Shown in pieces: positions 1 through 64,000 of a stretch of DNA of 64,000 nt (position 1 is its first letter; each line of letters begins with the position of its first letter). The position numbers were made by a program, and so were the translations under genes. This DNA is from Rhodobacter capsulatus (lineage in GTDB: Bacteria > Pseudomonadota > Alphaproteobacteria > Rhodobacterales > Rhodobacteraceae): NCBI RefSeq assembly GCF_003254295.1, contig NZ_QKZO01000006.1, positions 142,819-206,818 on the forward strand, read 5' to 3'. Below the pieces are notes generated by a model, which searched no databases, was not told where the DNA came from, and saw only the letters and a program-made list of their open reading frames with translations.

Positions 1-1449
1 TTCCAGCGCACCGCGACCGAACTGGCCCCCGACGAGGATCAGGGCGCGGTGATCGCCATGGTGCAGGCGCCGCGCTATGCCACGGCCGATTACACCGCGC
101 ATTACATCGACCGGCTGGGGCAGGCGACCAAGGACATCTCCGAAGTCCGCACCGCCTTTTCGATCGCCGGTTTCGGCGGCTCGGACAGCATGGGGATCTA
201 TATCTGGGCGCTCGACAAATGGGCGGACCGCGAGCGCTCGCAGGAACAGGTGCAAAAGGACATTCAGGCCGCGATCGACGCCTCGACCGGCATGGAGGGC
301 TTCGCCTTTGCCCCCCCCACCCTGCCGGGCGCGGGCGGCGGCCTGCCGATTTCGGTGGTGGTGCAGTCGATCTACGGGGCGGACCGGGTCGCCGAAGTGG
401 CCGAGGAAATCCGGCAAAAGGCGCAGGCGACGCACAAGTTCATCTTCGTGCAGAATTCGCTGAGCTTCGACGCGCCCGAGGTCCGGGTGACGATCGACCG
501 CGACCGGGCGGCGGCGCTGAACGTGCCGATCTCGGACATCGGGGCGACGCTGGGCCTTCTGGTCGGCGGCGGCTCGGTGGCGCAGTTCGACCGCGATTCC
601 AACAGCTATGACATCATCTTGCAGGTGCCCAAGGAGTATCGCGGCACTCCCGAGGATCTGGGCCGCTATTTCGTCCGCGCGGCGAGCGGCGAGATGGTGC
701 CGCTGTCTTCCGTTGTGAAGATCGACACCGGCTCGATGGCCTCGAAGGTGGAGCAGTTCAACCAGCTGAATTCGGCGACGATTTCGGCGCTGCCGATCCC
801 CGGGCAATCCTCGGGCGACGGGCTGGCGGCGATCATCCAGATCGCCAACGAGGTGATGCCCGAGGGGTTCTTCCTTGATTATTCCGGCCAGTCGCGGCTG
901 GAACAGACCCAGGGCAACACGCTGATGATCGCCTTTGCCGCCGCGGTGCTGGTGATCTATCTGGTGCTGGCCGCGCAATTCGAGAGCTTCCGCGACCCGT
1001 TCATCATCCTGATGTCGGTGCCGCTGACGATCTTCGGCGCGATTCTGCCGCTGAACCTCGGGTTGGGCACGCTGAACATCTATTCTCAGGTGGGGATGAT
1101 CACGCTGATCGGGCTGATCACCAAGCACGGCATCCTGATGGTGGAATTCGCCAACCAGCAGCGCGAGCATCACGGGCTGAACCGGCAGGACGCCATCGTG
1201 CTGGCGGCCAAGACCCGGCTGCGGCCGATCCTGATGACCACCGCCGCGATGGCGCTGGCGGTGGTGCCGCTGGTGATCGCCGATGGCGCGGGGGCGGCGG
1301 CGCGCGAGGCGATGGGGATCGTGATGTTCTCGGGCCTGTTGATCGGGACGATGTTCACGCTCTTCGTCGTGCCGATGTTCTACACCTTCATCGCACCCTC
1401 GGATGCGGCGATGAAGGCGGCGGAAGAGAAACGGCTGGCGGCGGGCTGA
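1..1449 (+). CDS. RND multidrug efflux permease, C-terminal part (5' end outside window)
   Basis: C-terminal part of an inner-membrane RND efflux permease (AcrB/MexB type), which exports drugs by proton antiport as a trimer with an adaptor and an outer-membrane channel. The frame is open from the first base and enters with ELAPDEDQGAV, a typical RND stretch, so the start lies upstream; about 482 residues are visible. They cover the second periplasmic porter/docking region and the last transmembrane block, with the family-typical LAAQFESFRDP loop between TM8 and TM9 and GLITKHGILMVEFANQ further on. The proton-relay Asp pair of TM4 is outside the window. No adaptor or TolC gene follows, so any partner genes must lie upstream. 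A copy of the 215-bp repeat starts just after the stop. The RND assignment is firm; the substrate is unknown. Confidence 0.93.
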   Translation, partial: FQRTATELAPDEDQGAVIAMVQAPRYATADYTAHYIDRLGQATKDISEVRTAFSIAGFGGSDSMGIYIWALDKWADRERSQEQVQKDIQAAIDASTGMEGFAFAPPTLPGAGGGLPISVVVQSIYGADRVAEVAEEIRQKAQATHKFIFVQNSLSFDAPEVRVTIDRDRAAALNVPISDIGATLGLLVGGGSVAQFDRDSNSYDIILQVPKEYRGTPEDLGRYFVRAASGEMVPLSSVVKIDTGSMASKVEQFNQLNSATISALPIPGQSSGDGLAAIIQIANEVMPEGFFLDYSGQSRLEQTQGNTLMIAFAAAVLVIYLVLAAQFESFRDPFIILMSVPLTIFGAILPLNLGLGTLNIYSQVGMITLIGLITKHGILMVEFANQQREHHGLNRQDAIVLAAKTRLRPILMTTAAMALAVVPLVIADGAGAAAREAMGIVMFSGLLIGTMFTLFVVPMFYTFIAPSDAAMKAAEEKRLAAG

Positions 1450-1452
1450 GCC

Positions 1453-1676
1453 TGCCGCATCTTTGGCCGCGGCCCGTGACGCGGCCATGCGCCGGACATC
1501 TGCAGCAACTCCCGCCGGGGCCCAAAGGCCCCCGGCCAGCGCCCGCCCCGCCCATGGCGGGCGCTTGTCGCCCGCCGGGCCGGGCGCCGGCCTCTGTCGT
1601 GCCTGAGGAAACGGTCGCGGCATCTGCGCGGCGCTGACGGGCGGGGAAAAGCGGTGCTTTTCCTGATCCGCCCGAA
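1453..1676 (+). repeat. Structured dispersed repeat, copy A
   Basis: First of three related copies of a roughly 215-bp intergenic element (the others start at 13151 and 61177). It holds two hairpins. HP1 spans 1534-1592: outer arms GGCCAGCGCCCG and CGGGCGCCGGCC with one A-C mismatch, inner arms GGCGGGCG/CGCCCGCC around a CTTGT loop. HP2 spans 1639-1673: outer GGGCGG/CCGCCC, inner GGAAAAGC/GCTTTTCC around a 3-nt loop. It lies between the RND gene and the creatinase gene, both on the plus strand. This is the most diverged copy. The rest of the 1450-1843 gap shows no gene, only the creatinase ribosome-binding site at its end. Possible roles are terminator, small RNA or mobile palindromic element; the sequence alone does not decide. 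Confidence 0.75.
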
Positions 1677-1843
1677 ACACGGCACTCTGCCGCCACTTGC
1701 CAGCCGCCCTGCCCTTTGGCATGCTTGCCCTGAGCCGTGGCGATGGCGTCGCCACCGGGCATGGCCCGATGCTTGCGGGGTTCCCCTGCTTACGTCCTGA
1801 ACGCCGGGATCTTTCGGGGTCCCACGGGCCCAAAGGACAGATC

Positions 1844-3049
1844 ATGCAACGACCCGAATTCTACAGCTGCGAAAACGGCCCCAAGGCGGTGCTGCCGTTT
1901 GAGGCCGCCGAATACGAGGCCCGTCTGGCGGGCCTGCGCGACATCATGGAGCTGCACTCCCTTGATGCGGTGCTGCTGACCTCGATGCACAACATCGCCT
2001 ATTACTCGGGCTTCCTTTACTGCAGCTTCGGCCGCCCCTACGGGCTGGTGGTGACGCGGGACCGATCCGTGGTGATCTCGGCCGGGATCGATGCGGGCCA
2101 GCCCTGGCGGCGCAGCCATGGCGAAAGCCTGACCTATACCGACTGGGCGCGCGACAATTACTGGCGCGCCGTCGTCCATGTGATCGGCACGGGCAAGGCG
2201 GTGGGCTGCGAGGCCGACCACCTGACGATGCTGAACGCGGAAAAGTTCAGCCACTTCCTGAAACCGAAGCGCGGATTGGACATCGCGCCCGCGACGATGA
2301 CGCAACGGATGGTGAAATCCGAGGCCGAGATCGCGCTGATCACCCACGGCGCCGCCGTCGCCGATGTCGGCGGCTATGCGATCCGCGACACGATCAAGGA
2401 AGGCCTGCGCGAGATCGACGTGGCGATGGCAGGCCGCGACGCGATGGAGGCGGAAATCGCGAAGCGCTTCCCCGAGGCCGAATACCGCGACAGCTGGGTC
2501 TGGTTCCAGTCCGGGCTGAACACCGACGGCGCGCACAACCCGGTGACGGGGCGGGTGCTGCAACGCGGTGACATCCTGTCGCTGAACTGCTTCCCGATGA
2601 TCTCGGGCTATTACACCGCGCTCGAACGCACGATGTTCCTGGGCGAAGTCGACCCGGCCAGCCTGAGGATCTGGGAGGCGAACGTCGCCGCGCATGACTA
2701 CGGCATGTCGCTGCTGGTGCCGGGCGCCGTCTGCTCCGAGGTGACGCAGAAGATCAACGCCTTCTTCGCCGAGCGCGACCTGCTGCAATATCGCACCTTC
2801 GGCTATGGCCATTCCTTCGGCGTGCTGTCGCATTACTACGGCCGCGAGGCGGGGCTGGAACTGCGCGAGGACATCGACACCGTTCTGGAACCCGGCATGG
2901 TGATTTCGATGGAGCCGATGCTGACCCTGCCCGCAGGCATGCCCGGCGCGGGCGGCTACCGCGAACACGACATTCTGGTGATCGGCGAGACCGGCGCCGA
3001 GGACATCACGAAATATCCCTATGGCCCCGGCTTCAACCTGGTCGGATAA
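1844..3049 (+). CDS. Creatinase (creatine amidinohydrolase)
   Basis: Hydrolyses creatine to sarcosine and urea in the cytoplasm (EC 3.5.3.3). The 401-residue product matches the roughly 403-residue length of characterised creatinases and, as far as I can recall the Pseudomonas enzyme, shares long blocks with it, such as YYSGFLYCSFGRPYGLVVT, FQSGLNTDGAHNPVT and FGYGHSFGVLSHYYGREAG. It has the pita-bread M24 fold of prolidases, but creatinase does not need metal. The ATG at 1844 has the ribosome-binding site AAAGGACAG directly upstream; the longer open frame from 1697 adds only non-homologous residues. A strong hairpin follows at 3058-3080. No creatininase or sarcosine oxidase gene is adjacent, so the gene stands alone. 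A related M24 amidinohydrolase with another guanidino substrate is possible but less likely. Confidence 0.9.
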   Translation: MQRPEFYSCENGPKAVLPFEAAEYEARLAGLRDIMELHSLDAVLLTSMHNIAYYSGFLYCSFGRPYGLVVTRDRSVVISAGIDAGQPWRRSHGESLTYTDWARDNYWRAVVHVIGTGKAVGCEADHLTMLNAEKFSHFLKPKRGLDIAPATMTQRMVKSEAEIALITHGAAVADVGGYAIRDTIKEGLREIDVAMAGRDAMEAEIAKRFPEAEYRDSWVWFQSGLNTDGAHNPVTGRVLQRGDILSLNCFPMISGYYTALERTMFLGEVDPASLRIWEANVAAHDYGMSLLVPGAVCSEVTQKINAFFAERDLLQYRTFGYGHSFGVLSHYYGREAGLELREDIDTVLEPGMVISMEPMLTLPAGMPGAGGYREHDILVIGETGAEDITKYPYGPGFNLVG

Positions 3050-3057
3050 GATCGGCG

Positions 3058-3080
3058 GGGGCGGCAGGCGCCGCCCCTTT
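3058..3080 (+). terminator. Intrinsic terminator-like hairpin after creatinase
   Basis: Perfect 8-bp stem GGGGCGGC/GCCGCCCC with an AGGC loop, followed by TTT, 8 bp after the creatinase stop codon. The T run is short, as is usual in GC-rich genomes. Confidence 0.65.
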
Positions 3081-3221
3081 CGCCACAGAGAGCGGAAATG
3101 TCACGGTTTTCGCGATCACAACCACGCGAGGGCTTGACCTTGGGGCGGCCCCACCCCCTGATCGACGCTCATACGCTCCGCTGACGCGGGGATTCGCTCA
3201 TTTCACGACAGGTGCTGCCCC

Positions 3222-4070
3222 GTGTCCCGTCTTCCGCTTGCCTTCCGTGTCCCGCTTGCGGGCTGTCTCGCCGTTGCGCTGCTGGCGGGCTGCGCCGCCG
3301 ATCCCAAGGCCGCGAATGCGCCCTCGCTGCGGGGGGTGCCGCCCGAATATCAGGCCCGCCCCGATGGCGAGCGCGTCGTGCCCGCGGTAAACCCGGTCTA
3401 TCTGACCGAACGCAACCGCCGCCGCTGGGTCGACTATGCCGGTTCCGAGGGCAAGGACACGATCATCATCGACCCCTATGCGCGGGTGCTTTACCACGTC
3501 GTCGAACCGGGCAAGGCGATGCGCTTCGGCATTGCCGTCGGCAAGGCGGGCCGGGGTTTTTCCGGCGCGGCGGTGGTCGGGCGGAAGGAAGAATACCCGT
3601 CCTGGCAACCCACCGCGCGGATGGTCCGCGCCGATCCGGCGCTTTACGGGCCGCTGGCGGGCGGGCTTTCGGGCGGGCTCGACAACCCGCTTGGTGCGCG
3701 GGCGCTGTATCTCTATCGCAACGGCCGCGACACCTATTACCGCATCCATGGCACGATGGACCCGAGCTCGATCGGCAAGGCCACCTCGGCGGGCTGCATC
3801 CGGCTGTTCAACCAGGACATCATCGACATGTTCGACGAAGCGCCGCTGGGAACAAGGGTCAAGGTCCGCAGCCTCGCCGAAAGCCTGGAGCTGGAAGGGC
3901 CGATGCATGAGCTGCACACCGGCTATGTCGTGCCCGAGGCAGAGGTGGCGCTGATTGCCGCCGATGACGCCGCCTGGGCCGCCGGTCAGATCACCGATCC
4001 GGCGGTGCTGGAAGCGCAGCAGCATGCCGCCGCGGTCGCGGCCGCGCGGAAGGCCGGGGCCGGAAACTGA
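3222..4070 (+). CDS. L,D-transpeptidase (YkuD domain) lipoprotein
   Basis: Predicted L,D-transpeptidase that forms 3-3 peptidoglycan cross-links or attaches proteins to peptidoglycan in the periplasm. The 282-residue protein starts at a GTG with a hydrophobic signal ending in LLAGC (lipobox Cys24), so it should be lipid-anchored. The YkuD domain covers about residues 78-215 and carries the catalytic signature: His176 in HGTMDP and SAGCIR (189-194) with nucleophile Cys192. The C-terminal 70 residues are Ala-rich and of no known fold. Family and anchoring are clear. Which cross-link it makes, and whether it is a sorting enzyme or a cross-linker, cannot be told from sequence. Confidence 0.9.
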
Positions 4071-4121
4071 CCGGACGGGCCGAAACCCGGCCCCGGGCGG
4101 GCCGGTCACGCGGGCCCGGGC

Positions 4122-4168
4122 GGCCGGGGCTCTGCCCCGGACCCCGGGATATTTGCCCCAAGGTGAAA
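4122..4168 (+). repeat. GATATTTG-core intergenic element, site 1
   Basis: Hairpin CCGGGGC/GCCCCGG followed by the core CCCCGGGATATTTG and CCAAGGTGAAA. It lies between the L,D-transpeptidase gene and panB, in plus orientation. It is the only one of the eight sites in this window lying between two codirectional plus-strand genes. The rest of the 4071-4279 gap is GC-rich and shows no gene. Confidence 0.7.
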
Positions 4169-4279
4169 CAGGCGCGACGGCCCGGCTTGCGGCTGCGGCG
4201 GATGCTGCATCGCGGCGTTGTCACTTTGCATTTACCGAATGGAACGGCTAGGAAGCGGGCAAGGGAGAGGGAGACAAGC

Positions 4280-5104
4280 ATGAGCGCGACCGCAAGCCTG
4301 AAACGGCTGATGCCTTCGGATATTCTGGCGCTGAAGGGCAAGGCGCCGGTGGTGGTGCTGACCGCCTATACGACGCCCGTCGCGCGGCTGGCCGATCCGG
4401 CCTGCGACGTGCTGCTGGTGGGCGATTCGGTGGGGATGGTGCTGCATGGCCTGCCCTCGACGCTGGGCGTGACGATGGAGATGATGATCCTGCACGGCCG
4501 GGCGGTGATGCGCGGCGCGGATCGGGCGCTGGTCGCGATCGACATGCCCTTTGGCAGCTACGAGGAAGGGCCGGAGCAGGCCTTCCGCAATGCGGCGCGG
4601 CTGATGGCGGAAACCGGCGCGGGCGCGGTGAAGCTGGAAGGCGGCGTGCACATGGCCGAGACCATCGCCTTTCTGGTGGCGCGCGGCATCCCGGTGATGG
4701 CGCATATCGGGCTGACGCCGCAATCGGTGAACACGCTTGGCGGCTACAAGGTGCAGGGCCGCGGCGCGGATGGTGACCGGCTCAAGGCCGATGCGCTGGC
4801 AGTGACCGAAGCCGGGGCGTTTTCGGTGGTGCTGGAAAAGGTGCCGGCGGAACTGGCGGGCGAGATTTCGGCGATGATCGCGATTCCGACGATCGGCATC
4901 GGCGCCGGGGTCGATTGCGACGGTCAGGTGCTGGTGATCGACGACATGCTGGGGCTGTTCACCGATTTCCGGCCGAAATTCGTCAAGCGCTATGCGGAAC
5001 TGGGCCGCACCGCCGCCGAGGCCGTGGCCGCCTATGCCGCCGAAGTCCGCAGCCGGGCCTTTCCCGCCCCGGAATATTCCTTCTTCGACGAGGTGAAGAA
5101 ATGA
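4280..5104 (+). CDS. panB: 3-methyl-2-oxobutanoate hydroxymethyltransferase
   Basis: First step of pantothenate synthesis: transfers a hydroxymethyl group from 5,10-methylene-tetrahydrofolate to alpha-ketoisovalerate, giving ketopantoate (EC 2.1.2.11). The 274-residue protein has the PanB blocks [10 protein letters not shown] (metal-binding Asp), [20 protein letters not shown] and IPTIGIGAG. The ATG at 4280 is preceded by the purine-rich site GGGAGAGGGAGA; the upstream in-frame ATG at 4163 would add 39 residues that do not fit the family. Its stop overlaps the panC start as ATGA, so the two genes should be translationally coupled and make ketopantoate and pantothenate in sequence. Confidence 0.96.
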
Positions 5105-5940
5105 CGCAAGTGATCCGCACCTCGGCCGAACTGCGCGAGAAGGTGGCGACCTGGAAGCGCTCGGGGATGCTGGTGGGCGTCGTGCCGACGATGGGGGCGC
5201 TGCATGACGGCCACATGAGCCTGGTGCGCGAGGCCCGCAAACACTCCGACCGGGTGATCGTGACGGTCTTCGTCAACCCGATGCAGTTCAACAACAAGGA
5301 CGATCTGGAGAAATATCCGCGCGACGAGGATCACGATCTGGCGCTGCTCGAGGCCGAGGGGGCGGATGTGCTTTTTGCCCCGGGCGTGCACGAGGTCTAT
5401 CCGGACGGTTTCGCCACCGTGGTCGCCGTCTCGGGCGTGTCGGAGCCGCTGGAAGGCGCCTTCCGCCCCGGCCATTTCGAAGGCGTGGCGACGGTGGTGT
5501 CGAAGCTTTTCGGCATGACCCAGGCGGGCCGCGCCTTCTTTGGCGAGAAGGACTGGCAGCAGGTGCAGGTGGTCAAGCGCATGGTCGAGGATCTGAACGT
5601 GCCGATCCGCGTCATCCCCTGCCCCACCATCCGCGAGGAAGACGGTCTGGCGATGTCCTCGCGCAATGTGCGGCTGAACCCGGAGCAGCGCGCCGTGGCG
5701 CCGCGGCTGCATGCGGAAATGCAGGCGGCGGCGGCGGCGATCCGCGCCGGGGCCCCGGTGGCCGCGACGCTGCAGGCGACAAAGGCCGCGATCAGCGCCG
5801 CGGGCTTCGGCAGCTGGGATTATCTTGAGCTGCGCAGCGCCGAGGGGCTGCGGCCGATGACCGAGCTGTCGGAACCGGCGCGGATGCTGGCCGCGGTTTA
5901 CCTCGGCGATGTGCGGCTGATCGACAATATCGCCGTGTGA
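5101..5940 (+). CDS. panC: Pantothenate synthetase (pantoate-beta-alanine ligase)
   Basis: ATP-dependent condensation of pantoate with beta-alanine through a pantoyl-adenylate (EC 6.3.2.1). The 279-residue protein has the nucleotidyl-transferase start [15 protein letters not shown] (HIGH-like motif), then [16 protein letters not shown] and the KMSKS-like AMSSRNV. The start codon overlaps the panB stop (ATGA). It ends in an intergenic hairpin element shared with the convergent gene at 6045. The usual third partner, panE or ilvC, is not next to it. Confidence 0.96.
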
Positions 5941-5945
5941 CAAAG

Positions 5946-6025
5946 GCCGGGGGCGCTGCCCCCGGACCCCCGGCGTATTTGCACCAAGAAAAAGACCATG
6001 GCTTTTCCTGGTCCAAATACGCCCT
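5946..6025. repeat. GATATTTG-core element, site 2 (paired inverted copies)
   Basis: A plus-orientation copy (hairpin GGGGGCGCTGCCCCC, variant core CCCCGGCGTATTTG, then CACCAAGAAAAAG) is followed at 6002-6023 by an inverted half-copy ending CCAAATACGCC. It sits in the convergent gap between panC and the minus-strand gene at 6045, as expected for a bidirectional terminator. Confidence 0.7.
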
Positions 6026-6044
6026 TGCGCGGGCGGGGCCGGGA

Positions 6045-6296
6045 TCAGGCCTGGGGCTTTGACTGCAACCGATAGACCCCCTCGGGCAGGTCGAGGGCGG
6101 CGGCAAGTTCGCGCAGCTGCGCATGCGAGAACACCACGCGCACCACCGTATCGGTGGTCTCGTCGAGTTGCTCGACCACCACGCAATCCTCGAAGGACTG
6201 GATGGTGATGTCTTCCTGCAGATAGTCGCGGGGATCGTCCCCCTCGTCGACGAGGGTGATCACGGTGGCGTCGAATTCGTGCTCGATGGTGAACAT
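6045..6296 (-). CDS. Conserved hypothetical protein, 83 aa
   Basis: I do not recognise a characterised family. The product is a small acidic soluble protein with no signal peptide or membrane segment. It is rich in Asp/Glu in the first half (VDEGDDPRDYLQEDI) and ends in a predicted helix with SHAQLRELAAAL. Codon use looks like that of its neighbours, and the frame is flanked by convergent panC and the divergent M48 protease gene 127 bp away, so it is probably a real gene. The function is unknown. Confidence 0.7.
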   Translation of the reverse strand: MFTIEHEFDATVITLVDEGDDPRDYLQEDITIQSFEDCVVVEQLDETTDTVVRVVFSHAQLRELAAALDLPEGVYRLQSKPQA

Positions 6297-6423
6297 GTGG
6301 GCATGCTAGCGCGGCGGGCGAAGCACGAAAAGGGCAAACATTTCGGTGATCTGGCCGAAGGTGATTGCACCCGCGGGCAGCCCCGTTACTATCGCGTCAC
6401 AGTTTGTTCCGGGCCTGCGATCC

Positions 6424-7176
6424 ATGCCGCGCCGCTTCCTTGTCGTTCTTGCCCTGCCGCTGGCGCTGGCCGCCTGCGACACCCCGCATTCCGGGATGAA
6501 TGGCGCATCGCTGCCGCGCCCGAAGCCGCCGGTGGTGACGGTGGAAACCGGCCCCGATGCGCGGACGGCAGCGGCGAATTTCCTCGCCGTGGCGCAGGAC
6601 ATGGAGCCGCGGATCGAAAGCGAATGTCTGGCGCGCTCGCACGGGCGGCGCAATTGCGACTATCAGGTGATGGTCGATGAACGCCCCGAGCCGCAGCCGA
6701 ACGCCTTTCAGACGCTGGATGACCGCGGCCGTCCGATCGTCGCCTTCAACCTCGCGCTGATCGCCGAGGCCCGCAACCGCGACGAGCTGGCCTTTGTCAT
6801 GGGCCACGAGGCGGCGCATTACATTCTGGGGCATCTGGAGCAGAAAAGCTCGGATGCCTCCAAGGGTGCGCTGATTCTGGGGGCCTTGGCGGCGGCCTCG
6901 GGGGCGGATGCCGATGGCGTCGCGCAGGCGCGCGATTTCGGCGCGGAAATGGGCGCGCGGGCCTATTCCAAGGATTACGAATTGCAGGCCGATGCGCTGG
7001 GCACGGTGATCGCCTGGAACGCGGGCTACGACCCGGAACGCGGGGCGCTGTTCTTTACCCGGCTGCCCGATCCCGGGCACAGCTTTCTGGGCACCCATCC
7101 GGCGAATGGCGAGCGCATCGCAGTGGTGCACCGGGTCACCGCGGCGCTGCGCAAGGGCACGTTCCGCGGTTTCTGA
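6424..7176 (+). CDS. M48-family metalloprotease lipoprotein
   Basis: Predicted zinc peptidase of the periplasm or outer-membrane inner face (Oma1/BepA/LoiP-like M48). The 250-residue protein begins with a lipoprotein signal ending ALAAC (Cys18). It carries HEAAH (residues 128-132) as the zinc-binding and catalytic motif and E186 in ELQAD as the likely third ligand, followed by DALG as in other M48 enzymes. The ATG at 6424 is chosen because it begins the signal peptide; the ORF extends upstream to 6346 without a signal-like sequence. It has no TPR domain, unlike BepA, so it resembles the short LoiP/YcaL type. Envelope quality control is the likely role (inference). Confidence 0.88.
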   Translation: MPRRFLVVLALPLALAACDTPHSGMNGASLPRPKPPVVTVETGPDARTAAANFLAVAQDMEPRIESECLARSHGRRNCDYQVMVDERPEPQPNAFQTLDDRGRPIVAFNLALIAEARNRDELAFVMGHEAAHYILGHLEQKSSDASKGALILGALAAASGADADGVAQARDFGAEMGARAYSKDYELQADALGTVIAWNAGYDPERGALFFTRLPDPGHSFLGTHPANGERIAVVHRVTAALRKGTFRGF

Positions 7177-7246
7177 TCCGCAATCTGCCCAATTCCCCGG
7201 CATATCCGCCGGCGCGAGCGGCAACACCCCGCCCCTCGCGCAAAGA

Positions 7247-7260
7247 TTGATCTGAATCAT
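7247..7260 (+). promoter_or_regulatory. FNR/FnrL-type box upstream of the DUF6455 pair
   Basis: TTGAT-CTGA-ATCAT matches the FNR consensus TTGAT-N4-ATCAA at 9 of 10 defined positions. It lies 60 bp upstream of the ATG at 7321, a spacing that allows activation. In Rhodobacter, FnrL with an oxygen-labile iron-sulfur cluster binds such sites under low oxygen. The binding itself is inference. Confidence 0.6.
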
Positions 7261-7320
7261 GGCAATTCAGCCGCCGCGGCGGATGCTTCCTGCGATGCTG
7301 CCCGGAACAAGGAATGGCTT

Positions 7321-7638
7321 ATGCACGGACGGAAGACCCTCAATCGGCATGCTGCCCTGATGAACCGCATGGCGCAGGCGCTTGGCGTCAATCTGACCGA
7401 GATGATGCTGCAAGGGAAGCTGGGCGGTGACGACTGGCGCGAGGCGGTGGTGCGCTGTTCCGATTGCCCGGAGCCGACCGACTGCCTGCACTGGCTGTCG
7501 GAGCATGACGAGGAGAGCGGGCGCGCGAAGCCCGCGGCCGAGGCGCCGGACTATTGCACCAATCGCGAGATGATGGCCCGGCTGCGGGCGGCGCTGGCCG
7601 CGGATCAGGTTCTTGCAGACGCCGAAGGAGAGAAATGA
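7321..7638 (+). CDS. DUF6455 family protein, first of a tandem pair
   Basis: Small 105-residue soluble protein of a family I associate with Rhodobacteraceae (DUF6455) and of unknown function. The N-terminal helical region (LMNRMAQALGVNLTEMML) is followed by four spaced cysteines, C46-x2-C49-x5-C55-x23-C79, which look like a metal or redox site. SD sequence AAGGAA lies 7 nt before the ATG. Its stop overlaps the start of a paralogue with the same cysteine spacing. An FNR box upstream suggests oxygen-dependent expression. The family call is from pattern memory and could not be checked by a search. Confidence 0.75.
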   Translation: MHGRKTLNRHAALMNRMAQALGVNLTEMMLQGKLGGDDWREAVVRCSDCPEPTDCLHWLSEHDEESGRAKPAAEAPDYCTNREMMARLRAALAADQVLADAEGEK

Positions 7639-7898
7639 TGGGCATTCAGGGCAATATCGATCTGTATTTCTGGATTGCCCGCGGCATGGGACGGCGGTTG
7701 GGGGTGAACATCACCGAGGCGATGCACGAGGGGCTGCTGACACAGGCGGATTTCGCGCAGATGATCAACCGCTGCCGCTGCTGCGCCGGGTCGGAAGGCT
7801 GTCTGGCCTATCTGTCGGAACATTCCGAGGAACGCGGCTCGGCCCCGGACTGGTGCGGCAACGGCAACCTGCTGCGCGAAATCCGCGCGATGGGCTGA
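7635..7898 (+). CDS. DUF6455 family protein, second of a tandem pair
   Basis: Paralogue of the preceding gene, 87 residues. It shares the layout MGRRLGVNITEAM then C47-x2-C50-x5-C56-x17-C74, with one extra cysteine (C49), and the LSEHSEE segment that matches LSEHDEE upstream. Two ATG codons are possible, 7635 (overlapping the previous stop as ATGA) and 7638; the GAAGGAGA site fits 7638 slightly better in spacing. The paired cysteine pattern suggests that the two proteins bind the same kind of metal or form a heteromer (inference). The stop at 7898 is close to the convergent ptsP. Confidence 0.75.
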   Translation: MMGIQGNIDLYFWIARGMGRRLGVNITEAMHEGLLTQADFAQMINRCRCCAGSEGCLAYLSEHSEERGSAPDWCGNGNLLREIRAMG

Positions 7899-7916
7899 GC
7901 CGCGCGCCGCGGCGTC

Positions 7917-10163
7917 TCAGCCCTGCAGCCCGGCGAGATAGGCGGTGACCGCCGGGCGGACGGTCTGCACGCCGCTTGCACGCGCGGCATCGATCACCGC
8001 TTTCAGCTCGGTCAGATCGGCCCGGCGCAACAGATGCTTGACCGGCCCGATCGAGGCCGGGCGCATCGACAGCTTGCGGATGCCCAGCGCCGCGAAGGTC
8101 ATCGCCTCGATCGGGCGGCCCGCATCCTCGCCGCAGAAACTGAGCGCGGTGTCACTGGCGGTGCAGCGGCCGATGATCTGCTCGATGAAGCCCAGGAAGC
8201 TGACATCCAGCGTGTCGTAGCGCCGCCGCACGCGTTCGTTTTCGCGGTCGGCGGCAAAGAAGAACTGCTTCAGGTCGTTGCCGCCGATCGAGATGAAATC
8301 GCAGCCGGCAAAGAAACTGTCGGGCGCAAAGGCGAGCGAGGGCGTTTCCAGCATCGCCCCCACCCGCAGATCCGAGGGCACCGGACGGCCCAAGGTCGCC
8401 TCGCGGTCGATTTCGCGCAGCAGCGTGGCTTTCGCCGCGTCGAATTCGTCGGGCGTGGCGACAAAGGGGAACATGACCGAGAGCGGCCGCCCCTCGGAGG
8501 CGCGGATCAGCGCCTGCAACTGCATCCGCAGCACGCCGGGCTTGTCAAGGCCGAGCCGGATCGCCCGCCAGCCCATCGCCGGGTTCGGCTCCTCCTGCGG
8601 CTTCATGTAGGGCAGCACCTTGTCCGAGCCGATGTCGAGGGTGCGGAACTGCACCTTGGCGCCCTGCGCCGCATCGATCACCCGCTTGTAAAGCGCCGCC
8701 AATTCCCCCCGCCGCGGCACGCGCGAGCGGATCAGGAATTGCAATTCGGTGCGAAACAGCCCGACGCCATCGGCGCCCGAGCCCTTGAGCGAGGGCAGAT
8801 CCGCCATCAGCCCGGCGTTCATCATCAGGCTGACCCGGTTGCCCGCCCGATCCACCGCTGGTTGGTTGCGCAGATCGGCATAGCGTTTCTGCGCCTCGGC
8901 CTGCATCGCGATCTTGTCGCGGAAGGCGGCGGCCACGGTTTCCTCGGGGCGCAGGTGCACGATGCCCTGATCGCCGTCGACCAGAATCGGATCGCCGTTC
9001 AGCGCCTCGTTGGTGAGCCGCGCGGCATGGATCACCAGCGGTATCGCCAGCGCCCGGGCGACGATGGCGGCATGGCTGCCGACCGAGCCCTCCTCCAGCA
9101 CCACCCCCTTGAGCTTGCGGCCGTAATCCAGCAATTCGGCCGGGCCGATGTTGCGCGCCACAAGCACCGGGTTTTCCGGCAGTTCGGCGCCGGTGTCCTT
9201 GCCCTGCCCGGTCAGAAGCCGCAACAGCCGGTTCGACAGGTCATCCAGATCGTGCAGACGTTCGCGCAGATAAGCATCGGTGGATTGTTCCAGCCGCGCC
9301 CGCGCCGTCGATTGCTCCTTTTCCACCGCGGCTTCGGCGGACAGGCCAAGGTCGATGTCCTCGCTCATCCGCCGCACCCAGCCGCGCGAATGGGCCAGCA
9401 TCTTGTAGGCTTCCAGAACCTGCCGCTGTTCCTTGTCCATGCTGGCCGAGCCGATCAGCATGTCGTCGATCTGCGCCTGCAGCGTCGAGACCGCCTCGTC
9501 GAGCCGGGCCTTTTCCGCATCCGGGTCGTCACCGACCGGGTTCGTCACCACGACGCGGGGTTCATGCAGCCAGACCCGGCCCTCGGCCGCGCCCTCTTGG
9601 CCCGTCGAGCCGCGGAACATCACCGGGAAGCGATGCGCCGCGCCGATGCCGCCCTGATCGCCGGTAAAGGCGCCGAGTTCGGTCATTTCCGCCAGCACCA
9701 TCGCGACGACTTCGAGCCCGTAGACCTCGTCATCCGAGAACAGCCGCGCCTCGCGCGATTGCACGACCAGCACGCCCAGCTTTTCGCCGACGCGCTGGAT
9801 CGGCACGCCAAGGAAGCTGGAATAAATTTCCTCGCCGGTTTCCGGCATGTAGCGGAAACCGGGCTCGGCGGGGGCATTGGCGGTATTGGCGGGCTGGCCG
9901 GTGCGGGCGACGCGGCCCACCAGACCCTCGCCCAGCCGCATCCGGGTCTTGTGCACCGCCTCGGGGTTCAGACCCTCGGTGGCGCAAAGCTCCAGCGTTT
10001 CCGGGTCGCGGAACAGATAGATCGAGCAGACCTGCGTCCGCATCGAATGGGCGATCAGATGGGTGATCCGGTCGAGCCGGTCCTGTCCGTCGCCGGGGGT
10101 GGCCAAAGTATCGCGCAACCGGCGCAACAGCGTGCGGCTGTCACTTTCGCTGCGATCCACCAT
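7917..10163 (-). CDS. ptsP: Phosphoenolpyruvate-protein phosphotransferase, EI(Ntr)
   Basis: First kinase of the nitrogen phosphotransferase system: it autophosphorylates from PEP and passes the phosphate to NPr. The 748-residue protein has an N-terminal GAF sensor domain (about 20-165), then the EI helical/His domain with the phosphorylated His364 in GSVGSHAAIVAR, and the C-terminal PEP-binding TIM barrel (GADGVGLFRTELQFL, LDIGSDKVLPY, SIGGNDLKQF and a late Cys in SFCGEDAGRP). Full length for the family. It lies 39 bp downstream of lysC on the same strand, so the two are probably cotranscribed. EI(Ntr) links nitrogen status to metabolism through the GAF domain (family knowledge, not shown here). 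Confidence 0.95.
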   Translation of the reverse strand: MVDRSESDSRTLLRRLRDTLATPGDGQDRLDRITHLIAHSMRTQVCSIYLFRDPETLELCATEGLNPEAVHKTRMRLGEGLVGRVARTGQPANTANAPAEPGFRYMPETGEEIYSSFLGVPIQRVGEKLGVLVVQSREARLFSDDEVYGLEVVAMVLAEMTELGAFTGDQGGIGAAHRFPVMFRGSTGQEGAAEGRVWLHEPRVVVTNPVGDDPDAEKARLDEAVSTLQAQIDDMLIGSASMDKEQRQVLEAYKMLAHSRGWVRRMSEDIDLGLSAEAAVEKEQSTARARLEQSTDAYLRERLHDLDDLSNRLLRLLTGQGKDTGAELPENPVLVARNIGPAELLDYGRKLKGVVLEEGSVGSHAAIVARALAIPLVIHAARLTNEALNGDPILVDGDQGIVHLRPEETVAAAFRDKIAMQAEAQKRYADLRNQPAVDRAGNRVSLMMNAGLMADLPSLKGSGADGVGLFRTELQFLIRSRVPRRGELAALYKRVIDAAQGAKVQFRTLDIGSDKVLPYMKPQEEPNPAMGWRAIRLGLDKPGVLRMQLQALIRASEGRPLSVMFPFVATPDEFDAAKATLLREIDREATLGRPVPSDLRVGAMLETPSLAFAPDSFFAGCDFISIGGNDLKQFFFAADRENERVRRRYDTLDVSFLGFIEQIIGRCTASDTALSFCGEDAGRPIEAMTFAALGIRKLSMRPASIGPVKHLLRRADLTELKAVIDAARASGVQTVRPAVTAYLAGLQG

Positions 10164-10202
10164 GGCCTGAGCGCCCCCGTTTCTAGAGGCCTGAACCGCG
10201 TG

Positions 10203-11462
10203 TCAGGCCTTCTCCAACTCGAATGCATCATGGAGGGCCTGCACGGCCAGTTCCATATATTTCCGATCGATCAGCACGGAAATCTTGATCTCCGAGGTCG
10301 AGATGACCTTGATGTTGATGTTTTCGGCGGCCAGCGCTTCAAAGGTGCGCGCGGCGACGCCGACCTGCGAGCGCATGCCGATGCCGACGACCGAGACCTT
10401 GGCGACATCGGTGTCGATGATCAGCTCGTCATATTTGATCTTGCCCGCGGTCTTGGCATCTTCGAGCGCCTTTTGCGCCCGCGCGACCTGATTGATCGGG
10501 CAGGAGAAGGTCATGTCGGTGACGGCGCCCGGATGGTTGTCGTCATAATCCTTTTCCGAGATGTTCTGCACGATCATGTCGACATTGACCCCCGCTTCCG
10601 AGAGCGGCCCGAAGATCGCCTGCGCGACGCCCGGACGGTCTTCGATGGTGAAGAGGGTGATCTTGGCCTCGTCGCGCGAATAGGCGACCCCCGAGACGAC
10701 TTTCGATTCCATGATTTCATCCTCCCCGCAGACAAGGGTTCCTGAAGTTTCGTCGGTGTCCTCGAAGGAGGACAGCACCCGCAGCCGCACGCCAAAGCGC
10801 ATCGCCAGCTCGACCGAGCGCGTTTGCAGCACCTTGGCGCCAAGGCTGGCGAGTTCGAGCATTTCCTCGAAGGCGATCTTGTCAAGCTTGCGCGCCTTCG
10901 AGCTGATCCGCGGATCAGTGGTGTAGACGCCATCGACATCGGTGTAGATGTCGCAACGCTCGGCGGCGAAGGCGGCGGCAAAGGCCACCGCGGTCGTGTC
11001 CGAGCCGCCCCGGCCCAGCGTGGTGATGCGGTTTTCGGCCGACAGGCCCTGGAAACCGGCAACGACCGCGACCTTCATCCCTTCGGCGAATTTCGCGTCG
11101 ATATTCTCGCGCGGGATCGATTTGAACCGGGCCGAGCCATGCGCCGAGGTGGTGTTGATCGGCACCTGCCAGCCCTGCCAGCTGCGCGCCGGGATGCCCA
11201 TTTCCTGCAGCCGCAGCGCCATCAGACCGGCGGTGACATTCTCGCCCGAAGCCACGACGGCATCGTATTCGCGGGCATCATAAAGGGGCGATGTGCCCTC
11301 GACCCAGCCGACAAGCTCGTTCGTCTTGCCCGACATCGCCGAGACGATCACGATGACATCGTAGCCACGGTCGACCTCGCGCTTCACCTTGGCCGCCGCA
11401 TTCGCGATGCGGTCGAGGTCCGCCACCGAGGTGCCGCCGAATTTCATCACGAGAAGCGGCAT
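10203..11462 (-). CDS. lysC: Aspartate kinase
   Basis: Phosphorylates aspartate, the entry step to lysine, threonine and methionine (EC 2.7.2.4). The 419-residue protein starts MPLLVMKFGGTSVAD, the kinase signature. It has TLGRGGSDTTAVA in the catalytic domain and two ACT-type regulatory regions at the C-terminus (about 265-410), so feedback control by lysine or threonine is expected. The ATG at 11462 has GGGGGGAAG just upstream; 25 extra residues from 11537 are not family-like. Upstream of ptsP and divergent from the pyruvate kinase gene across a 177-bp gap with repeated GTCAT motifs. Confidence 0.95.
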   Translation of the reverse strand: MPLLVMKFGGTSVADLDRIANAAAKVKREVDRGYDVIVIVSAMSGKTNELVGWVEGTSPLYDAREYDAVVASGENVTAGLMALRLQEMGIPARSWQGWQVPINTTSAHGSARFKSIPRENIDAKFAEGMKVAVVAGFQGLSAENRITTLGRGGSDTTAVAFAAAFAAERCDIYTDVDGVYTTDPRISSKARKLDKIAFEEMLELASLGAKVLQTRSVELAMRFGVRLRVLSSFEDTDETSGTLVCGEDEIMESKVVSGVAYSRDEAKITLFTIEDRPGVAQAIFGPLSEAGVNVDMIVQNISEKDYDDNHPGAVTDMTFSCPINQVARAQKALEDAKTAGKIKYDELIIDTDVAKVSVVGIGMRSQVGVAARTFEALAAENINIKVISTSEIKISVLIDRKYMELAVQALHDAFELEKA

Positions 11463-11570
11463 CTTCCCCCCCAATTCTGGTCCGGACCCTGTGTCCGGCG
11501 TCGCGCTTCTGCTATCGGAAGGGGGCGAAGCTTGCAAGGGTTTGCCTGCGGCGAAACGCCTGCGGGGGCC

Positions 11571-11597
11571 GTCATGGCCCCGTCATTCCCCTGTCAT
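11571..11597. promoter_or_regulatory. Three GTCAT direct repeats at 11-bp spacing
   Basis: GTCAT occurs at 11571, 11582 and 11593, exactly one helical turn apart, in the gap between divergent lysC and the pyruvate kinase gene. The first copy lies in the loop of a GGGGCC/GGCCCC hairpin. A regulator binding one DNA face would fit; none is identified. Confidence 0.3.
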
Positions 11598-11639
11598 GCG
11601 GGCCGGGCAAGCTTGCCCCGATCAGGGCAGGAGGACGTG

Positions 11640-13148
11640 ATGAGTCTCGATGAGGTTGAATACCGCGAAAGGCGGGCGCAGGCGCGTGGGCTGCAACGGG
11701 CGCTGGAGGCGTTGCGCGACGATCTGGTGCGGCGGTCGGATGCGACGATGGAGGGCTGGGAGGGGCTGGTGCGGCGGCCGGAATTCCTGCCCTCGGCGCG
11801 CAATCTGGCCGATTATCTGGCGTTGCGGCGCGGCGATCTGGTGCCGTTTCAGGCGCCCTTGGCCTCGCTTGGCCTCTCCTCGCTCGGCCGGGCCGAGGCG
11901 CATGTGCGCCCCTCGATCGATGCGGTTCTGGCGTCCTTGGCGATGATCGGCGGCGAGGGGATCGCAAGCTATCCGACGGTGGAGACCTTTGCCGCGGGCC
12001 CGGCGCGTCTGGCGGCGCGGCGCGATGCGCTCTTTGGCGCCCGGCGCGAGGCGCCGCGCTCGCGGGTGATGGTGACGCTGCCGACCGAGGCGGCGGTGAA
12101 CCCCGATCTGGTCGGCGGGCTGATCGCGGCCGGGGCGGATTGCGTGCGGATCAATTGCGCCCATGACAACCCCGATGTCTGGGCGGCGATGATCGGTCAG
12201 GTCCGCCATGCGGCGATGAAGGCCGGGCGGCGGGTGCCGGTGCAGATGGACATCGAAGGCCCGAAACTGCGGGTCGAGGCGCTTTCGGAAAGCGTCGAGG
12301 AGACCGGGCGGCTGTTCGAGGGCGATCGGTTCGAAGTGGTCGAGACGCTCGGCCATGACGCCGATCTGCCGCAGGTGCGGCTTTCGCATCCGGCGCTGAT
12401 GGAGGCGATGGCCGAGGGCGGCGCGATCTGGATCAACGACGGCAAGCTGCGGGCGAAGATCCTCAAGGTGCGGCCCGGCAAGGTGCTGGCCGAGGTGACC
12501 TCAACCCCCTCGAAGGGCGCGAAGATCAAGGTCGAAAAGGGGGTGAACCTGCCCGGCGTCGATCTGCGCGTGCCCGCGCTGACCGAGGCGGATCTGGGTC
12601 ATCTCGATTTCGTGCTGGGCCATGCCGACATTCTGGGCTTTTCCTTCGTGCAGACCGGCACCGATCTGCGGGCGCTCTTTGCGGAACTCGATGCGCGTTC
12701 CGATGGCGGCACCGCGCGCGACTGGCCGGCGCTGATGCTGAAGATCGAGACGCCGCTGGCGCTGCGCAACCTGCCCGCGCTGATCGTCGAGGCGGGCGGA
12801 CGGGTGCCGGTGGGCGCGATGATCGCGCGCGGCGATCTGGCGGTGGAGATCGGCTTCGAGCGGCTGAGCGAGATTCAGGAGGAAGTCCTGTGGCTGTGCG
12901 AAGCGGCCGAGGTTCCCGTCGTCTGGGCGACGCAGGTGCTGGAAGGCATGGTCAAGGAAGGACAAGCCAGCCGGGCCGAGATGACGGACGCCGCGATGAG
13001 CCAGCGCGCCGAATGCGTGATGCTGAACAAGGGCCCGCATCTTGTGCAGGCGGTGACGTTCCTCCGCGATGTGTTGATGCGGATGGACCGGCACACCTCG
13101 AAGAAATCGCCCCGGCTGGGGGCGCTGGGGCTCTGGCACGACCTGTGA
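11640..13148 (+). CDS. Atypical pyruvate kinase
   Basis: Pyruvate kinase fold protein of 502 residues, probably converting PEP and ADP to pyruvate and ATP. Residues about 135-500 carry recognisable blocks: GADCVRINCAHD, MDIEGPKLRVE, KGVNLPGVDLRVPALTEAD, LMLKIETP (catalytic Lys), MIARGDLAVEIG and ATQVLEGMV. It is odd in two ways. It has a 130-residue N-terminal helical extension of unknown fold, and it stops soon after VMLNKGPHL, where ordinary enzymes read MLSGETAxG and continue into the regulatory C-domain. The ATG at 11640 has a strong AGGAGG site. A divergent kinase with another substrate or reduced regulation is possible. Confidence 0.8.
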   Translation: MSLDEVEYRERRAQARGLQRALEALRDDLVRRSDATMEGWEGLVRRPEFLPSARNLADYLALRRGDLVPFQAPLASLGLSSLGRAEAHVRPSIDAVLASLAMIGGEGIASYPTVETFAAGPARLAARRDALFGARREAPRSRVMVTLPTEAAVNPDLVGGLIAAGADCVRINCAHDNPDVWAAMIGQVRHAAMKAGRRVPVQMDIEGPKLRVEALSESVEETGRLFEGDRFEVVETLGHDADLPQVRLSHPALMEAMAEGGAIWINDGKLRAKILKVRPGKVLAEVTSTPSKGAKIKVEKGVNLPGVDLRVPALTEADLGHLDFVLGHADILGFSFVQTGTDLRALFAELDARSDGGTARDWPALMLKIETPLALRNLPALIVEAGGRVPVGAMIARGDLAVEIGFERLSEIQEEVLWLCEAAEVPVVWATQVLEGMVKEGQASRAEMTDAAMSQRAECVMLNKGPHLVQAVTFLRDVLMRMDRHTSKKSPRLGALGLWHDL

Positions 13149-13150
13149 CC

Positions 13151-13364
13151 CGATGATCTGGCCGAGGCCCTGCGACACATCCGCCCCCTGACCGCCGAGG
13201 GCCCAAAGGCACTCGGTGAGCCGCCCGCCCCGCCATCGGCGGGCGCTTTCGCGCCGCCGATGGCGGGACGCTGGCCTCTGTTGCGCGGGACACACCGGTC
13301 CCGCCACGGCGCGGCCGCAAGCGGGCGGGGAAAGGCGGCGCCTTTCCTTCTCCGCCCGCCCCCA
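13151..13364 (+). repeat. Structured dispersed repeat, copy B
   Basis: Second copy of the roughly 215-bp element, in the convergent gap between the pyruvate kinase gene and the flavoprotein gene at 13370. HP1 is at 13230-13266 (CCGCCATCGGCGGGCGC paired with GCGCCGCCGATGGCGG, one bulge). HP2 is at 13323-13357 (GGGCGG/CCGCCC outside, GGAAAGGC/GCCTTTCC inside). HP1 differs in sequence from copies A and C but still pairs. It almost abuts the stop codon of the minus-strand gene. Confidence 0.75.
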
Positions 13365-13369
13365 CCGTC

Positions 13370-15406
13370 TCACACGTCCTTCATCAGTCGCAGCGCATCG
13401 TAGATCGCCGCATGGGTGTTGCGCGCAGCGACCGCATCGCCGATCCGCAGCAACCGGAACCGCCCCTCGGGGTTCGCCACCACGGCTTGCGGCTGGCCCG
13501 TCGCCAGGGCCTCGTAATCGACGCTGCCCTGGTTCGACGAAAGCGGTTTCAGCGCGAAATAAAGCGCGTCCAGCGGCCTTGTGCCGTGGTTCACCACCAC
13601 CTGATCGACCTCGCGCCCCCGCGTCACCGGGCCGTAATCGCTGCCCAGAACCGCCTGCAACCGGTTGCCCGCGCGCGTGACCGAGACCAGCCGCCAGGTC
13701 ACGGTGAAGGTCGTATCCCGCCCCTGCAGCGCCCGCATGTAGGGCACAAGGTTCATCGCCATCACCTCGGGCGCAAAGGCGCGGTCGGGGGTGACGATCT
13801 CCACCTTCGCGCCGCTGGCCGAGATCAGATCGGCCGCCATCAGCCCGGCATGATCGCCCGCATCGTCAAAGACCAGCACCTCGCGCCCGGGCTTCACCGC
13901 GCCCGAAAGAATGTCCCAGGTCGACACGACCAGATCATTGCCCGCGCTCAAAACCTCGGTATGCGGCAGGCCGCCCGTGGCGATCACCACCTCCTCGGGA
14001 GCGGTGGCCAGCACGTCCTCAGCCTCGGCGAAGCTGTTGAAATGAAAGCGCACCCCGCGCTTGAGACATTGCTGATAGCGCCAGTCGGTGATCGCCGCCA
14101 TCTCGCGCCGCCGCGGATCAAGCGCGGTCAGCCGCACCTGCCCGCCGGGCTGATCGGCGGCCTCGAGGACGGTGACCGCATGGCCGCGTTCCGCCGCGAC
14201 CCGGGCGGCTTCCAGCCCCCCCGGCCCGGCACCGACAATGGTGACGCGTTTTTTCGTCAAAGCGGGCAGGATCACCTGCGGCTCGGTCAATTCGCGCCCC
14301 GTGGCGGGGTTGTGCAGGCACAGCGCCATGCCGCCCTGATAGATCCGGTCAAGGCAGTAATTCGCGCCGACACAGGGGCGGATATCGTCCTCGCGCCCCG
14401 CGATCAGCTTCGCCACCAGATGCGGATCGGCCAGATGCGCGCGGGTCATGCCCACCATGTCAAGCTTGCCGCTGGCGATCGCATGCCGCGCCGTCGCGAT
14501 ATCGGGGATCTTCGCGGCATGAAAGGTCGGAAAGCCGGTCGCGGCCCGGATCTCGCCCGCGAAATCCAGATGCGGCGCGTTGCGCATGCCCTGAATCGGG
14601 ATCAGATCGGTCAGCCCCGGGTCGGTGTCGATATGGCCGCGCACGACGTTCAGGAAATCCACCAGCCCGGAGTCGCGCAGTTTTTTCGACAGCACCAGCC
14701 CCTCGGCCCTGTCCATGCCGCCGGGCAGACCCTGATCGCCGGTATAGCGCAGCCCGACGATGAAATCCGGCCCGCAGCGGTGCCGGATCGCGCCCAGAAC
14801 CTCCATCGTGAAGCGCAGCCGGTTTTCCAGCGACCCGCCGTAGGGGGCGTCGAGATCATTCGTCAGCGGCGACCAGAATTGTTCGAGCAGATGGCCATAG
14901 GCCTCCAGCTCGATGCCATCGACGCCCGCGGCCTTCATCCGCTCGGCCGCATCGGCGAAATCGCCCTTGATCCGGTCGAGATCCCACTCTTCGGCCCGCT
15001 TCGGAAAGGCCCGATGCGCCGCCTCGCGTTCATGGCTGGGCGCCACCACCGGCAGCCAGTCGGCCTTGTCCCAGCGGGTGCGACGGCCAAGGTGGCTCAG
15101 CTGAATCATCACCGCCGCGCCGTGGTCGTGGCATTCCTCGACCAGTTGGCGCATCCAGCCCACCACCTCGTCCTTCCACGCGAGGATATTGTTGAAGACC
15201 GGCGGGCTGTCGCGGGAAATCGAGGCCGAGCCCGCCGTCATCGTCAGCGCCACCCCGGCCCGCGCCCGTTCGACATGATAGGCGCGGTAGCGCTCCTTCG
15301 GCATGCCGTCCTCGGCATAGGCGGGCTCATGCGCGGTGATCAGGATGCGGTTGCGCAAAGTCAGGTGGCGCAGCTGGTAAGGCTGCAAGAGCGGGTCGTT
15401 CGACAT
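13370..15406 (-). CDS. DgcA-like FMN/FAD oxidoreductase (probable N-methyl amino acid demethylase)
   Basis: Two-part flavoprotein of 678 residues in the trimethylamine dehydrogenase/2,4-dienoyl-CoA reductase family. The N-terminal Old Yellow Enzyme-type FMN barrel (about 1-345) is followed by an FAD/NAD domain starting VTIVGAGPGGLEAARVAAERG. The iron-sulfur motif is unusual: C-x5-C-x11-C (CVGANYC...LC) instead of CxxCxxxC-x11-C. That form resembles dimethylglycine or N-methylproline demethylases (DgcA type), so a role in betaine or methylated proline breakdown is inferred. The ATG at 15406 has a GGAGG site; the longer frame from 15472 runs through the operator region. Divergent from a TetR gene that probably controls it. 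Confidence 0.75.
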   Translation of the reverse strand: MSNDPLLQPYQLRHLTLRNRILITAHEPAYAEDGMPKERYRAYHVERARAGVALTMTAGSASISRDSPPVFNNILAWKDEVVGWMRQLVEECHDHGAAVMIQLSHLGRRTRWDKADWLPVVAPSHEREAAHRAFPKRAEEWDLDRIKGDFADAAERMKAAGVDGIELEAYGHLLEQFWSPLTNDLDAPYGGSLENRLRFTMEVLGAIRHRCGPDFIVGLRYTGDQGLPGGMDRAEGLVLSKKLRDSGLVDFLNVVRGHIDTDPGLTDLIPIQGMRNAPHLDFAGEIRAATGFPTFHAAKIPDIATARHAIASGKLDMVGMTRAHLADPHLVAKLIAGREDDIRPCVGANYCLDRIYQGGMALCLHNPATGRELTEPQVILPALTKKRVTIVGAGPGGLEAARVAAERGHAVTVLEAADQPGGQVRLTALDPRRREMAAITDWRYQQCLKRGVRFHFNSFAEAEDVLATAPEEVVIATGGLPHTEVLSAGNDLVVSTWDILSGAVKPGREVLVFDDAGDHAGLMAADLISASGAKVEIVTPDRAFAPEVMAMNLVPYMRALQGRDTTFTVTWRLVSVTRAGNRLQAVLGSDYGPVTRGREVDQVVVNHGTRPLDALYFALKPLSSNQGSVDYEALATGQPQAVVANPEGRFRLLRIGDAVAARNTHAAIYDALRLMKDV

Positions 15407-15441
15407 CGGGGCCTCCGGGGTTCCTGCGGGCAGGATTTGCG

Positions 15442-15484
15442 AAATGTTCACACATGTCAAGTTTGCAATCACGCCTGAACATTT
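15442..15484. promoter_or_regulatory. Inverted repeat AAATGTTCA-N25-TGAACATTT, probable TetR operator
   Basis: Perfect 9-bp inverted repeat with arms at 15442-15450 and 15476-15484, in the 115-bp gap between the divergent flavoprotein and TetR genes. On the minus strand a TTGACA hexamer lies between the arms, so one arm falls downstream of this possible -35 box. The layout suits repression of the flavoprotein gene and autoregulation. Confidence 0.5.
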
Positions 15485-15521
15485 TCTTGAGCCCGGGCGC
15501 GGCCCGGGCTAGGGTCGGGGG

Positions 15522-16142
15522 ATGACGGAGACGAAAGACAGCGGTTGGCGCGGCTCGCGCGAGGGGTGGCTGGAAGCCGCCTGCGACGCCCTGATCGAGG
15601 GCGGCGTCGCGGCGGTGAAGATCTTGGCCCTGGCGAAGAAACTCGGCCTGTCGCGGACATCGTTTTACTGGTTCTTCCCCGACCGCGAGGATCTTCTGGC
15701 CGCGCTGCGGGACCGCTGGCGGGCGGTGACGACCGAGGTTCTGCTTTCCGCGACAAATGCTTATGCCGAAACCGAGACCGAGGCGATGCTGAACCTGCTG
15801 GCCTGTTTCCTGTCGGAAAGGTTCGATCCGCGCTTTGAATTCGCGCTGCGCAGCTGGGGCTTTTCCGATCCTGCGGTGGCGGCGGATCTGCACGCGGCCG
15901 ATGCCGAACGGCTGGCGGCGCTGGTCGCGCTGCTGCGGCGCTGGGGCCATGCGCCGGACGATGCCGACGTCCGGGCGCGGACGATCTATCTGGTGCAGAT
16001 CGGCTATATCTCGATGCAGACGCGCGAAAGCCTGGACACGCGGCTGGCGCGGATCGCGCATTATGTCGAGGTCTATACCGGCAAGCCGCCAAGCGCGGCG
16101 GAACTGGCGCGGTTCGAAGCGGGGCTGAGGGCGGGCGGATAG
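15522..16142 (+). CDS. TetR family transcriptional regulator
   Basis: 206-residue one-component regulator. The N-terminal helix-turn-helix is clear (ALIEGGVAAVKILALAKKLGLSRTSFYWFFPDREDLLAALRDRW, described here by its ends: residues about 24-68), with the TetR hallmark FYWFF in the recognition region. The C-terminal ligand-binding domain is helical and not diagnostic. Divergent from the DgcA-like flavoprotein, with an inverted repeat between them, so it probably represses that gene until its substrate or product binds. It ends convergent to the SDR gene at 16213, with strong hairpins between. Confidence 0.88.
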   Translation: MTETKDSGWRGSREGWLEAACDALIEGGVAAVKILALAKKLGLSRTSFYWFFPDREDLLAALRDRWRAVTTEVLLSATNAYAETETEAMLNLLACFLSERFDPRFEFALRSWGFSDPAVAADLHAADAERLAALVALLRRWGHAPDDADVRARTIYLVQIGYISMQTRESLDTRLARIAHYVEVYTGKPPSAAELARFEAGLRAGG

Positions 16143-16151
16143 AAACGCCTT

Positions 16152-16209
16152 CCCCGGCCCGGCCAAGCGCAATCCGGCAGGGCCGGGGCTGGCGGGCTGA
16201 CCCGCCAGC
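16152..16209. terminator. Two hairpins between convergent TetR and SDR genes
   Basis: CCCCGGCCC (16152-16160) pairs with GGGCCGGGG (16180-16188), and GCTGGCGGG (16188-16196) pairs with CCCGCCAGC (16201-16209) around a CTGA loop. Both stems are perfect over 9 bp. With no T run on either side they may be factor-assisted, bidirectional terminators. Confidence 0.5.
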
Positions 16210-16212
16210 GCC

Positions 16213-16857
16213 TCAGAACGGAATCACCGCCCCGTCATAGCTTTCGAAACAGCCCGAATTGGTCAGGTTGAGCGCGTCGAACCGCGTCGTCAGCCCGGAC
16301 ACCGATTGCGCCACGGTGATCTCGGCCTGCGGCCCGCCCATGTCGGTCTTCACCCAGCCGGGGTGATAGATGCCGACCGCGATCCCCTCGGGGCGCAGAT
16401 CGGTGGCCAGGTTGCGGCCCAGGTTCAGCACCGCCGCCTTCGACGCGCGATAGATGTAGCTGCCGCCGGGCGCGCGGGCATCCGAGCCCATCGCCGAGGA
16501 CAGGATCGCCACCTTGCCATGCGCCGCGCGCAGGTTCGGCAACAGCGCCTGGATCGTCAGGAACACGCCCATGACGTTGGTCGAGAAACTGCGCGCCCAA
16601 AGCATCGGCGCATAGCCGTTTTCCAGCGACTGCCCCAGATCGGCATAGACCCCGGCATTGCAGACCAGAAGCCCGATCGGCAGCCCGTTCAGCCGCCGCG
16701 CCAATTCCCTGACGCTCTCGGGCTGGGTGACGTCGAGCGGCAGCAGATCGCCCTCGGGATTGCGCGCGGTGCCGAAGGCCGCGGTGTCGGTGTGGCGGTA
16801 ATGGGCCAGAAGCGCGGCGCCGATGCCGCGGTTCGCCCCGGTGATGAGAACTGTCAT
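16213..16857 (-). CDS. Short-chain dehydrogenase/reductase
   Basis: NAD(P)-dependent oxidoreductase of 214 residues. Rossmann start MTVLITGANRGIGAALL (TGxxxGIG), NAG at CNAGVY, catalytic Ser in LSSAMGS and the YRASK (YxxxK) pair. The short length, the absent C-terminal extension and the GWVKTDMGG block resemble the C-factor (CsgA)-like SDR group. The ATG at 16857 has an AGGAGG site 6 nt upstream, so the eight-residue longer start is not needed. It lies 56 bp downstream of the DUF1178 gene, probably the same transcript. The substrate is unknown. Confidence 0.88.
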   Translation of the reverse strand: MTVLITGANRGIGAALLAHYRHTDTAAFGTARNPEGDLLPLDVTQPESVRELARRLNGLPIGLLVCNAGVYADLGQSLENGYAPMLWARSFSTNVMGVFLTIQALLPNLRAAHGKVAILSSAMGSDARAPGGSYIYRASKAAVLNLGRNLATDLRPEGIAVGIYHPGWVKTDMGGPQAEITVAQSVSGLTTRFDALNLTNSGCFESYDGAVIPF

Positions 16858-16913
16858 GGTCGCCTCCTGTCCGGCCATCATGGCCAGCCTTCAGGCAAGC
16901 GCAAGGACCTGAA

Positions 16914-17375
16914 TCAATTCCGCGACCTTTTGGGCAAAAAGGGCAGCGGCATCACGGGGATACCATCATCCAGAAGCGCCTTGGCCTCATCAAGCCGGGC
17001 CTCGCCATGGATCGCGCGTTCGGGCATGGCGCCCTCATGCATCGCGCGGGCTTCCGCGACGAAATTGACGCCGACATAATCGGAATTGGCCTCGACCGCC
17101 TGACGCATCGCGGCAAAGGCCTCCTCGATGCCGGTCTGCGGCGCGCTCAGCGGCGCCTCCGCCCCGGCCCCGGCTCTGGCCTCGGGCGCGGCCGCGGCGG
17201 CGGCCTTGCGCGCCGGGCGCACGGCGGGCGCCATCAGCGCCTTGTCGACCGTGGTCGAGCCGCAGATGGTGCAACTGACCATGCCGCGCGCCTGCAGCGC
17301 CTCATAGGCCGCAGCCGAGGCGAACCAGCTGTCGAAGCTGTGCTCCTTGTCGCATTTCAGGGTGTAGCGGATCAT
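16914..17375 (-). CDS. DUF1178 family protein
   Basis: 153-residue protein of unknown function. It opens with MIRYTLKCDKEHSFDSWF, typical of DUF1178, and has a zinc-ribbon-like layout of C8 plus CTIC (C-x2-C) near residue 35, as in small metal-binding proteins. An Ala-rich linker (about 50-80) separates it from a helical C-terminal part (EEAFAAMRQAVEANSDYVGVNF). In related bacteria this gene often follows a carbon-nitrogen hydrolase gene; none is here. Upstream of the SDR gene on the same strand. Confidence 0.85.
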   Translation of the reverse strand: MIRYTLKCDKEHSFDSWFASAAAYEALQARGMVSCTICGSTTVDKALMAPAVRPARKAAAAAAPEARAGAGAEAPLSAPQTGIEEAFAAMRQAVEANSDYVGVNFVAEARAMHEGAMPERAIHGEARLDEAKALLDDGIPVMPLPFLPKRSRN

Positions 17376-17477
17376 CGTCGGGCCCGTTTCGAAGGCTCAC
17401 ATCTGACAGGCTCGGCCCGGAAATTGCAAGCGCCGTCGCAAAACCCCGAAGCCCCGCAACCGCGGCGACACCTCCCC

Positions 17478-17508
17478 CTTCATCTTGCCCAAAATATCCC
17501 GGGGGGTC
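17478..17508 (-). repeat. GATATTTG-core element, site 3
   Basis: Minus-orientation copy (on the plus strand CATCTTGCCCAAAATATCCC then GGGGGG). It lies about 100 bp past the gabD stop and upstream of the DUF1178 gene, so here it is between two minus-strand genes. A CGTCCAT/ATGGACG inverted repeat follows toward gabD. Confidence 0.65.
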
Positions 17509-17569
17509 GTCCATTGGGGCGCCATCAGTTCAAGACCCGATGGACGACGGGCGGAGCCCCCGGCGGGTC

Positions 17570-17591
17570 GCCTCGGGCGCAAGCCCGAGGC
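17570..17591 (-). terminator. GCAA-loop hairpin downstream of gabD
   Basis: Perfect 9-bp stem GCCTCGGGC/GCCCGAGGC closed by GCAA (TTGC on the transcribed strand), 16 bp past the gabD stop. No T run follows, so intrinsic termination is uncertain. Confidence 0.45.
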
Positions 17592-17607
17592 GAAATCCGC
17601 AGCGCCC

Positions 17608-19086
17608 TCAGATCGACAGACAGATGTATTTCAGTTCCAGATAATCCTCGACGCCGTGATGGCTGCCCTCGCGACCCAGGCCCGATTGCTTGACCCCGCC
17701 AAAGGGCGCCACCTCGGTCGAGATGATCCCGGTGTTCACGCCGACGATGCCGTATTCCAGCCCCTCCTGCACCCGGGTGATCCGGCCGACGTCGCGGGCA
17801 TAGAAATAGGAGGCCAGACCGAAGATCGTGGCATTGGCCTTTTCGATCACCTCCGCCTCGGTCTCGAATTTGAACAAGGGCGCGACCGGGCCGAAGGTTT
17901 CTTCGGTCGCGACTTTCATCTCCTGCGTGACGCCGGTGACGACGGTCGGCTGGAAGAAGGTGCCGCCCAGTTCGTGCCGCGCGCCGCCGGTGACGATGGT
18001 GCCGCCGCCCGCCACCACATCGGCGATATGGTCCTCGACCTTTTCGACTGCCTCGGCCGAGATCAGCGGCCCGGTGGTCACGCCGTCTTTCAGCCCGTCA
18101 CCCACGGTCAGCTTGCGCACCGCCGCCGCCAGCTTCCCGGCAAAGGCATCATAAACCCCCGCCTGCACATAGATCCGGTTCGCGCAGACGCAGGTCTGGC
18201 CGTTGTTGCGGAACTTCGACATCATCGCGCCCTCGACCGCCGCATCCAGATCGGCGTCGTCGAAGACGATGAAGGGCGCGTTGCCGCCCAGCTCCATCGA
18301 GCATTTCATCACCTGTTCCGCCGCCTGCCGCATCAGGATGCGGCCGACCTCGGTCGAGCCGGTGAAGGTCAGCTTCCGCACCGCATGATTTTCGCAAAAT
18401 TCCTTGCCGATGTCGGAGGCGCGCGAGGAGGTGATGACCGAAAGGATCCCCTTCGGCAGACCGGCGCGCTCGCCCAGAAGCGCCATCGCCAGCGCCGAAA
18501 GCGGGGTTTCCGACGCCGGACGGCAGACAAAGCCGCAGCCCACCGCGATCGCCGGACCGGCCTTGCGCGCGATCATCGCATTCGGGAAGTTCCAGGGCGT
18601 GATCGACCCCACCACCCCGATCGGCTGTTTCAGCACGGTGATGCGCTTGTCGCGCATGTGTCCCGGGATCGTCTCGCCGTAGATGCGCTTGGCTTCCTCG
18701 CCGAACCATTCGATGAACGACGCGCCATAGGCGATCTCGCCGCGGGCCTCGGGCAGGGGCTTACCCATTTCGGCGGTCAGGATCAGCGCCAGATCCTCCT
18801 GGTTCGCCATCATCAGCTCGAACCATTTGCGCATCACCGCGGCGCGTTCCTTGCCGGTGCGGGCGGCCCAGTCCTTCATCGCGACCTCGGCGGCCCTGAT
18901 GGCGCGGGCGGTCTCCTCCCGGCTCAGATCGGGCACGGTGCAGATCACGTCGCCGCGGGCCGGGTTCGTCACCGCGAAGGTCTTGCCGTCCTCGGCATCG
19001 ACCCACTCCCCGGCGACAAGCGCCCGGGTGCACAGAAGGCTCGGATCCTTGAGCAGCGATTTCAGATTGGTGGCGGTGTCGAGCAT
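17608..19086 (-). CDS. gabD: NAD(P)-dependent succinate-semialdehyde dehydrogenase
   Basis: Oxidises succinate semialdehyde to succinate, the last step of the GABA shunt. 492 residues of the aldehyde dehydrogenase superfamily with GSITPWNFPNAM, FTGSTEVGRIL, the catalytic Glu in MELGGNAPFIV and Cys in NNGQTCVCANRIY. The GabD subgroup is supported by EVAPFGGVKQSGLGREGS near the end. The usual Lys of VLKPA is Arg here (VCRPASETPLSA), which may affect NAD/NADP preference (inference). The ATG at 19086 is preferred over 19098 and 19125 because homology begins there, although no strong SD is seen. No gabT is adjacent. Confidence 0.88.
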   Translation of the reverse strand: MLDTATNLKSLLKDPSLLCTRALVAGEWVDAEDGKTFAVTNPARGDVICTVPDLSREETARAIRAAEVAMKDWAARTGKERAAVMRKWFELMMANQEDLALILTAEMGKPLPEARGEIAYGASFIEWFGEEAKRIYGETIPGHMRDKRITVLKQPIGVVGSITPWNFPNAMIARKAGPAIAVGCGFVCRPASETPLSALAMALLGERAGLPKGILSVITSSRASDIGKEFCENHAVRKLTFTGSTEVGRILMRQAAEQVMKCSMELGGNAPFIVFDDADLDAAVEGAMMSKFRNNGQTCVCANRIYVQAGVYDAFAGKLAAAVRKLTVGDGLKDGVTTGPLISAEAVEKVEDHIADVVAGGGTIVTGGARHELGGTFFQPTVVTGVTQEMKVATEETFGPVAPLFKFETEAEVIEKANATIFGLASYFYARDVGRITRVQEGLEYGIVGVNTGIISTEVAPFGGVKQSGLGREGSHHGVEDYLELKYICLSI

Positions 19087-19174
19087 GGCGCATCTCATGG
19101 TTTGAGGGATATGAGAGGGAAGCACGGGGCGGCGCGGATGTAAATTGGCCGCCGTGGAAAGAAAGGGTGAGGAA

Positions 19175-19948
19175 GTGACCGATCTGGACGATGCCTATGC
19201 CAATATGCCTTACATCCCGGGGGGCGCCGACTATCCGGCCCGCTGGGCCAGGGCCGCAGCCGATTATCGCGACGAGGCGATGATGGTGCAGGTGGGCTAT
19301 GGCCCCGGGGTGCGGCGGCAGATCGACCTGTTTTTGCCGATGGGCGGGCAGAAGGGGCTGATCATCTTCGTGCATGGCGGCTACTGGATGAAGTTTTCCC
19401 CGCAGGATTTCTCGCATCTGGCCAAGGGCGCGGTCGAGGCGGGCTGGGTGGTGGCGATGCCCGGCTATGATCTGGCGCCCGGGATGCGGATCGAGCAGAT
19501 CACCGCGCTGATCGCGATGGCGGTGGCGGAACTGGCGCGCCGCTTCAGCGGGCCGATCCGGCTGGTCGGCCATTCGGCGGGGGGGCATCTGGTGGCGCGG
19601 ATGCTGGCGCCGGGGATGCTGCCTGACGAGGTGGCGAAGCGGATCGAAAAGGTGGTGCCGATCTCGCCGGTGTCGGATCTGGCGCCGCTTCTGCGGACCT
19701 CGATGAACGAGACCCTGCGACTGGATGCGGCCGAAGCCGCGCGCGAAAGCCCGGTGCATCAGCCGGTGCCCGGGGTGCCGGTGCATGTCTGGGTCGGCGC
19801 GGAGGAGCGTCCGGTCTTCCTCGAGCAGGCGCGGGGGCTGGCCGAGGCCTGGGCCTGTCCGCTGACGATCGAGCCGGGGCGGCACCATTTCGACGTGATC
19901 GAGGGGCTGGAAGCCGAAAGCCCGCTGCTGGCTGCCCTGATCGGCTAG
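19175..19948 (+). CDS. Alpha/beta hydrolase, kynurenine formamidase-like
   Basis: 257-residue cytoplasmic hydrolase. It has the oxyanion-hole motif HGGYW, the nucleophile elbow GHSAGG and the late histidine in GRHHFDVIEGL. HGGYW and this length are typical of the arylformamidase (KynB/AFMID-type) group, which hydrolyses N-formylkynurenine, but no other tryptophan-degradation gene is nearby, so another esterase role is possible. The GTG at 19175 follows GGGTGAGGA; an upstream TTG at 19145 is also in frame. Divergent from gabD across 88 bp. Confidence 0.75.
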   Translation: MTDLDDAYANMPYIPGGADYPARWARAAADYRDEAMMVQVGYGPGVRRQIDLFLPMGGQKGLIIFVHGGYWMKFSPQDFSHLAKGAVEAGWVVAMPGYDLAPGMRIEQITALIAMAVAELARRFSGPIRLVGHSAGGHLVARMLAPGMLPDEVAKRIEKVVPISPVSDLAPLLRTSMNETLRLDAAEAARESPVHQPVPGVPVHVWVGAEERPVFLEQARGLAEAWACPLTIEPGRHHFDVIEGLEAESPLLAALIG

Positions 19949-19996
19949 GGGGGCGCTGCCCCCCAGACCCCCCGGGATATTTGCGGCAAGATGAAA
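19947..19996 (+). repeat. GATATTTG-core element, site 4
   Basis: The cleanest copy: hairpin GGGGGGCGCTGCCCCCC, then ACCCCCCGGGATATTTG and GCAAGATGAAA. It fills the convergent gap between the alpha/beta hydrolase (its stop codon lies inside the hairpin start) and the P1 peptidase gene. Confidence 0.75.
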
Positions 19997-20000
19997 GGGA

Positions 20001-20987
20001 TCAGCGCAGGTCTTGCCAGCAGGGTTGCAGATCGCCCGGATGGGGCGTGGCGGCGAAGACCGCGCGGGCGATGGCGCGGGCAAGGCAGGCGCTGGCGGCA
20101 TGGCCAAGCTGGAACGGATCGGTGATCGGGTCCGTCAGCGGCTTGGCGCCCGTGGCCGCGGCAAAGACCAGATCGCCATCAAGCGGCGTGTGGCTGGGCA
20201 CCAGCGCGCGGGCCATGCCGTCATGCGCCGCGACGGCCAGCCGATGCGCCTGTGCCTTGCTCAGCGCCGCATCGGTGGCGACGATGGCGATGGTCGTGGC
20301 CTCGCCCATGCGTTTCATCGGCAGCGGCTCGGCCGAGGCCGGAGAGAGGGGCGCGGGGCCGAGGCCACCGAATTCGGCGCCCAATTCCCAAGGCGCGGCC
20401 CAGAAATGCCGCGTCTCGCCCACGGTGGCCGAGCCGAGCGCATTCACCGCCACCAGCGCGCCGACGGTGAAACCGCTGTCGAGCACCGCCGAGGCCGAGC
20501 CGAGCCCGCCTTTGAGCCGGCCCGTCAGCGCGCCGAAACCCGCGCCCGCGCTGCCGATGGCGAAATCTTCCGCCGCCGCGGCAAGGGCGGCGCGGCCCAG
20601 CCCCGCATAGGGGTTTTCCGCCCAGTCCTTGTCGCCGCCGTTCAGAAGATCGAACAGGATCGCCGCGGGCACGATCGGCACAAGCGCCGGGCCGACGGCA
20701 AAGCCGCGCCCCATCGCCCGCAGCCCCGCCATCACCCCCGACGCCGCGTCCAGACCAAAGGCCGAGCCACCCGAAAGCACCAGCGCATCGACGCTTTCCA
20801 CCAGCTTGTCGGGGGCAAGCAGGTCGGTTTCCCGCGTGCCCGGGGCGCCCCCCATCACATGTACGGCGGCGGTGAAGGGACGCTCCGCCGTCAGCACGGT
20901 GACGCCCGAACGCAGCGCCGCGTCATGGGCCGTGCCGACCCGCAGCCCGGCGACATCGGTGATCAGATTGCGCGGTCCGGGTTTCAT
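20001..20987 (-). CDS. P1 family (DmpA/NylC-type) peptidase
   Basis: 328-residue Ntn-hydrolase-like enzyme of the P1 family, which processes itself into two chains and acts as aminopeptidase or amide hydrolase. Recognisable blocks are NLITDVAGLRVGTA at the start, LSGGSAFGLDAA, VAVNALGSATVG, and GEATTIAIVATDA, where a Thr is the expected new N-terminal nucleophile, by analogy with NylC (NTTLGVVATNA). The ATG at 20987 has a GGAGGG site; the in-frame extension to 21077 is not family-like. The substrate is unknown. The GNAT gene lies 86 bp upstream on the same strand. Confidence 0.85.
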   Translation of the reverse strand: MKPGPRNLITDVAGLRVGTAHDAALRSGVTVLTAERPFTAAVHVMGGAPGTRETDLLAPDKLVESVDALVLSGGSAFGLDAASGVMAGLRAMGRGFAVGPALVPIVPAAILFDLLNGGDKDWAENPYAGLGRAALAAAAEDFAIGSAGAGFGALTGRLKGGLGSASAVLDSGFTVGALVAVNALGSATVGETRHFWAAPWELGAEFGGLGPAPLSPASAEPLPMKRMGEATTIAIVATDAALSKAQAHRLAVAAHDGMARALVPSHTPLDGDLVFAAATGAKPLTDPITDPFQLGHAASACLARAIARAVFAATPHPGDLQPCWQDLR

Positions 20988-21073
20988 GCGCGGCCCTCCC
21001 TTTGGCTTTCCTTTGGTCCCGACGATCACCACGGTCCCGCCCCCCGCCCGAGGCGAGAGGCGCCCGGGCCGCA

Positions 21074-21658
21074 TCACAAGGGCCGCTCCATCGCCACGGC
21101 GGTACGATAGCCGAAGATCGCCGCCGTCAGCCAGCGATCGACACGGCCCGTCACCGCAAAGCCGAGACGGTGGTAAAGCGCCTTTGCCCGCAGGTTTTCA
21201 TCCACCACGTCAAGCCGCAGCACGCGGTAGCCGCGGGCCTGCGCCTCGGCACAAAGCGCCTCGATCAGCGCCGCGCCGAGCCCTCTGCCCCGCATCGGCT
21301 CGGTCACCGCGAAACCGTCGACGCAAAGCGTGCCCTGCGCCAGATCCTGCGCCAGCGCCTGCAGGGCCAGGCCGCGCCAGAACCCGCCGAACCGGCCATA
21401 GACCGCCCGCAGATCGGCGCGGTCACCGCCGACAAAGGCGCCGTCGCGGGTGCGAAAGCCGATCACCCCCAGCACATGGCCGCGCGCATCCACCGCCGCG
21501 ATCATGTGGGCGGGGTCGATCACCCGCTCGATGAAGGCCATCGCCTTGACCTCGGGCCCCATCACCCGGCCCAGCTTCGCCCCGAAGGCGCGCCAGTAAA
21601 GCGCCGCCGCCTCGGCCCGCTGATCCGCCGTCAGCCCCTGAAGAAGCCGAACCTTCAT
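21074..21658 (-). CDS. GNAT family N-acetyltransferase
   Basis: 194-residue acetyl-CoA-dependent N-acetyltransferase. Motif A is clear (VTEPMRGRGLGAALIEALCAEA, residues about 115-136, with RGRGLG binding the pantetheine phosphate), followed by RLDVVDENLRAKALYHRLGF typical of motif B. The N-terminal half (LYWRAFGAKLGRVMGPEVKA) is found in a subset of Rhodobacteraceae GNATs. The ATG at 21658 begins the conserved region. The acceptor is unknown. It may share a transcript with the P1 peptidase, but the pairing says little. Confidence 0.85.
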   Translation of the reverse strand: MKVRLLQGLTADQRAEAAALYWRAFGAKLGRVMGPEVKAMAFIERVIDPAHMIAAVDARGHVLGVIGFRTRDGAFVGGDRADLRAVYGRFGGFWRGLALQALAQDLAQGTLCVDGFAVTEPMRGRGLGAALIEALCAEAQARGYRVLRLDVVDENLRAKALYHRLGFAVTGRVDRWLTAAIFGYRTAVAMERPL

Positions 21659-21791
21659 GCCCCCGCCCCCGGTCCGAGAATTGCGCCCGATACAATCGCC
21701 CGCTTGGTGCCTTGCGGGGCTGCCCCTAGAACTCGCGCATCCCTTCCCCTCAGACAAGCCCCGCCAGACAAGCCCCCCGGGAAAAGCCTCG

Positions 21792-22511
21792 ATGACCGCC
21801 CCAAGCCCCCTGTCCTCCGCCTATTGGCGCGGCTGCCGCCAAGGTCTGCCCTTCGTCCTGGTGATCCTGCCCTTCGGCCTGCTGTTCGGCGTCGCGGGCA
21901 CCGAGGCCGGGCTGTCGCTGGCCGAGGTGATGGGCTTTTCGATCCTGGTGATCGCCGGGGCCTCGCAATTCACCGCGGTGCAGCTGATGACCGATCACGC
22001 CAGCACGGTGATGGTGATCCTGGCTTCGCTGGCGGTAAACCTGCGGATGGCGATGTATTCCGCCTCGCTGGCGCCGCATCTGGGAGCGGCGCCAAGCTGG
22101 GCCCGGGCGCTGGTGGCCTATTTCATGGTCGATCAGGTCTTTGCGCTGGCCAATGCCGAGTATGAGCGCGCGCCGAAACAGAGCCTGGCCGAAAAGCTTG
22201 CCTATTACGCCGGGGCCTGCACGCCGGTCTGTCCGCTCTGGTATGTCGCCACGCTGGCCGGGGCCTGGCTGGGCAAGGCGATCCCGCCCGCCTTCGCGCT
22301 GGATTTCGCGGTGCCGGTGACATTCCTTGCGATGATCGCGCCGATGCTGCGGTCGCTGCCGCATCTGGTCGCCGCGGCGGTCTCGATCGTGATGGCGCTG
22401 GCGTTTTCGGTCCTGCCCGCGGGCACCGGGCTGATCCTGGCCGCGCTTTGCGCGATGGCGGCGGGGGCGCAGACCGAGCTTTGGCTGATCCGCCGGAGGG
22501 CCGCGCAATGA
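21792..22511 (+). CDS. azlC: AzlC family branched-chain amino acid exporter, large subunit
   Basis: Inner-membrane permease that, with AzlD, exports branched-chain amino acids or related small molecules. 239 residues with the N-terminal block GLPFVLVILPFGLLFGVAGTEAG, then ASQFTAVQLM and about seven hydrophobic segments. The ATG at 21792 is preferred; the frame extends upstream through the gap to the GNAT gene without similarity. The stop overlaps azlD as ATGA, which supports a two-subunit complex. Confidence 0.92.
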   Translation: MTAPSPLSSAYWRGCRQGLPFVLVILPFGLLFGVAGTEAGLSLAEVMGFSILVIAGASQFTAVQLMTDHASTVMVILASLAVNLRMAMYSASLAPHLGAAPSWARALVAYFMVDQVFALANAEYERAPKQSLAEKLAYYAGACTPVCPLWYVATLAGAWLGKAIPPAFALDFAVPVTFLAMIAPMLRSLPHLVAAAVSIVMALAFSVLPAGTGLILAALCAMAAGAQTELWLIRRRAAQ

Positions 22512-22849
22512 CCGTTGCAGAGCTTTACGGCAGCCCGACGATCTGGCTGATCATCCTGGCGCTGGGCATCGGCACTTTCGTGCTGCGCTATTCCTTTCTG
22601 GGCTGGATCGGCAACCGGCCGCTGCCCGAATGGGCGTTGCGGCATCTGCGCTATACCGCCGTCGCGGTGCTGCCCGGCCTTGTCGCGCCGCTTGTCCTTT
22701 GGCCTGCGGCGACGGACGGCCAGCCCGATCCGGCGCGGCTGATCGCGGCCGGGGCGACGCTGGCCGTGGGGCTGGCCAGCCGCAACACCTTGGCCGCGAT
22801 CCTCGGCGGCCTGACGTCGCTTTATCTGGCGCTCTGGCTTTTGGGCTGA
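22508..22849 (+). CDS. azlD: AzlD family branched-chain amino acid exporter, small subunit
   Basis: 113-residue membrane protein with three or four hydrophobic segments, partner of AzlC. Family features are the opening TIWLIILALGIGTFVLRYSFL and the RNTLAAILGG segment. The start codon lies inside the azlC stop (ATGA), as in most azlCD pairs. It ends 6 bp from the convergent lipoprotein gene. Confidence 0.9.
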   Translation: MTVAELYGSPTIWLIILALGIGTFVLRYSFLGWIGNRPLPEWALRHLRYTAVAVLPGLVAPLVLWPAATDGQPDPARLIAAGATLAVGLASRNTLAAILGGLTSLYLALWLLG

Positions 22850-22855
22850 GCCCGG

Positions 22856-23485
22856 TCACTCGGACTTGCCGAACCCCGTGCCATGCCGCACCGGCGCCTG
22901 CTGGATCATCAGCACGCCGGAATTGTCGTCGGGATCATTGTCGAAATGATCCTCGGTCACCACGCCCGGCAACTGCCCGAAGGCCTTCGAGAGCTTCAAG
23001 GGCGAGCTGGTCGCCGGGATGCTTTCAAAGCCCGGGATCGACCGCAGCACCGAGGAGGTGTCATTGGCGCACATCATTTTCGCCACCGCGCCGTTCGACT
23101 GCACCCGCGCCAGAAGCGCCGCGGCCTGCTGCGGGGTCACGGCCAGGCGCTGTTCGCGCACATACCAGGATTCGCGGGCGTGATAATCGATGTAGAACTT
23201 GTACATCCGCTCGGTGATGCCGAAATCGACATCGTTCCGTTCCGGCACCGAGGGGTGATACCAGGTCCCGGCCGGGTCGAAGATCACCCGCTCCTGCCCG
23301 TCGATCATCAGCGCCGAATGGCCGCCCGCCCCGGTATTGGTGGAAATCACCGTGAACAGCGTCACCGAGGGCGGATTGCCGGTCGAAAACCGCGCGGCCT
23401 GCACCGCCTCGTCCGGGGCCCATTTCGGTTCGGCACAGGCGGCCAGCGCAAGCGGCAGGACCAGACAGGAAAGAAGGCGGCGCAT
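22856..23485 (-). CDS. Conserved lipoprotein, possible permuted papain-like fold
   Basis: 209-residue envelope lipoprotein with a signal ending LALAAC (Cys17). The body has GAGGHSALMIDG near residues 53-64 and MMCANDTSS near 138-146. A His followed later by a Cys in such contexts is the arrangement of circularly permuted papain-like (NlpC/P60-LRAT-type) hydrolases, with WYHPSVPERND between. That reading is inference from motif order. I do not recognise a named family. Aromatic-rich YKFYIDYHARESWYV suggests a surface patch. The gene stands alone between azlD and the MBL hydrolase. Confidence 0.6.
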   Translation of the reverse strand: MRRLLSCLVLPLALAACAEPKWAPDEAVQAARFSTGNPPSVTLFTVISTNTGAGGHSALMIDGQERVIFDPAGTWYHPSVPERNDVDFGITERMYKFYIDYHARESWYVREQRLAVTPQQAAALLARVQSNGAVAKMMCANDTSSVLRSIPGFESIPATSSPLKLSKAFGQLPGVVTEDHFDNDPDDNSGVLMIQQAPVRHGTGFGKSE

Positions 23486-23613
23486 CCGGGGACCCCTCGG
23501 CGGCAGGAAATGAACGTCGAAAGGGGGTTAAGCACGCCCCGCGGGCAGGGGCAACCGGCCGCGCGGACCACGGGCGCGTTTTCCCGAAAAGTGTCTATTC
23601 GGCGCCACGGGCC

Positions 23614-24645
23614 TCAGGCGGACCAGAGCCAGACGCCGTCGCGGGCCTGCCGGGTGATCTCGCCGCGCAGGAACAGGTGGTTGAGATGCGCCACCGCCTC
23701 GACCAGCGCCATGCCATATTCCGCCTCGCCGACCGGCCGCTTGAACAGCACCGGGAAACAGTCGGTGGCGCTGCGCGGGGCCTCGGCCAGAACCGCGCGC
23801 AAGCGGGCGAGCGCGCCCTCGTGGTTCTCGATCATCTGGTGCAGGCGCAGCGGCAGGCCAAGAAAGGGCAGCTTGTGACCGGGCAGGATCAGCTGATCTT
23901 CGCGCGCCAGCGGCTGGAAGGCACGGCAGGCGGCCAGCCAGTCGGCCACCGGATCGGCGAGCGGCTCGGTCGCATAGGCGCCCAGATTTGCGGAAATCCC
24001 GGGCAGAAGCTGATCGCCGCCGAGGATCAGCCCGTCGTCCTCGCTCCAGAGCGTGGCGTGATCGGGCGCATGGCCCTGGCCGATCCGCACCCGCCAGCGC
24101 CGCCCGGCGGCGTGGATCAGATCGCCCTCGACCATGTTGCGAAAGCCAAGCGGCAGCGGATGCACGCAATCGGCAAAGTTGAAGGGCCGTTCCTGCGCCC
24201 GCCGCGCCAACAGGTCGGGGTCCATCCCCGCGGCTTTCCAGAAGGCCAGCGTTTCGGGCACCGGCAGGGGCTGTTCATCCAGCATCAGCATGCGGGCAAA
24301 AAGCCAGCTCGTCCGCGTCGTCCAAAGCTCGGCACCGCGGGCCTGCAGCCAGCCCGCCAGACCGATGTGATCGGGGTGGTAATGGGTGACGATGACGCGC
24401 GTGACCGGCTTGCCCGCCAGCGGCCCATCCAGCGCCTGTTGCAAGGCCGCGCGGCAGGCGCGGCTGTCGATGCCGGGATCAACGAGCGTCCAGCCGTCGC
24501 CGTCATCCAGCGCGTAAGCATTGACGTGATCAAGCGCCATCGGCAGCGGCAGGCGCAGCCAAAGCACGCCCTCGGCGACCTCCAGGGGCTCGCCGAAGGC
24601 GGGGGCGGTTTCAAAGGGGAAGCTCAGACCGGATCGTTGTTTCAT
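23614..24645 (-). CDS. MBL-fold metallo-hydrolase
   Basis: 343-residue metallo-beta-lactamase superfamily hydrolase with the metal site THYHPDHIG (His88, His90, Asp92, His93), followed by a GQGHAPDHATLW His and GGDQLLPG Asp as further ligands. The C-terminal 100 residues form a helical winged-helix-like extension as in LACTB2/glyoxalase II-like proteins. Its start overlaps the acyl-CoA dehydrogenase stop by 4 bp (ATGA), so it is coexpressed with that gene and may act on a CoA-thioester or related product (inference). Confidence 0.85.
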   Translation of the reverse strand: MKQRSGLSFPFETAPAFGEPLEVAEGVLWLRLPLPMALDHVNAYALDDGDGWTLVDPGIDSRACRAALQQALDGPLAGKPVTRVIVTHYHPDHIGLAGWLQARGAELWTTRTSWLFARMLMLDEQPLPVPETLAFWKAAGMDPDLLARRAQERPFNFADCVHPLPLGFRNMVEGDLIHAAGRRWRVRIGQGHAPDHATLWSEDDGLILGGDQLLPGISANLGAYATEPLADPVADWLAACRAFQPLAREDQLILPGHKLPFLGLPLRLHQMIENHEGALARLRAVLAEAPRSATDCFPVLFKRPVGEAEYGMALVEAVAHLNHLFLRGEITRQARDGVWLWSA

Positions 24646-26324
24646 GCCCCAAGGTCTTCGGGGGAAAGCGCGAAAAGGTCAACCGCCCCCGCCCGTGCCG
24701 CCGCCAAAGCCGCCTCGGCCTGCGGCAGAAGACGGCGGATGTAGACGGCTGCCAGCTTCTGATGCGCGCCCCCTTCGAGCGCCGCGCGCAGGTGGTAATG
24801 CGCCCCAAGCACCCGCGCAAAGGCACGCAGGTAAGGCACGGCCCCGGCGAAACGGTCCTGCGTGCCCTGGGCGATCATCCATTCCGTCTGCTCGCGCAGG
24901 GTCTCGGCCGATTGCCAGACCGCCTCGGCCAGATCGGGCAAAGCCTCGCGCGCGGCTTTCGCGGCATCCTCGATTTCCTGCAGCAGACGGAACGCGGCCC
25001 GGCCGTCATCGGCCATCTTGCGCCCGACAAGGTCCATCGCCTGAATGCCGTTCGTGCCCTCATAGATCGCCGTCACCCGCACGTCGCGGCAATATTGCGC
25101 CGCGCCGGTCTGTTCGATGAAGCCCATGCCGCCATGCACCTGCACGCCCTGTTCGGCCACCCAGATCCCGGTATCGGTGCCGTAAGCCTTGGCGATCGGC
25201 GTCAAAAGCGCGGCGCGGGCCAGCCAATGCTCCTCGCCCGTCGCCCGCCCCATGTCGAGCGCGACGGCACAGGCAAGCGCGATCGCGCGCGCGGCAAAGA
25301 TCTCGGCGCGCATCTCGGCCAGCATCCGGCGCACATCGGCATGCTGGATGATCGGCGAGAACTGCACCCGCTCCTGCGCATAACTCAGCGCCTGCTGGAA
25401 CGCCGCTTCCGCCACGCCGATCCCCTGCACGCCGACCGCCAGACGGGCGTTGTTCATCATCGTGAACATCGCCGCCATGCCCTTGCCGGGTTCGCCCACC
25501 ATCCAGCCCTTGGCGCCGTCAAAGCTCATCACGCAGGTGGGCGAGCCATGCAGGCCCATCTTGTGTTCGAGCGACACCACCCCCAGCGTGTTCGCCACCC
25601 CGGGCTTGCCCGCCGCGTCGGGGATATATTTCGGCACCATGAAGAGGCTGATCCCCTTGGTGCCGGGCGCCGCATCGGGCAGCCGCGCCAGCACCAGATG
25701 GCAGATGTTCTCGGTCACATCGGAATCACCCCAGGAGATGAAGATCTTCTGCCCGGTGATCGCATAGGTGCCATCGCCCAAAGGCTCCGCCCGGCTGCGC
25801 AGCGCGCCGACATCCGAGCCCGCCTGCGGCTCGGTCAGGTTCATCGTCCCCGACCATTCGCCCGAAATCAGCTTCGGAATGTAAAGCGCCTTGATCTCCT
25901 CGCTGGCGTGGTGTTCCAGCGCCTCGATCTGGCCCTGCGTCAGCAGCGGATTGAGCTGCAGCGCCAGATTGGCCCCCGACATCATGTCGTTCACCGCCAC
26001 GCAGATCGTCTGCGGAAGGCCCATGCCGCCATAGTCATGCGGCGCGGCGACAGCGATCCAGCCGCCCTCGGCGATCTGCTGATACGCTTCCCTGAACCCG
26101 GGCGAGCTCCGCACGACGCCGTTTTCCAGCCGCGCCGGATGCAGGTCGCCCGCGCGCAAAAGCGGCGCCATCACCTCGTCGCAGAGCTTTCCGGCCTCGG
26201 TCAGCACGGCTTCCACCGTCTCGGGCGTGGCCTCGGCAAAGCGTTCGGTCGCCGCCACCGGGGCCAGCGGCACCACCTTGTCAAGGATGAAGCGGATATC
26301 GGCAACGGGCGAGCGATAGGCCAT
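24642..26324 (-). CDS. Acyl-CoA dehydrogenase, DmdC-like long form
   Basis: FAD-dependent acyl-CoA dehydrogenase of 560 residues, longer than the usual 380-400 because of an added C-terminal helical domain. Typical blocks are MNLTEPQAGSDVGALRSRA, ITGQKIFISWGD, GVQVHGGMGFIEQTGAAQYCRDVRVTAIYEGTNGIQAMDLVGR. This long form, with the start MAYRSPVADIRFIL, is the group of DmdC (methylmercaptopropionyl-CoA dehydrogenase) and AidB-like proteins. The substrate cannot be read from sequence, and no other DMSP gene is visible. The ATG at 26324 has AGGAG upstream. First gene of a two-gene operon with the MBL hydrolase. Confidence 0.85.
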   Translation of the reverse strand: MAYRSPVADIRFILDKVVPLAPVAATERFAEATPETVEAVLTEAGKLCDEVMAPLLRAGDLHPARLENGVVRSSPGFREAYQQIAEGGWIAVAAPHDYGGMGLPQTICVAVNDMMSGANLALQLNPLLTQGQIEALEHHASEEIKALYIPKLISGEWSGTMNLTEPQAGSDVGALRSRAEPLGDGTYAITGQKIFISWGDSDVTENICHLVLARLPDAAPGTKGISLFMVPKYIPDAAGKPGVANTLGVVSLEHKMGLHGSPTCVMSFDGAKGWMVGEPGKGMAAMFTMMNNARLAVGVQGIGVAEAAFQQALSYAQERVQFSPIIQHADVRRMLAEMRAEIFAARAIALACAVALDMGRATGEEHWLARAALLTPIAKAYGTDTGIWVAEQGVQVHGGMGFIEQTGAAQYCRDVRVTAIYEGTNGIQAMDLVGRKMADDGRAAFRLLQEIEDAAKAAREALPDLAEAVWQSAETLREQTEWMIAQGTQDRFAGAVPYLRAFARVLGAHYHLRAALEGGAHQKLAAVYIRRLLPQAEAALAAARAGAVDLFALSPEDLGA

Positions 26325-26456
26325 GACGGTCTCCTGTGGCGCGCTTGGCAAACGGGGCCGGGGCGCGTATGCGTGGGGCAAATTCGGGTCGGTTTCGGGG
26401 AAAGGTTACCGCAAGGGAAGCCCCCGTCCACCGCAACGCAGCGTCACGAGGGTGGG

Positions 26457-27416
26457 ATGCAGGAAATGACCGAACGTCTTGGGACGGATGCCGCGGGGCT
26501 GGCCCGCGCGGCCGCGCTTTTGCGGGCAGGTCAGCTGGTCGCCTTCCCGACCGAGACGGTCTATGGCCTGGGCGGTGATGCGCGTCAGGGGGCGGCCGTC
26601 GCGGCGATCTATGCCGCCAAGGGCCGCCCGCAGTTCAACCCCTTGATCGTGCATGTGGCCGACATGGCGATGGCCGAACAGGTCGCGATCTTCTCGGATC
26701 AGGCCCGCGATCTCGCTGCCCGGTTCTGGCCCGGCCCGCTGACGCTGGTTCTGCCCGCGCGCCCCGAGGCCGGGATCTCCGATCTGGTCACCGCCGGGCT
26801 GGCCACGGTGGCGGTGCGGATGCCCGCGCATCCCGTGGCGCGGGCGCTGCTTGCGGCCTTTGGCGGGCCGCTCGCGGCGCCCTCGGCCAACCCGTCCGGC
26901 AAGGTCAGCCCGACCGAGGCGGATCACGTGCTCGAGGGGCTCTCGGGCCGGATCGCGGCGGTGGTCGATGGCGGCGCCTGTGCGGTGGGGGTCGAATCGA
27001 CCATCCTCGGCCTGGAGCCGCCGACGCTCTTGCGCCCCGGCGGGGTCGATGTCGAAACGCTGGAAAAGGCTCTGGGCCAGCCGCTCGCCTTTGGCGGCGA
27101 TGCGGTCAAGCCGAACGCGCCCGGCCAGCTGGTCTCGCATTACGCCCCCGGTGCGGCGGTGCGGCTTGAGGCGACCGAGAAGCGCCCGGGCGAGATCTAC
27201 CTTGGCTTCGGCCCCGGCCCCGCGGCCGATCTGACACTCTCGGCGACGGCCAATCCGGTCGAGGCGGCGACGAAGCTTTTCGCGATGCTGCGGGTGGCCG
27301 ACAAGCTCGCCACCGCGCGCGGCGCCACCACCATCGCCATCGCGCCGATCCCGGAAACCGGGCTTGGCCGCGCGATCAACGACCGGCTGCGCCGCGCCGC
27401 CGCCCCGCGGGGATAG
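26457..27416 (+). CDS. L-threonylcarbamoyladenylate synthase (Sua5/YrdC)
   Basis: Makes threonylcarbamoyl-AMP from threonine, bicarbonate and ATP for the t6A37 tRNA modification (EC 2.7.7.87). The 319-residue protein has the YrdC domain (about 10-200: LVAFPTETVYGLGGDA, KGRPQFNPLIVHV, WPGPLTLVLPA, AAPSANPSGKVSPT, GVESTILGL) plus the Sua5 C-terminal domain (SHYAPGAAVRL onward), so it is the long Sua5 form rather than short TsaC. Two starts are possible, ATG 26457 after GAGGGTGGG, or 26466; the first is preferred. Divergent from the acyl-CoA dehydrogenase. Confidence 0.93.
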   Translation: MQEMTERLGTDAAGLARAAALLRAGQLVAFPTETVYGLGGDARQGAAVAAIYAAKGRPQFNPLIVHVADMAMAEQVAIFSDQARDLAARFWPGPLTLVLPARPEAGISDLVTAGLATVAVRMPAHPVARALLAAFGGPLAAPSANPSGKVSPTEADHVLEGLSGRIAAVVDGGACAVGVESTILGLEPPTLLRPGGVDVETLEKALGQPLAFGGDAVKPNAPGQLVSHYAPGAAVRLEATEKRPGEIYLGFGPGPAADLTLSATANPVEAATKLFAMLRVADKLATARGATTIAIAPIPETGLGRAINDRLRRAAAPRG

Positions 27417-27557
27417 GGGGCGCTGCCCCCTCTTTTGGCTGCGCCAAAATTCACCCCCGGGATATTTGAGGCAAGATGAACCAAAACCCGGATTGGCTTT
27501 CATCTTGCCTCAAATATCCCGGGGGGAGTCCGCAGGACGGGGGGCAGCGCCCCCCAG
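27415..27557. repeat. GATATTTG-core element, site 5 (paired inverted copies)
   Basis: Plus copy at 27415-27481 (hairpin GGGGGCGCTGCCCCC, a second hairpin TTTTGGCTGCGCCAAAA, core CCCCGGGATATTTGAGGC) and an inverted copy at about 27497-27557. The two copies could pair with each other over a long stem. They fill the convergent gap between the Sua5 and YqgE genes. Confidence 0.75.
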
Positions 27558-27564
27558 CCCGGCC

Positions 27565-28116
27565 TCAGGCGTGGCCCGCCGCGGCGGAAAGCGTGCGCGG
27601 ATCGATCCCCATCGTGCCCAGCGCGCGCGTCCATTTCGTCGCGTGATCGCCATCCAGCGCCAGCGCCGCATTGCCCTCGGCCACCAGCCAGCCGTTGTCG
27701 AGGATTTCCCGCTCGATCTGCCCCGGCCCCCAGCCCGCATAGCCCAGCGCCAGAATCGCCCGCGAGGGCCCCCGCCCGGCGGCGATCTCTTCCAGAATGT
27801 CGCGCGTCGCCGTCATCGCCAGCCCCTCGCCCACCGGCATCGTCGCAGCGAACCAGTCGGCCGAATGCAGGACAAACCCGCGCCCGGTCTCCACCGGGCC
27901 GCCAAAGAACAGCGGCGCCGAGCCGCGGTCCGAGGCGGTCACGGCAATCCCGAGCTGATCCAGCAGATCCTCCATCGGCGGTTTCGGCAGCGGCTTGTTG
28001 ACGATGATCCCCATCGCCCCCTCGGCCGAATGCGAGCACATCGCCACCACCGAATGCTCGAACCGCGGATCGCCCATGCCCGGCATCGCGATCAGAAGTT
28101 TGCCGCTCAGATCCAT
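27565..28116 (-). CDS. YqgE/AlgH family protein
   Basis: 183-residue soluble protein of the YqgE/AlgH (DUF179) family. It opens MDLSGKLLIAMPGMGDPRFEHSVV, with HSAEGAMGIIVNKPL, PLFFGGPVETGRGFVLH and the late LGYAGWGPGQIEREI, all family marks. The biochemical role is not settled (reported links to alginate regulation in Pseudomonas). The ATG at 28116 matches the family start; the frame extends to 28203 without similarity. Divergent from the DsbD-like gene across 142 bp. Confidence 0.92.
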   Translation of the reverse strand: MDLSGKLLIAMPGMGDPRFEHSVVAMCSHSAEGAMGIIVNKPLPKPPMEDLLDQLGIAVTASDRGSAPLFFGGPVETGRGFVLHSADWFAATMPVGEGLAMTATRDILEEIAAGRGPSRAILALGYAGWGPGQIEREILDNGWLVAEGNAALALDGDHATKWTRALGTMGIDPRTLSAAAGHA

Positions 28117-28258
28117 GCCGCTCTCCCGCGCCTGCCCTGCCCCTTTGTCAAAGGTGGTCCCGCTCGGCGTTGCAATCAAGCCCCGGCGACGCCCTGTCCG
28201 CATTCTCCTGTCGCGTTTGTGACTTGGCCGATCCCGGAGCCGCGGCTATCGCAGGATC

Positions 28259-29056
28259 ATGCGACTGCCCATTTTCGCCCTTGTCCTGTGCCAGAGCCTT
28301 GCCGTCGCCGCCGCGGCCGAGGACGTCCCGCCTTTGGGAGAGGGGCTTTTGTCCGCCGCGCTGTTGCCGGGCTGGCAGGAAAGGGACGGCAGCCGCATCG
28401 CCGCGATCCGCATTGTCCTTGCCCCGGGCTGGAAGACCTATTGGCGCGTGCCGGGCGATGTCGGCGTGCCGCCGCAGTTCGATTTCTCCGCCTCGGGCAA
28501 TGTCGCGGCGCTGCAGTTGATCTGGCCCGCCCCCGAGGTTTTCGAAAGCGACGGGATGAACACCGTCGGCTATCACGACACGCTGGTGCTGCCGTTGCAG
28601 ATCACCCCGAAGGCGCCCGAGGCGCCGGTCTCGCTGACCGCCAGCCTGGATTTCGGCATCTGCGACGAGGTCTGCGTGCCGGTCAGCGTCGCCTTGACGA
28701 AAGACCTGTCCGGCCCCGGCGCCGAAGATCCCGAAATCGCGGCGGCGATGGCGGCCGCCCCGCGCCCCGCGCCCGGGCTGGCCCGCTGCACCCTGACCCC
28801 CATTCGCGACGGCGTCCGCGTCGCCGCCCGGATCGACCTGCCGCAAGCGGCGGGGGAAACCGCGCTTTTCGAGCTGCGCTCGCGGCCGATGTGGGTTTCG
28901 GACCCCGAGATCGACCGGCAGGGCGCGGCGCTTCTGGCCAGCGTCGATTTCGTGCCCGAGGACGCGCAGCCCTTCGATCTGGACCGCAAGGATCTGCGCA
29001 TCACGGTGGTCAGCCACGGCGATGCGGTCGAGATCGACGGCTGCCCGGCGCCCTGA
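28259..29056 (+). CDS. DsbD/ScsB N-terminal-domain periplasmic protein
   Basis: 265-residue exported protein with a signal peptide (about 1-20, AVAAAA-ED). The rest resembles the immunoglobulin-like N-terminal domain of DsbD/ScsB thiol reductases, with the two-cysteine site CDEVC at 135-139 that passes electrons in that domain, and KTYWRVPGDVG, typical of ScsB alpha-domains. The membrane and thioredoxin domains are absent, so it is a stand-alone domain that would need a separate membrane electron donor (inference). No partner gene is adjacent. Confidence 0.8.
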   Translation: MRLPIFALVLCQSLAVAAAAEDVPPLGEGLLSAALLPGWQERDGSRIAAIRIVLAPGWKTYWRVPGDVGVPPQFDFSASGNVAALQLIWPAPEVFESDGMNTVGYHDTLVLPLQITPKAPEAPVSLTASLDFGICDEVCVPVSVALTKDLSGPGAEDPEIAAAMAAAPRPAPGLARCTLTPIRDGVRVAARIDLPQAAGETALFELRSRPMWVSDPEIDRQGAALLASVDFVPEDAQPFDLDRKDLRITVVSHGDAVEIDGCPAP

Positions 29057-29064
29057 CCCGGCCC

Positions 29065-29877
29065 CTAGAGCGCGTTCAGCTTCGCGCGCAATTCGAGCAG
29101 ATCGGCCCAGACCAGCCGCTTGTTGATCGGCGTGCGCAACAGATTGGCCGGATGCAGCGTCGGCAGGGTGGGGCGGCCAAAGGCCGTAGCCCAGGTGCCA
29201 CGCAGCCGGGTGATGCCGCGCGCATTCAGCGCCGCCGCGCAGGCGGTATTGCCCATCAGAACGATCAGATCGGGATCGACCAGCTCGACATGCCGGGCCA
29301 GAAACGGCCCCATCATCGCGATTTCCGCGGGCTCCGGCTCGCGGTTGCCGGGCGGCCGCCAGGGCATGACATTGGTGATATAGACCGCCGTCGCCGGATC
29401 GGGCGAGCCGCGATCCAGCCCCACCGCCGCCAGCATCCGATCAAGCAGCTGACCGGCGCGGCCGACAAAGGGCTTGCCCTGCGCGTCTTCATCCTTGCCC
29501 GGGGCCTCGCCGATCAGCATCACCCGGGCTTTCGGGTTGCCATCCGAAAAGACCGTGTTGCGGGCGCCGAGTTTCAGCGGGCAATGCGGAAAGCCGAGGA
29601 TCGCCTCGCGCAGATCCTCAAGCGTCATCGCCCGCGCGGCAAGCCCGCGGGCCACCGCCACCGGATCGACGGTGTCGACCGGCACCAACACCGGCGCGGG
29701 GCGCGGCGCGCGGGTCTCGGTGGCGGGCGGGGGGGCCGGCGCGGGTTCGGGGGTCACAAGCGCGTAGCGGTTCACCGGTTCATCGCCCACCGGATCGGTG
29801 GCGCCAAGCTCGATCAGCCACTCGAAAGCGGCAAGGGCGGCATCGTAGCTGATCTCGGGGCCGGGGCGAGTCTCCAT
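29065..29877 (-). CDS. Uracil-DNA glycosylase, family 4/5-like
   Basis: Excises uracil from DNA. 270 residues: a Pro/Ala-rich N-terminal 85 residues of low complexity, then the glycosylase domain with [20 protein letters not shown] (motif 1), [27 protein letters not shown] and the late LHPANLLR (motif 3 His). Family 4 enzymes normally bind a 4Fe-4S cluster through four cysteines; this protein has only two (HCPLKL and NTACAA), so it probably lacks the cluster. The ATG at 29877 or the one at 29892 is the start; neither has a strong SD. It overlaps no other gene; pyrB starts divergently 93 bp away. Confidence 0.88.
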
Positions 29878-29970
29878 GGCTTTCCATCGCATGCCCCGAC
29901 ACGGGGGTAAAGCCGCTGGACGCAGCCCCCCCCATTTGCCATAAGCGGCCCGACAACATCGGAGGACGTC

Positions 29971-30936
29971 ATGGCTTTTCGCGCCCGCCATCTTCTGGGG
30001 ATCGAGCATCTCTCGCCGGAAGACATCCGTTCCGTTCTTGATCTTGCAGACAGCTATGTCGATCTGAACCGCCGCACCGTGAAGCGCACCGATGCGCTGG
30101 CGGGGCTGACGCAGATCAACATGTTCTTCGAGAATTCGACGCGGACGCAATCCAGTTTCGAGCTGGCCGGAAAGCGGCTGGGCGCCGATGTGATGAACAT
30201 GTCGATGCAGACCTCGAGCGTGAAAAAGGGCGAGACCCTGATCGACACCGCGCTGACCTTGAACGCGATGCATCCCGATCTGCTGGTGGTGCGGCATCCC
30301 TCGTCTGGCGCCGTCGATCTTCTGGCGCAGAAGGTGAATTGCGCGGTGATCAACGCGGGCGACGGGCGGCACGAGCACCCGACGCAGGCGCTTCTGGATG
30401 CCTTGACGATCCGGCGTGCCAAGGGCCGGATCCAGCGGCTGACGGTGGCGATTTGCGGCGATGTCGCGCACAGCCGGGTGGCGCGGTCGAACCTGCTGTT
30501 GCTGGGCAAGATGGAAAACCGGGTGCGGCTGGTCGGGCCGCCGACGCTGATGCCCGCGGGCTTTGGCGATATCGGCGCCGAGATTTGCGACGACATGCGC
30601 GAAGGGCTGCGCGATGCCGATGTGGTGATGATGCTGCGGCTGCAAAAGGAGCGGATGGACGGCGGGTTCATCCCGTCGGAACGCGAATATTTCCACCGCT
30701 ACGGGCTCGATGCCGAAAAGCTCGCCTATGCGAAACCCGATGCGATCGTGATGCATCCGGGGCCGATGAACCGCGGCGTGGAGATCGACGGCACGATCGC
30801 CGATGACATCAACCGTTCGGTGATTCAGGAGCAGGTCGAGATGGGCGTCGCGGTGCGGATGGCGGTGATGGATCTGCTGGCGCAGAACCTGCGCGCCGAA
30901 CGCGGCCGCGCCGCGCTGGAGGCGGCGCATGTCTGA
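29971..30936 (+). CDS. pyrB: Aspartate carbamoyltransferase, catalytic subunit
   Basis: Joins carbamoyl phosphate and aspartate in the second step of pyrimidine synthesis (EC 2.1.3.2). The 321-residue protein has the carbamoyl-phosphate site [37 protein letters not shown] and [13 protein letters not shown]. No pyrI is seen; instead a non-catalytic dihydroorotase homologue lies three genes downstream, the arrangement of class A pseudomonad ATCases. SD GGAGG precedes the ATG. The next gene overlaps its end by 8 bp. Confidence 0.96.
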
Positions 30937-31414
30937 GATGAAACGCGATTCCGTCCTCAACTATCGCCCCGGAACCGACAGCGAATTGCCGCTGGAACCC
31001 GGCGAGAAGGTCTCTCAGGTGTTCCTGCCCGATCTGCGCCGCTACTGGATGGACCATCTGGTGCTGGGCGGGCTGGGGGCAGTGCTGGTCTCGGCGGTGC
31101 TGGTCTGGCTGGGCAAGACCGAGCAGATCCCGGTGGCGATCCTCGCGATCCTGATCGGCATGGCGGCGCGGGCGGCGTGGTTCCGATCCGAGGCCTTCGC
31201 GCGGCGCTGGCAGCTGACCGACCGCCGCCTGATCGGGCCGCAGGGCAAGCAGGCGATGCTGCTGGAAATCGAGAGGGTGCGCTCGCTGATCGGCGATGTG
31301 CAGATCGTGACGAAATCGGGCGACAAGCATCTGATCCGGCATCTGGCCGAAGCCGCGCCGGTCGTCGCGGCGATCGAAGCGGCCAAGTCCCGCCGGGCCC
31401 GGGAGGTGCGATGA
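30929..31414 (+). CDS. Membrane protein with PH-like domain (first)
   Basis: 161-residue inner-membrane protein with two close hydrophobic segments (about 44-60 and 66-78), followed by a small beta-rich segment ([13 protein letters not shown]... [23 protein letters not shown]) that looks like a bacterial PH domain. It lies between pyrB and pyrC', overlapping pyrB by 8 bp and the next gene by ATGA. Function unknown. Conservation of this insertion within the pyr cluster would suggest a link to membrane or phospholipid metabolism (plsY follows), but that is inference. Confidence 0.7.
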
Positions 31415-31980
31415 GACCGCCGCGCCCCACCCCGCGGGGGGCGGAGCCGCCGCTGCCGCCATCCGAACGGGCCCTGACCGAGGTCCCGCATGATCCGACC
31501 GCGGTCCCCGAAGGCTGGGAGGGCGTGATGGTCCCGGGCGAACGCATTCTGTGGCAGGGCCATCCGTTGCGCCGGATCGGCTGGAAACACCTTGCTCCGG
31601 CGCTGCTGGCGGGGGGGGGGCTGGTCGTTGCGGGGGCGGTGCTTTCGGACTTGACGGGCGGGGTGCTGATCGCGGCGGGCCTTGGCCTTGCCGCAGCAGC
31701 CCTTTGGGCCGAACGGCTGCAACGCACCGGAACCGCCTTTACCCTGTCGACGCGGGCCGCCTATATCGCGCGGCGCCATCCGCTGAGGGGGCGACAGCTC
31801 GACATCCATCCGATCACCGCCGAGATGCCCTTGCGGCTTGTGGGCGGCGACAAGACGGGCGGCGTGATCTTTGCCAGCCGCTTGCGCGGCACGAAAACTC
31901 AGGAGATCGGCTTTCAGGGCATCCTCGATGCGCCCGAAGTCTTTGCGATCTTGCGAAACGCCCGGGAGGCGCTGCGATGA
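31411..31980 (+). CDS. Membrane protein with PH-like domain (second)
   Basis: 189-residue protein with a Pro-rich N-terminus (about 1-35), two hydrophobic segments (about 60-75 and 80-98) and a PH-like region containing FTLSTRAAYIARRHPLRGRQLDIHPI. It resembles the preceding gene in layout and may be its paralogue or partner. Starts at the ATGA overlap with the preceding gene and itself overlaps pyrC' by ATGA, so translation of all three is coupled. Function unknown. Confidence 0.7.
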   Translation: MRPPRPTPRGAEPPLPPSERALTEVPHDPTAVPEGWEGVMVPGERILWQGHPLRRIGWKHLAPALLAGGGLVVAGAVLSDLTGGVLIAAGLGLAAAALWAERLQRTGTAFTLSTRAAYIARRHPLRGRQLDIHPITAEMPLRLVGGDKTGGVIFASRLRGTKTQEIGFQGILDAPEVFAILRNAREALR

Positions 31981-33248
31981 CCCTTTTCTTCGAAAACGCC
32001 CGGCTGATCGACCCCGAAGCGGGCACCGAGACGCTGGGCAATCTGGTGGTGGATGGCGGCATCATCGCCGCGATCGGGCAGATGCAGGCCCCCGCGGATG
32101 CCCGGGTGATCGACTGCGGCGGCAAATGCCTGGCGCCCGGGATCGTCGATATCGGCGTGAAGATCGGCGAGCCGGGGGAACGCCACAAGGAAAGCTTCCG
32201 CACCGCCGGGCTGGCGGCCGCGCGCGGCGGCGTCACCACGATCATCGCCCGTCCCGACACCAGCCCCGCCATCGACACGCCCGAGACACTGGAATTCGTC
32301 ACCCGCCGCGCCGCCGAGGCGCCGGTCCGCATCCGTCACATGGCGGCCTTGACCAAGGGCCGCGCGGGCCGCGAAATGACCGAGATCGGCTTTCTGATGG
32401 ATGCGGGCGCCATCGCCTTCACCGACACCGATCACGTCTGCGCCGATACCAAGGTTCTGAGCCGCGCCTTCACCTATGCCCGCAGTCTGGGGGCGCTGGT
32501 GCTGTGCCACCCGCAGGAGCCGGGGCTGTCGAAAGGCGCCGCCGTCACCTCGGGCAAGTTCGCGTCCCTGCGCGGCCTGCCCGCGGTCAGCCCGATGGCG
32601 GAACGGATGGGGCTCGATCGCGATCTGGCCTTGGTCGAGATGACCGGGGTGCGCTATCACGCCGATCAGATCACCACCGCCCGCGCCCTGCCCGCGCTGG
32701 CGCGCGCCAAGGCCGACGGGCTGCCGGTGACGGCGGGGATCTCGGTGCATCACCTGACGCTGAACGAATTCGATGTCGGCCATTACCGCACCTTCTTCAA
32801 GCTGACGCCGCCGCTTCGGTCCGAAGACGACCGTCTGGCGATGGTGCAGGCGCTGGCCGAGGGCGTGATCGACATTCTCTGTTCGATGCACACCCCGGCC
32901 GACGAGGAATCAAAACGCCTGCCCTATGAGGAGGCGGCAGCCGGTGCGGTCGGGCTGGAAACGCTGCTGCCCGCGGCGCTGCGGCTTTATCACGCAGGAA
33001 GCATCGACCTGCCGGGGCTCTTTGCGGCGCTTGCGCTCAACCCGGCGCGGCTGATGGGGCTGCCGCAGGGCCGTCTTTGCGAGGGAAGTCCGGCCGATCT
33101 GGTGCTGTTCGACCCGGAGGCGCCCTTTGTGCTGGATCGCTTCACGCTGGCGTCGAAATCGAAGAACACGCCTTTTGACGGCGCCAGGCTGACGGGCAAG
33201 GTGCTTGCCACTTTCGTCGGCGGGGTGCAGGTTCACGGGCAGGCATAA
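31977..33248 (+). CDS. Non-catalytic dihydroorotase homologue (PyrC'/PyrX type)
   Basis: 423-residue amidohydrolase-fold protein that aligns along its length with type I dihydroorotases but lacks the active site. The metal HxH motif DxHVHLRxPG reads DIGVKIGEPG (residues 58-67), with Gly60 and Lys62 in place of the two His and Gly64 for the substrate Arg. A catalytic His is replaced by Gln231, and the Asp of TDHAPH by Met304 (CSMHTPA). This matches the inactive PyrC' of pseudomonads, which binds PyrB and is needed for ATCase assembly (family knowledge). With pyrB in the same cluster, a structural role is likely; a working dihydroorotase should be encoded elsewhere. Confidence 0.9.
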   Translation: MTLFFENARLIDPEAGTETLGNLVVDGGIIAAIGQMQAPADARVIDCGGKCLAPGIVDIGVKIGEPGERHKESFRTAGLAAARGGVTTIIARPDTSPAIDTPETLEFVTRRAAEAPVRIRHMAALTKGRAGREMTEIGFLMDAGAIAFTDTDHVCADTKVLSRAFTYARSLGALVLCHPQEPGLSKGAAVTSGKFASLRGLPAVSPMAERMGLDRDLALVEMTGVRYHADQITTARALPALARAKADGLPVTAGISVHHLTLNEFDVGHYRTFFKLTPPLRSEDDRLAMVQALAEGVIDILCSMHTPADEESKRLPYEEAAAGAVGLETLLPAALRLYHAGSIDLPGLFAALALNPARLMGLPQGRLCEGSPADLVLFDPEAPFVLDRFTLASKSKNTPFDGARLTGKVLATFVGGVQVHGQA

Positions 33249-33269
33249 CAAGAACGGACGGGGGCAAGG

Positions 33270-33884
33270 ATGGCGGATCTGCATGCGGGGGCAATGCTGC
33301 TTCTGGCGGTGGCGGGGCTTGGCTACCTGCTGGGCTCGGTGCCGTTTGGCGTGGTGATCACCAAGGCGTTCGGTCTGGGCGATCTGCGTCAGATCGGCTC
33401 GGGCAATATCGGCGCGACGAATGTGCTGCGCACCGGCAACAAGGCGGCGGCGGCGGCGACGCTGATCCTCGATGGCGCCAAGGGGGCGGTGGCGGTGCTG
33501 ATCGCCCGCGCGCTTCTGGAGGGCAACGACACCGCGGCGGTGGTCGCGGGGGGCGCGGCTTTCATCGGGCATCTTTACCCGGTCTGGCTGAAGTTCAAGG
33601 GCGGCAAGGGGGTTGCGACCTTTCTTGGCACGCTGATTGCGCTGGACTGGCTTTTGGGTCTTGGCGCCTGCGGCACATGGCTGATCGCGGCGGCGGTCGG
33701 GCGGATTTCCTCGCTTTCGGCGCTGGTGGCAGCGGCGGGGGCGGTGCCGCTGGCCTTCGTGCTGGGCGATCAGGCCTATATGCCGGTAACTGCGCTGATG
33801 GCGGTGCTGATCTTCGTGCGGCACCGCGCCAATATCGAGCGGATCCTGGCAGGCACCGAACCGAAGATCGGCAAGAAGGCGTAA
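33270..33884 (+). CDS. plsY: Glycerol-3-phosphate acyltransferase
   Basis: Membrane enzyme that transfers the acyl group of acyl-phosphate to glycerol-3-phosphate, the first step of phospholipid synthesis (EC 2.3.1.275). The 204-residue protein has PlsY motif 1 GYLLGSVPFGVVITK, motif 2 RQIGSGNIGATNVLR and motif 3 GHLYPVWLKFKGGKGVATFLG, with about five membrane helices. It follows pyrC' by 21 bp on the same strand and is probably cotranscribed. It ends convergent to pgsA, another phospholipid gene. Confidence 0.95.
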   Translation: MADLHAGAMLLLAVAGLGYLLGSVPFGVVITKAFGLGDLRQIGSGNIGATNVLRTGNKAAAAATLILDGAKGAVAVLIARALLEGNDTAAVVAGGAAFIGHLYPVWLKFKGGKGVATFLGTLIALDWLLGLGACGTWLIAAAVGRISSLSALVAAAGAVPLAFVLGDQAYMPVTALMAVLIFVRHRANIERILAGTEPKIGKKA

Positions 33885-33904
33885 CGCCTTCGGCCGGGTT
33901 CCCG

Positions 33905-33945
33905 GCTGTCCCGGTCGCTCAGCCGTCCCGGTCCCTCAGCTGTCC
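33905..33945. repeat. 17-bp tandem repeat at the pgsA stop codon
   Basis: The unit GCTGTCCCGGTCGCTCA (33905-33921) is followed by GCCGTCCCGGTCCCTCA (33922-33938) and a third partial copy. Copies match at 15 of 17 positions. The pgsA stop (TCA on the plus strand, 33936-33938) is the last triplet of copy 2. Confidence 0.7.
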
Positions 33946-34565
33946 TTGTGATCGCGCAGGAAGGGCAGCGCCTTGCGGAAATAATCCCAGCCGGTGATCG
34001 CGGTCAGCACCGCGGCCACCCAGATCAGCACCAGACCGACGTGATTGGCCAGATCGGCCAGCGAGGCGAAATTCGGCAGATCCCCCTCGCCCGCGCGGGG
34101 CGCGCGGCCGGTTTCCAGATAATCCAGCCCGGTGCCAAGGAACAGGATGGCAATCGCCACCATCTGCGCCGTGGTCTTCCATTTCGCCAGTTTCGTGACC
34201 TTGAGCTTGCCCGCATCGGCGCCAATGAATTCGCGCAGGCCCGAGACAAAGACTTCACGGAACAGGATCACCGTCGCGGGCAGAATGAGCCAGGGGTTCA
34301 TGCCGGAATAGCCGGTGATCACCACCAGCGCGATCACCACCATCGCCTTGTCGGCAATCGGGTCGAGCATGGCGCCGAACTTGCTTTCCTGTTTCCAGGC
34401 CCGCGCCAGATAGCCGTCGAACCAGTCGGTGATGGCGGCGCCGATGAACAGCGTCAGGGCGAACCAATCCGCCCAGGGACGGGCGAAATACAGGAACATC
34501 ACCGCGACGCCGGGGGCGGCGATCAGGCGCAAAACGGTCAGCGTATTGGGCAGGTTCCATCTCAT
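33936..34565 (-). CDS. pgsA: CDP-diacylglycerol-glycerol-3-phosphate 3-phosphatidyltransferase
   Basis: Makes phosphatidylglycerol phosphate in the inner membrane (EC 2.7.8.5). The 209-residue protein has the CDP-alcohol phosphotransferase signature D-x2-DG-x2-AR-x8-G-x3-D-x3-D as DWFDGYLARAWKQESKFG then MLDPIADK, and four or five hydrophobic helices. It starts MRWNLPNTLTVLRLIAAP, the family opening. Its last codons carry a tandem repeat. Convergent with plsY and 48 bp downstream of the KamA-family gene. Confidence 0.95.
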   Translation of the reverse strand: MRWNLPNTLTVLRLIAAPGVAVMFLYFARPWADWFALTLFIGAAITDWFDGYLARAWKQESKFGAMLDPIADKAMVVIALVVITGYSGMNPWLILPATVILFREVFVSGLREFIGADAGKLKVTKLAKWKTTAQMVAIAILFLGTGLDYLETGRAPRAGEGDLPNFASLADLANHVGLVLIWVAAVLTAITGWDYFRKALPFLRDHKDS

Positions 34566-34613
34566 GCCCGCACCCTAGCCCCGGGCGTGTGCAAGGGAAA
34601 GGGGGTGCGACAC

Positions 34614-35666
34614 TCAGCTTGCGGGGTCGGCGTAATCGTGAACGCCGCCCTGCCAGTCGGTGACGCGCCACAGGCCCGGCCGGGCCCCCGGGGCGAGATG
34701 ATCCGCGGTGATCGGCACCTTGCCGAAGCCCCCCGGGATATCAAGCACATAGGTCGGGATCGCCGCGCCGCTCAAATGCCCGCGCAGCCCGGCCATCAGC
34801 GCGCGGCCCGCCACGATCGTGGTGCGGAAATGGCCGGTGCCCTGGGCCAGGTCGCAATGATGCAGGTAATAGGGTTTCACCCGGCAGTCCTGCAGCGCGC
34901 GGAAAAGATCGCGCAGCGCATCGTGGCTGTCGTTCACGCCTTTGAGCAGCACCGATTGCGACAGAAGCGGCACGCCCGCCTCGACCAGCCGCGCAAGCGC
35001 CGCGCGGGCGGGCGCGGTCAGCTCCTGCGCGTGGTTCGTGTGCACCACCACCCAGACCGCGGGGCGTTGCGCGCGCAAAAGCGCGACCAGCGCGGGGGTG
35101 ATCCGCTCGGGCGCCACCACCGGCACGCGGGAATGAAAGCGCAAGGTGGTGAGGTGCGGAATGGCCGAAAGCCGGGTCAGCACGTCTTCGAGCCTGCGGG
35201 GCGAGAGCGTCAGCGGATCGCCGCCGGTCAGGATGATTTCCCGCAAGCCGCGGGTCGCGGCGATGTAATCGAGCGCCTGTTCCAGATCGCCTTCGGGCAG
35301 CGGCCCGGTCTCGCCCACGGTTTCGCGGCGGAAGCAGAAGCGGCAATAGACGTCGCAGGTCTTGGTAATGTGCAAGATCGCCCGATCGGGGTAGCGATGC
35401 GTCAGCCCGGGCGCGGGGGAATGCACGGCATCGCCGATCGGATCGGCGCGCTCCTCGGGCCGGGTGATCAGTTCCGCCGCGGTGGGCACGAATTGCGCCG
35501 CCACCGGATCCGCGGGCGCGGTAATCGCCGCGCGCATCGCGGGGGTGACGCGGATGCGGAAATGCCCCGCCACCTGCGCCAAGGCGGGCATGTCTGCGGG
35601 CGTCACCAGACCCTCGGTCAGAAGGTCTTCGGGGCGGGTCAGGGCGGTGGTCACGGGCGCGGTCAT
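34614..35666 (-). CDS. KamA-family radical SAM enzyme (lysine 2,3-aminomutase/EpmB-like)
   Basis: 350-residue radical SAM, PLP-dependent aminomutase. The cluster motif is C104-x3-C108-x2-C111 (CDVYCRFCF), followed by GGDPLTLS, the LLKGVND segment and the C-terminal PLP-lysine region as PGGFGK. The short form without the N-terminal and multimerisation extensions of clostridial LAM matches EpmB, which isomerises lysine for elongation factor P beta-lysylation. No epmA or efp gene is adjacent, so EF-P modification is a likely but unproven role. Probably cotranscribed with uvrC and pgsA. Confidence 0.85.
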   Translation of the reverse strand: MTAPVTTALTRPEDLLTEGLVTPADMPALAQVAGHFRIRVTPAMRAAITAPADPVAAQFVPTAAELITRPEERADPIGDAVHSPAPGLTHRYPDRAILHITKTCDVYCRFCFRRETVGETGPLPEGDLEQALDYIAATRGLREIILTGGDPLTLSPRRLEDVLTRLSAIPHLTTLRFHSRVPVVAPERITPALVALLRAQRPAVWVVVHTNHAQELTAPARAALARLVEAGVPLLSQSVLLKGVNDSHDALRDLFRALQDCRVKPYYLHHCDLAQGTGHFRTTIVAGRALMAGLRGHLSGAAIPTYVLDIPGGFGKVPITADHLAPGARPGLWRVTDWQGGVHDYADPAS

Positions 35667-35699
35667 GGGGGCGGGCGCTACGCCGGGGCCGCCCTTCCG

Positions 35700-37595
35700 T
35701 CAACCCCGATCGTTGAAGAAGTTCCAGATCGTCTCGGCCGTGGCGGCAGAAATCCCCGGAACTTCCATCAGATCGTTTTGCCCGGCGCGGGACACCGCCT
35801 TGGCCGAGCCGAAATGCGCCAGCAGCGCGCGTTTGCGCGTCGCCCCGATGCCGGGGATCTCATCGAGCGGATTGGCCATCGTGGCTTTCGCCCGCTTCGC
35901 CCGATGCGCGCCGATCGCCCAGCGGTGGGCCTCGTCGCGCAGCCGCTGGATGTAGTAAAGCACCGGATCCTGCCGCGGCAGCGCCATCGGACGATGGCCG
36001 ATGCGGTGGAATTCCTCCTTGCCCAGATCGCGGTCGATGCCCTTCGCCACGCCGACCATCGCGATGTCCTGCACCCCCAGCGCGACCATGATTTCATGCA
36101 CCGCCGAGACCTGCCCCGCGCCGCCGTCGATCAGCAAAAGATCGGGCCAGAGATCGGTCTTGCGCTCGGGATCCTCGCGCAGAAGCCGCTCGAAGCGGCG
36201 GGTCAGAACCTCCTTCATCATGCCGAAATCGTCGCCCGGGGTCAGATCCTCGCCCTTGATGTTGAACTTGCGGTAAGACGATTTCATCAGCCCCTCGGGC
36301 CCCGCGACGATCATGCCCCCCACCGCATGGGCGCCCTGAATATGCGAGTTGTCGTAAACCTCGATCCGCGCGGGCGGCTTTTCCAGCCCGAAGGCCTGCG
36401 CCACCCCCTGCAGCAATTTCGCCTGCGCCGCCGATTCCGACATCTTGCGGCCCAGACTTTCGCGCGCGTTGCGCAGCGCGTTTTCAACCAGTTCCGCCTT
36501 TTCGCCGCGCTTCGGCACGGCCAATTCCACCTTGCGCCCGGCGCGGGTGGAGAGCAGATCGACCATCAGATCGGCATCCTCGATCTCATGCGACAGCAGG
36601 ATCGTCTTCGGCGGTTCTTTCGCATCGTAGAACTGCGCCAGAAAGGCCTCCAGCACCTCGGCCTCCTCGGCGCCAGCGCCGGTGCGCGGGTAGAAATCGT
36701 GGTTGCCCCAGCTTTGATGCGCGCGGATGAAAAAGACCTGCACGCAGGCTTGGCCCCCTTCCAGATGCACCGCGACCACATCGGCCTCGGCCACGCTGCG
36801 CGGGTTGATGCCCTGACTTTGCTGCACCGTCGTCAAGGCGCCGATCCGGTCGCGCAGCGCCGCCGCGCGCTCATATTCCATCGCCTCCGAGGCCGCGCTC
36901 ATCTCGGCCGCCAGCTCCTGCTGGATGCTTGAGGATTTCCCCTCCAGGAACCTTTGCGCGTCAGCCACCGTGCGGCGGTAGTCGTCTTCGCTGATCTTGC
37001 CCACGCAGGGGCCGGAACAGCGCTTGATCTGATATTGCAGACAAGCCCGGGTGCGCGACGAAAACATCGCATCCGAACAGTTGCGCAGCTGAAACGCCCG
37101 TTCCAGATGGTTGAGCGTGCGATTGACCGCCGAGGCACTGGCGAAGGGCCCGAAATAGGCGCCCTTGACGTTGCGCGCGCCGCGATGCTTGCGGATCATC
37201 GGAAACGGGTGATCCCCGGCGATCAGGATATAGGGAAAGCTCTTGTCGTCGCGCAAGAGCACGTTGTAGCGCGGCTTGAGCTGCTTGATCAGGTTTTGCT
37301 CCAAAAGCAGCGCCTCGGTTTCCGTGCGCGTGGTCAGGAACATCATGTGGGTGGTTTCGGAAATCATCCGCGCGATCCGGCCAGAATGGCCGGTGGTGCG
37401 CGCATAATTCGACACACGCGCCTTCAGGTTGCGCGCCTTGCCGACGTAAAGCACCTCCTGCGCCGCATTGAGCATGCGATAGACGCCCGGAGATCCGTCA
37501 AGACGGCTGACGTAATCCGCGATCAGCGCATGGCCTTTCAACCGCAGACCCTGCTGCGTCGCGGCATCATCGGGAAGATCAAATCCGTCCGTCAT
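35700..37595 (-). CDS. uvrC: UvrABC nuclease subunit C
   Basis: Incises DNA on both sides of the lesion in nucleotide excision repair. The 631-residue protein has the GIY-YIG nuclease domain at the start ([23 protein letters not shown]), a UVR segment (about 200-245), the RNase H-like endonuclease region with [13 protein letters not shown] (catalytic Asp) and [15 protein letters not shown], and C-terminal helix-hairpin-helix motifs ([21 protein letters not shown]). The ATG at 37595 follows AGAGGGCCAG; the upstream frame to 37631 is not needed. First gene before KamA/pgsA on the minus strand. Confidence 0.96.
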
Positions 37596-37925
37596 TCTGG
37601 CCCTCTGATTCTCTGTCCGGGTTGCAACCATGCTTCGCCAAATTCAAGGGGAAAGCTTTCCACCGTTTCTGTGGATAAGTTCGTGGGAAAGATTTGGGGA
37701 TCTGCAGATTTCCCTTGAATCAAGCCCCTTTCACAAGGTTGATTAAAAAATGGGCAGACTTGCAAGGCATTGATTTTGATCGGAAATTATTTTCATCAAA
37801 AGCAAGCCCCTGAAAGGATTGAGAGAATTGTAACCCTTTGTTTACACTTGCGCGAAACGTGGACAACTTGCCGCTGAGGAACACGCCAGCCCCCCCGTTT
37901 CAGCCCCGGAAAGGTTGGGGATGCG
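37596..37925. other. AT-rich intergenic region with a perfect DnaA box
   Basis: 330-bp gap upstream of uvrC with no gene. It is markedly AT-rich against the GC-rich surroundings, above all from about 37725 to 37850. The minus strand carries TTATCCACA, a perfect DnaA box (TGTGGATAA at 37670-37678). A second site, CGTGGACAA at 37858-37866, matches 7 of 9 positions, and CTTTCCACC at 37656-37664 matches 6 of 9. Also present are the palindrome CTTGA-A-TCAAG (about 37712-37722) and a weak FNR-like TTGAT-N4-ATCGG at 37770. It could be an origin-like or DnaA-regulated region, or simply a promoter-rich leader; the neighbours are not typical oriC genes. Confidence 0.45.
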
Positions 37926-38408
37926 TTAACGGCGAGCCACGACATTTACCACTTGCCCGGTCAGCGCAGGCCCCTGCACGATCAGCCTCAACGCCTGCGC
38001 CAAGGCCTGCGGCAGGAGCGGCGGCCCCGGATGCTGCGTCGCGGCAGTCCAGGCCGCCTGCCAGGGCGCAGGCGGCGGACGGCGCGGTGCAAGATGGAGC
38101 GCATTCACCCGCAACTGCGGCGCATGGGCCAAGGCGGCCCGCGCCAGCGTGCCCTGCAGAACCGCCGCCTGCCCCGCGGGCAGCAGCCAGACTACCTGAC
38201 CGCTGGCGATCCGGTCGGCGCCTGCCCGCCCGGCCTCGGGACGGCTTGCGGCGAAATCGGCGATCCGCGCCAAGGCTTGCGCCGGATCCCCGGCCCCAAG
38301 CAGCAGCACCGAGGCGTCGGTCTGCACCGGCACCAGATCACAAAGCGCCAGCGCCTCGGTCAGCGGCGCGGCAAGGGCGGGCGGAATGTCAGTCAGCAAC
38401 GCCCGCAT
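37926..38408 (-). CDS. SDR-like protein lacking catalytic motifs
   Basis: 160-residue protein whose last part (LAQALRLIVQGPALTGQVVNVVARR) looks like the C-terminal strand of short-chain dehydrogenases (TGQxxxVDGG). However, the N-terminal nucleotide-binding GxxxGxG and the YxxxK pair are absent, and the protein is 80 residues shorter than a normal SDR. It is either a reduced SDR descendant or an unrelated family. The ATG at 38408 has GGAAAGGC upstream. It follows the small cysteine protein after a 2-bp gap and belongs to the envelope gene cluster (38411-41991). Function unknown. Confidence 0.65.
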   Translation of the reverse strand: MRALLTDIPPALAAPLTEALALCDLVPVQTDASVLLLGAGDPAQALARIADFAASRPEAGRAGADRIASGQVVWLLPAGQAAVLQGTLARAALAHAPQLRVNALHLAPRRPPPAPWQAAWTAATQHPGPPLLPQALAQALRLIVQGPALTGQVVNVVARR

Positions 38409-38410
38409 CG

Positions 38411-38578
38411 TCACGCCTTTCCGCAGGGACAAGGCCCCGCCCCGATCCGCGGCCTGCCACACTGCTTGCAGGTCTTGCGCAAGAGCAGCGGCGGCTTGCG
38501 GCCCGGCAGGCGCAACCGGCCGAAAAAGGCCAGCCCGACCATCACCAGCACGAAAAGGATCGCGGCCTTGATCAGCAT
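38411..38578 (-). CDS. Small membrane protein with C-terminal Cys-rich (zinc-ribbon-like) tail
   Basis: 55-residue protein: one transmembrane helix (residues 3-20), a basic linker (RLRLPGRKPP) and a tail with C37-x2-C40 and C50-x-C52, a likely zinc or metal site. Too short for most gene finders. It starts 1 bp after the sppA stop and ends 2 bp before the next start, so it sits in a tight operon. The cytoplasmic, Cys-rich tail after a membrane anchor suggests a partner-binding adaptor (inference). I do not recognise a named family. Confidence 0.65.
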   Translation of the reverse strand: MLIKAAILFVLVMVGLAFFGRLRLPGRKPPLLLRKTCKQCGRPRIGAGPCPCGKA

Positions 38579-38579
38579 G

Positions 38580-39407
38580 TCAGCGCCCGACCCGTGCCCA
38601 AAGCGCCCGTTCCTCGGCGGCCTCCAGCACCGAAACGGCGGCCTCGGCGGCGATCCCGGCCCCGAAGCGGCGCAGCCAGGACCGGCGTTGGCCATAGGGC
38701 ACCAGCTTCACCTTGTCGCCATAAAGCGCGCGCAGTTTCGGCCCCGGATGCGCCAGCCCGTCGATCAGCCCGGTGTCAAGCGCCTGCGCCCCGGTCCAGA
38801 TCTCGCCGGTGAACAGATCCGCCCCGGCAGCCAGTTTCGCGCCCCGCCGGTCGGTCACCCAGGCCTTGAACGCCCGGTGCATGTCTTCCAGAAGCCGGGT
38901 CAGCCGCGCCACATCCTCGAGCTTTTCCGGCCGGAACGGGTCAAGGAAACTTTTCGAGCAGCCCGCCGTATGCACCCGCCGCTCGACCCCGTAGCGGCCG
39001 ATCAGATCGGCAAAGCCGAAGCCCGACGAAATCACCCCGATCGAGCCAACGATCGAGGTGGCATCGGCCCAGATGTCATCGGCGGCGCAGGCCAGCCAAT
39101 AGCCGCCCGAGGCCGCCACATCCTCGACGAAGGCATGGACGGGCAGGCCGGTCTCCACCGCCAAAGCCCGGATCCGCGCCGCGATCAGCGAGGATTGCAC
39201 CGGCGAGCCGCCGGGGGAATTGATGATCAGCGCCACCGCCACCGGCTTGCCCTTGCGGAAGGCGCGCTCCAGCGTCTCGGCCAGCGCGGCATCCGACAGG
39301 CCCTGCGCCCCGGGACGGCTGAGGCCGATGGCGCCCTGCAGCCGGACGACGGCCACGCGCAGCGGGCGGTTGAAGAACGGGGCGGGAAGGAAGCGGGTGA
39401 TGTCCAT
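38580..39407 (-). CDS. sppA: S49 family signal-peptide peptidase
   Basis: 275-residue serine protease of the SppA short (S49) type, which degrades cleaved signal peptides or other membrane peptides. Key segments are LIINSPGGSPVQS (oxyanion hole), the nucleophile Ser in VAASGGYWLACAAD and TSIVGSIGVISSGFG, plus the downstream Lys-bearing SKSFLDPFRPE. No strong transmembrane segment is seen, so it may be peripheral or soluble. Preceded by the coiled-coil protein gene on the same strand and followed at once by the small Cys protein gene. Confidence 0.88.
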   Translation of the reverse strand: MDITRFLPAPFFNRPLRVAVVRLQGAIGLSRPGAQGLSDAALAETLERAFRKGKPVAVALIINSPGGSPVQSSLIAARIRALAVETGLPVHAFVEDVAASGGYWLACAADDIWADATSIVGSIGVISSGFGFADLIGRYGVERRVHTAGCSKSFLDPFRPEKLEDVARLTRLLEDMHRAFKAWVTDRRGAKLAAGADLFTGEIWTGAQALDTGLIDGLAHPGPKLRALYGDKVKLVPYGQRRSWLRRFGAGIAAEAAVSVLEAAEERALWARVGR

Positions 39408-39465
39408 GCCCCCGATGTAGGCGCGGGCGCGGCGGCAGGCAAGCGGGCGGCGGCGAAATCCGCCG

Positions 39466-39795
39466 TTACCGCTCGGCCTGCAGACGCTCGATATAGGCGC
39501 GCAATTCCTCGGCCTCGTGGCGGGCGTCGCGCAGACCGTCCATCGCCGCGCGCAGCTCCGCCTCGGTCTGGTTGATCTGGTTCGTCAGCTCCGCCTCGCG
39601 GCTTTCGACATAGGCCACGGCCTGATCGCGCTGCTCCTCGGCCTCATGCAGCGCCTGCGCCATCTGTTCCAGCTCGCCCATGTCGGCCGCGGTGACCCGG
39701 GTCAGCCGGTGGATCAGCCAGGAGGCGAACCAGCCCAGGCAGAAGGCCAGAAACAGGATGATCGCCGTGGCGATGACGAATTCGGTTCTGTTCAT
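39466..39795 (-). CDS. Membrane-anchored coiled-coil protein
   Basis: 109-residue protein with one transmembrane helix (about 7-29, IATAIILFLAFCLGWFASWLI) and a long coiled coil (about 40-109) rich in Glu, Gln, Arg and Ala. Such anchored coiled coils often organise envelope complexes, but I do not recognise the family. It lies 12 bp after the OmpA-family gene and is likely cotranscribed with it, so the two may act together at the cell wall (inference). Confidence 0.7.
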   Translation of the reverse strand: MNRTEFVIATAIILFLAFCLGWFASWLIHRLTRVTAADMGELEQMAQALHEAEEQRDQAVAYVESREAELTNQINQTEAELRAAMDGLRDARHEAEELRAYIERLQAER

Positions 39796-39807
39796 CTGCG
39801 GCTCTCC

Positions 39808-41991
39808 TCAGTTGTCCCGCCCGCCCAGTTTCTTCGGGCGCGGTTTCGGGCGGCCGGGCGATTGCGCGGCGGGGTTGACCGGAATGACGGGGACCGCCTC
39901 GGCGCCATCTGTCGTCGCGGCCTCCGTCATTGGCGCTTCCGGCGTCGGGGCTTCCGGGGCGGCCACGCCGGGCGCAGAGGCCGCCGGAGCAGGGGCCGCC
40001 GGAAGTTGCGTCTCGGGCGGGTTCGGCATCGGCTCGCCCTGCGCGTCTTCCATCGGGGCGGCGCCTGCGATGGCGCTTTCATCCAGCACCAGATCGGGCA
40101 CCGCCTCGATCGGCGCGACGGGCGCGGGCTTCGGCGGTTCCGGCGCCGTCACCGGCAGATCGATCTGCCCGGCCCCGCCCACCGGCTTGGCATCAAGCAG
40201 CACGAATTCGATGCGCCGGTTCGCCTCGCGGCCCTTGTCGGTGTCATTCTCGGCGATGGGCTGGCTTTCGCCATAGCCCTTGGGGGTCAGGTTGCGCGTC
40301 AGCACCCGGCGCGCGGAAAGCGCGGTGATCACCGCTTCGGCCCGGGCCTGCGACAGCTTGCGGTTGCCCTCGTCGCTGCCCTGGCTGTCGGTGTGACCCG
40401 CCACTTCCATGCGGAAATCCTGACATTGCGCCATCGCCTTGGCCAACGCGTCAAGCTTCGGCCCGTCCTCGGGCTTGATCGTCGCCGAACTGGGCTCAAA
40501 CCCGATCTTGTCGCGCGCCAGCACCCCGTTCAGCCGCGCGACGCATTCGTTGCCATCGGGCAGCGCCAGCGTTGGATCCAGCCGGCGGTCATATTTCACC
40601 GAAAGCGCGATCGGCGCCGCCTCGCCCAGCCGCCGGGCAAACAGCCGCGCCGCCTTGTCCGAGGCCTGCCGGTCGCCGGTCACGCCGGTCAGCCGCACCA
40701 GATCGGGCGTCACCGTCACCGCGCCGTCATGCATAAGCCGCAGCGCCTCGAGCGCGGTCAGCGTGCGCAGCGGCCAGCCCTCGGGCAGGCCGGTATCGAC
40801 CCGCGTCGCGCCGTAAACCGATGTCGCGCCGAATTGCGCATGGGCAAAGCTTTCCAGCGCCGCGCGCGAGCGGTCCGAGGTGACGCGGCCGCGCAGCTCC
40901 ACCTGCCCATCCTCGCGCAAAAGCGCCGAGAATTCGGGCACGGCATCCTTCGCCTCGGCCTTCTTCGCCAGCTCGGCCTTGAGCGAGAACACATCGGGCA
41001 GGTTCGATTCGAGATCGCCCACCACCCGGTCATAGATCGCCGGATCGGTCGTGTCGGCCGCCACCAGCGCGATATCGGCATCGGAAAAGGTCAGCGTGCC
41101 GCCACCCAGCTGCGCCAGCGCGGCCAGACCCATCGTCACCGCCTCGGCCCATTGCGGCGAGGGCACGCCCATGCCGACGGTGCAATCCAGCTCGCCCTTG
41201 GCGCCCGCCTTGCGCGCCGCCGCGATGATCCGCCCCGCGGCGCGGTCGGTATCGGCGGAACAGGCGTCGAAACGGGCGCCCTCGGCATCGATCAGGAAGC
41301 GCAGCGTGAAGGGGGTGATCACCGGGCGCGGCGCGGAAATCTTGGCGTCCAGCCGGATCTCGGTCGGGCGGCGCCGGTTCAGCAGCGCCTCGGCCTCGGC
41401 CTTCTGTTCGGGGCTGTCGGTGATCGCCTCGACGCCGACCTTGCCGGGCAGGATCGAGACCTTGGCGCGGGGCAGTTCCGTCAGCGCCGCGATGCCGAAA
41501 TCCAGCGCCGATTTCCAGCCGCCCGGCACCGGATAATCGGCGCTTTCGAGCATGTCGGTGACCGCCCCCTCGCCCGCGATTTTCGTCAGCCGCTCGAGCA
41601 GCGCCTTGCGGTCGGTGCCCGAGGGCACGAGCCCGATCAGCGAGATCCCCTCGTCATTGCGCAGCATCTGCAGCGAAAAATCGGGGGGCGCGATCGCCTT
41701 TTGCACCTCGGCATCGGTGTTGTCGACGATGCGGGAACTGTCGACCACGGTCGAAACCAGGGTGACGGCGCGGAACCGCGCCGCCTCGGAGGGGGCGGTG
41801 CCGAGCAAGATCACCTGCAGCCCGTCGGTTTCGACCTGCACCCAGGAATGGCTGGCGGTTTCCAGCGCCAGCTTCACCGCCTTGCGCGAGCGCTGCTCGA
41901 TGATCGTGGCCGAGCCACCCGCGATGAAGGCCGAAAGCACAAGGGCGCCGACGAAAGCCGTCGTCGTCAGGAGGGTGATGCGGCCACGCAT
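39808..41991 (-). CDS. OmpA-family protein with BON-like repeats
   Basis: 727-residue envelope protein. An N-terminal hydrophobic helix (about 7-28) anchors or exports it. The central 450 residues contain beta-alpha BON-like repeats (e.g. EGISLIGLVPSGTDRKALLERLTKI, given by its start; DGQVELRGRVTSDRSRAALE). The OmpA C-terminal peptidoglycan-binding domain follows (about 490-600: MEVAGHTDSQGSDEGNRKLSQARAEAVITAL, GYGESQPIAEN, ANRRIEFVLL), then a Pro/Ala/Glu-rich low-complexity tail to the end. It should link the envelope to peptidoglycan. It heads an operon-like row of five minus-strand genes ending at 37926. Confidence 0.85.
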   Translation of the reverse strand: MRGRITLLTTTAFVGALVLSAFIAGGSATIIEQRSRKAVKLALETASHSWVQVETDGLQVILLGTAPSEAARFRAVTLVSTVVDSSRIVDNTDAEVQKAIAPPDFSLQMLRNDEGISLIGLVPSGTDRKALLERLTKIAGEGAVTDMLESADYPVPGGWKSALDFGIAALTELPRAKVSILPGKVGVEAITDSPEQKAEAEALLNRRRPTEIRLDAKISAPRPVITPFTLRFLIDAEGARFDACSADTDRAAGRIIAAARKAGAKGELDCTVGMGVPSPQWAEAVTMGLAALAQLGGGTLTFSDADIALVAADTTDPAIYDRVVGDLESNLPDVFSLKAELAKKAEAKDAVPEFSALLREDGQVELRGRVTSDRSRAALESFAHAQFGATSVYGATRVDTGLPEGWPLRTLTALEALRLMHDGAVTVTPDLVRLTGVTGDRQASDKAARLFARRLGEAAPIALSVKYDRRLDPTLALPDGNECVARLNGVLARDKIGFEPSSATIKPEDGPKLDALAKAMAQCQDFRMEVAGHTDSQGSDEGNRKLSQARAEAVITALSARRVLTRNLTPKGYGESQPIAENDTDKGREANRRIEFVLLDAKPVGGAGQIDLPVTAPEPPKPAPVAPIEAVPDLVLDESAIAGAAPMEDAQGEPMPNPPETQLPAAPAPAASAPGVAAPEAPTPEAPMTEAATTDGAEAVPVIPVNPAAQSPGRPKPRPKKLGGRDN

Positions 41992-42052
41992 GGGGATGTC
42001 GTTCCTCGCCTTGGGTTCGCCCCGTCTTAAGGGGCGCCCCCCTGGCGATCAA

Positions 42053-43024
42053 TCACAGGATTGCGGCACCGGCAAGAAACAGCGCAGCCAACAGCCCGGT
42101 ATCGCGGCTTTTACGAAAGAGCATCAGGCAGGTGTCGGCATCGTCGATGTCAAGCTTGCGCATCTGCCAGAGCATGTGCCAGCCCATCGCCCAGGGCGCG
42201 CAAAGACCGAGCGCCAGCACCGCCGGATTGCCCAGCGGCAACAGCGCCAGCAGCACCGCCGCCGCCATCAGAACGACGGTCAGAACCAGAAACAGCCCCA
42301 GCCAGCGGCTCGTGTTGGCGCCAAACAGCCGCGCCGTCGATTTCACCCCGATCAGCGCATCGTCTTCCTTGTCCTGATGCGCGTAGATCGTGTCGTAAAA
42401 CAGCGTCCAGGCGATCCCCGAGGTAAAAAGAAGCACCGGCGCAAGGTCCAGACTGCCCTTGTGCGCGACCCAACCGAGCAGCGCCCCCCAGTTGAAAGCG
42501 ATGCCCAGAAAGGCTTGCGGCCACCAGGTGAAGCGCTTGGCAAAGGGATAGACCGCGGCCGGGACAAGGGCCAGAACGCCCATGCCGATGGCCGCCCAGT
42601 TGAAGCTGAACAGGATCGCCGCCGCCAGCGCCGTCTGCGCCACCATCCAGCCCATCGCCTGTCTCAGCGTCACCTGACCGGAGGGAATCGGGCGCGAGCG
42701 TGTCCGCGCGACCTGGCCGTCGAAATCGCGGTCGGTGATGTCGTTCCAGGTGCAGCCTGCGCCGCGCATCAGGAAGGCGCCAAGGCCGCAGCCCAGCGCC
42801 AGCCACAGATCGACCACGCGCAGCCCGTCGGTCGCCGCGGCCAGCGCGATCGACCACCAGCAGGGCAAGAGCAAAAGCCAGGTGCCGATCGGACGATCGG
42901 CCCGGGCAAGCCGCAGATAGGGGCGGCTGAAAGCGGGGGCGGTATGGTCCACCCAGTTGCCGCGATAGGCGTCGGCCACCTGTCCCGTCACCTGAGCCTC
43001 TGGCATTTCGGTTTTGCCGGTCAT
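42053..43024 (-). CDS. ubiA: 4-hydroxybenzoate polyprenyltransferase
   Basis: Attaches the polyprenyl tail to 4-hydroxybenzoate in ubiquinone synthesis (EC 2.5.1.39), in the inner membrane. The 323-residue protein has the first Asp-rich motif NDITDRDFDGQVARTRSRPIPSG and the second DTIYAHQDKEDD, with about nine hydrophobic helices, and starts its conserved part at RPYLRLARADRPIGTWLLLLPCWW. The start is ATG 43024 or 43006. It starts only 12 bp from divergent rsmE, so their promoters must overlap or lie inside coding sequence. Confidence 0.94.
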   Translation of the reverse strand: MTGKTEMPEAQVTGQVADAYRGNWVDHTAPAFSRPYLRLARADRPIGTWLLLLPCWWSIALAAATDGLRVVDLWLALGCGLGAFLMRGAGCTWNDITDRDFDGQVARTRSRPIPSGQVTLRQAMGWMVAQTALAAAILFSFNWAAIGMGVLALVPAAVYPFAKRFTWWPQAFLGIAFNWGALLGWVAHKGSLDLAPVLLFTSGIAWTLFYDTIYAHQDKEDDALIGVKSTARLFGANTSRWLGLFLVLTVVLMAAAVLLALLPLGNPAVLALGLCAPWAMGWHMLWQMRKLDIDDADTCLMLFRKSRDTGLLAALFLAGAAIL

Positions 43025-43036
43025 AAGTTTCGCCTC

Positions 43037-43762
43037 ATGGAACGCGCCAAGATACGACTCTGTGTTACTCACCCGCTCTCGCCGGGGCAAGCCGTGCCCC
43101 TGACCGCCGATCAGGCGAATTATCTCTTTGCGGTGATGCGGCTTGGCCCGAGCGACCGGGTCGCGCTGTTCAACGGGCAGGACGGCGAATGGACGGCCGA
43201 GGTGGTCGAGGGGACGAAACGGGCGGGCGTGCTGCGCTGTCTGGGCCTTGCCGCGCCGCAGCTGAACCCGCCCGACCTGTGGCTGCTCTTCGCGCCGATC
43301 AAGAAGGAACGCACCGATTTCATCGTCGAGAAAGCGGCGGAGCTCGGTTGCGCGAAAATCCTGCCGGTGCAGACGGAATTCACCAATGCCGCGCGGATCA
43401 AACAGGACCGGCTGCAGGCGCATGCTTTGGAAGCGGCCGAGCAATGTCTGGGCACTTATGTTCCCGAAGTCAGTGACTTGCAGACTTTGCAGAAAATTCT
43501 GAAATCCTGGAACCCGGCGCGGCGCATTCTTTGGGGCGACGAATCGCTGGTCGGTCCGGCGCAGACTTTGGCCGGTCTTGCCCCCGGCCCCTGGGCGATT
43601 CTGGTCGGCCCCGAGGGCGGCTTTTCCGAGACCGAGCGACGGCAGCTGCGCGGCCTGCCCTTTGTCACGCCGGTGTCGCTTGGGCCGCGCATCCTGCGCG
43701 CCGATACCGCCGCCTGTGCGGCGATCACGCTTTGGCAATCGGCCCTGGGGGACTGGCGGTGA
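43037..43762 (+). CDS. rsmE: 16S rRNA m3U1498 methyltransferase
   Basis: SPOUT-class enzyme that methylates N3 of U1498 in 16S rRNA with S-adenosylmethionine (EC 2.1.1.193). The 241-residue protein has the N-terminal PUA-like region (ADQANYLFAVMRLGPSDRVALFNGQDGEW) and the knotted C-terminal domain with LVGPEGGFSETE and SLGPRILRADTAA, both family hallmarks. It is divergent from ubiA (12 bp). The following gene starts at a GTGA overlap with its stop. Confidence 0.94.
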   Translation: MERAKIRLCVTHPLSPGQAVPLTADQANYLFAVMRLGPSDRVALFNGQDGEWTAEVVEGTKRAGVLRCLGLAAPQLNPPDLWLLFAPIKKERTDFIVEKAAELGCAKILPVQTEFTNAARIKQDRLQAHALEAAEQCLGTYVPEVSDLQTLQKILKSWNPARRILWGDESLVGPAQTLAGLAPGPWAILVGPEGGFSETERRQLRGLPFVTPVSLGPRILRADTAACAAITLWQSALGDWR

Positions 43763-44259
43763 TCCGACCCGAGCTGCGCGCGCATCTGACACGGCAGCGC
43801 GAAGCTTATGTCGCAGGTCTGACGCTCGCCGCGAGCCTCTGGGTCGCGACGCGTGGCGGCTGGTTTCTGGCGGCTCTGGGGCTGTGCCTTGCCGCCCTTG
43901 CCGCGGGCTGGCTGGTGCTGGCCCTGCGCCGCGCCCGCTTTGCCCGGCCCGTCTCCGATCCGGGCGTGGTCGAGCTGGACGAAGGCCGGATCGGCTATTG
44001 GGGCACCGGCGGGGGGATGCTGGGCGGCACCATGGCGCTGGAGGACCTTGTCGAAATCCGCCTGCTGCTGCTGAAAGACAGCCAGTTCTGGCGGCTCAAA
44101 AGCCGCGACGGGCAGGCGCTGCTGGTGCCGGTGGCCGCGGCCGGCTCGGAAAAGCTCTTTGACGCCTTTGCCGGTCTGCCCGGCATCGACATGGGCGCAC
44201 TGGCCGCCGCGCTGGATCGGCGCATCAGCGCACAAAGCCTGTGGCGCCGTCCCGGCTGA
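43759..44259 (+). CDS. Conserved membrane protein, unknown function
   Basis: 166-residue protein with two close hydrophobic segments (about 20-52), then a beta-rich region (ELDEGRIGYWGTGGGMLGGTMALEDLVEIRLLL) that resembles a PH-like fold, and a helical end. I do not recognise a characterised family. GTG start overlaps the rsmE stop (GTGA), the clearest evidence that this reading frame, rather than the longer one upstream, is translated. gshA follows 63 bp downstream. Confidence 0.7.
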   Translation: MIRPELRAHLTRQREAYVAGLTLAASLWVATRGGWFLAALGLCLAALAAGWLVLALRRARFARPVSDPGVVELDEGRIGYWGTGGGMLGGTMALEDLVEIRLLLLKDSQFWRLKSRDGQALLVPVAAAGSEKLFDAFAGLPGIDMGALAAALDRRISAQSLWRRPG

Positions 44260-44322
44260 GGCGGCTTGACTTGGCGGCGCGGAAGAACCACCTGTTGTCT
44301 CCCAAAGGAAAGAGAGGGTCCG

Positions 44323-45693
44323 ATGTCCATTCCCCAGCAGGGCGGCGGCCCGATCGAAGATTTTGCCCAGCTTGCCGAATACCTGGCCTCGGGCGAGAAG
44401 CCGAAAAGCGACTGGCGCATCGGCACCGAGCACGAGAAATTCGGCTATTGCAAGGATGTGCTCAAGCCCCTGCCCTATGACGGGCCGCGTTCGATCCGGG
44501 CGATGCTGGAGGGGCTGCAACAGGTCTTCGGCTGGGAGCCGGTGCTGGAGGGCGGCAACATCATCGGGCTGACCCGCAATGGCGCCAATGTCAGCCTGGA
44601 ACCCGGCGGGCAGCTGGAACTGTCGGGCGCGCCCCTGGAAACCCTGCACCAGACCTGCGAAGAGGTGAACGAACACCTGACCGAGGTGCACCGGATCGCC
44701 GACCGGATCGGGGCGAAGTTCATCGGCCTTGGCGCGGCGCCGGAATGGACCGCCGAGGAAATGCCGATGATGCCGAAGGGGCGCTATCGGCTGATGAACA
44801 GCTACATGGACCAGGTCGGCACCATGGGGAAAACCATGATGTATCGGACCTGCACCGTGCAGGTGAACCTCGACTTTTCCTCCGAGGCCGACATGGTGAA
44901 GAAGATGCGCGTGGCGCTGGCGCTGCAGCCGGTGGCAACCGCGCTTTTCGCCAATTCGCCCTTCCTTGACGGCAAGCCGAACGAGATGAAATCCTGGCGG
45001 GCGAATATCTGGCAAAACCTCGATCCGGCGCGGACCGGCATGCTGCCCTTCTTCTTCGAAGACGGCATGGGCTATGAACGTTACGTCGATTACGTCCTCG
45101 ATGTGCCGATGTATTTCGTCTACCGCGACGGGCAGTATATCAATGCTTTGGGGCAGAGCTTCCGCGATTTCCTGAAGGGCGAATTGCCCGCCCTGCCCGG
45201 CGAGAAACCGACGCTGTCGGACTGGGCCGACCATCTGACCACCGTCTTCCCCGAGGCGCGGGTGAAGAAATACATCGAGATGCGCGGCGCCGATGGTGGC
45301 CCGTGGCGGCGTCTTTGCGCCCTGCCCGCGCTCTGGGTCGGGCTGATGTATGATCAGGGCGCGCTTGATGCCGCCTGGGATCTGGTCAAGGACTGGGACG
45401 CCGAGACCCGCGACGGGCTGCGCATCGCATCGGCGAAACACGCCCTGCAAGCGGACTGCAATGGCGTGAAGATGCACGATCTGGCGCGCGAAGTGGTGGC
45501 GATCTCGAAGGCCGGTCTTGCGGCGCGCAAGATCCCCGGTGCGGGCGGGCTGATCCCGGACGAGACCTATTTCCTCAACGCGCTCGAAGAAAGCATCGAC
45601 ACCGGCCGCGTTCCGGCCGATGAACTGCTCGAGAAATACCACGGCGCCTGGAAGGGCGATCTGAGCCGCATCTACGGCGAATACAGCTACTGA
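44323..45693 (+). CDS. gshA: Glutamate-cysteine ligase, plant/alphaproteobacterial type
   Basis: Makes gamma-glutamylcysteine, the first step of glutathione synthesis (EC 6.3.2.2). The 456-residue protein belongs to the plant-type (GCS2-like long) group: WRIGTEHEKFGYC, VSLEPGGQLELSGAP, YMDQVGTMGKTMMYRTCTVQVNLDFSSE and EMRGADGGPWRRLCALPALWVGL. This form can be redox-regulated by a disulfide in plants; that is not established here. The ATG at 44323 has AAAGGAAAGAGAGGG upstream; the in-frame start at 44266 is not needed. Confidence 0.94.
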   Translation: MSIPQQGGGPIEDFAQLAEYLASGEKPKSDWRIGTEHEKFGYCKDVLKPLPYDGPRSIRAMLEGLQQVFGWEPVLEGGNIIGLTRNGANVSLEPGGQLELSGAPLETLHQTCEEVNEHLTEVHRIADRIGAKFIGLGAAPEWTAEEMPMMPKGRYRLMNSYMDQVGTMGKTMMYRTCTVQVNLDFSSEADMVKKMRVALALQPVATALFANSPFLDGKPNEMKSWRANIWQNLDPARTGMLPFFFEDGMGYERYVDYVLDVPMYFVYRDGQYINALGQSFRDFLKGELPALPGEKPTLSDWADHLTTVFPEARVKKYIEMRGADGGPWRRLCALPALWVGLMYDQGALDAAWDLVKDWDAETRDGLRIASAKHALQADCNGVKMHDLAREVVAISKAGLAARKIPGAGGLIPDETYFLNALEESIDTGRVPADELLEKYHGAWKGDLSRIYGEYSY

Positions 45694-45712
45694 GACAGGC
45701 GCTTCAGGGCCT

Positions 45713-45749
45713 TCTTTTCACCTTGGCTCAAATATCCTGCGGGGTGAGA
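45713..45749 (-). repeat. GATATTTG-core element, site 6
   Basis: Minus-orientation, slightly degenerate copy (CTTTTCACCTTGGCTCAAAT then ATCCTGCGGGG on the plus strand), in the convergent gap between gshA and the FAD oxidoreductase gene. The nearby TTCCAGTGGAAGGCTTTCC stretch is also self-complementary in part. Confidence 0.6.
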
Positions 45750-45855
45750 CAGGATCGAAAAGCCTTCCAGTGGAAGGCTTTCCTGTCGAACGGGCCGCCA
45801 GTGGCGGCCCTTGGGGGGTGCAAACCCCCCGCTTCCTTCCGCGGTTCGAAGCGCC

Positions 45856-46902
45856 TCAGAGGTTGTCCTCGACCCGGAACCCCGCCGGGATCGCATCGAC
45901 ACCGTCGAGCACCAGATCGGCCATCACCTGCGCCACCTTGGGCGCCATGCCGAAGCCGATCTTGAAGCCGCCATTGACGATGAAATGCCCCTCGCGCCCC
46001 GGCCAGGCGCCGAGCATCGGCGAGCGCGAGACCGAGCGCGGCCGCACATTCGCCCAGCGCTCGATCACCTCGGCCCCCGCCAGCGCGGGCACCAGCGCGC
46101 GGGCCCGCTCCAGCACCGCCTCCAGCTGGTCATCGGTCGACGTCGGGTCGGTATAGCTGCGCTCGGCGGTCGAGCCGACGCCGACGGTGCCATTCGCATG
46201 CGGCACCACCAGCACGCCATCGGCAAAGATCTGCGGCACCGGGCCGGGATCGAGCTTCAGGATCGCCGACTGCCCCTTGACGCCATTGCCGACTTCCTTG
46301 CCGAAAGCCGCCGACAGCTCGACCAGCCCCGCAAGCCCGGTCGCATGCAGCACGATGCCCTCATCGGCCGCGTCGCCAAAGACGATCTCTCCGCCCAAAG
46401 CCTCGATCGCCGCGGCCAAAGCCGCCGCCGCGCCGCGCGGCGAGGCCCGGCCCGAGAGCGTGTCGTGAATGACAAGCCCCGTCGGCGTCACCGGCGCGAA
46501 GGCGCCAAATTCATTCACCGGGGCGATGCGCCAAAGATAATCCGCCCCCCAATTCGCCGCCGCATCCTTGGCCCGCAGCTCGGCCAGCGTCACCGCCGCC
46601 GGATCGGCGAGCGGCTGCAACCGCCCGATCCGCGCAAAGCCCGGATCCTTGCCGCCGACCTCTTTCACCCCCGCCCAGAAGGCCTCGGACATCACCAGAC
46701 TGTCGAACTGGAACTGCTTCTTTGGGTTCCACTGATCGGGCACATGCGGCGAAAGCATGCCCACCGTGCCGCCCGACGAGCCCGCGCCGATCCGATCCCG
46801 CTCGATCAGCCGCACCTTTGCCCCGCGCCGCGCCAGCTCATAGGCGCAGGCCAGACCGAAAACCCCGCCACCGCGCACCGTCACCCGATCTGCTCTTGCC
46901 AT
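45856..46902 (-). CDS. FAD-dependent oxidoreductase (DAO family), possible MnmC oxidase half
   Basis: 348-residue flavoprotein of the D-amino acid oxidase/glycine oxidase family. FAD motif RGGGVFGLACAYELARRGAKVRLIER and GGTVGMLSPHVPDQW at the start, and PMLGAWPGREGHFIVNGGFKIGFGMAP near the end, where the flavin is closed in. It is divergent, 52 bp from a stand-alone mnmD. In many bacteria MnmC fuses an MnmD methyltransferase to a DAO-type oxidase, so this could be the oxidase half (inference); glycine/sarcosine oxidase (ThiO-like) is the main alternative. Confidence 0.75.
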   Translation of the reverse strand: MARADRVTVRGGGVFGLACAYELARRGAKVRLIERDRIGAGSSGGTVGMLSPHVPDQWNPKKQFQFDSLVMSEAFWAGVKEVGGKDPGFARIGRLQPLADPAAVTLAELRAKDAAANWGADYLWRIAPVNEFGAFAPVTPTGLVIHDTLSGRASPRGAAAALAAAIEALGGEIVFGDAADEGIVLHATGLAGLVELSAAFGKEVGNGVKGQSAILKLDPGPVPQIFADGVLVVPHANGTVGVGSTAERSYTDPTSTDDQLEAVLERARALVPALAGAEVIERWANVRPRSVSRSPMLGAWPGREGHFIVNGGFKIGFGMAPKVAQVMADLVLDGVDAIPAGFRVEDNL

Positions 46903-46954
46903 CGCTTGCCCCTTTCGCCACTCTCGCGTCACATCCCCACAGGCACTATCCCCG

Positions 46955-47620
46955 ATGACCTCCCCAGACCAGAGCCCGGCCGCGCTTGCGTGGCGCGACG
47001 GATCGACGCCCGTTTCGACCCGTTTCGACGACCCCTATTTCAGCCTGACCGGAGGGCTGGCCGAAACCCGGCATGTGTTTCTGGCGGGCAACGACCTGCC
47101 CGCGCGCGCGCGCCCCGGCTTTCACGTCGCCGAACTGGGCTTCGGCACCGGGCTGAACCTTCTGGCGCTGGCGCTTGCCACCGACCAGCCGATCCGCTTC
47201 ACCAGCTTCGAGGCCTTCCCGATGTCGGCCTCGGAAATGGCCCGCGCCCATACCGCCTTTCCCGACATCGAACCCGTTGCCGAACCGCTGATTGCTGCAA
47301 TGCAGCATGGGCGGACGCAGTTTTCGCTGCGCAGCATTTCCGTCACGCTGATCCTGGGCGATGTCCGGCAAACCCTGCCGAACTGGACGGAACAGGCCGA
47401 CGCCTGGTTCCTTGACGGCTTTTCGCCCGCGAAAAACCCCGAAATGTGGGGCGAAGATCTGATGGCCGAGGTCGGGCGACACACCGCGCCCGGCGGCACC
47501 TTCGCCACCTACACCGCCGCGGGCTTCGTGCGCCGAGGTCTTGCGGCGGCGGGCTTCACCGTCACCCGCGCCCCGGGCCATGCCGGCAAACGCCACATGA
47601 GCCGCGGCGTAAAAGCATGA
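46955..47620 (+). CDS. mnmD: tRNA (mnm5s2U34)-methyltransferase MnmD
   Basis: 221-residue SAM-dependent methyltransferase that finishes the mnm5s2U34 wobble modification by methylating nm5s2U. It has the MnmC-type N-terminal DDPYFS segment, GFGTGLNLL (SAM site, 62-70) and the diagnostic DAWFLDGFSPAKNPEMWGEDLM. In Escherichia coli this activity is the N-terminal half of bifunctional MnmC; here it stands alone. The stop overlaps the start of the DMT transporter gene (ATGA). Confidence 0.88.
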   Translation: MTSPDQSPAALAWRDGSTPVSTRFDDPYFSLTGGLAETRHVFLAGNDLPARARPGFHVAELGFGTGLNLLALALATDQPIRFTSFEAFPMSASEMARAHTAFPDIEPVAEPLIAAMQHGRTQFSLRSISVTLILGDVRQTLPNWTEQADAWFLDGFSPAKNPEMWGEDLMAEVGRHTAPGGTFATYTAAGFVRRGLAAAGFTVTRAPGHAGKRHMSRGVKA

Positions 47621-48495
47621 GAGCCGCGCAGAACATCGGCCGCGGCATCTGGCTGATGGTGGCGGTCACGCTCATCTTCGCCATTCAGGACGGGATCTCG
47701 CGCCATCTCTCGGGCGCCTACAACGTCTATATGGTGGTGACGATCCGCTACTGGTTCTTCGCGCTCTTCACCCTGACCCTCGCCGCGCGCTCCCCGGGCG
47801 GGCTGCTTGCGGCGCTCGCGACGCAACAGCCGCTCGTGCAGACGATCCGCGCGCTGCTTCTGGTGCTTGAGATCGTGATCGTCATTCAGGCCTTCGTCCA
47901 CCTCGGCCTGATCGAGACCCATGCGGTCTTTGCCGCCTATCCGCTTCTGGTCGCGGCCCTGTCGGGTCCGGTGCTGGGCGAGACCGTCGGCTGGCGGCGC
48001 TGGACGGCGATCGGCATCGGCTTTGCGGGCATCCTGATCATCCTGCAACCCGGCTACGGCGTCTTCCGCCCCGAGGCGATGATCCCGCTGTTCGGCGCCC
48101 TGCTGTTCGCGCTTTATTCGCTGCTGACCCGCTTCGCGGCGAAAAAAGACCCGGCCTCGGTGTCGTTCTACTGGACGGGGCTGATCGGCGCGCTGGTGAT
48201 GACGCCCTTGGGCCTGATCTTCTGGCAACCGATGATCGCCAGTGACTGGCTCTGGATGGGGGCGCTCTGCCTCACCGCCGTCACCGCGCATTTCCTGCTC
48301 ATTCAGGCCTATGAAATCGCCGAGGCCTCGGCGATCCAGCCCTTCGCCTATCTGCAGCTGGTCTGGGTTTCGGGGATCGGCATCTGGGCCTTTGGCGACA
48401 TTCTGCGCCCCAATGTCGCCCTTGGCGCCGCCGTGGTGGTCTGCGCGGGGCTCTTCACGCTCTGGCGCGCGCGGGCCAAGGCGGAAACCCCCTGA
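47617..48495 (+). CDS. DMT (EamA) family transporter
   Basis: 292-residue inner-membrane protein with about ten hydrophobic helices arranged as two EamA repeats (the first ends near GLIETHAVFAAYPLLVAALSGPVLGETVGWRRWTAIGIGFAGILIIL, the second contains SFYWTGLIGALVMTPLGL). Likely exports or imports a metabolite or amino acid; the substrate is unknown. Starts at the ATGA overlap with mnmD, so it is coupled to that tRNA gene without an obvious functional link. Confidence 0.9.
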   Translation: MRAAQNIGRGIWLMVAVTLIFAIQDGISRHLSGAYNVYMVVTIRYWFFALFTLTLAARSPGGLLAALATQQPLVQTIRALLLVLEIVIVIQAFVHLGLIETHAVFAAYPLLVAALSGPVLGETVGWRRWTAIGIGFAGILIILQPGYGVFRPEAMIPLFGALLFALYSLLTRFAAKKDPASVSFYWTGLIGALVMTPLGLIFWQPMIASDWLWMGALCLTAVTAHFLLIQAYEIAEASAIQPFAYLQLVWVSGIGIWAFGDILRPNVALGAAVVVCAGLFTLWRARAKAETP

Positions 48496-48548
48496 TCTTT
48501 TTCTTGGCGCAAATACGCCACGGGGGTGCGGGGGTGTGAAACCCCCGC
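48496..48548 (-). repeat. GATATTTG-core element, site 7
   Basis: Minus-orientation variant copy (TTTTTCTTGGCGCAAATACG then CCACGGGGGT) with a GGGGGTGTGAAACCCCC hairpin, in the convergent gap between the DMT transporter and the lytic transglycosylase. The core differs as AAATACGCC, like site 2. Confidence 0.6.
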
Positions 48549-48554
48549 CCTGTC

Positions 48555-50501
48555 TCACCAGGCCCCGCGCAATTCGTCGGTGAACCGCACCGCCCCCGCA
48601 TCCGGCCGCCCCAGTCGCGCGCGATAGACAGGCAGGCTTTCCGCCACCCGCATCACATAGGTCCGCGTCTCGGCAAAGGGGATCATCTCCACCCAGTCGA
48701 CGACATCGACCGAAGGCGCGCGCGGATCGCCGCGCTCGGTGATCCAGCGCCGCGGTCGCCCCGGACCGGCGTTGTAGCCCGCCGCCACCAGCACCGGCGA
48801 GGTGCCGAATTCCTCCTGCAGCTTCGCCAGATATTCCGACCCCAGCCGCACGTTGTAAGACGGATCCGAGGTCAGCCGCCGCAATTCGTAAGGCTCGCCC
48901 AGCTTCTTCGCCATCATCTTCGCGGTCTCAGGCATCAGCTGCATCATCCCCCGCGCGCCGACCGGGCTGACGACGACGGGATCAAACTCGCTTTCCCGCC
49001 GCGCGATCGACAGTGCCAGCTCCTCGGGCACGACCAGCCCCGCGGGGTTCAGATCGGGCAGCGGATAATAGGCCCGCGTCAACACTACCCCCTCGTTCGC
49101 AGCCCGCTTGGCCAGAAGCAGCATCAGATGCGCGTCGTGCCATTCCTCGGCCAACCGCGCGAGGGGGGCGATCTGCTCGGGCGGCAGGCTTTCTTCCAGA
49201 TGCAACAGGAAGCGTTCCGCCAGATCCCGCGCGCCTGCCGCCTGCAACAGCTGCGCCGCCTGAAACACCGGATCCTGCACGAAGGGCGCCGCCCGCCAGT
49301 CGGGCAGCGCGGGCGGGGCGGCAAAGGCGGGGTCCAGCGGCGCGCCGATCCGTTCGGCGCAGAGCAGCCCGTAATAGGCGGTCTGCCACTGCGCGCCCTC
49401 GACCCAGGCCTGATCGGCCTCGGCGACCCGGCCGATCGCCTCCAGCGCCCGGCCGCGCCAATAGGCGGCGCGGGATTTCGAAATCGGCGTGCTGACCGCG
49501 GCCTCCAGCGCCTCGAAATGTTCAAGCGCCGTGGGCGCATCGCCCAGCTTCAACGCCGCGAACCCGGCCAGCCATTCCAGATCGCCCCAATCGGCATCGT
49601 TCGAAGGCAACCGATGCCGCGCCGCGATCTTGTAGGCAAGCCGGGCATCGCCTTGCCGCAGGAAGAACCGCGCCAGCTGGCCGCGGACCTCGGACCAAAG
49701 CTTCGGATCGCCGAGGCCCTCCGGGCTTTTCGAAAACTGGAGCACGATCTCGGCCGCGCCCACTTCCAGATCGTTGCGCCAACGCCAGACCGCCCGGTCA
49801 CGCGCCAGCCCGGCCGATCCCGCCATCCGCTCCGGCACCGCCTGCAAAAGCTTGTCCACCCCCTCGGCCCGCGCCTGCAGCGCGATCCGCGCCTCGGCCA
49901 CCGCCTTCGTGCCCGGGGTGACCAGCGGCAGCATCGCCCGCGCCCGCGCCAGACGGCCCTGATCCAGCGCCGCCTGCATCCGCCCGCCGTGGAAGGGGGC
50001 GACCAGATCGGCGTGACGGGCCAGAAACGCCGCCTGTTCCTCGGGCGTCAGGTCCAGGCTGCGCCAGGCCGCCTCGGCCACGGCGGCGGCCTTGTCGGGC
50101 TGGCCCATCGCCTGGCGCGCCGCGATCAGCGCCAGCGCGCCGGTGCCGGTCTGCGGCGCGCCATCGCCGAAATAGGCCACGGTCTCGACCGGATTGGCGC
50201 GGGCCAGCTGCGCCTCGCCCTGCTTGCGCAACAGCTCCATCCCCGGCCAATCGGCCCGCCGGGCGGCGAAATCGGCGTAATCGGCGAAACTGCCCTCGCC
50301 CGCGCGCAGCCGTTGCCATTCGATCAGATCGAAGGCCAGCGGACCGGCCAGCCGGGCCTCGGCCGCGGCTTGATCCCAGTCGGTTTTCGCCGCCGCCGCC
50401 AGCGCGCGCGTCAGGGAAACGGGGTCGTCGGCCCGCCCGGCAGGGGGCAGAAACACCACGGAAACCGCCAGCAAAGCGGCAAGGGAAAGAGGTTTGATCA
50501 T
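48555..50501 (-). CDS. Soluble lytic murein transglycosylase (Slt type)
   Basis: Periplasmic enzyme that cleaves peptidoglycan glycan strands, forming 1,6-anhydro ends. 648 residues with a signal peptide (about 1-25, ...[11 protein letters not shown]), a long alpha-superhelical region (about 30-470) and the C-terminal SLT catalytic domain. The catalytic Glu lies in [29 protein letters not shown] (E in RRESEF), with [12 protein letters not shown] further on. Full Slt70-like layout. The ATG at 50501 or 50513 starts the signal. Convergent with the DMT transporter and divergent from dapA. Confidence 0.9.
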
Positions 50502-50639
50502 GGGCCTGTGCATGCGTTTTCAACAGGCTGCGCGCAAGCCGTGATCGTTGCAATTCACAAGTTGGCAAGACCGAAAGCCTCGCCTATGGTCCGCGCGACT
50601 TTCACCCAGGCGAATCCGCCTCAAGCTCAGGAGCGTGTC

Positions 50640-51512
50640 ATGTTCAAAGGGTCCTTCCCCGCACTCGTCACGCCGTTTTCAAACGGCGCCGTCGATTGGG
50701 ACACGCTCAAGAAGCTTGTGAACTGGCACATCGACCAGGGCAGCCACGGCCTTGTGCCGGTCGGCACCACCGGCGAAAGCCCGACGCTGAGCCACGAAGA
50801 ACATAACGAAGTCGTGCGCGTCGTGGTGGAAACCGCAGCGAAACGCGTGCCGGTGATCGCGGGGGCGGGCTCGAACGCCACCGCCGAGGGGATCGAGCTG
50901 ATCCGCCATGCCGAGGCGAACGGCGCCGATGCGGCGCTGGTCGTGACGCCCTATTACAACAAGCCGACGCAGCGGGGCATGGTGGCGCATTTCACCGCGA
51001 TGCATGACGCCTGCGCCCTGCCGATCATCATCTACAACATTCCCGGCCGTTCGGTCGTGGACATGATGCCCGAGACGATGGGGCAACTGGCGCAGCTGCC
51101 GCGGATCGTCGGCGTCAAGGATGCGACCGGCGATCTGAGCCGCGTCGCGAAGCAGCGCATGACCTGCGGCGCCGATTTCCTGCAGCTTTCGGGCGAGGAT
51201 GCGACGGCGGTGGGTTTCAACGCCATGGGCGGCGTCGGCTGCATTTCGGTCACGGCGAACGTGGCGCCGAAGCTTTGCGCCGAGATGCAGGAAGCGACGC
51301 TGCGCGGCGATTACGCGAAGGCGCTCGACTATCAGGATCTGCTGCTGCCGCTGCATATCGCGATCTTCCTCGAACCGGGCGTGGCCGGGGCGAAATATGC
51401 GATGTCGAAACTGGGGCTTTGCAGCCCCGAGGTGCGGCTGCCGCTGACCGAACTGACCGACACCACCAAGGCGGCGCTTGACGCGGCGATGAAACACGCC
51501 GGGCTGATCTGA
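50640..51512 (+). CDS. dapA: 4-hydroxy-tetrahydrodipicolinate synthase
   Basis: Condenses pyruvate with aspartate semialdehyde, the first lysine-specific step (EC 4.3.3.7). The 290-residue protein has [22 protein letters not shown], the Tyr of [10 protein letters not shown] and the Schiff-base Lys in [23 protein letters not shown] precedes the ATG. It makes the same pathway as lysC at 10-11 kb but is not linked to it. Ends in a repeat-filled convergent gap before the glutamine-synthetase-like gene. Confidence 0.96.
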
Positions 51513-51537
51513 GGTCGTCCTTGATAGCGACGGAAGC

Positions 51538-51666
51538 GGGGGGCGCTGCCCCCCGTCTTGCTTTCAGCAAGCCTCCCCCCGGGATATTTCCGCCAAGGTG
51601 AAAGCAGCCCCGGTGCCCTTTTCACCTTGGTGCAAATATCCCGGGGGTCTGGGGGCAGCGCCCCCA
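51538..51666. repeat. GATATTTG-core element, site 8 (paired inverted copies)
   Basis: Plus copy at 51538-51603 (hairpin GGGGGGCGCTGCCCCCC, a CTTGCTTTCAGCAAG hairpin, core CCCCGGGATATTTC) and an inverted copy at about 51618-51666. As at site 5 the copies face each other and could pair. They lie in the convergent gap between dapA and the glutamine-synthetase-like gene. Confidence 0.75.
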
Positions 51667-51690
51667 GCCTGTCAGACCCAGCCTGTCAGA
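51663..51690. repeat. 14-bp tandem duplication at a stop codon
   Basis: CCCAGCCTGTCAGA occurs twice without a gap (51663-51676 and 51677-51690). The second copy contains the stop codon (TCA on the plus strand, 51686-51688) of the glutamine-synthetase-like gene. Confidence 0.8.
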
Positions 51691-53065
51691 CGTTGTGCAG
51701 ATAAAGCGCGTAATCCACATCCGCGATCCAGCGGGCGACGCGGCCGTGTTCCGCCGCCTTGATCGCGGTGAAGGTGCGGTGCATGTCTTCGCCCAGCGCC
51801 TCTTTCAGGAACTCCGACGCGGTGGCCGCCTCGATCGCCTCGCGCCAGTCGCGCGGGATTTGCAGCGCGTCATCGCCCGCATAGCCGTTGCCGGTCGTTT
51901 CCGGGCCGGGGTCGATGCGATGCTTCAGCCCGTGGCGGATCCCCGCCAGAATCGTCGCCGCGACCAGATAGGGGTTGGCATCGACGCCCGAGGGCCGATG
52001 CTCGATTCGCCGCGCCTTGATGTCGCCCGCCGGGATCCGCAGCGCCACCGAGCGGTTGTTCACCCCCCAGCTGGGCGAGACCGGCGCATAGCTTTGGCCG
52101 ACGAAGCGGCGCCAGGAATTGCCGTGCGGGGCAAAGACCAGCATCGATTCGCCCATCGTTTGCCGCAACCCGCCGATGGCGTGGCGGATGGTGTCGGTCC
52201 ATTGGCCCTCCACCTCCTCGGCGAAGATGTTCCGGCCGGTTTCGTCACAGAGGCTGACGTGGAAATGCATCCCCGAGCCCGCGTATTTCTCGATCGGTTT
52301 CGCCATGAAACAGGCCACGACACCATGTCGGCGCGCCTGCAGCCGGACGATGCGTTTGAGCCGCACCAGATCATCGGCGGCCTGCATGACGTCGGTGCGA
52401 TAATGCAGCGTGAGTTCATATTGCCCCGGCGCATATTCGGAAATCACCGTCTCGGCCTTGATCCCCATCGCCTCGGCGGCGCGGTAGATGTCACTGAACA
52501 GGGGCTCCATCCCGTGCAGGTGATCGACCGAATAGACCTCGGTCCAGTCACTGCGCCGCCCGTCCAGAACCGCCGCCGCGGGGCGCACGCCCTGCGCGGT
52601 GTCGGGATCGAGCAGGAAGAATTCCAACTCGAACGCGCCCGCCGGATGAAGCCCCTCGTCGGCCATCGCCTGCACCTGGCGGGCCAGCGCATGGCGCGGG
52701 TCCGAGGTCATTTCAGCGCCATCGAGATGATACATGCTCATCAGCACCTCGCCGCGCGGCGGGTTGGTGCCGTGCAGCGCCTTCAGCGTGCCGGGAATGG
52801 GCCAGGCGCGCAGATCGCCATCGCCCTGATCCCAGATCAGGCCGGTTTCGTGCACGTCTTCGCCCACGATATCAAGGCCAAGGATGGAAATCGGCAGGTG
52901 CCGCCCGCCCTTGTAAAGCCCGATCAGCTCGTGGCGGCGGATGATCTTGCCGCGGCCGATGCCGTTCGCATCGTGCAGCACGATATCAAAGGCCTCGATC
53001 TCGGGATGGGCGGCAAGGAAGTCTTCGGCTTCGTGCAGGGTGGAGCCGGTGGGCGAATGGGTCAT
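51686..53065 (-). CDS. Glutamine synthetase family protein (gamma-glutamylpolyamine synthetase-like)
   Basis: 459-residue GS-fold ATP-dependent ligase that would join glutamate to an amine. Catalytic blocks are ELEFFL, SGMHFHVSLCDETG, FAPHGNSWRRFVG and SVALRIPAGDIKARRIEHR with DANPY. The divergent start IEAFDIVLHDANGIGRGKIIRR and lack of the adenylylated Tyr region match PuuA-type enzymes (putrescine or other polyamine breakdown). It follows an aminotransferase gene by 1 bp, which supports an amine-degradation unit. Exact substrate unknown. Confidence 0.85.
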   Translation of the reverse strand: MTHSPTGSTLHEAEDFLAAHPEIEAFDIVLHDANGIGRGKIIRRHELIGLYKGGRHLPISILGLDIVGEDVHETGLIWDQGDGDLRAWPIPGTLKALHGTNPPRGEVLMSMYHLDGAEMTSDPRHALARQVQAMADEGLHPAGAFELEFFLLDPDTAQGVRPAAAVLDGRRSDWTEVYSVDHLHGMEPLFSDIYRAAEAMGIKAETVISEYAPGQYELTLHYRTDVMQAADDLVRLKRIVRLQARRHGVVACFMAKPIEKYAGSGMHFHVSLCDETGRNIFAEEVEGQWTDTIRHAIGGLRQTMGESMLVFAPHGNSWRRFVGQSYAPVSPSWGVNNRSVALRIPAGDIKARRIEHRPSGVDANPYLVAATILAGIRHGLKHRIDPGPETTGNGYAGDDALQIPRDWREAIEAATASEFLKEALGEDMHRTFTAIKAAEHGRVARWIADVDYALYLHNV

Positions 53066-53066
53066 G

Positions 53067-54437
53067 TCAGGTCTCGAGCAATTGGGCCGTCACGGCGTCA
53101 AAGGCGGCGATCAGGCGGTCGATCTGCACGCGCGTCGTGGCGGGCGAGATCAGCATCATGTTGTGGAACGGCGCGATCAGGCAGCCGCGGTTCAGAAGGC
53201 CGATGTGCAGCGCGGCTTCCAGCGCGGGGGCATGGGCCCGGGCGGCGTCAAAGCCATTGCGCAGGGGCCCGGGGGCGCAGATGAACTCGACCCGGGCGCC
53301 GACGCGGACGACATGCCACGGCAGCTTGCGGCGCTTCACCGCCTTCGACAGGCCAACGCATAGACGCGCTGCGCCCGCCTCCATCCGGGCGTAATTTGCG
53401 GGCGTCATCACCTGCGAGAGCGTGGCGACAAGGGCCGCGAATTGCAGCGGGTTGGCCGACAGCGTCGTACCCATGCCGCTGTGCCCCGCAGGGCGGGTGG
53501 CGTCATAGGCGGCGAAACGATCCGCCAGCTCGGGGGTCAGGCCCCAGACCGCGGTGGGCACGCCGCCCGCGACGCATTTGCCGACCACGAAGATATCCGG
53601 GCGCAGGCCATGCACACGGGTATAGCCGCCCAGGCCCGAGGAAATCGTGTGGGTTTCATCGAGGATCAGCACCGCGCCGTAGCGGCTGGCCAGATCGCGC
53701 AGCCCGTCGTGAAAGCCCGGTGCGGGCAGGACCATGCAGGAATTGGTCATCACCGGCTCGGTCAGGATCGCGGCGACATCACCCGCCGCCAGCGCCTGTT
53801 CCACCGCGGCCAGATCGTTGAAGGGCACGGCGACGGCGACGAGCGACAGATCCTCGACCTGGCCCACAAGCCCCGGGCGGGCCACGGTTTTTTCGCCCTC
53901 AAGGCAGACCATCGCATCATCCACCGTGCCGTGATAGCAGCCGTCGAAGACCAGCACCTTCGGCCGTCCGGTCACCGCCCGGGCGACGCGCAGGGCAAAG
54001 CGGTTGGCATCGGTCGCGGTCGTCGCCACCTGCCAGCGCATCGACCCGAAAACCTCGGACAGCAGCTGACCGGCCTGCAACGCCGCCGTCGTGGGCAGCA
54101 TGTAAGTGAGCCCCGCGCCGGCCTGCGCGCGGATGGCGCGCGCGACGGGCGCAGGCGAATGGCCGAACATGGACCCCGTGTCGCCCAGACAGAAATCGTC
54201 GATCCGGTGACCGTCCAGATCCTCGATCAGCGCGCCTTTCGCCGCCGCCACCAGCATCGGAAAGGGCTGCGGCCAGTCGCGCATCCAGTGCATCGGCACG
54301 CCCGCGAGCCAGGGCTCCGCCCCCGCCTGAAGCGCCGCGCGCGTGCGCGGACGGGCCGCGGCATAGGCCTCGGCTTCGCGTGCCGCAAAGGCGGCGATAC
54401 GGGCTGCGGCAATGCCGCCGATACGGGTTTCGGACAT
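53067..54437 (-). CDS. Class III aminotransferase, PLP-dependent
   Basis: 456-residue fold-type I aminotransferase near glutamate-1-semialdehyde aminomutase and omega-amino acid transaminases. Key parts are DFCLGDTGSMFGHSPAPVARAI, FDGCYHGTVDD, LILDETHTISSGLGG and the PLP Lys in FVVGKCVAGGVPTAVWG. The ATG at 54437 has a GGAGGG site. The gene is immediately upstream of the glutamine-synthetase-like gene, so both probably degrade an amine or diamine through a glutamylated or aldehyde intermediate (inference). Substrate unknown. Confidence 0.82.
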   Translation of the reverse strand: MSETRIGGIAAARIAAFAAREAEAYAAARPRTRAALQAGAEPWLAGVPMHWMRDWPQPFPMLVAAAKGALIEDLDGHRIDDFCLGDTGSMFGHSPAPVARAIRAQAGAGLTYMLPTTAALQAGQLLSEVFGSMRWQVATTATDANRFALRVARAVTGRPKVLVFDGCYHGTVDDAMVCLEGEKTVARPGLVGQVEDLSLVAVAVPFNDLAAVEQALAAGDVAAILTEPVMTNSCMVLPAPGFHDGLRDLASRYGAVLILDETHTISSGLGGYTRVHGLRPDIFVVGKCVAGGVPTAVWGLTPELADRFAAYDATRPAGHSGMGTTLSANPLQFAALVATLSQVMTPANYARMEAGAARLCVGLSKAVKRRKLPWHVVRVGARVEFICAPGPLRNGFDAARAHAPALEAALHIGLLNRGCLIAPFHNMMLISPATTRVQIDRLIAAFDAVTAQLLET

Positions 54438-54552
54438 GACTCCCTCCGGGCGCACCTGACCATGCCCGAAGCGCCAAGGCAACGCCCGGGCTGCAGCCAT
54501 TTCGACGCGCGTCCATGCATGGAACACATATGTTGCCACCGCTGCGCGCAAA

Positions 54553-54590
54553 GCAAAAGGCCCGGGACGCGCGTCCCGGGCCTTGTTTTG
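54553..54590. terminator. Perfect-palindrome terminator of nhaD
   Basis: A perfect 28-bp palindrome (54557-54584, arm AAGGCCCGGGACGC) flanked by A runs on one side and T runs on the other, so it can terminate transcripts in both directions. It lies 18 bp past the nhaD stop and upstream of the aminotransferase gene. Confidence 0.75.
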
Positions 54591-54602
54591 CCGCAGGGGC
54601 GA

Positions 54603-55928
54603 TCAGTGCGGCCGGACCGCCACTTCGAAGAGATGCGCGTTCAGCAGCAGATGCACGCCGATCGCGGCGAAATAGCCCAGCGCGATCGCCCAGGTCCATT
54701 TCAGATGCCCCGAGAACGAATAATGCCCCCGCGCCTGCCCCATCAGCGCCACCCCGGCCGCCGAGCCGATCGACAGAAGCGAGCCGCCGACGCCGCAGGT
54801 GAGCGTGATCAGAAGCCATTGCCCGTGGCTCATGTCGGGCTCCATCGTCAGCACCGCAAACATCAGCGGGATGTTGTCGACCACCGCCGACATCATGCCA
54901 AGGATGGTGTTGGCCGCGGTCGCGCCAAGCCCGTCGTAAAGCGCCACCGACAGCATGTCGAGATAGCCCAGAACCCCCAGCCCGCCGACGGCAAAGATGA
55001 TCCCGAAGAAGAACAGCAGCGTGTCCCATTCCACCCGCTCGAACTGCTTGAAACTGTCCAGAACCAGCTCGGTGTTGTGCTGGCGCCGGCCGTTGCGGGT
55101 CAGGAAATAGGAATAGATCTGCAGATAGCCCAGCCCCAGCATCATCCCCATCGCCGGGGGCAGATGCAGGAAGTTCTTGAAGCTGATCGCAGAGCCGATG
55201 GTCAGCCCGAACAGCACGATCACCATCGCCCCGCCGGGTTTCATCCTTGCGTTGTCCGCGGTCCGGGGGGGGATCTCGTTCGGGATCGCAAGGGACATGA
55301 TCGCCGCGGGCACCAGCCAGTTCACCAGCGAAGGCAGGAACAGCACGAAGAATTCGAAGAACTCGATCACGCCCTTTTGCCAGACCATCAGCGTGGTGAT
55401 GTCGCCAAAGGGGGTGAAGGCGCCCCCGGCATTGGCCGCAACCACGATCGAGATGCAGCCGATCATCACGAATTTCGGCGCCGCACGCCCGACCGCGACC
55501 ACCACCGTTCCCATCACCAGCGCCGTCGTCAGGTTGTCAAGAATGCCCGAGAGGAAGAAGGCGATGATCCCGGTCAGCCAGAACAGCTTGCGATAGCTCA
55601 GCCCCATGCCCACCAGTTTCGCCCGCAGCGCGTCGAAGACCCGGCGCTCCTCGAGCGTGTTGACATAGGTGATCGCGACCAGCAGGAACAGGAACAGCTC
55701 GCCATATTCCTCGACGATATGGGTGGCCTTTTCATGCGCCAGATCGGAAAGACCGGCGCGGGCATAGGCGATACCGATCAGCATCCAGATCAGCCCGGCC
55801 GCCAGCATCACCGGCTTCGACTTGCGCATGTGGGTGGTCTCTTCCATCACCACAAGCGCATAGGCGCCAAGGAAGATCATCACCGACAGAATGCCGAAGA
55901 TGCTTCCGGTCAGATCGAGTTGTTCCAT
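54603..55928 (-). CDS. nhaD: Na+/H+ antiporter, NhaD type
   Basis: 441-residue ion transporter with about twelve hydrophobic helices that exchanges sodium for protons across the inner membrane. Family marks are SGILDNLTTALVMGTV, NAGGAFTPFGDITTLMVW and SAVVDNIPLMFAVLTM, which carry the conserved Asp residues. The ATG at 55928 has CGGAGGAACC upstream. It ends in a perfect palindromic terminator. It lies next to the opg operon; both deal with osmotic or salt stress, though no shared promoter is seen. Confidence 0.92.
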   Translation of the reverse strand: MEQLDLTGSIFGILSVMIFLGAYALVVMEETTHMRKSKPVMLAAGLIWMLIGIAYARAGLSDLAHEKATHIVEEYGELFLFLLVAITYVNTLEERRVFDALRAKLVGMGLSYRKLFWLTGIIAFFLSGILDNLTTALVMGTVVVAVGRAAPKFVMIGCISIVVAANAGGAFTPFGDITTLMVWQKGVIEFFEFFVLFLPSLVNWLVPAAIMSLAIPNEIPPRTADNARMKPGGAMVIVLFGLTIGSAISFKNFLHLPPAMGMMLGLGYLQIYSYFLTRNGRRQHNTELVLDSFKQFERVEWDTLLFFFGIIFAVGGLGVLGYLDMLSVALYDGLGATAANTILGMMSAVVDNIPLMFAVLTMEPDMSHGQWLLITLTCGVGGSLLSIGSAAGVALMGQARGHYSFSGHLKWTWAIALGYFAAIGVHLLLNAHLFEVAVRPH

Positions 55929-55999
55929 GGTTCCTCCGGCTGTTTGCACCGGTTTATCCAGCCTGCCCCGGTGTCACAAGAGCGCCGTCGCCGTCGGTC

Positions 56000-56031
56000 G
56001 CAGGCTGGCACGCAGGCTGGCACGCAGACTG
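56000..56031. repeat. 12-bp tandem repeat between nhaD and opgG
   Basis: GCAGGCTGGCAC occurs twice in tandem (56000-56011, 56012-56023), followed by a third, shorter copy beginning GCAGACTG. It is within the 466-bp nhaD/opgG gap; no gene is seen there. Confidence 0.7.
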
Positions 56032-56179
56032 CGGCCCAAGGCGCAAGAGCCGGGCCGAGCGGCCGCGACTCACCCCCCGCCCGGGGCGGGACTGCCGCTC
56101 TTTGCAGCTGCGGAAAAACCGGCCGAAAGCCGCTAAAACATGTATCGAAATCGGGAAAATCCGCTTGGCCCGCGCAGAA

Positions 56180-56220
56180 TGCGCAACTTCGTGACGGATG
56201 CGCGGAAACTTGCGCAACTT
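56180..56220 (+). promoter_or_regulatory. Paired TGCGCAACTT direct repeats upstream of the opg promoter
   Basis: TGCGCAACTT at 56180-56189 and again at 56211-56220, 31 bp apart (about three helical turns), some 60 to 100 bp upstream of the predicted opg promoter. Spacing on one DNA face suggests a regulator; none is identified. Confidence 0.35.
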
Positions 56221-56275
56221 TGCGCCAAAACCGGCGGGACAGCGCCCATTTGACACATCTGTTACGCAAACTCTC

Positions 56276-56305
56276 TTGCCAGTTTTTAAGCACTGTGGCT
56301 ATAGA
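56276..56305 (+). promoter_or_regulatory. Predicted opgGIHC promoter
   Basis: TTGCCA (56276-56281), 18 bp, then TATAGA (56300-56305), close to the sigma-70 consensus and in an AT-richer stretch. Transcription would start near 56312, about 80 bp before the opgG start. Confidence 0.45.
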
Positions 56306-56394
56306 AACGGCAAACGGGGGCGCCCCTGAGCGGCCTCTGGAACTATCTGACTTTGCATAGAAAACAGATGCCCTCCAGCCGGAACAAAGCCTCC

Positions 56395-58005
56395 ATGATG
56401 ATGACCCGCCGCCACCTTCTGGTGACGCTCTCCTCGGCTGCGATCCTTGCCGGGACGGGGGCCGTGCCGCGCAGTGCCCATGCGCAGGAAACCACCCCGC
56501 CCGCGCCGATCGACGTGCCCGCTGCGCCGCCGCAAAAACCTTTTAGCTTCGACACGCTCGCCGAAGAGATGCGCGCGCGGGCCGGTGCCGGTCCCGATGC
56601 GCCGATGGTGCTGCCCGACAGCTTCCTCAACCAGCTCACCTATGATCTGTACCGGCTGATCCGCTTCGATCCGGCCAAGGCGCGGTTTGCCGATGTCGAA
56701 CGGACGCATTTCCAGCTGCATGCCTTCCACATGGGCTGGCTGTTCAAGGAACCGGTGCTGCTGAACGAGGTGATCGGCGGGCAGACCCTGCCGATGGGCT
56801 TCGACACTGACGATTTCATCTATGAGCGCGAAAGCCGCGACAAGGTTCCGCTGCATGTGGCGCTGCCGGGCGTTGCGGGCTTCCGCCTGCACACGCCGCT
56901 CAACCGCCCCGATGTCTTCGACGAGCTGGTGGCGTTTCAGGGCGCGTCGTATTTCCGCGCCCTTGGCCGCAACTCGGCCTATGGCCTCTCGGCGCGCGGC
57001 CTTGCGGTGAACACCGGCCTGTCAGTGGCCGAGGAATTCCCGCGCTTCACCCGCTTCTGGATTCAGCGCCCCGAGCCGGGCGGCGAGACGATCACGATCT
57101 GGGCGGCGCTGGAAAGCGCCTCGCTGACCGGCGCCTATCAGTTCGTCATCCGCCCCGGCTTCGAGACGGTGATGGATGTGACGGCGCGGCTCTTCTTCCG
57201 CGCCGACGTGCAGCAGCTGGGCATCGCGCCGCTCACCTCGATGTTCCTGTTCTCGGAACGCAACCGCAAGGATTTCGACGATTACCGGCCCAAGGTGCAT
57301 GACAGCGACGGGCTGGGCATCGTGCGCGCCGATGGCGACATCCTGTGGCGGCCGCTGGCGAACCCGTCGCGGCTGGCCTCGTCCTATTTCTCGGAAACCG
57401 CGCCGAAGTCCTTTGGACTTTACCAGCGCGACCGCGAATTCGACCATTATCAGGACGATGCCGCGCATTACGAAAAGCGCCCCTCCTGCGTGGTCGAGCC
57501 GATCGGCGACTGGGGCAAGGGCGTGATCCGTCTGGTCGAGATCCCGTCGGATCTGGAAGTGAACGACAACATCGTCGCTTTCTGGATTCCCGACGCGCCG
57601 GCGAAAGCGGGCGAAAGCCGCGAATTCAGCTACCGGCTGCGCTGGGGCGATCTGGAATTCGAGGATTTCGACGACCGCGCCCATGTCAAGGAAACCCGCA
57701 CCGGCGAGGGTGGGGTTTCGGGCGTGCAGAATACCGATGGCACGCGCAAATTCGTCATCGACTTCGTCGGCGGGCTGATGGACAGCCTTGGCCATGACGA
57801 GGCCGAGAACCTGAGCATCGTCGCCAATGCCTGGAACGGCGAGATCGTGACGAAAGTGCTGTCCCGCAACACCACCGACGGAATCTGGCGTCTTGTCATG
57901 GATGTGAAGCCGACCGGGGGTGACACTGTCGAACTGGCTGCCCATATCGCTGGATATGGTCGCAAGCTGACCGAAACCTGGCTCTATCAATGGATCCACG
58001 CATGA
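56395..58005 (+). CDS. opgG: Osmoregulated periplasmic glucan synthesis protein OpgG
   Basis: Periplasmic protein needed for branching or release of osmoregulated periplasmic glucans. 536 residues from ATG 56395, with a Tat-like signal (MTRRHLLVTLSSAAILAGTGAVPRSAHA, given by its ends). The mature part has FAFDTLAEEMRARA-like start and family segments GFDTDDFIYE, AYGLSARGLAVNTG and FRADVQQLGIAPLTSMFLFSE. First gene of opgGIHC. Starts at 56353 (TTG) and 56368 are also in frame; the twin-arginine start was preferred. The following gene overlaps its stop by ATGA. Confidence 0.92.
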   Translation: MMMTRRHLLVTLSSAAILAGTGAVPRSAHAQETTPPAPIDVPAAPPQKPFSFDTLAEEMRARAGAGPDAPMVLPDSFLNQLTYDLYRLIRFDPAKARFADVERTHFQLHAFHMGWLFKEPVLLNEVIGGQTLPMGFDTDDFIYERESRDKVPLHVALPGVAGFRLHTPLNRPDVFDELVAFQGASYFRALGRNSAYGLSARGLAVNTGLSVAEEFPRFTRFWIQRPEPGGETITIWAALESASLTGAYQFVIRPGFETVMDVTARLFFRADVQQLGIAPLTSMFLFSERNRKDFDDYRPKVHDSDGLGIVRADGDILWRPLANPSRLASSYFSETAPKSFGLYQRDREFDHYQDDAAHYEKRPSCVVEPIGDWGKGVIRLVEIPSDLEVNDNIVAFWIPDAPAKAGESREFSYRLRWGDLEFEDFDDRAHVKETRTGEGGVSGVQNTDGTRKFVIDFVGGLMDSLGHDEAENLSIVANAWNGEIVTKVLSRNTTDGIWRLVMDVKPTGGDTVELAAHIAGYGRKLTETWLYQWIHA

Positions 58006-58202
58006 CCGCGCATACCTCCTCTCTCACTGCGCTCGCGTCCGAAGCCGTCCTCACGCCCGATGCGCTGATTGCCGGGCCCTGTGCCCTGCCGGTGGCGCCG
58101 ATGGCGATGCCGCATCAGGTGATCGAACCGCAAAGCGGGCTGATCCGACGTCTGCTGACCGGTCTGCACCTGCAGGCCGCGCATGTCGGCACCGGCCACT
58201 GA
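58002..58202 (+). CDS. opgI: Small OpgI-like protein
   Basis: 66-residue protein encoded between opgG and opgH, overlapping opgG by ATGA and, if opgH starts at 58183, opgH by 20 bp. It has no signal peptide or transmembrane helix; the centre reads PCALPVAPMAMPHQVIEP. The name rests on position: R. sphaeroides has been described with an opgGIH-opgC operon in which opgI encodes a small protein of unknown role. I cannot compare the sequences here, so this is positional inference. Confidence 0.6.
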   Translation: MTAHTSSLTALASEAVLTPDALIAGPCALPVAPMAMPHQVIEPQSGLIRRLLTGLHLQAAHVGTGH

Positions 58203-60012
58203 GATCATGGCGCGCTCGCTCGCATCGCTCGCAGGGCTTTACGCCCTGCGTTTTCTTGCCATCGCCTTCAGCCTGATCGCGGGGATTGGCGCCTTCATCC
58301 TGTTCCTGCAGTTCGGCTCGGTCGACGGGATCGACGCGCTCGATGTGACGCGGGCAGTCTTGATCCTGATCTCGACGCAATGGCTGGCGCTTGGCGCCAC
58401 CGTCGCGATGATCGGCCTGCCGAGCCGCGCCCGGCCGCCGAAATACGACGCGACCGCGCCGATCAAGGGCAGCACCGTGGTGCTGGTGCCGGTCTATAAC
58501 GAAGATCCGCTGGTGACATTCGCCCGGATCGCCGCGATGGATGCCTCGCTGGCGGCCACGGGCGATGCGGCTTCGGTGCATTTCGCCGTTCTGTCCGACA
58601 CCCGCAATGACCTGATCGCCGCGCGCGAGAAGCTGATCTTTGCGCGCCTCGTGGCGGAACGCAACGCGGTCGGCCGCTTCTTCTATCGCCGTCGCGAGCA
58701 GAACACCGGCAAGAAAGCGGGCAATATCGAGGATTTCATCACCCGCTCGGGCGGGGCCTATGATTATGCCGTGATCCTTGACGCCGACAGTCTGATGGAA
58801 GGCGAGACCATCTTGCAGATGATCCGCCGGATGGAGGCCGAGCCGCGTCTGGGCCTGTTGCAGACCCTGCCCAAGGTGATCCGCGCGCGGTCCCGCTTTG
58901 GCCGGGCGATGCAATTCGCCGCCGCCTTCTTCTCGCCCGTCTTCGCCCGGGGTCTGGCCATGGTGCAGGGCGAAACCGGCCCGTTCTGGGGCCATAATGC
59001 GATCGTGCGCACCCGCGCCTTTGCCGAAAGCTGCGGCCTGCCCGCGCTGAAGGGCAAGCCGCCCTTTGGCGGCCATGTCATGAGCCATGATTACGTCGAA
59101 GCCGCGCTGCTGGCGCGCGCGGGCTGGATCGTGCGGCTCGATGACGATCTGGGCGGCAGCTACGAGGAAGGCCCGGAAAACATCGTCGATCACGCCAAAC
59201 GCGACCGGCGCTGGTGTCAGGGCAACCTGCAGCACAGCCGGATCATCGGCGCGCCGGGGCTGCGGCTGTGGTCGCGCTTCGTCTTCTCGCAAGGGATCAT
59301 GGCTTATATCGCGCCCTTGTTCTGGGTCGGCTTCATCCTGGCCTCGATCGCCGCGCCGCTGCTGGCGCCGCCGCCGGATTACTTCCCGACCCCCTACTGG
59401 CCGATTCCCTATTTCCCGCCGTCCGAAGCCTCCAAGGCGATCAGCCTTGCCATCGGTATCTTCGGCCTGCTGTTCCTGCCCAAGGTGCTGATCGCCACGC
59501 GGATGGCGCTGACGGGTGCGGCAAAAGGTTTCGGGGGGGCGGCGCTCGGCTTTGCCTCGACGCTCTCGGAACTGGCGCTGTCCTCGATCACCGCGCCGGT
59601 TCTGCTGATGTATTCGACGCGCTCGGTGCTGCAGGTGGTGATGGGCCGCGATGGTGGCTGGCCCACCAACAACCGCGGCGACGGCACGCTCAGCCTCAAG
59701 GACAGCTTCGCCGCCTCGCATTGGATCGTCACCATCGGCCTTGTCGGCCTTATGACGACGTGGTTTTTCGCCCCCGGCCTGCTGCTCTGGCTCTTGCCCG
59801 TCGGCCTGCCGATGGTGTTTTCGCCGCTGATCCTGTCCTGGTCTTCGCGGCCCTCGCGGTCGCGACTGATGGGGGTTCCCAGCGAATATGCGAAACCCGC
59901 CGTGGTGAAACTTCATGACGAAGTGCTCAATCGCTGGGCACTTGACGCCGAGACCGAACAGGAACAAGACGCGCGACAACCGAAGAAAGAGTTGTCCGCG
60001 CATCATGGCTGA
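58183..60012 (+). CDS. opgH: Glucan glucosyltransferase OpgH
   Basis: Inner-membrane glucosyltransferase that builds the beta-glucan backbone from UDP-glucose and moves it to the periplasm. 609 residues with N-terminal helices, then a GT2 domain (about 90-400) with PVYNEDP, DADSLMEGETI (DxD), HDYVEAALL and the RRWCQGNLQH motif, followed by several C-terminal helices. Start is 58183 (20-bp overlap with opgI) or 58207. Acts with OpgG and OpgC encoded by the neighbouring genes. Confidence 0.93.
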   Translation: MSAPATEIMARSLASLAGLYALRFLAIAFSLIAGIGAFILFLQFGSVDGIDALDVTRAVLILISTQWLALGATVAMIGLPSRARPPKYDATAPIKGSTVVLVPVYNEDPLVTFARIAAMDASLAATGDAASVHFAVLSDTRNDLIAAREKLIFARLVAERNAVGRFFYRRREQNTGKKAGNIEDFITRSGGAYDYAVILDADSLMEGETILQMIRRMEAEPRLGLLQTLPKVIRARSRFGRAMQFAAAFFSPVFARGLAMVQGETGPFWGHNAIVRTRAFAESCGLPALKGKPPFGGHVMSHDYVEAALLARAGWIVRLDDDLGGSYEEGPENIVDHAKRDRRWCQGNLQHSRIIGAPGLRLWSRFVFSQGIMAYIAPLFWVGFILASIAAPLLAPPPDYFPTPYWPIPYFPPSEASKAISLAIGIFGLLFLPKVLIATRMALTGAAKGFGGAALGFASTLSELALSSITAPVLLMYSTRSVLQVVMGRDGGWPTNNRGDGTLSLKDSFAASHWIVTIGLVGLMTTWFFAPGLLLWLLPVGLPMVFSPLILSWSSRPSRSRLMGVPSEYAKPAVVKLHDEVLNRWALDAETEQEQDARQPKKELSAHHG

Positions 60013-61162
60013 TCACCCCCACGTGCCGCTTGCAGGCGGCGCCCGCGACCCCCGGCTGGATTTCTTCCGGGGCGTCAGCCTCGTGATGATCTACATGAAC
60101 CACGTGCCGGGGACGTTCTACGAGAACCTGACCTCGCGCAATTACGGCCTGTCCGACGCGGCCGAGGGCTTCGTCTTCATGTCGGGCTGTGCCGCGGCGC
60201 TGGCTTACGGGCCGAAGCTCAAGGACGGGCTGAACTGGCCCAGCATCCGCAAATGCTGGGGCCGGGCTTGGCTGCTCTACTTGGTGCATATCTTCATCTC
60301 GGCCTGGGCGATCGCGATTGCCGCCGGGGCGACGCTGTGGTTCGGCGGCGGCGAGATGCTGAAACACAACGCCTTCGGCCCGCTGACCGAGACCCCGCTT
60401 GCCTTCCTCGTCGGCATCGCGACGCTGGGGCACCAGCTGGGCTATGTGAACATCCTGCCGATGTATGCGGTGCTGCTGCTCTGGGCGCCGTTCCTGATCC
60501 GGTTGGGACAGCGAAAACCGATGGGGCTTTTGGCCTTCACCATCGGGCTTTGGGCACTCGCGGGCTGGTTCGGGCTCGATCTGCCGAATTATCCGTTTGA
60601 TGGCGGCTGGTTCTTCAACCCGTTCTCGTGGCAGCTCCTGTTTTCGCTGGGCATCCTGACCGGGCTGTTCCTGCGCCGGGGCGAGCGTTTCGTGCCGATC
60701 TGGAAGGCGCTGATCGTGCCCGCGGTGATCTGGCTTGTGTTCTGCGCATTCTGGGCGCAATCGCCCGATCTGCAGGCGCAGTTCGGCCATGTGATCTGGA
60801 CGATCCTGCAATATGACGTGCCCCGCTTCCTCGTCGATTTCGACAAGACCTATGTCTCGGGGCCGCGGCTGACGCATTTCCTGGCGGTGGCTTATATCCT
60901 GTCGCTGCCCTGGCTGGTGCCGTCGATCGCCGCCTCGCGGGTGATGAAGCCGATCCGCACCATGGGCAAGCAGGGGCTGCAGGTCTTTGCGCTGGGGACC
61001 GTGCTGGCGATCTTTTCTCAGGCGGTGAAGACCTCGCATCCGGGCGGGTTCTGGCAGGATACCGTGCTGATCCTGGGCGGGCTGGGGCTGCAATGGGCCC
61101 TTGCCGCCGTGCGCGAACATATCAAGCCGCATCCGACCGCGCCGAAGGCCGCGACCGCCTGA
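60005..61162 (+). CDS. opgC: OpgC protein (glucan succinylation)
   Basis: 385-residue polytopic acyltransferase-like membrane protein with about ten helices, starting DPRLDFFRGVSLVMIYMNHVPGTFYENLTSRNYGLSDAAEGFVFMSG (residues about 13-60). In R. sphaeroides OpgC adds succinyl groups to periplasmic glucans, raising their charge. It overlaps opgH by 8 bp and is the last gene of the operon. The third copy of the structured repeat follows its stop. Confidence 0.9.
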   Translation: MADHPHVPLAGGARDPRLDFFRGVSLVMIYMNHVPGTFYENLTSRNYGLSDAAEGFVFMSGCAAALAYGPKLKDGLNWPSIRKCWGRAWLLYLVHIFISAWAIAIAAGATLWFGGGEMLKHNAFGPLTETPLAFLVGIATLGHQLGYVNILPMYAVLLLWAPFLIRLGQRKPMGLLAFTIGLWALAGWFGLDLPNYPFDGGWFFNPFSWQLLFSLGILTGLFLRRGERFVPIWKALIVPAVIWLVFCAFWAQSPDLQAQFGHVIWTILQYDVPRFLVDFDKTYVSGPRLTHFLAVAYILSLPWLVPSIAASRVMKPIRTMGKQGLQVFALGTVLAIFSQAVKTSHPGGFWQDTVLILGGLGLQWALAAVREHIKPHPTAPKAATA

Positions 61163-61176
61163 GGCGTCCCCCTGCC

Positions 61177-61390
61177 ATGACCGAGGCCATCGCCGAGGTC
61201 ACGCGGCACGTCAGCCCCCTGACCGCCGAGGGCCAAAAGGCACTCGGCCAGCGCCCGCCCCGCCCATGGCGGGCGCTTCTCGCCCGCCGGGGCGGGACGC
61301 TGGCCTCTCGTGGTGATCGCGACAAGCGGTCTTGTCATTGCGGGGCGCTTGCGGGCGGGGAAAGGCCGTGCCTTTCCTGTTCCGCCCGAG
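61177..61390 (+). repeat. Structured dispersed repeat, copy C
   Basis: Third copy of the roughly 215-bp element, in the convergent gap between opgC and the LysR gene. HP1 spans 61246-61305: outer GGCCAGCGCCCGCCCCG/CGGGGCGGGACGCTGGCC with one bulge, inner GGCGGGCG/CGCCCGCC around CTTCT. HP2 spans 61353-61387: outer GGGCGG/CCGCCC, inner GGAAAGGC/GCCTTTCC. HP2 is exactly 35 nt in all three copies. Confidence 0.8.
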
Positions 61391-61399
61391 CAAACCGGA

Positions 61400-62290
61400 T
61401 CAGACCCCCGGGTCCAGCCGCACGGCGGCCGCGCGCAGGGCCTTGAGCGCCGCCTGCACCTTCGGCGTGCGGTGCAGATCGACATGGGTCACCAGCCAGA
61501 ACGGGCTGTCCCAGTCCGGCATCGGCGCCACCACCTCGACCAGCCGCGGAATCGCCCGGCCCTGCAGCACCGGCAGGAAGCCAAGACCCAGGCCCGCCTC
61601 GATCGCCGCCTGCTGCGAGGCCATCTCGTTCGCCATGAAGACCATCGCCTCGGGCGGCACCTGCCCCGCCAGCCAGCGGAAGAACGGCGCCCGGTTCTCG
61701 CGGCTGTCAGGCCCGACGAAGCGATGCCCCGCCAGATCCTGCGCCCCCTTCGGCCGCCCGTGCCGCTCGATATAGTCCGGCGCCGCATAAAGCGCGGTGC
61801 GGTTCACGCCAAGCTGGCTGACCACATTGTCGGGCTCGGTCGGCCGGGCCCCGGCGCGGATCGCCACATGCGCCTCGCCATATTCCAGCCGGAAGACCCG
61901 CGGATCGGTGATGTAGCGCAGCACCAAGGCCGGATGCGCCCGCATCAGTTCCGCCATCGCGGGCATCACCAGCGCGGCCAAGGCGGGCAGCGAGGTGATG
62001 ATCAGCTCGCCCCGCATCTCCTCGCCCGCCCCGGCAATCCGCGCGGCCAGCTGCGCAAACTGATCTTCGGTCGCCTGACCGACGGCAAGCAACTGCTGCC
62101 CCGCCTCGGTCGGCGTGTATCCCCGCGGATGGCGTTGAAACAGTTTCGTGCCAAGACGCGTTTCAAGCGCATCGACATGGCGGATGACGGTGGCGTGATG
62201 CACCCCCAGAACCTCCGCAGCCCCTGACACCGTTCCCATCCGGGCAACCTGATAGGCGGTCCGGATCTCGTCCCAGTTCTCGAAGCGCAT
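61400..62290 (-). CDS. LysR family transcriptional regulator
   Basis: 296-residue LysR regulator with an N-terminal winged helix (FENWDEIRTAYQVARMGTVSGAAEVLGVHHATVIRHVDALETRLGTKLFQR, described by its ends: residues about 3-55) and a C-terminal periplasmic-binding-like sensor. The target is unknown; the divergently transcribed neighbour is ffh, an unlikely target, so autoregulation is the clearest reading. A perfect ATGCTT-G-AAGCAT palindrome lies 20 bp upstream of the start. Start codons at 62290 and 62302 are both possible; neither has a strong SD. Confidence 0.88.
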   Translation of the reverse strand: MRFENWDEIRTAYQVARMGTVSGAAEVLGVHHATVIRHVDALETRLGTKLFQRHPRGYTPTEAGQQLLAVGQATEDQFAQLAARIAGAGEEMRGELIITSLPALAALVMPAMAELMRAHPALVLRYITDPRVFRLEYGEAHVAIRAGARPTEPDNVVSQLGVNRTALYAAPDYIERHGRPKGAQDLAGHRFVGPDSRENRAPFFRWLAGQVPPEAMVFMANEMASQQAAIEAGLGLGFLPVLQGRAIPRLVEVVAPMPDWDSPFWLVTHVDLHRTPKVQAALKALRAAAVRLDPGV

Positions 62291-62310
62291 TTGTGCACCC
62301 ATGAACAAAT

Positions 62311-62323
62311 ATGCTTGAAGCAT
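62311..62323. promoter_or_regulatory. LysR-gene upstream palindrome
   Basis: Perfect palindrome ATGCTT-G-AAGCAT, 20 bp upstream of the LysR start and inside an AT-rich stretch. Its position would allow repression of the regulator gene itself. Confidence 0.4.
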
Positions 62324-62409
62324 GTGTATTTTGTTTGGATATGCAATTACGCACTTCGCCGCGGGCAGGCAAGAGCCGGGTGTTGCCCCGGCTTGCCCGC
62401 CGCTTGACG

Positions 62410-62438
62410 TTGACTCCCCCGGGGTTTTCGCGTAGTGC
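62410..62438 (+). promoter_or_regulatory. Weak predicted ffh promoter
   Basis: TTGACT (62410-62415), 17 bp, TAGTGC (62433-62438); an overlapping TTGACG lies just before. The -10 is poor, so this is only a candidate. Upstream, a bulged hairpin (GGCAAG-A-GCCGGG/CCCGGC-TTGCC) spans about 62365-62397. Confidence 0.3.
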
Positions 62439-62450
62439 ACCCCAGATTCC

Positions 62451-62552
62451 CCGGAGGTTCGGTTCCTCCGGTCCTTGCGGGTGCAAGGATCGCCACCAGT
62501 CAGCGCGTTGCGCCCACTGGTGCGCTTGTCGTTGATCGGCCGCAATCGCGGC
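62451..62552 (+). other. Structured ffh leader: three consecutive hairpins
   Basis: Three stems follow each other before the ffh SD: CCGGAGG/CCTCCGG (62451-62471), CACCAGT/ACTGGTG (62494-62522) and GCCGC/GCGGC around AATC (62539-62552). The last ends 3 nt before AGGAGG, where pairing or unpairing could affect translation. No known riboswitch motif is recognised. Confidence 0.45.
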
Positions 62553-62565
62553 GCAGGAGGGCACG

Positions 62566-64000
62566 ATGTTCGAGTCTCTTTCCGAACGCCTTGGCGGGGT
62601 GTTCGAGCGGCTGACGAAACAGGGCGCGCTGACGGCCGAAGACGTCAAGGTGGCGATGCGCGAAGTGCGCACCGCCCTTCTGGAAGCCGATGTCTCGCTG
62701 CCCGTGGTCCGCGAATTCGTGAAGAAGGTCGAGGCCAAGGCCACCGGCGCGCAGGTGACGAAATCGATCACGCCGGGTCAGCAGGTCGTCAAGATCGTCC
62801 ATGACGAGATCGTCGCCATGCTGTCGGGCGAGGATGCGGCGGACGCGCTGAAGATCGACAACCCGCCCGCGCCGATCCTGATGGTCGGTCTGCAGGGCGG
62901 CGGCAAGACCACCACCACCGCGAAACTGGCCCGCCGTCTGAAAGAGCGCGAGAAGAAACGCGTCCTGATGGCGTCGCTCGACATCTACCGCCCGGCCGCG
63001 ATGGAGCAGCTGGCGATTCTCGGCACGCAGATCGGCGTTGACACGCTGCCGATCGTGGCGGGCGAAACCGCTGTGCAGATCGCCAAACGCGCCAAGACCC
63101 AGGCCGCGATGGGCGGTTATGACGTTTACCTGCTCGACACCGCGGGTCGTCTGCACATCGACGAAACCCTGATGGGCGAGGTGCAGCAGGTCCGCGACGC
63201 GGTCTCGCCGCGCGAGACGCTGCTGGTCGTCGACGGTCTGACCGGTCAGGTCGCGGTCGAGGTGGCGCAGGAATTCGACGACAAGATCGGCATCACCGGC
63301 GTCGTGCTGACCCGGATGGACGGCGACGGCCGCGGCGGGGCTGCGCTTTCGATGCGCGCCACCACCGGCAAGCCGATTCGCTTCGTCGGCCTTGGCGAAA
63401 AGATGGATGCGCTCGAAACCTTCGAGGCGTCGCGGATCGCGGGCCGCATCCTCGGCATGGGCGACATCGTCTCGCTGGTCGAACGGGCGCAGGAAGTCTT
63501 TGAGAAGGAACAGGCCGAGCGCATGATGCGCCGGTTCCAGAAGGGTCTGTTCAACCTCAACGACATGAAATCCCAGCTCGAGCAGATGCAGAAGATGGGC
63601 GGCATGCAGGGCGTGATGAGCATGATGCCCGGCATGGGCAAGATGGCGAAACAGGCCGAGGAAGCCGGGTTCGACGATCGCACCATCCGCCGTCAGATCG
63701 CGATGATCAATTCGATGACGAAAAAGGAACGCGCCCATCCCGAGCTGTTGCAGGCCAGCCGCAAGCGCCGCATCGCCGCGGGGGCGGGCGTCGATGTCGC
63801 CGATCTGAACAAGCTTCTGAAGATGCACCGGCAGATGGCCGACACGATGAAGAAGCTGGGCGGGATGAAGGGCGGCATGCTCAAGCAGGCGATGGCCGCG
63901 ATGCAGGGCAAGTTCGGCGGCCTGCCCGGCAAGGACGAGATCGACCCGGCGAAGATGGAAGAAGCCGCCAAGGCGATGGCCTCGATGAAGGGTCTGCCGG
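62566..64000 (+). CDS. ffh: Signal recognition particle GTPase Ffh (3' end outside window)
   Basis: Binds signal sequences and 4.5S RNA and, with FtsY, targets proteins to the membrane. About 478 residues are visible and the frame is open at the window end; the full protein is usually near 500. N domain about 1-90, G domain with GLQGGGKTTTTAKLA (P-loop; the more usual reading is GLQGSGKTT, but GxxGxGKT is kept), DIYRPAA, DTAGR and TRMDGDGRGG, then the Met-rich M domain (about 300 on) with MMRRFQKGLFNLNDM and MSMMPGMGKMAK. SD AGGAGG lies 5 nt before the ATG. No 4.5S RNA gene is seen nearby. Confidence 0.97.
   Translation, partial: MFESLSERLGGVFERLTKQGALTAEDVKVAMREVRTALLEADVSLPVVREFVKKVEAKATGAQVTKSITPGQQVVKIVHDEIVAMLSGEDAADALKIDNPPAPILMVGLQGGGKTTTTAKLARRLKEREKKRVLMASLDIYRPAAMEQLAILGTQIGVDTLPIVAGETAVQIAKRAKTQAAMGGYDVYLLDTAGRLHIDETLMGEVQQVRDAVSPRETLLVVDGLTGQVAVEVAQEFDDKIGITGVVLTRMDGDGRGGAALSMRATTGKPIRFVGLGEKMDALETFEASRIAGRILGMGDIVSLVERAQEVFEKEQAERMMRRFQKGLFNLNDMKSQLEQMQKMGGMQGVMSMMPGMGKMAKQAEEAGFDDRTIRRQIAMINSMTKKERAHPELLQASRKRRIAAGAGVDVADLNKLLKMHRQMADTMKKLGGMKGGMLKQAMAAMQGKFGGLPGKDEIDPAKMEEAAKAMASMKGLP

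Follow-up and report, generated by a model that had tools for sequence, protein, structure and literature searches.

Three long, hairpin-rich repeats lie downstream of genes in a 64,000-nucleotide stretch of the Rhodobacter capsulatus genome (the window). What are these repeats, and what might they do at the ends of genes?

Three copies of a four-module element

The original prediction described three same-orientation copies of a repeat with two hairpins, lying after plus-strand genes. This was right in part: the repeat is real and belongs to a family, whereas its start, the meaning of its strand, the number of its modules and the layout of its neighbours had to be corrected. The copies (A, B and C) and their modules, placed by alignment, are as follows.

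1463..1676, plus strand: copy A, flanked by genes for an RND (AcrB-family) transporter and an M24/creatinase-type peptidase, both on the plus strand
1464..1487, plus strand: HPa of copy A (alignment columns 2-26)
1513..1536, plus strand: HPb of copy A (alignment columns 53-76)
1534..1592, plus strand: HPc of copy A, a four-arm hairpin (alignment columns 74-139; covariation)
1638..1674, plus strand: HPe of copy A, CGGGCGGGGAAAAGC ... GCTTTTCC .. CCGCCCG (alignment columns 192-230; covariation)
13146..13360, plus strand: copy B, HPa degenerate; convergent neighbours, a pyruvate kinase domain protein (plus) and an NADH:flavin oxidoreductase (minus)
13194..13217, plus strand: HPb of copy B (alignment)
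13215..13276, plus strand: HPc of copy B (alignment)
13322..13358, plus strand: HPe of copy B (alignment)
61177..61390, plus strand: copy C; convergent neighbours, an OpgC-like protein (plus) and a LysR-type regulator (minus)
61178..61201, plus strand: HPa of copy C, with a GA/GA internal loop (alignment)
61225..61248, plus strand: HPb of copy C (alignment)
61246..61305, plus strand: HPc of copy C (alignment; covariation)
61352..61388, plus strand: HPe of copy C (alignment; covariation)
13149..13368, no strand: stretch between the stop codons at site B, unalignable to the orthologous 218-nt stretch in sister genome G010, where an opposite-strand element lies
61145..61387, no strand: stretch at site C, unalignable to the orthologous 239-nt stretch of G010, again with an opposite-strand element

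All three copies indeed lie on the plus strand, each 3' of a plus-strand gene. Copy A starts closer to 1463 than to 1453, where its start had been put. The 3' hairpin described as 35 nt in every copy corresponds to HPe, which measures 37 nt, or 35 without its outermost pair, and its stem switches as described from AAAAGC/GCTTTT in A to AAAGGC/GCCTTT in B and C. Instead of two hairpins, we recognised four structured modules (HPa, HPb, HPc and HPe). Copies B and C occupy convergent gaps and copy A stands between co-directional genes. Since the copies in the whole genome span both strands, the shared plus-strand orientation is true of the window but is local chance and no trait of the repeat. The predicted folds of A, B and C are better than those of dinucleotide shuffles, with z-scores of -3.0, -3.9 and -5.0.

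A dispersed family with covarying stems

The element, named E, is about 211 nt long and is present in 43 copies on both strands of the window's genome (G000), and in 51, 42 and 32 copies in three sister genomes. In an alignment of 42 copies over this length, both sides had changed at 14 of 51 base pairs (86 cells). Shuffled controls averaged 7.7 pairs and 22.7 cells, none of 500 being as high, and controls with slid pairing gave 2-6 pairs and 4-8 cells. The similarity of E copies and the covariation of their stems are beyond chance. Selection on the paired structure, proposed from three copies, is supported by this covariation, which in the larger alignment stands above both kinds of control. 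The consensus also shows a conserved linker in the AAACGGTC region.

Wobble combinations are distributed unequally. On the plus strand, HPb contains 81 G-U against 8 A-C, whereas the outer HPc stem contains 138 A-C, would-be wobble pairs on the minus strand, against 17 G-U; all pairs together give 117 G-U and 165 A-C. Because HPb and HPc contradict each other, we do not take this asymmetry to prove an RNA read from the plus strand.

E is also present in further strains and in other genera. The original prediction is refuted neither on this count nor by the covariation in the larger alignment. A survey of 18 genomes of the genus including the window's, with the best 19 candidates per genome, found many copies in four genomes, one partial copy in G005, one weak match in G013 and none in the other 12. 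Full-length E occurs in few other genera, among the best 12 candidates per genome, and the HPb-HPc core is found in at least 41 of 149 Rhodobacteraceae genomes. Four of 35 pattern matches (L027, L033, L036 and L037) had no profile match, were not E and were excluded. Rfam covariance models gave no match to E, either for the window at gathering scores or for copy C at E-values up to 1, and no E match was found in plasmid and phage collections.

E as a candidate gene 3' end

Most E copies lie at gene ends: among 166 classified records, 104 are in convergent gaps, 32 are sense and 15 antisense between co-directional genes (the latter including misclassifications such as window copy B), 1 is divergent and 14 are unclear. 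The facing stop codon is at a median distance of 11 nt on the 5' side and 10 nt on the 3' side.

At orthologous sites lacking E, another structure is often seen. Of 13 such cases, drawn from 16 regions picked by expected synteny rather than from every element-free site, 10 were called as U-tailed hairpins (several of them weak, about seven clear by eye), compared with 28 among 336 control windows. In R. viridis, the orthologue of site C is occupied by a U-tailed hairpin. The terminator caller, which is loose, gives calls within E itself for 57 of 170 records, and a U-tailed hairpin lies outside E within 60 nt at 33 of 170 sites; E is thus not always the sole terminator candidate. The E consensus itself ends in CCGCCCGAACC, without a U-tract. 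C exceeds G in 36 of 42 copies in the plus-strand linker before HPb and in 35 of 42 in the minus-strand linker before HPc, a bias little higher than that of the whole element (31 of 42), and the predicted unpaired probability of these linkers is only 0.40 and 0.46. Their composition appears weakly Rho-like.

We put at nearly 60% the probability that E, judged from its sequence and placement, is a REP/BIME-like element, dispersed in the chromosomes of the R. capsulatus group and serving as a gene 3' end, either as a terminator or as an end-protecting structure. Transcripts from either side would end in or just past E, and the consensus end without a U-tract leads us to propose Rho or hairpin-induced pausing as the means. 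The stable hairpins could then shield the new 3' ends from exonucleases. The E stems are inverted repeats, so hairpins might form on either strand and either neighbour might be served, which would fit the near-random orientation described below. Among the candidates first listed for the repeat (small RNA, processing signal, factor-dependent terminator or MITE-like element), a terminator fits best, because E stands at the ends of genes, where U-tailed hairpins can take its place. A MITE finds no support. In the search for target-site duplications suggested earlier, 6 of 166 records had the same exact word of at least 6 nt near both ends (up to 14 nt away), no excess over the 6.65 that shuffled pairing predicts. 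Inverted terminal repeats are not visible either, the consensus ends TTGRCCGAGG and CCGCCCGAA matching by eye at only a few bases.

A different view of the same placement is that E is a selfish REP-like repeat without a useful role, confined to gene ends by the harm that insertion does elsewhere, its structure being kept since a putative enzyme would need the hairpins to spread it. The patchy distribution would agree with this, with many copies in 4 of 18 genus genomes and full-length copies in few other genera (best 19 and best 12 candidates per genome, respectively), and REP-like palindromes can gain paired changes without a host function. However, 42 of the 43 E sites of G000 are occupied in G010 too and E alternates with U-tailed hairpins, which suggests use. 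Moreover, the candidate enzyme family RAYT (Y1_Tnp, PF01797) had no match in 14 genomes, seven of them with full-length E (G000, G009, G010, G014, G059, G210 and G045), while 5 of 14 control genomes were positive; target-site duplications are not in excess and plasmid and phage collections gave no match. We regard a purely selfish repeat as rather unlikely. That E copies are trans-acting small RNAs processed from 3' UTRs, as their position and the conserved linker could suggest, is very improbable: some 43 copies, about 20% divergent and flipping in orientation, fit a conserved transcript poorly, and Rfam holds no match.

Relation to known repeats

REP units are palindromes of 20-40 nt with a GTAG/CTAC tetranucleotide, and BIMEs are mosaics of several hairpin modules. 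E shares with the REP/BIME of enterobacteria and pseudomonads the form of dispersed chromosomal palindromes at gene ends with several hairpin modules, but it is about 211 nt long, has four modules in fixed order, lacks GTAG in its consensus and comes without a RAYT match. REPs are often located between convergent genes and at gene ends (PMC1525189). Paired DNA uptake sequences of Neisseria and Pasteurellaceae are described as a genome-wide repeat co-opted as a terminator, with an enrichment in convergent gaps (PMC1852404). Such sequences are short words, highly conserved and placed in T-tailed hairpins, whereas E is long and variable and its consensus ends without a U-tract. Terminators of the intrinsic (U-tailed) kind occupy the same location and are found instead of E at orthologous sites; E differs from them by its several hairpins, its consensus end without a U-tract, its multiple copies and its covarying stems. 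HRC-8-4 and other Rhodobacterales RNA motifs are, like E, structured, intergenic and limited to this order (PMC8632094). HRC-8-4 is described there as a stem with a U run behind it, residing for the most part at a single locus, between ccoNOQP and ccoGHIS. By that description it is set apart from E, a 40-copy repeat at convergent gene ends.

As a long multi-module 3'-end repeat in a genetic model organism, E would join a small set of known dispersed repeat families that replace terminators.

Conserved sites with alternating orientation

Orientation and identity were counted on 168 of 170 records, two G014 duplicates (overlapping loci) having been removed; these duplicates were kept in the wobble, gene-position, terminator-caller, target-site-duplication, flank, clustering, best-match and R. 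viridis/SP108 identity analyses. Among 201 between-genome site mates, 104 have the same orientation and 97 the opposite one. Orientation is uniform at 8 of 43 sites, 7.9 being expected from a fair coin. The positions of the sites are kept; the orientation is not. Same-orientation mates look orthologous, with a mean identity of 0.898, whereas opposite mates reach 0.813 against 0.806 for random, unrelated pairs. Likewise, a copy finds its best match in its site mate in 145 of 208 same-orientation comparisons and in 5 of 194 opposite ones. Opposite mates, being no more alike than unrelated copies, are therefore not in-place inversions. Most sites seem, on these identities, to have two old, unrelated elements on opposite strands, one of which is shown in each genome. 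In the literature searched, with subscription papers outside its scope, we found no earlier description of E or of such strand alternation at conserved sites. The alternation offers a natural experiment: at about 40 orthologous sites the same genes carry an element in the same orientation, in the opposite one or not at all, which makes it possible to measure how a 3' element influences read-through, antisense transcription and mRNA life.

The two-lineage picture is not clean. A coarse clustering by identity (threshold 0.87, or 0.845 with R. viridis) assigned one lineage to 16 of 46 sites, two to 21 and three to 9; 7 clusters mix both orientations and 11 orientation classes hold more than one lineage. 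The two copies that are reversed at site A, those of R. viridis and SP108, are only 0.80 alike and may be separate events.

Several explanations of the alternation were rejected. General intergenic turnover seems unlikely from a single 64-kb comparison of the window with G010: the sole equal-length unaligned stretches, joins aside, are E sites B and C. Movement of copies from another site is unsupported, as opposite copies have best matches of 0.924 at most in the other genome, and in 5 of 196 comparisons this match is the site mate. Repeated new insertions, as a point process, are argued against because they predict many unrelated same-orientation mates: identity is below 0.825 in only 5 of the 104, compared with 64% of random pairs. 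Old diverged haplotypes do not agree with flanks that differ almost only within the first 30 nt. Neither a replication-strand rule nor two parental populations with different element types showed an association, and the latter meets no clear linkage.

The two orientations could instead be alleles of one recombining population, exchanged for example via the gene transfer agent RcGTA and long kept by selection. Flank identity of same- and opposite-orientation pairs (same-orientation pairs below 0.8 identity left out) differs within the first 30 nt, mostly in the first 10 (0.758 against 0.530), while farther out the difference stays under 0.01. R. viridis and capsulatus mates of the same orientation average 0.87-0.88 identity, which exceeds background, at sites for which the opposite orientation is seen in other capsulatus genomes. 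Both observations favour such alleles. Nearly all sites would, however, have to sit near 50:50, and neighbouring sites less than 10 kb apart are not clearly linked (concordant in 27 of 44 cases), which makes this reading rather unlikely. An invertible segment flipped in place by a recombinase, acting as a phase switch for convergent genes, would account for the near coin toss and for sites without clear linkage but is contradicted by the unrelatedness of opposite mates, which should be orthologous. When 24 G000/G010 mates (26 flipped pairs, two dropped as HPe partial matches) were compared directly without inversion, they too were at chance, with 0.49-0.57 like mismatched controls; we consider it extremely improbable.

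For E as a gene 3' end, the alternation might mean that which neighbour receives the structured end is redrawn independently per site and per lineage at about 40 sites, via element-specific exchange of two ancient opposite-strand elements. We judge this unlikely and propose it very tentatively. With a weak preference, we suggest that convergent genes could once have had one E each, one of the pair being lost later; this idea needs all sites to be single today. No double site was seen among the 168 elements, and no second element of at least 40 bits was detected beside E in the fetched loci; loss at a constant rate would not lead to such an outcome, which speaks against the idea.

At a looser threshold, three minus-strand partial matches over HPe appeared in G010 (L122, L132 and L133), which we took as the HPe palindrome.

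Copy number and folded structure of the element

The three stretches named in the original prediction proved mutually alignable over about 211 nt. They belong to a dispersed hairpin element, called E here, and their boundaries were drawn from a profile of all copies:

1463-1676, plus strand, copy A of E; RND transporter gene before it, M24 peptidase gene after it
13146-13360, plus strand, copy B of E; neighbours encode a pyruvate kinase domain protein and an NADH:flavin oxidoreductase
61177-61390, plus strand, copy C of E; neighbours encode an OpgC-like protein and a LysR regulator

Each copy folds better than its own shuffled sequences. In the window's own genome (G000, where the window is C6:142819-206818), 16 nt of the 3' hairpin searched with at most one mismatch gave 35 matches (19 forward, 16 reverse; 4 of the 35 are not E), and the reversed pattern gave 0 and 1. 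A DNA query returned at least 40 scored matches, and the proposed genome search with a covariance model of E (R1) found 43 elements. Alignment of 42 of these copies resolves four modules, in this order:

HPa, TGRCC-GA-GGC-CATC-GCC-GA-GGYCA, with a GA/GA internal loop
HPb
HPc, four-armed
conserved linker with CGGTC
HPe, the 3' hairpin

The GA/GA loop of HPa is replaced by a standard pair in 13 of the 42 copies at each of its two pairs. Over the 51 pairs of the consensus structure, 91.8% of cells are paired. The changes noticed earlier that keep the stems were confirmed: both sides changed at 14 of the 51 pairs (86 cells), while shuffling gave means of 7.7 pairs and 22.7 cells and never reached the observed values in 500 trials; with slid controls the counts were 2-6 pairs and 4-8 cells. 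The HPb extension and the outer HPc compete for column 76, which covaries with column 53 in the former and with column 137 in the latter. Among 170 records, G-U exceeds A-C in HPb (81 against 8), falls below it in outer HPc (17 against 138) and stands at 117 against 165 over all pairs. This asymmetry is contradictory between HPb and outer HPc, and the structure may be of importance on both strands.

Deletion forms lack the inner arms of HPc (L022, L023), its outer 3' arm (L010) or part of its first arms (L024). A short, hairpin-rich second repeat of about 66 nt is inserted, in matching sequence, inside HPb of two elements that occupy separate sites: L213 in R. capsulatus SP108 (site of L049) and L204 in R. 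viridis JA737 (site of copy B), the latter genome being assigned to JA737 by 100% matches.

Distribution and family membership

Copy C was used as DNA query on 41 genomes (its own, 17 of the genus and 23 further), with the best 19 candidates scored per genome, and matched in 9. As anticipated, related Rhodobacter genomes carry copies; on these best candidates, many copies within the genus occur only in G000, its sister genome G010, R. viridis and SP108, two others having one partial (G005) and one weak (G013) match. R1 matched 52 of 198 family genomes at an E-value of 0.001, and reached 95 bits or more only in G000 (at least 12), G059 (11), G210 (4), G198 (2) and G045 (1). One exact HPe variant was found in 24 stretches of named genomes, from which records near the window's own genome were possibly left out; its carriers are R. 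capsulatus, R. viridis, a Rhodobacter MAG, Szabonella, Tabrizicola, Gemmobacter, Phaeovulum and unclassified Rhodobacteraceae. A model of the HPb-HPc core alone (R2) matched 41 of 149 family genomes at 1e-5, 8 of these 41 being among the sources of its training sequences; in a class-wide draw of 142 genomes it matched only G000 and one other of the same family. From the R1 and R2 distributions, it therefore seems that a few lineages enlarged a family-wide core into a longer mosaic.

Searched at blastn sensitivity, 72,556 plasmid and 50,697 phage records gave no match to copy C. E has no Rfam family: copies A, B and C gave no match at gathering scores, nor did copy C at E-values up to 1. The sole Rfam match of the window at gathering scores is an ffh sRNA (62479-62530, plus strand, 62.5 bits). 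We found no description of E in the parts of the literature covered, including PMC8632094, PMC7866481, PMC1852404 and PMC1525189, and the terms looked for were absent from PMC11109978. The suggestion of a MITE-like element was not borne out by terminal inverted repeats or target-site duplications. E would act in the manner of a BIME or of a terminator derived from a repeat; it differs from RAYT-linked BIMEs in that E-bearing genomes gave no RAYT match.

Strand alternation between genomes

Flanks of E sites are about 93% identical between G000 and G010, and the orthologous G010 site is occupied for 42 of 43 G000 sites, 18 in the same orientation and 24 in the opposite one; the remaining site, L039, is element-free in G010. 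Four genomes hold 168 elements (51, 43, 42 and 32), with 46 sites common to two or more and 10 elements unshared. Elements at orthologous sites (mates) number 104 in the same orientation, with a mean identity of 0.898, and here the mate is the best match in 145 of 208 comparisons; for the 97 mates in opposite orientation the values are 0.813 and 5 of 194. Orientation is uniform at 8 of 43 sites typed in at least three genomes, a fair coin giving 7.9. Flank similarity of same and opposite pairs is equal (within 0.01) beyond 30 nt, the difference being confined to the first 30 nt and mostly to the first 10.

Most sites thus behave as if they held two old lineages, one per strand, of which each genome shows one; coarse clustering of the copies is less tidy than that. 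The orientations may be alleles kept long in a recombining population, or the remains of a one-time pair, one E per convergent gene, later cut to one; either fits only with strain. No copy moved from another site was found as source of the opposite alleles. Inversion is rejected, opposite mates being hardly more alike than random E pairs (0.806, sd 0.044).

Between the window and G010, equal-length unaligned stretches correspond to B (220/218 nt) and C (243/239 nt), three 99-nt joins made in the analysis being set aside; five stretches are unequal (52/372, 1040/3133, 36/2, 3/45 and 166/79 nt). The 1040-nt stretch, 16139-17178 (3133 nt in G010), lies near the expected place of an element common to G010 (L136) and R. 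viridis (L202), for which no G000 counterpart was found. Copy A has the same orientation in G010 and is reversed in R. viridis and SP108, the SP108 element lacking HPe. At L025 (G000:C2:31803-33522; L125 in G010), two elements separated by 1.5 kb both differ in orientation between G000 and G010; SP108 differs from G000 in only one of them. A recent transfer is suggested at the site of L021 (G000:C1:15027), where the copies of R. viridis and SP108 share 97% identity although the average difference between flanks of these genomes is about 10%.

Gene context and proposed role

Context was typed with a simple ORF caller, which wrongly puts copy B among the antisense cases, in 166 of the 170 records (two duplicates) that had enough flank. 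E lies between convergent genes in 104, between co-directional genes in 47 with a lean to sense (32 against 15 antisense) and between divergent genes in 1; 14 are unclear on one side. Median gaps are 11 nt from the 5'-side stop to E (142 cases; at most 25 nt in 125) and 10 nt from E to the 3'-side stop (124 cases; at most 25 nt in 107).

Sixteen regions retrieved on the basis of expected synteny contain 13 site-genome cases with orthologous flanks, no E and a gap below 100 nt (G000 4, G010 1, R. viridis 8). T-tailed hairpins of the classical type stand in several of these gaps, about 7 being clear by eye; examples are R. viridis at site C and G000 at the site of L098. A simple terminator caller was positive in 10 of the 13, compared with 28 of 336 control windows inside neighbouring genes. 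Of 170 records, 57 gave a positive call inside E as well, and at 33 of the 170 sites a terminator-type hairpin lies within 60 nt outside E. The calls in element-free gaps therefore place E where terminators stand, and we infer that E terminates transcription.

Most likely, the genes that face E would obtain their transcript 3' ends from it. Because its consensus ends without a U-tract, the likeliest form would be factor-dependent ending followed by trimming back to a hairpin of E. The linkers are C-rich on both strands, which weakly backs factor-dependent ending; in 31 of 42 copies the C-richness extends to the whole element. The inverted-repeat hairpins would be usable on either strand, so that orientation between convergent genes would be nearly neutral.
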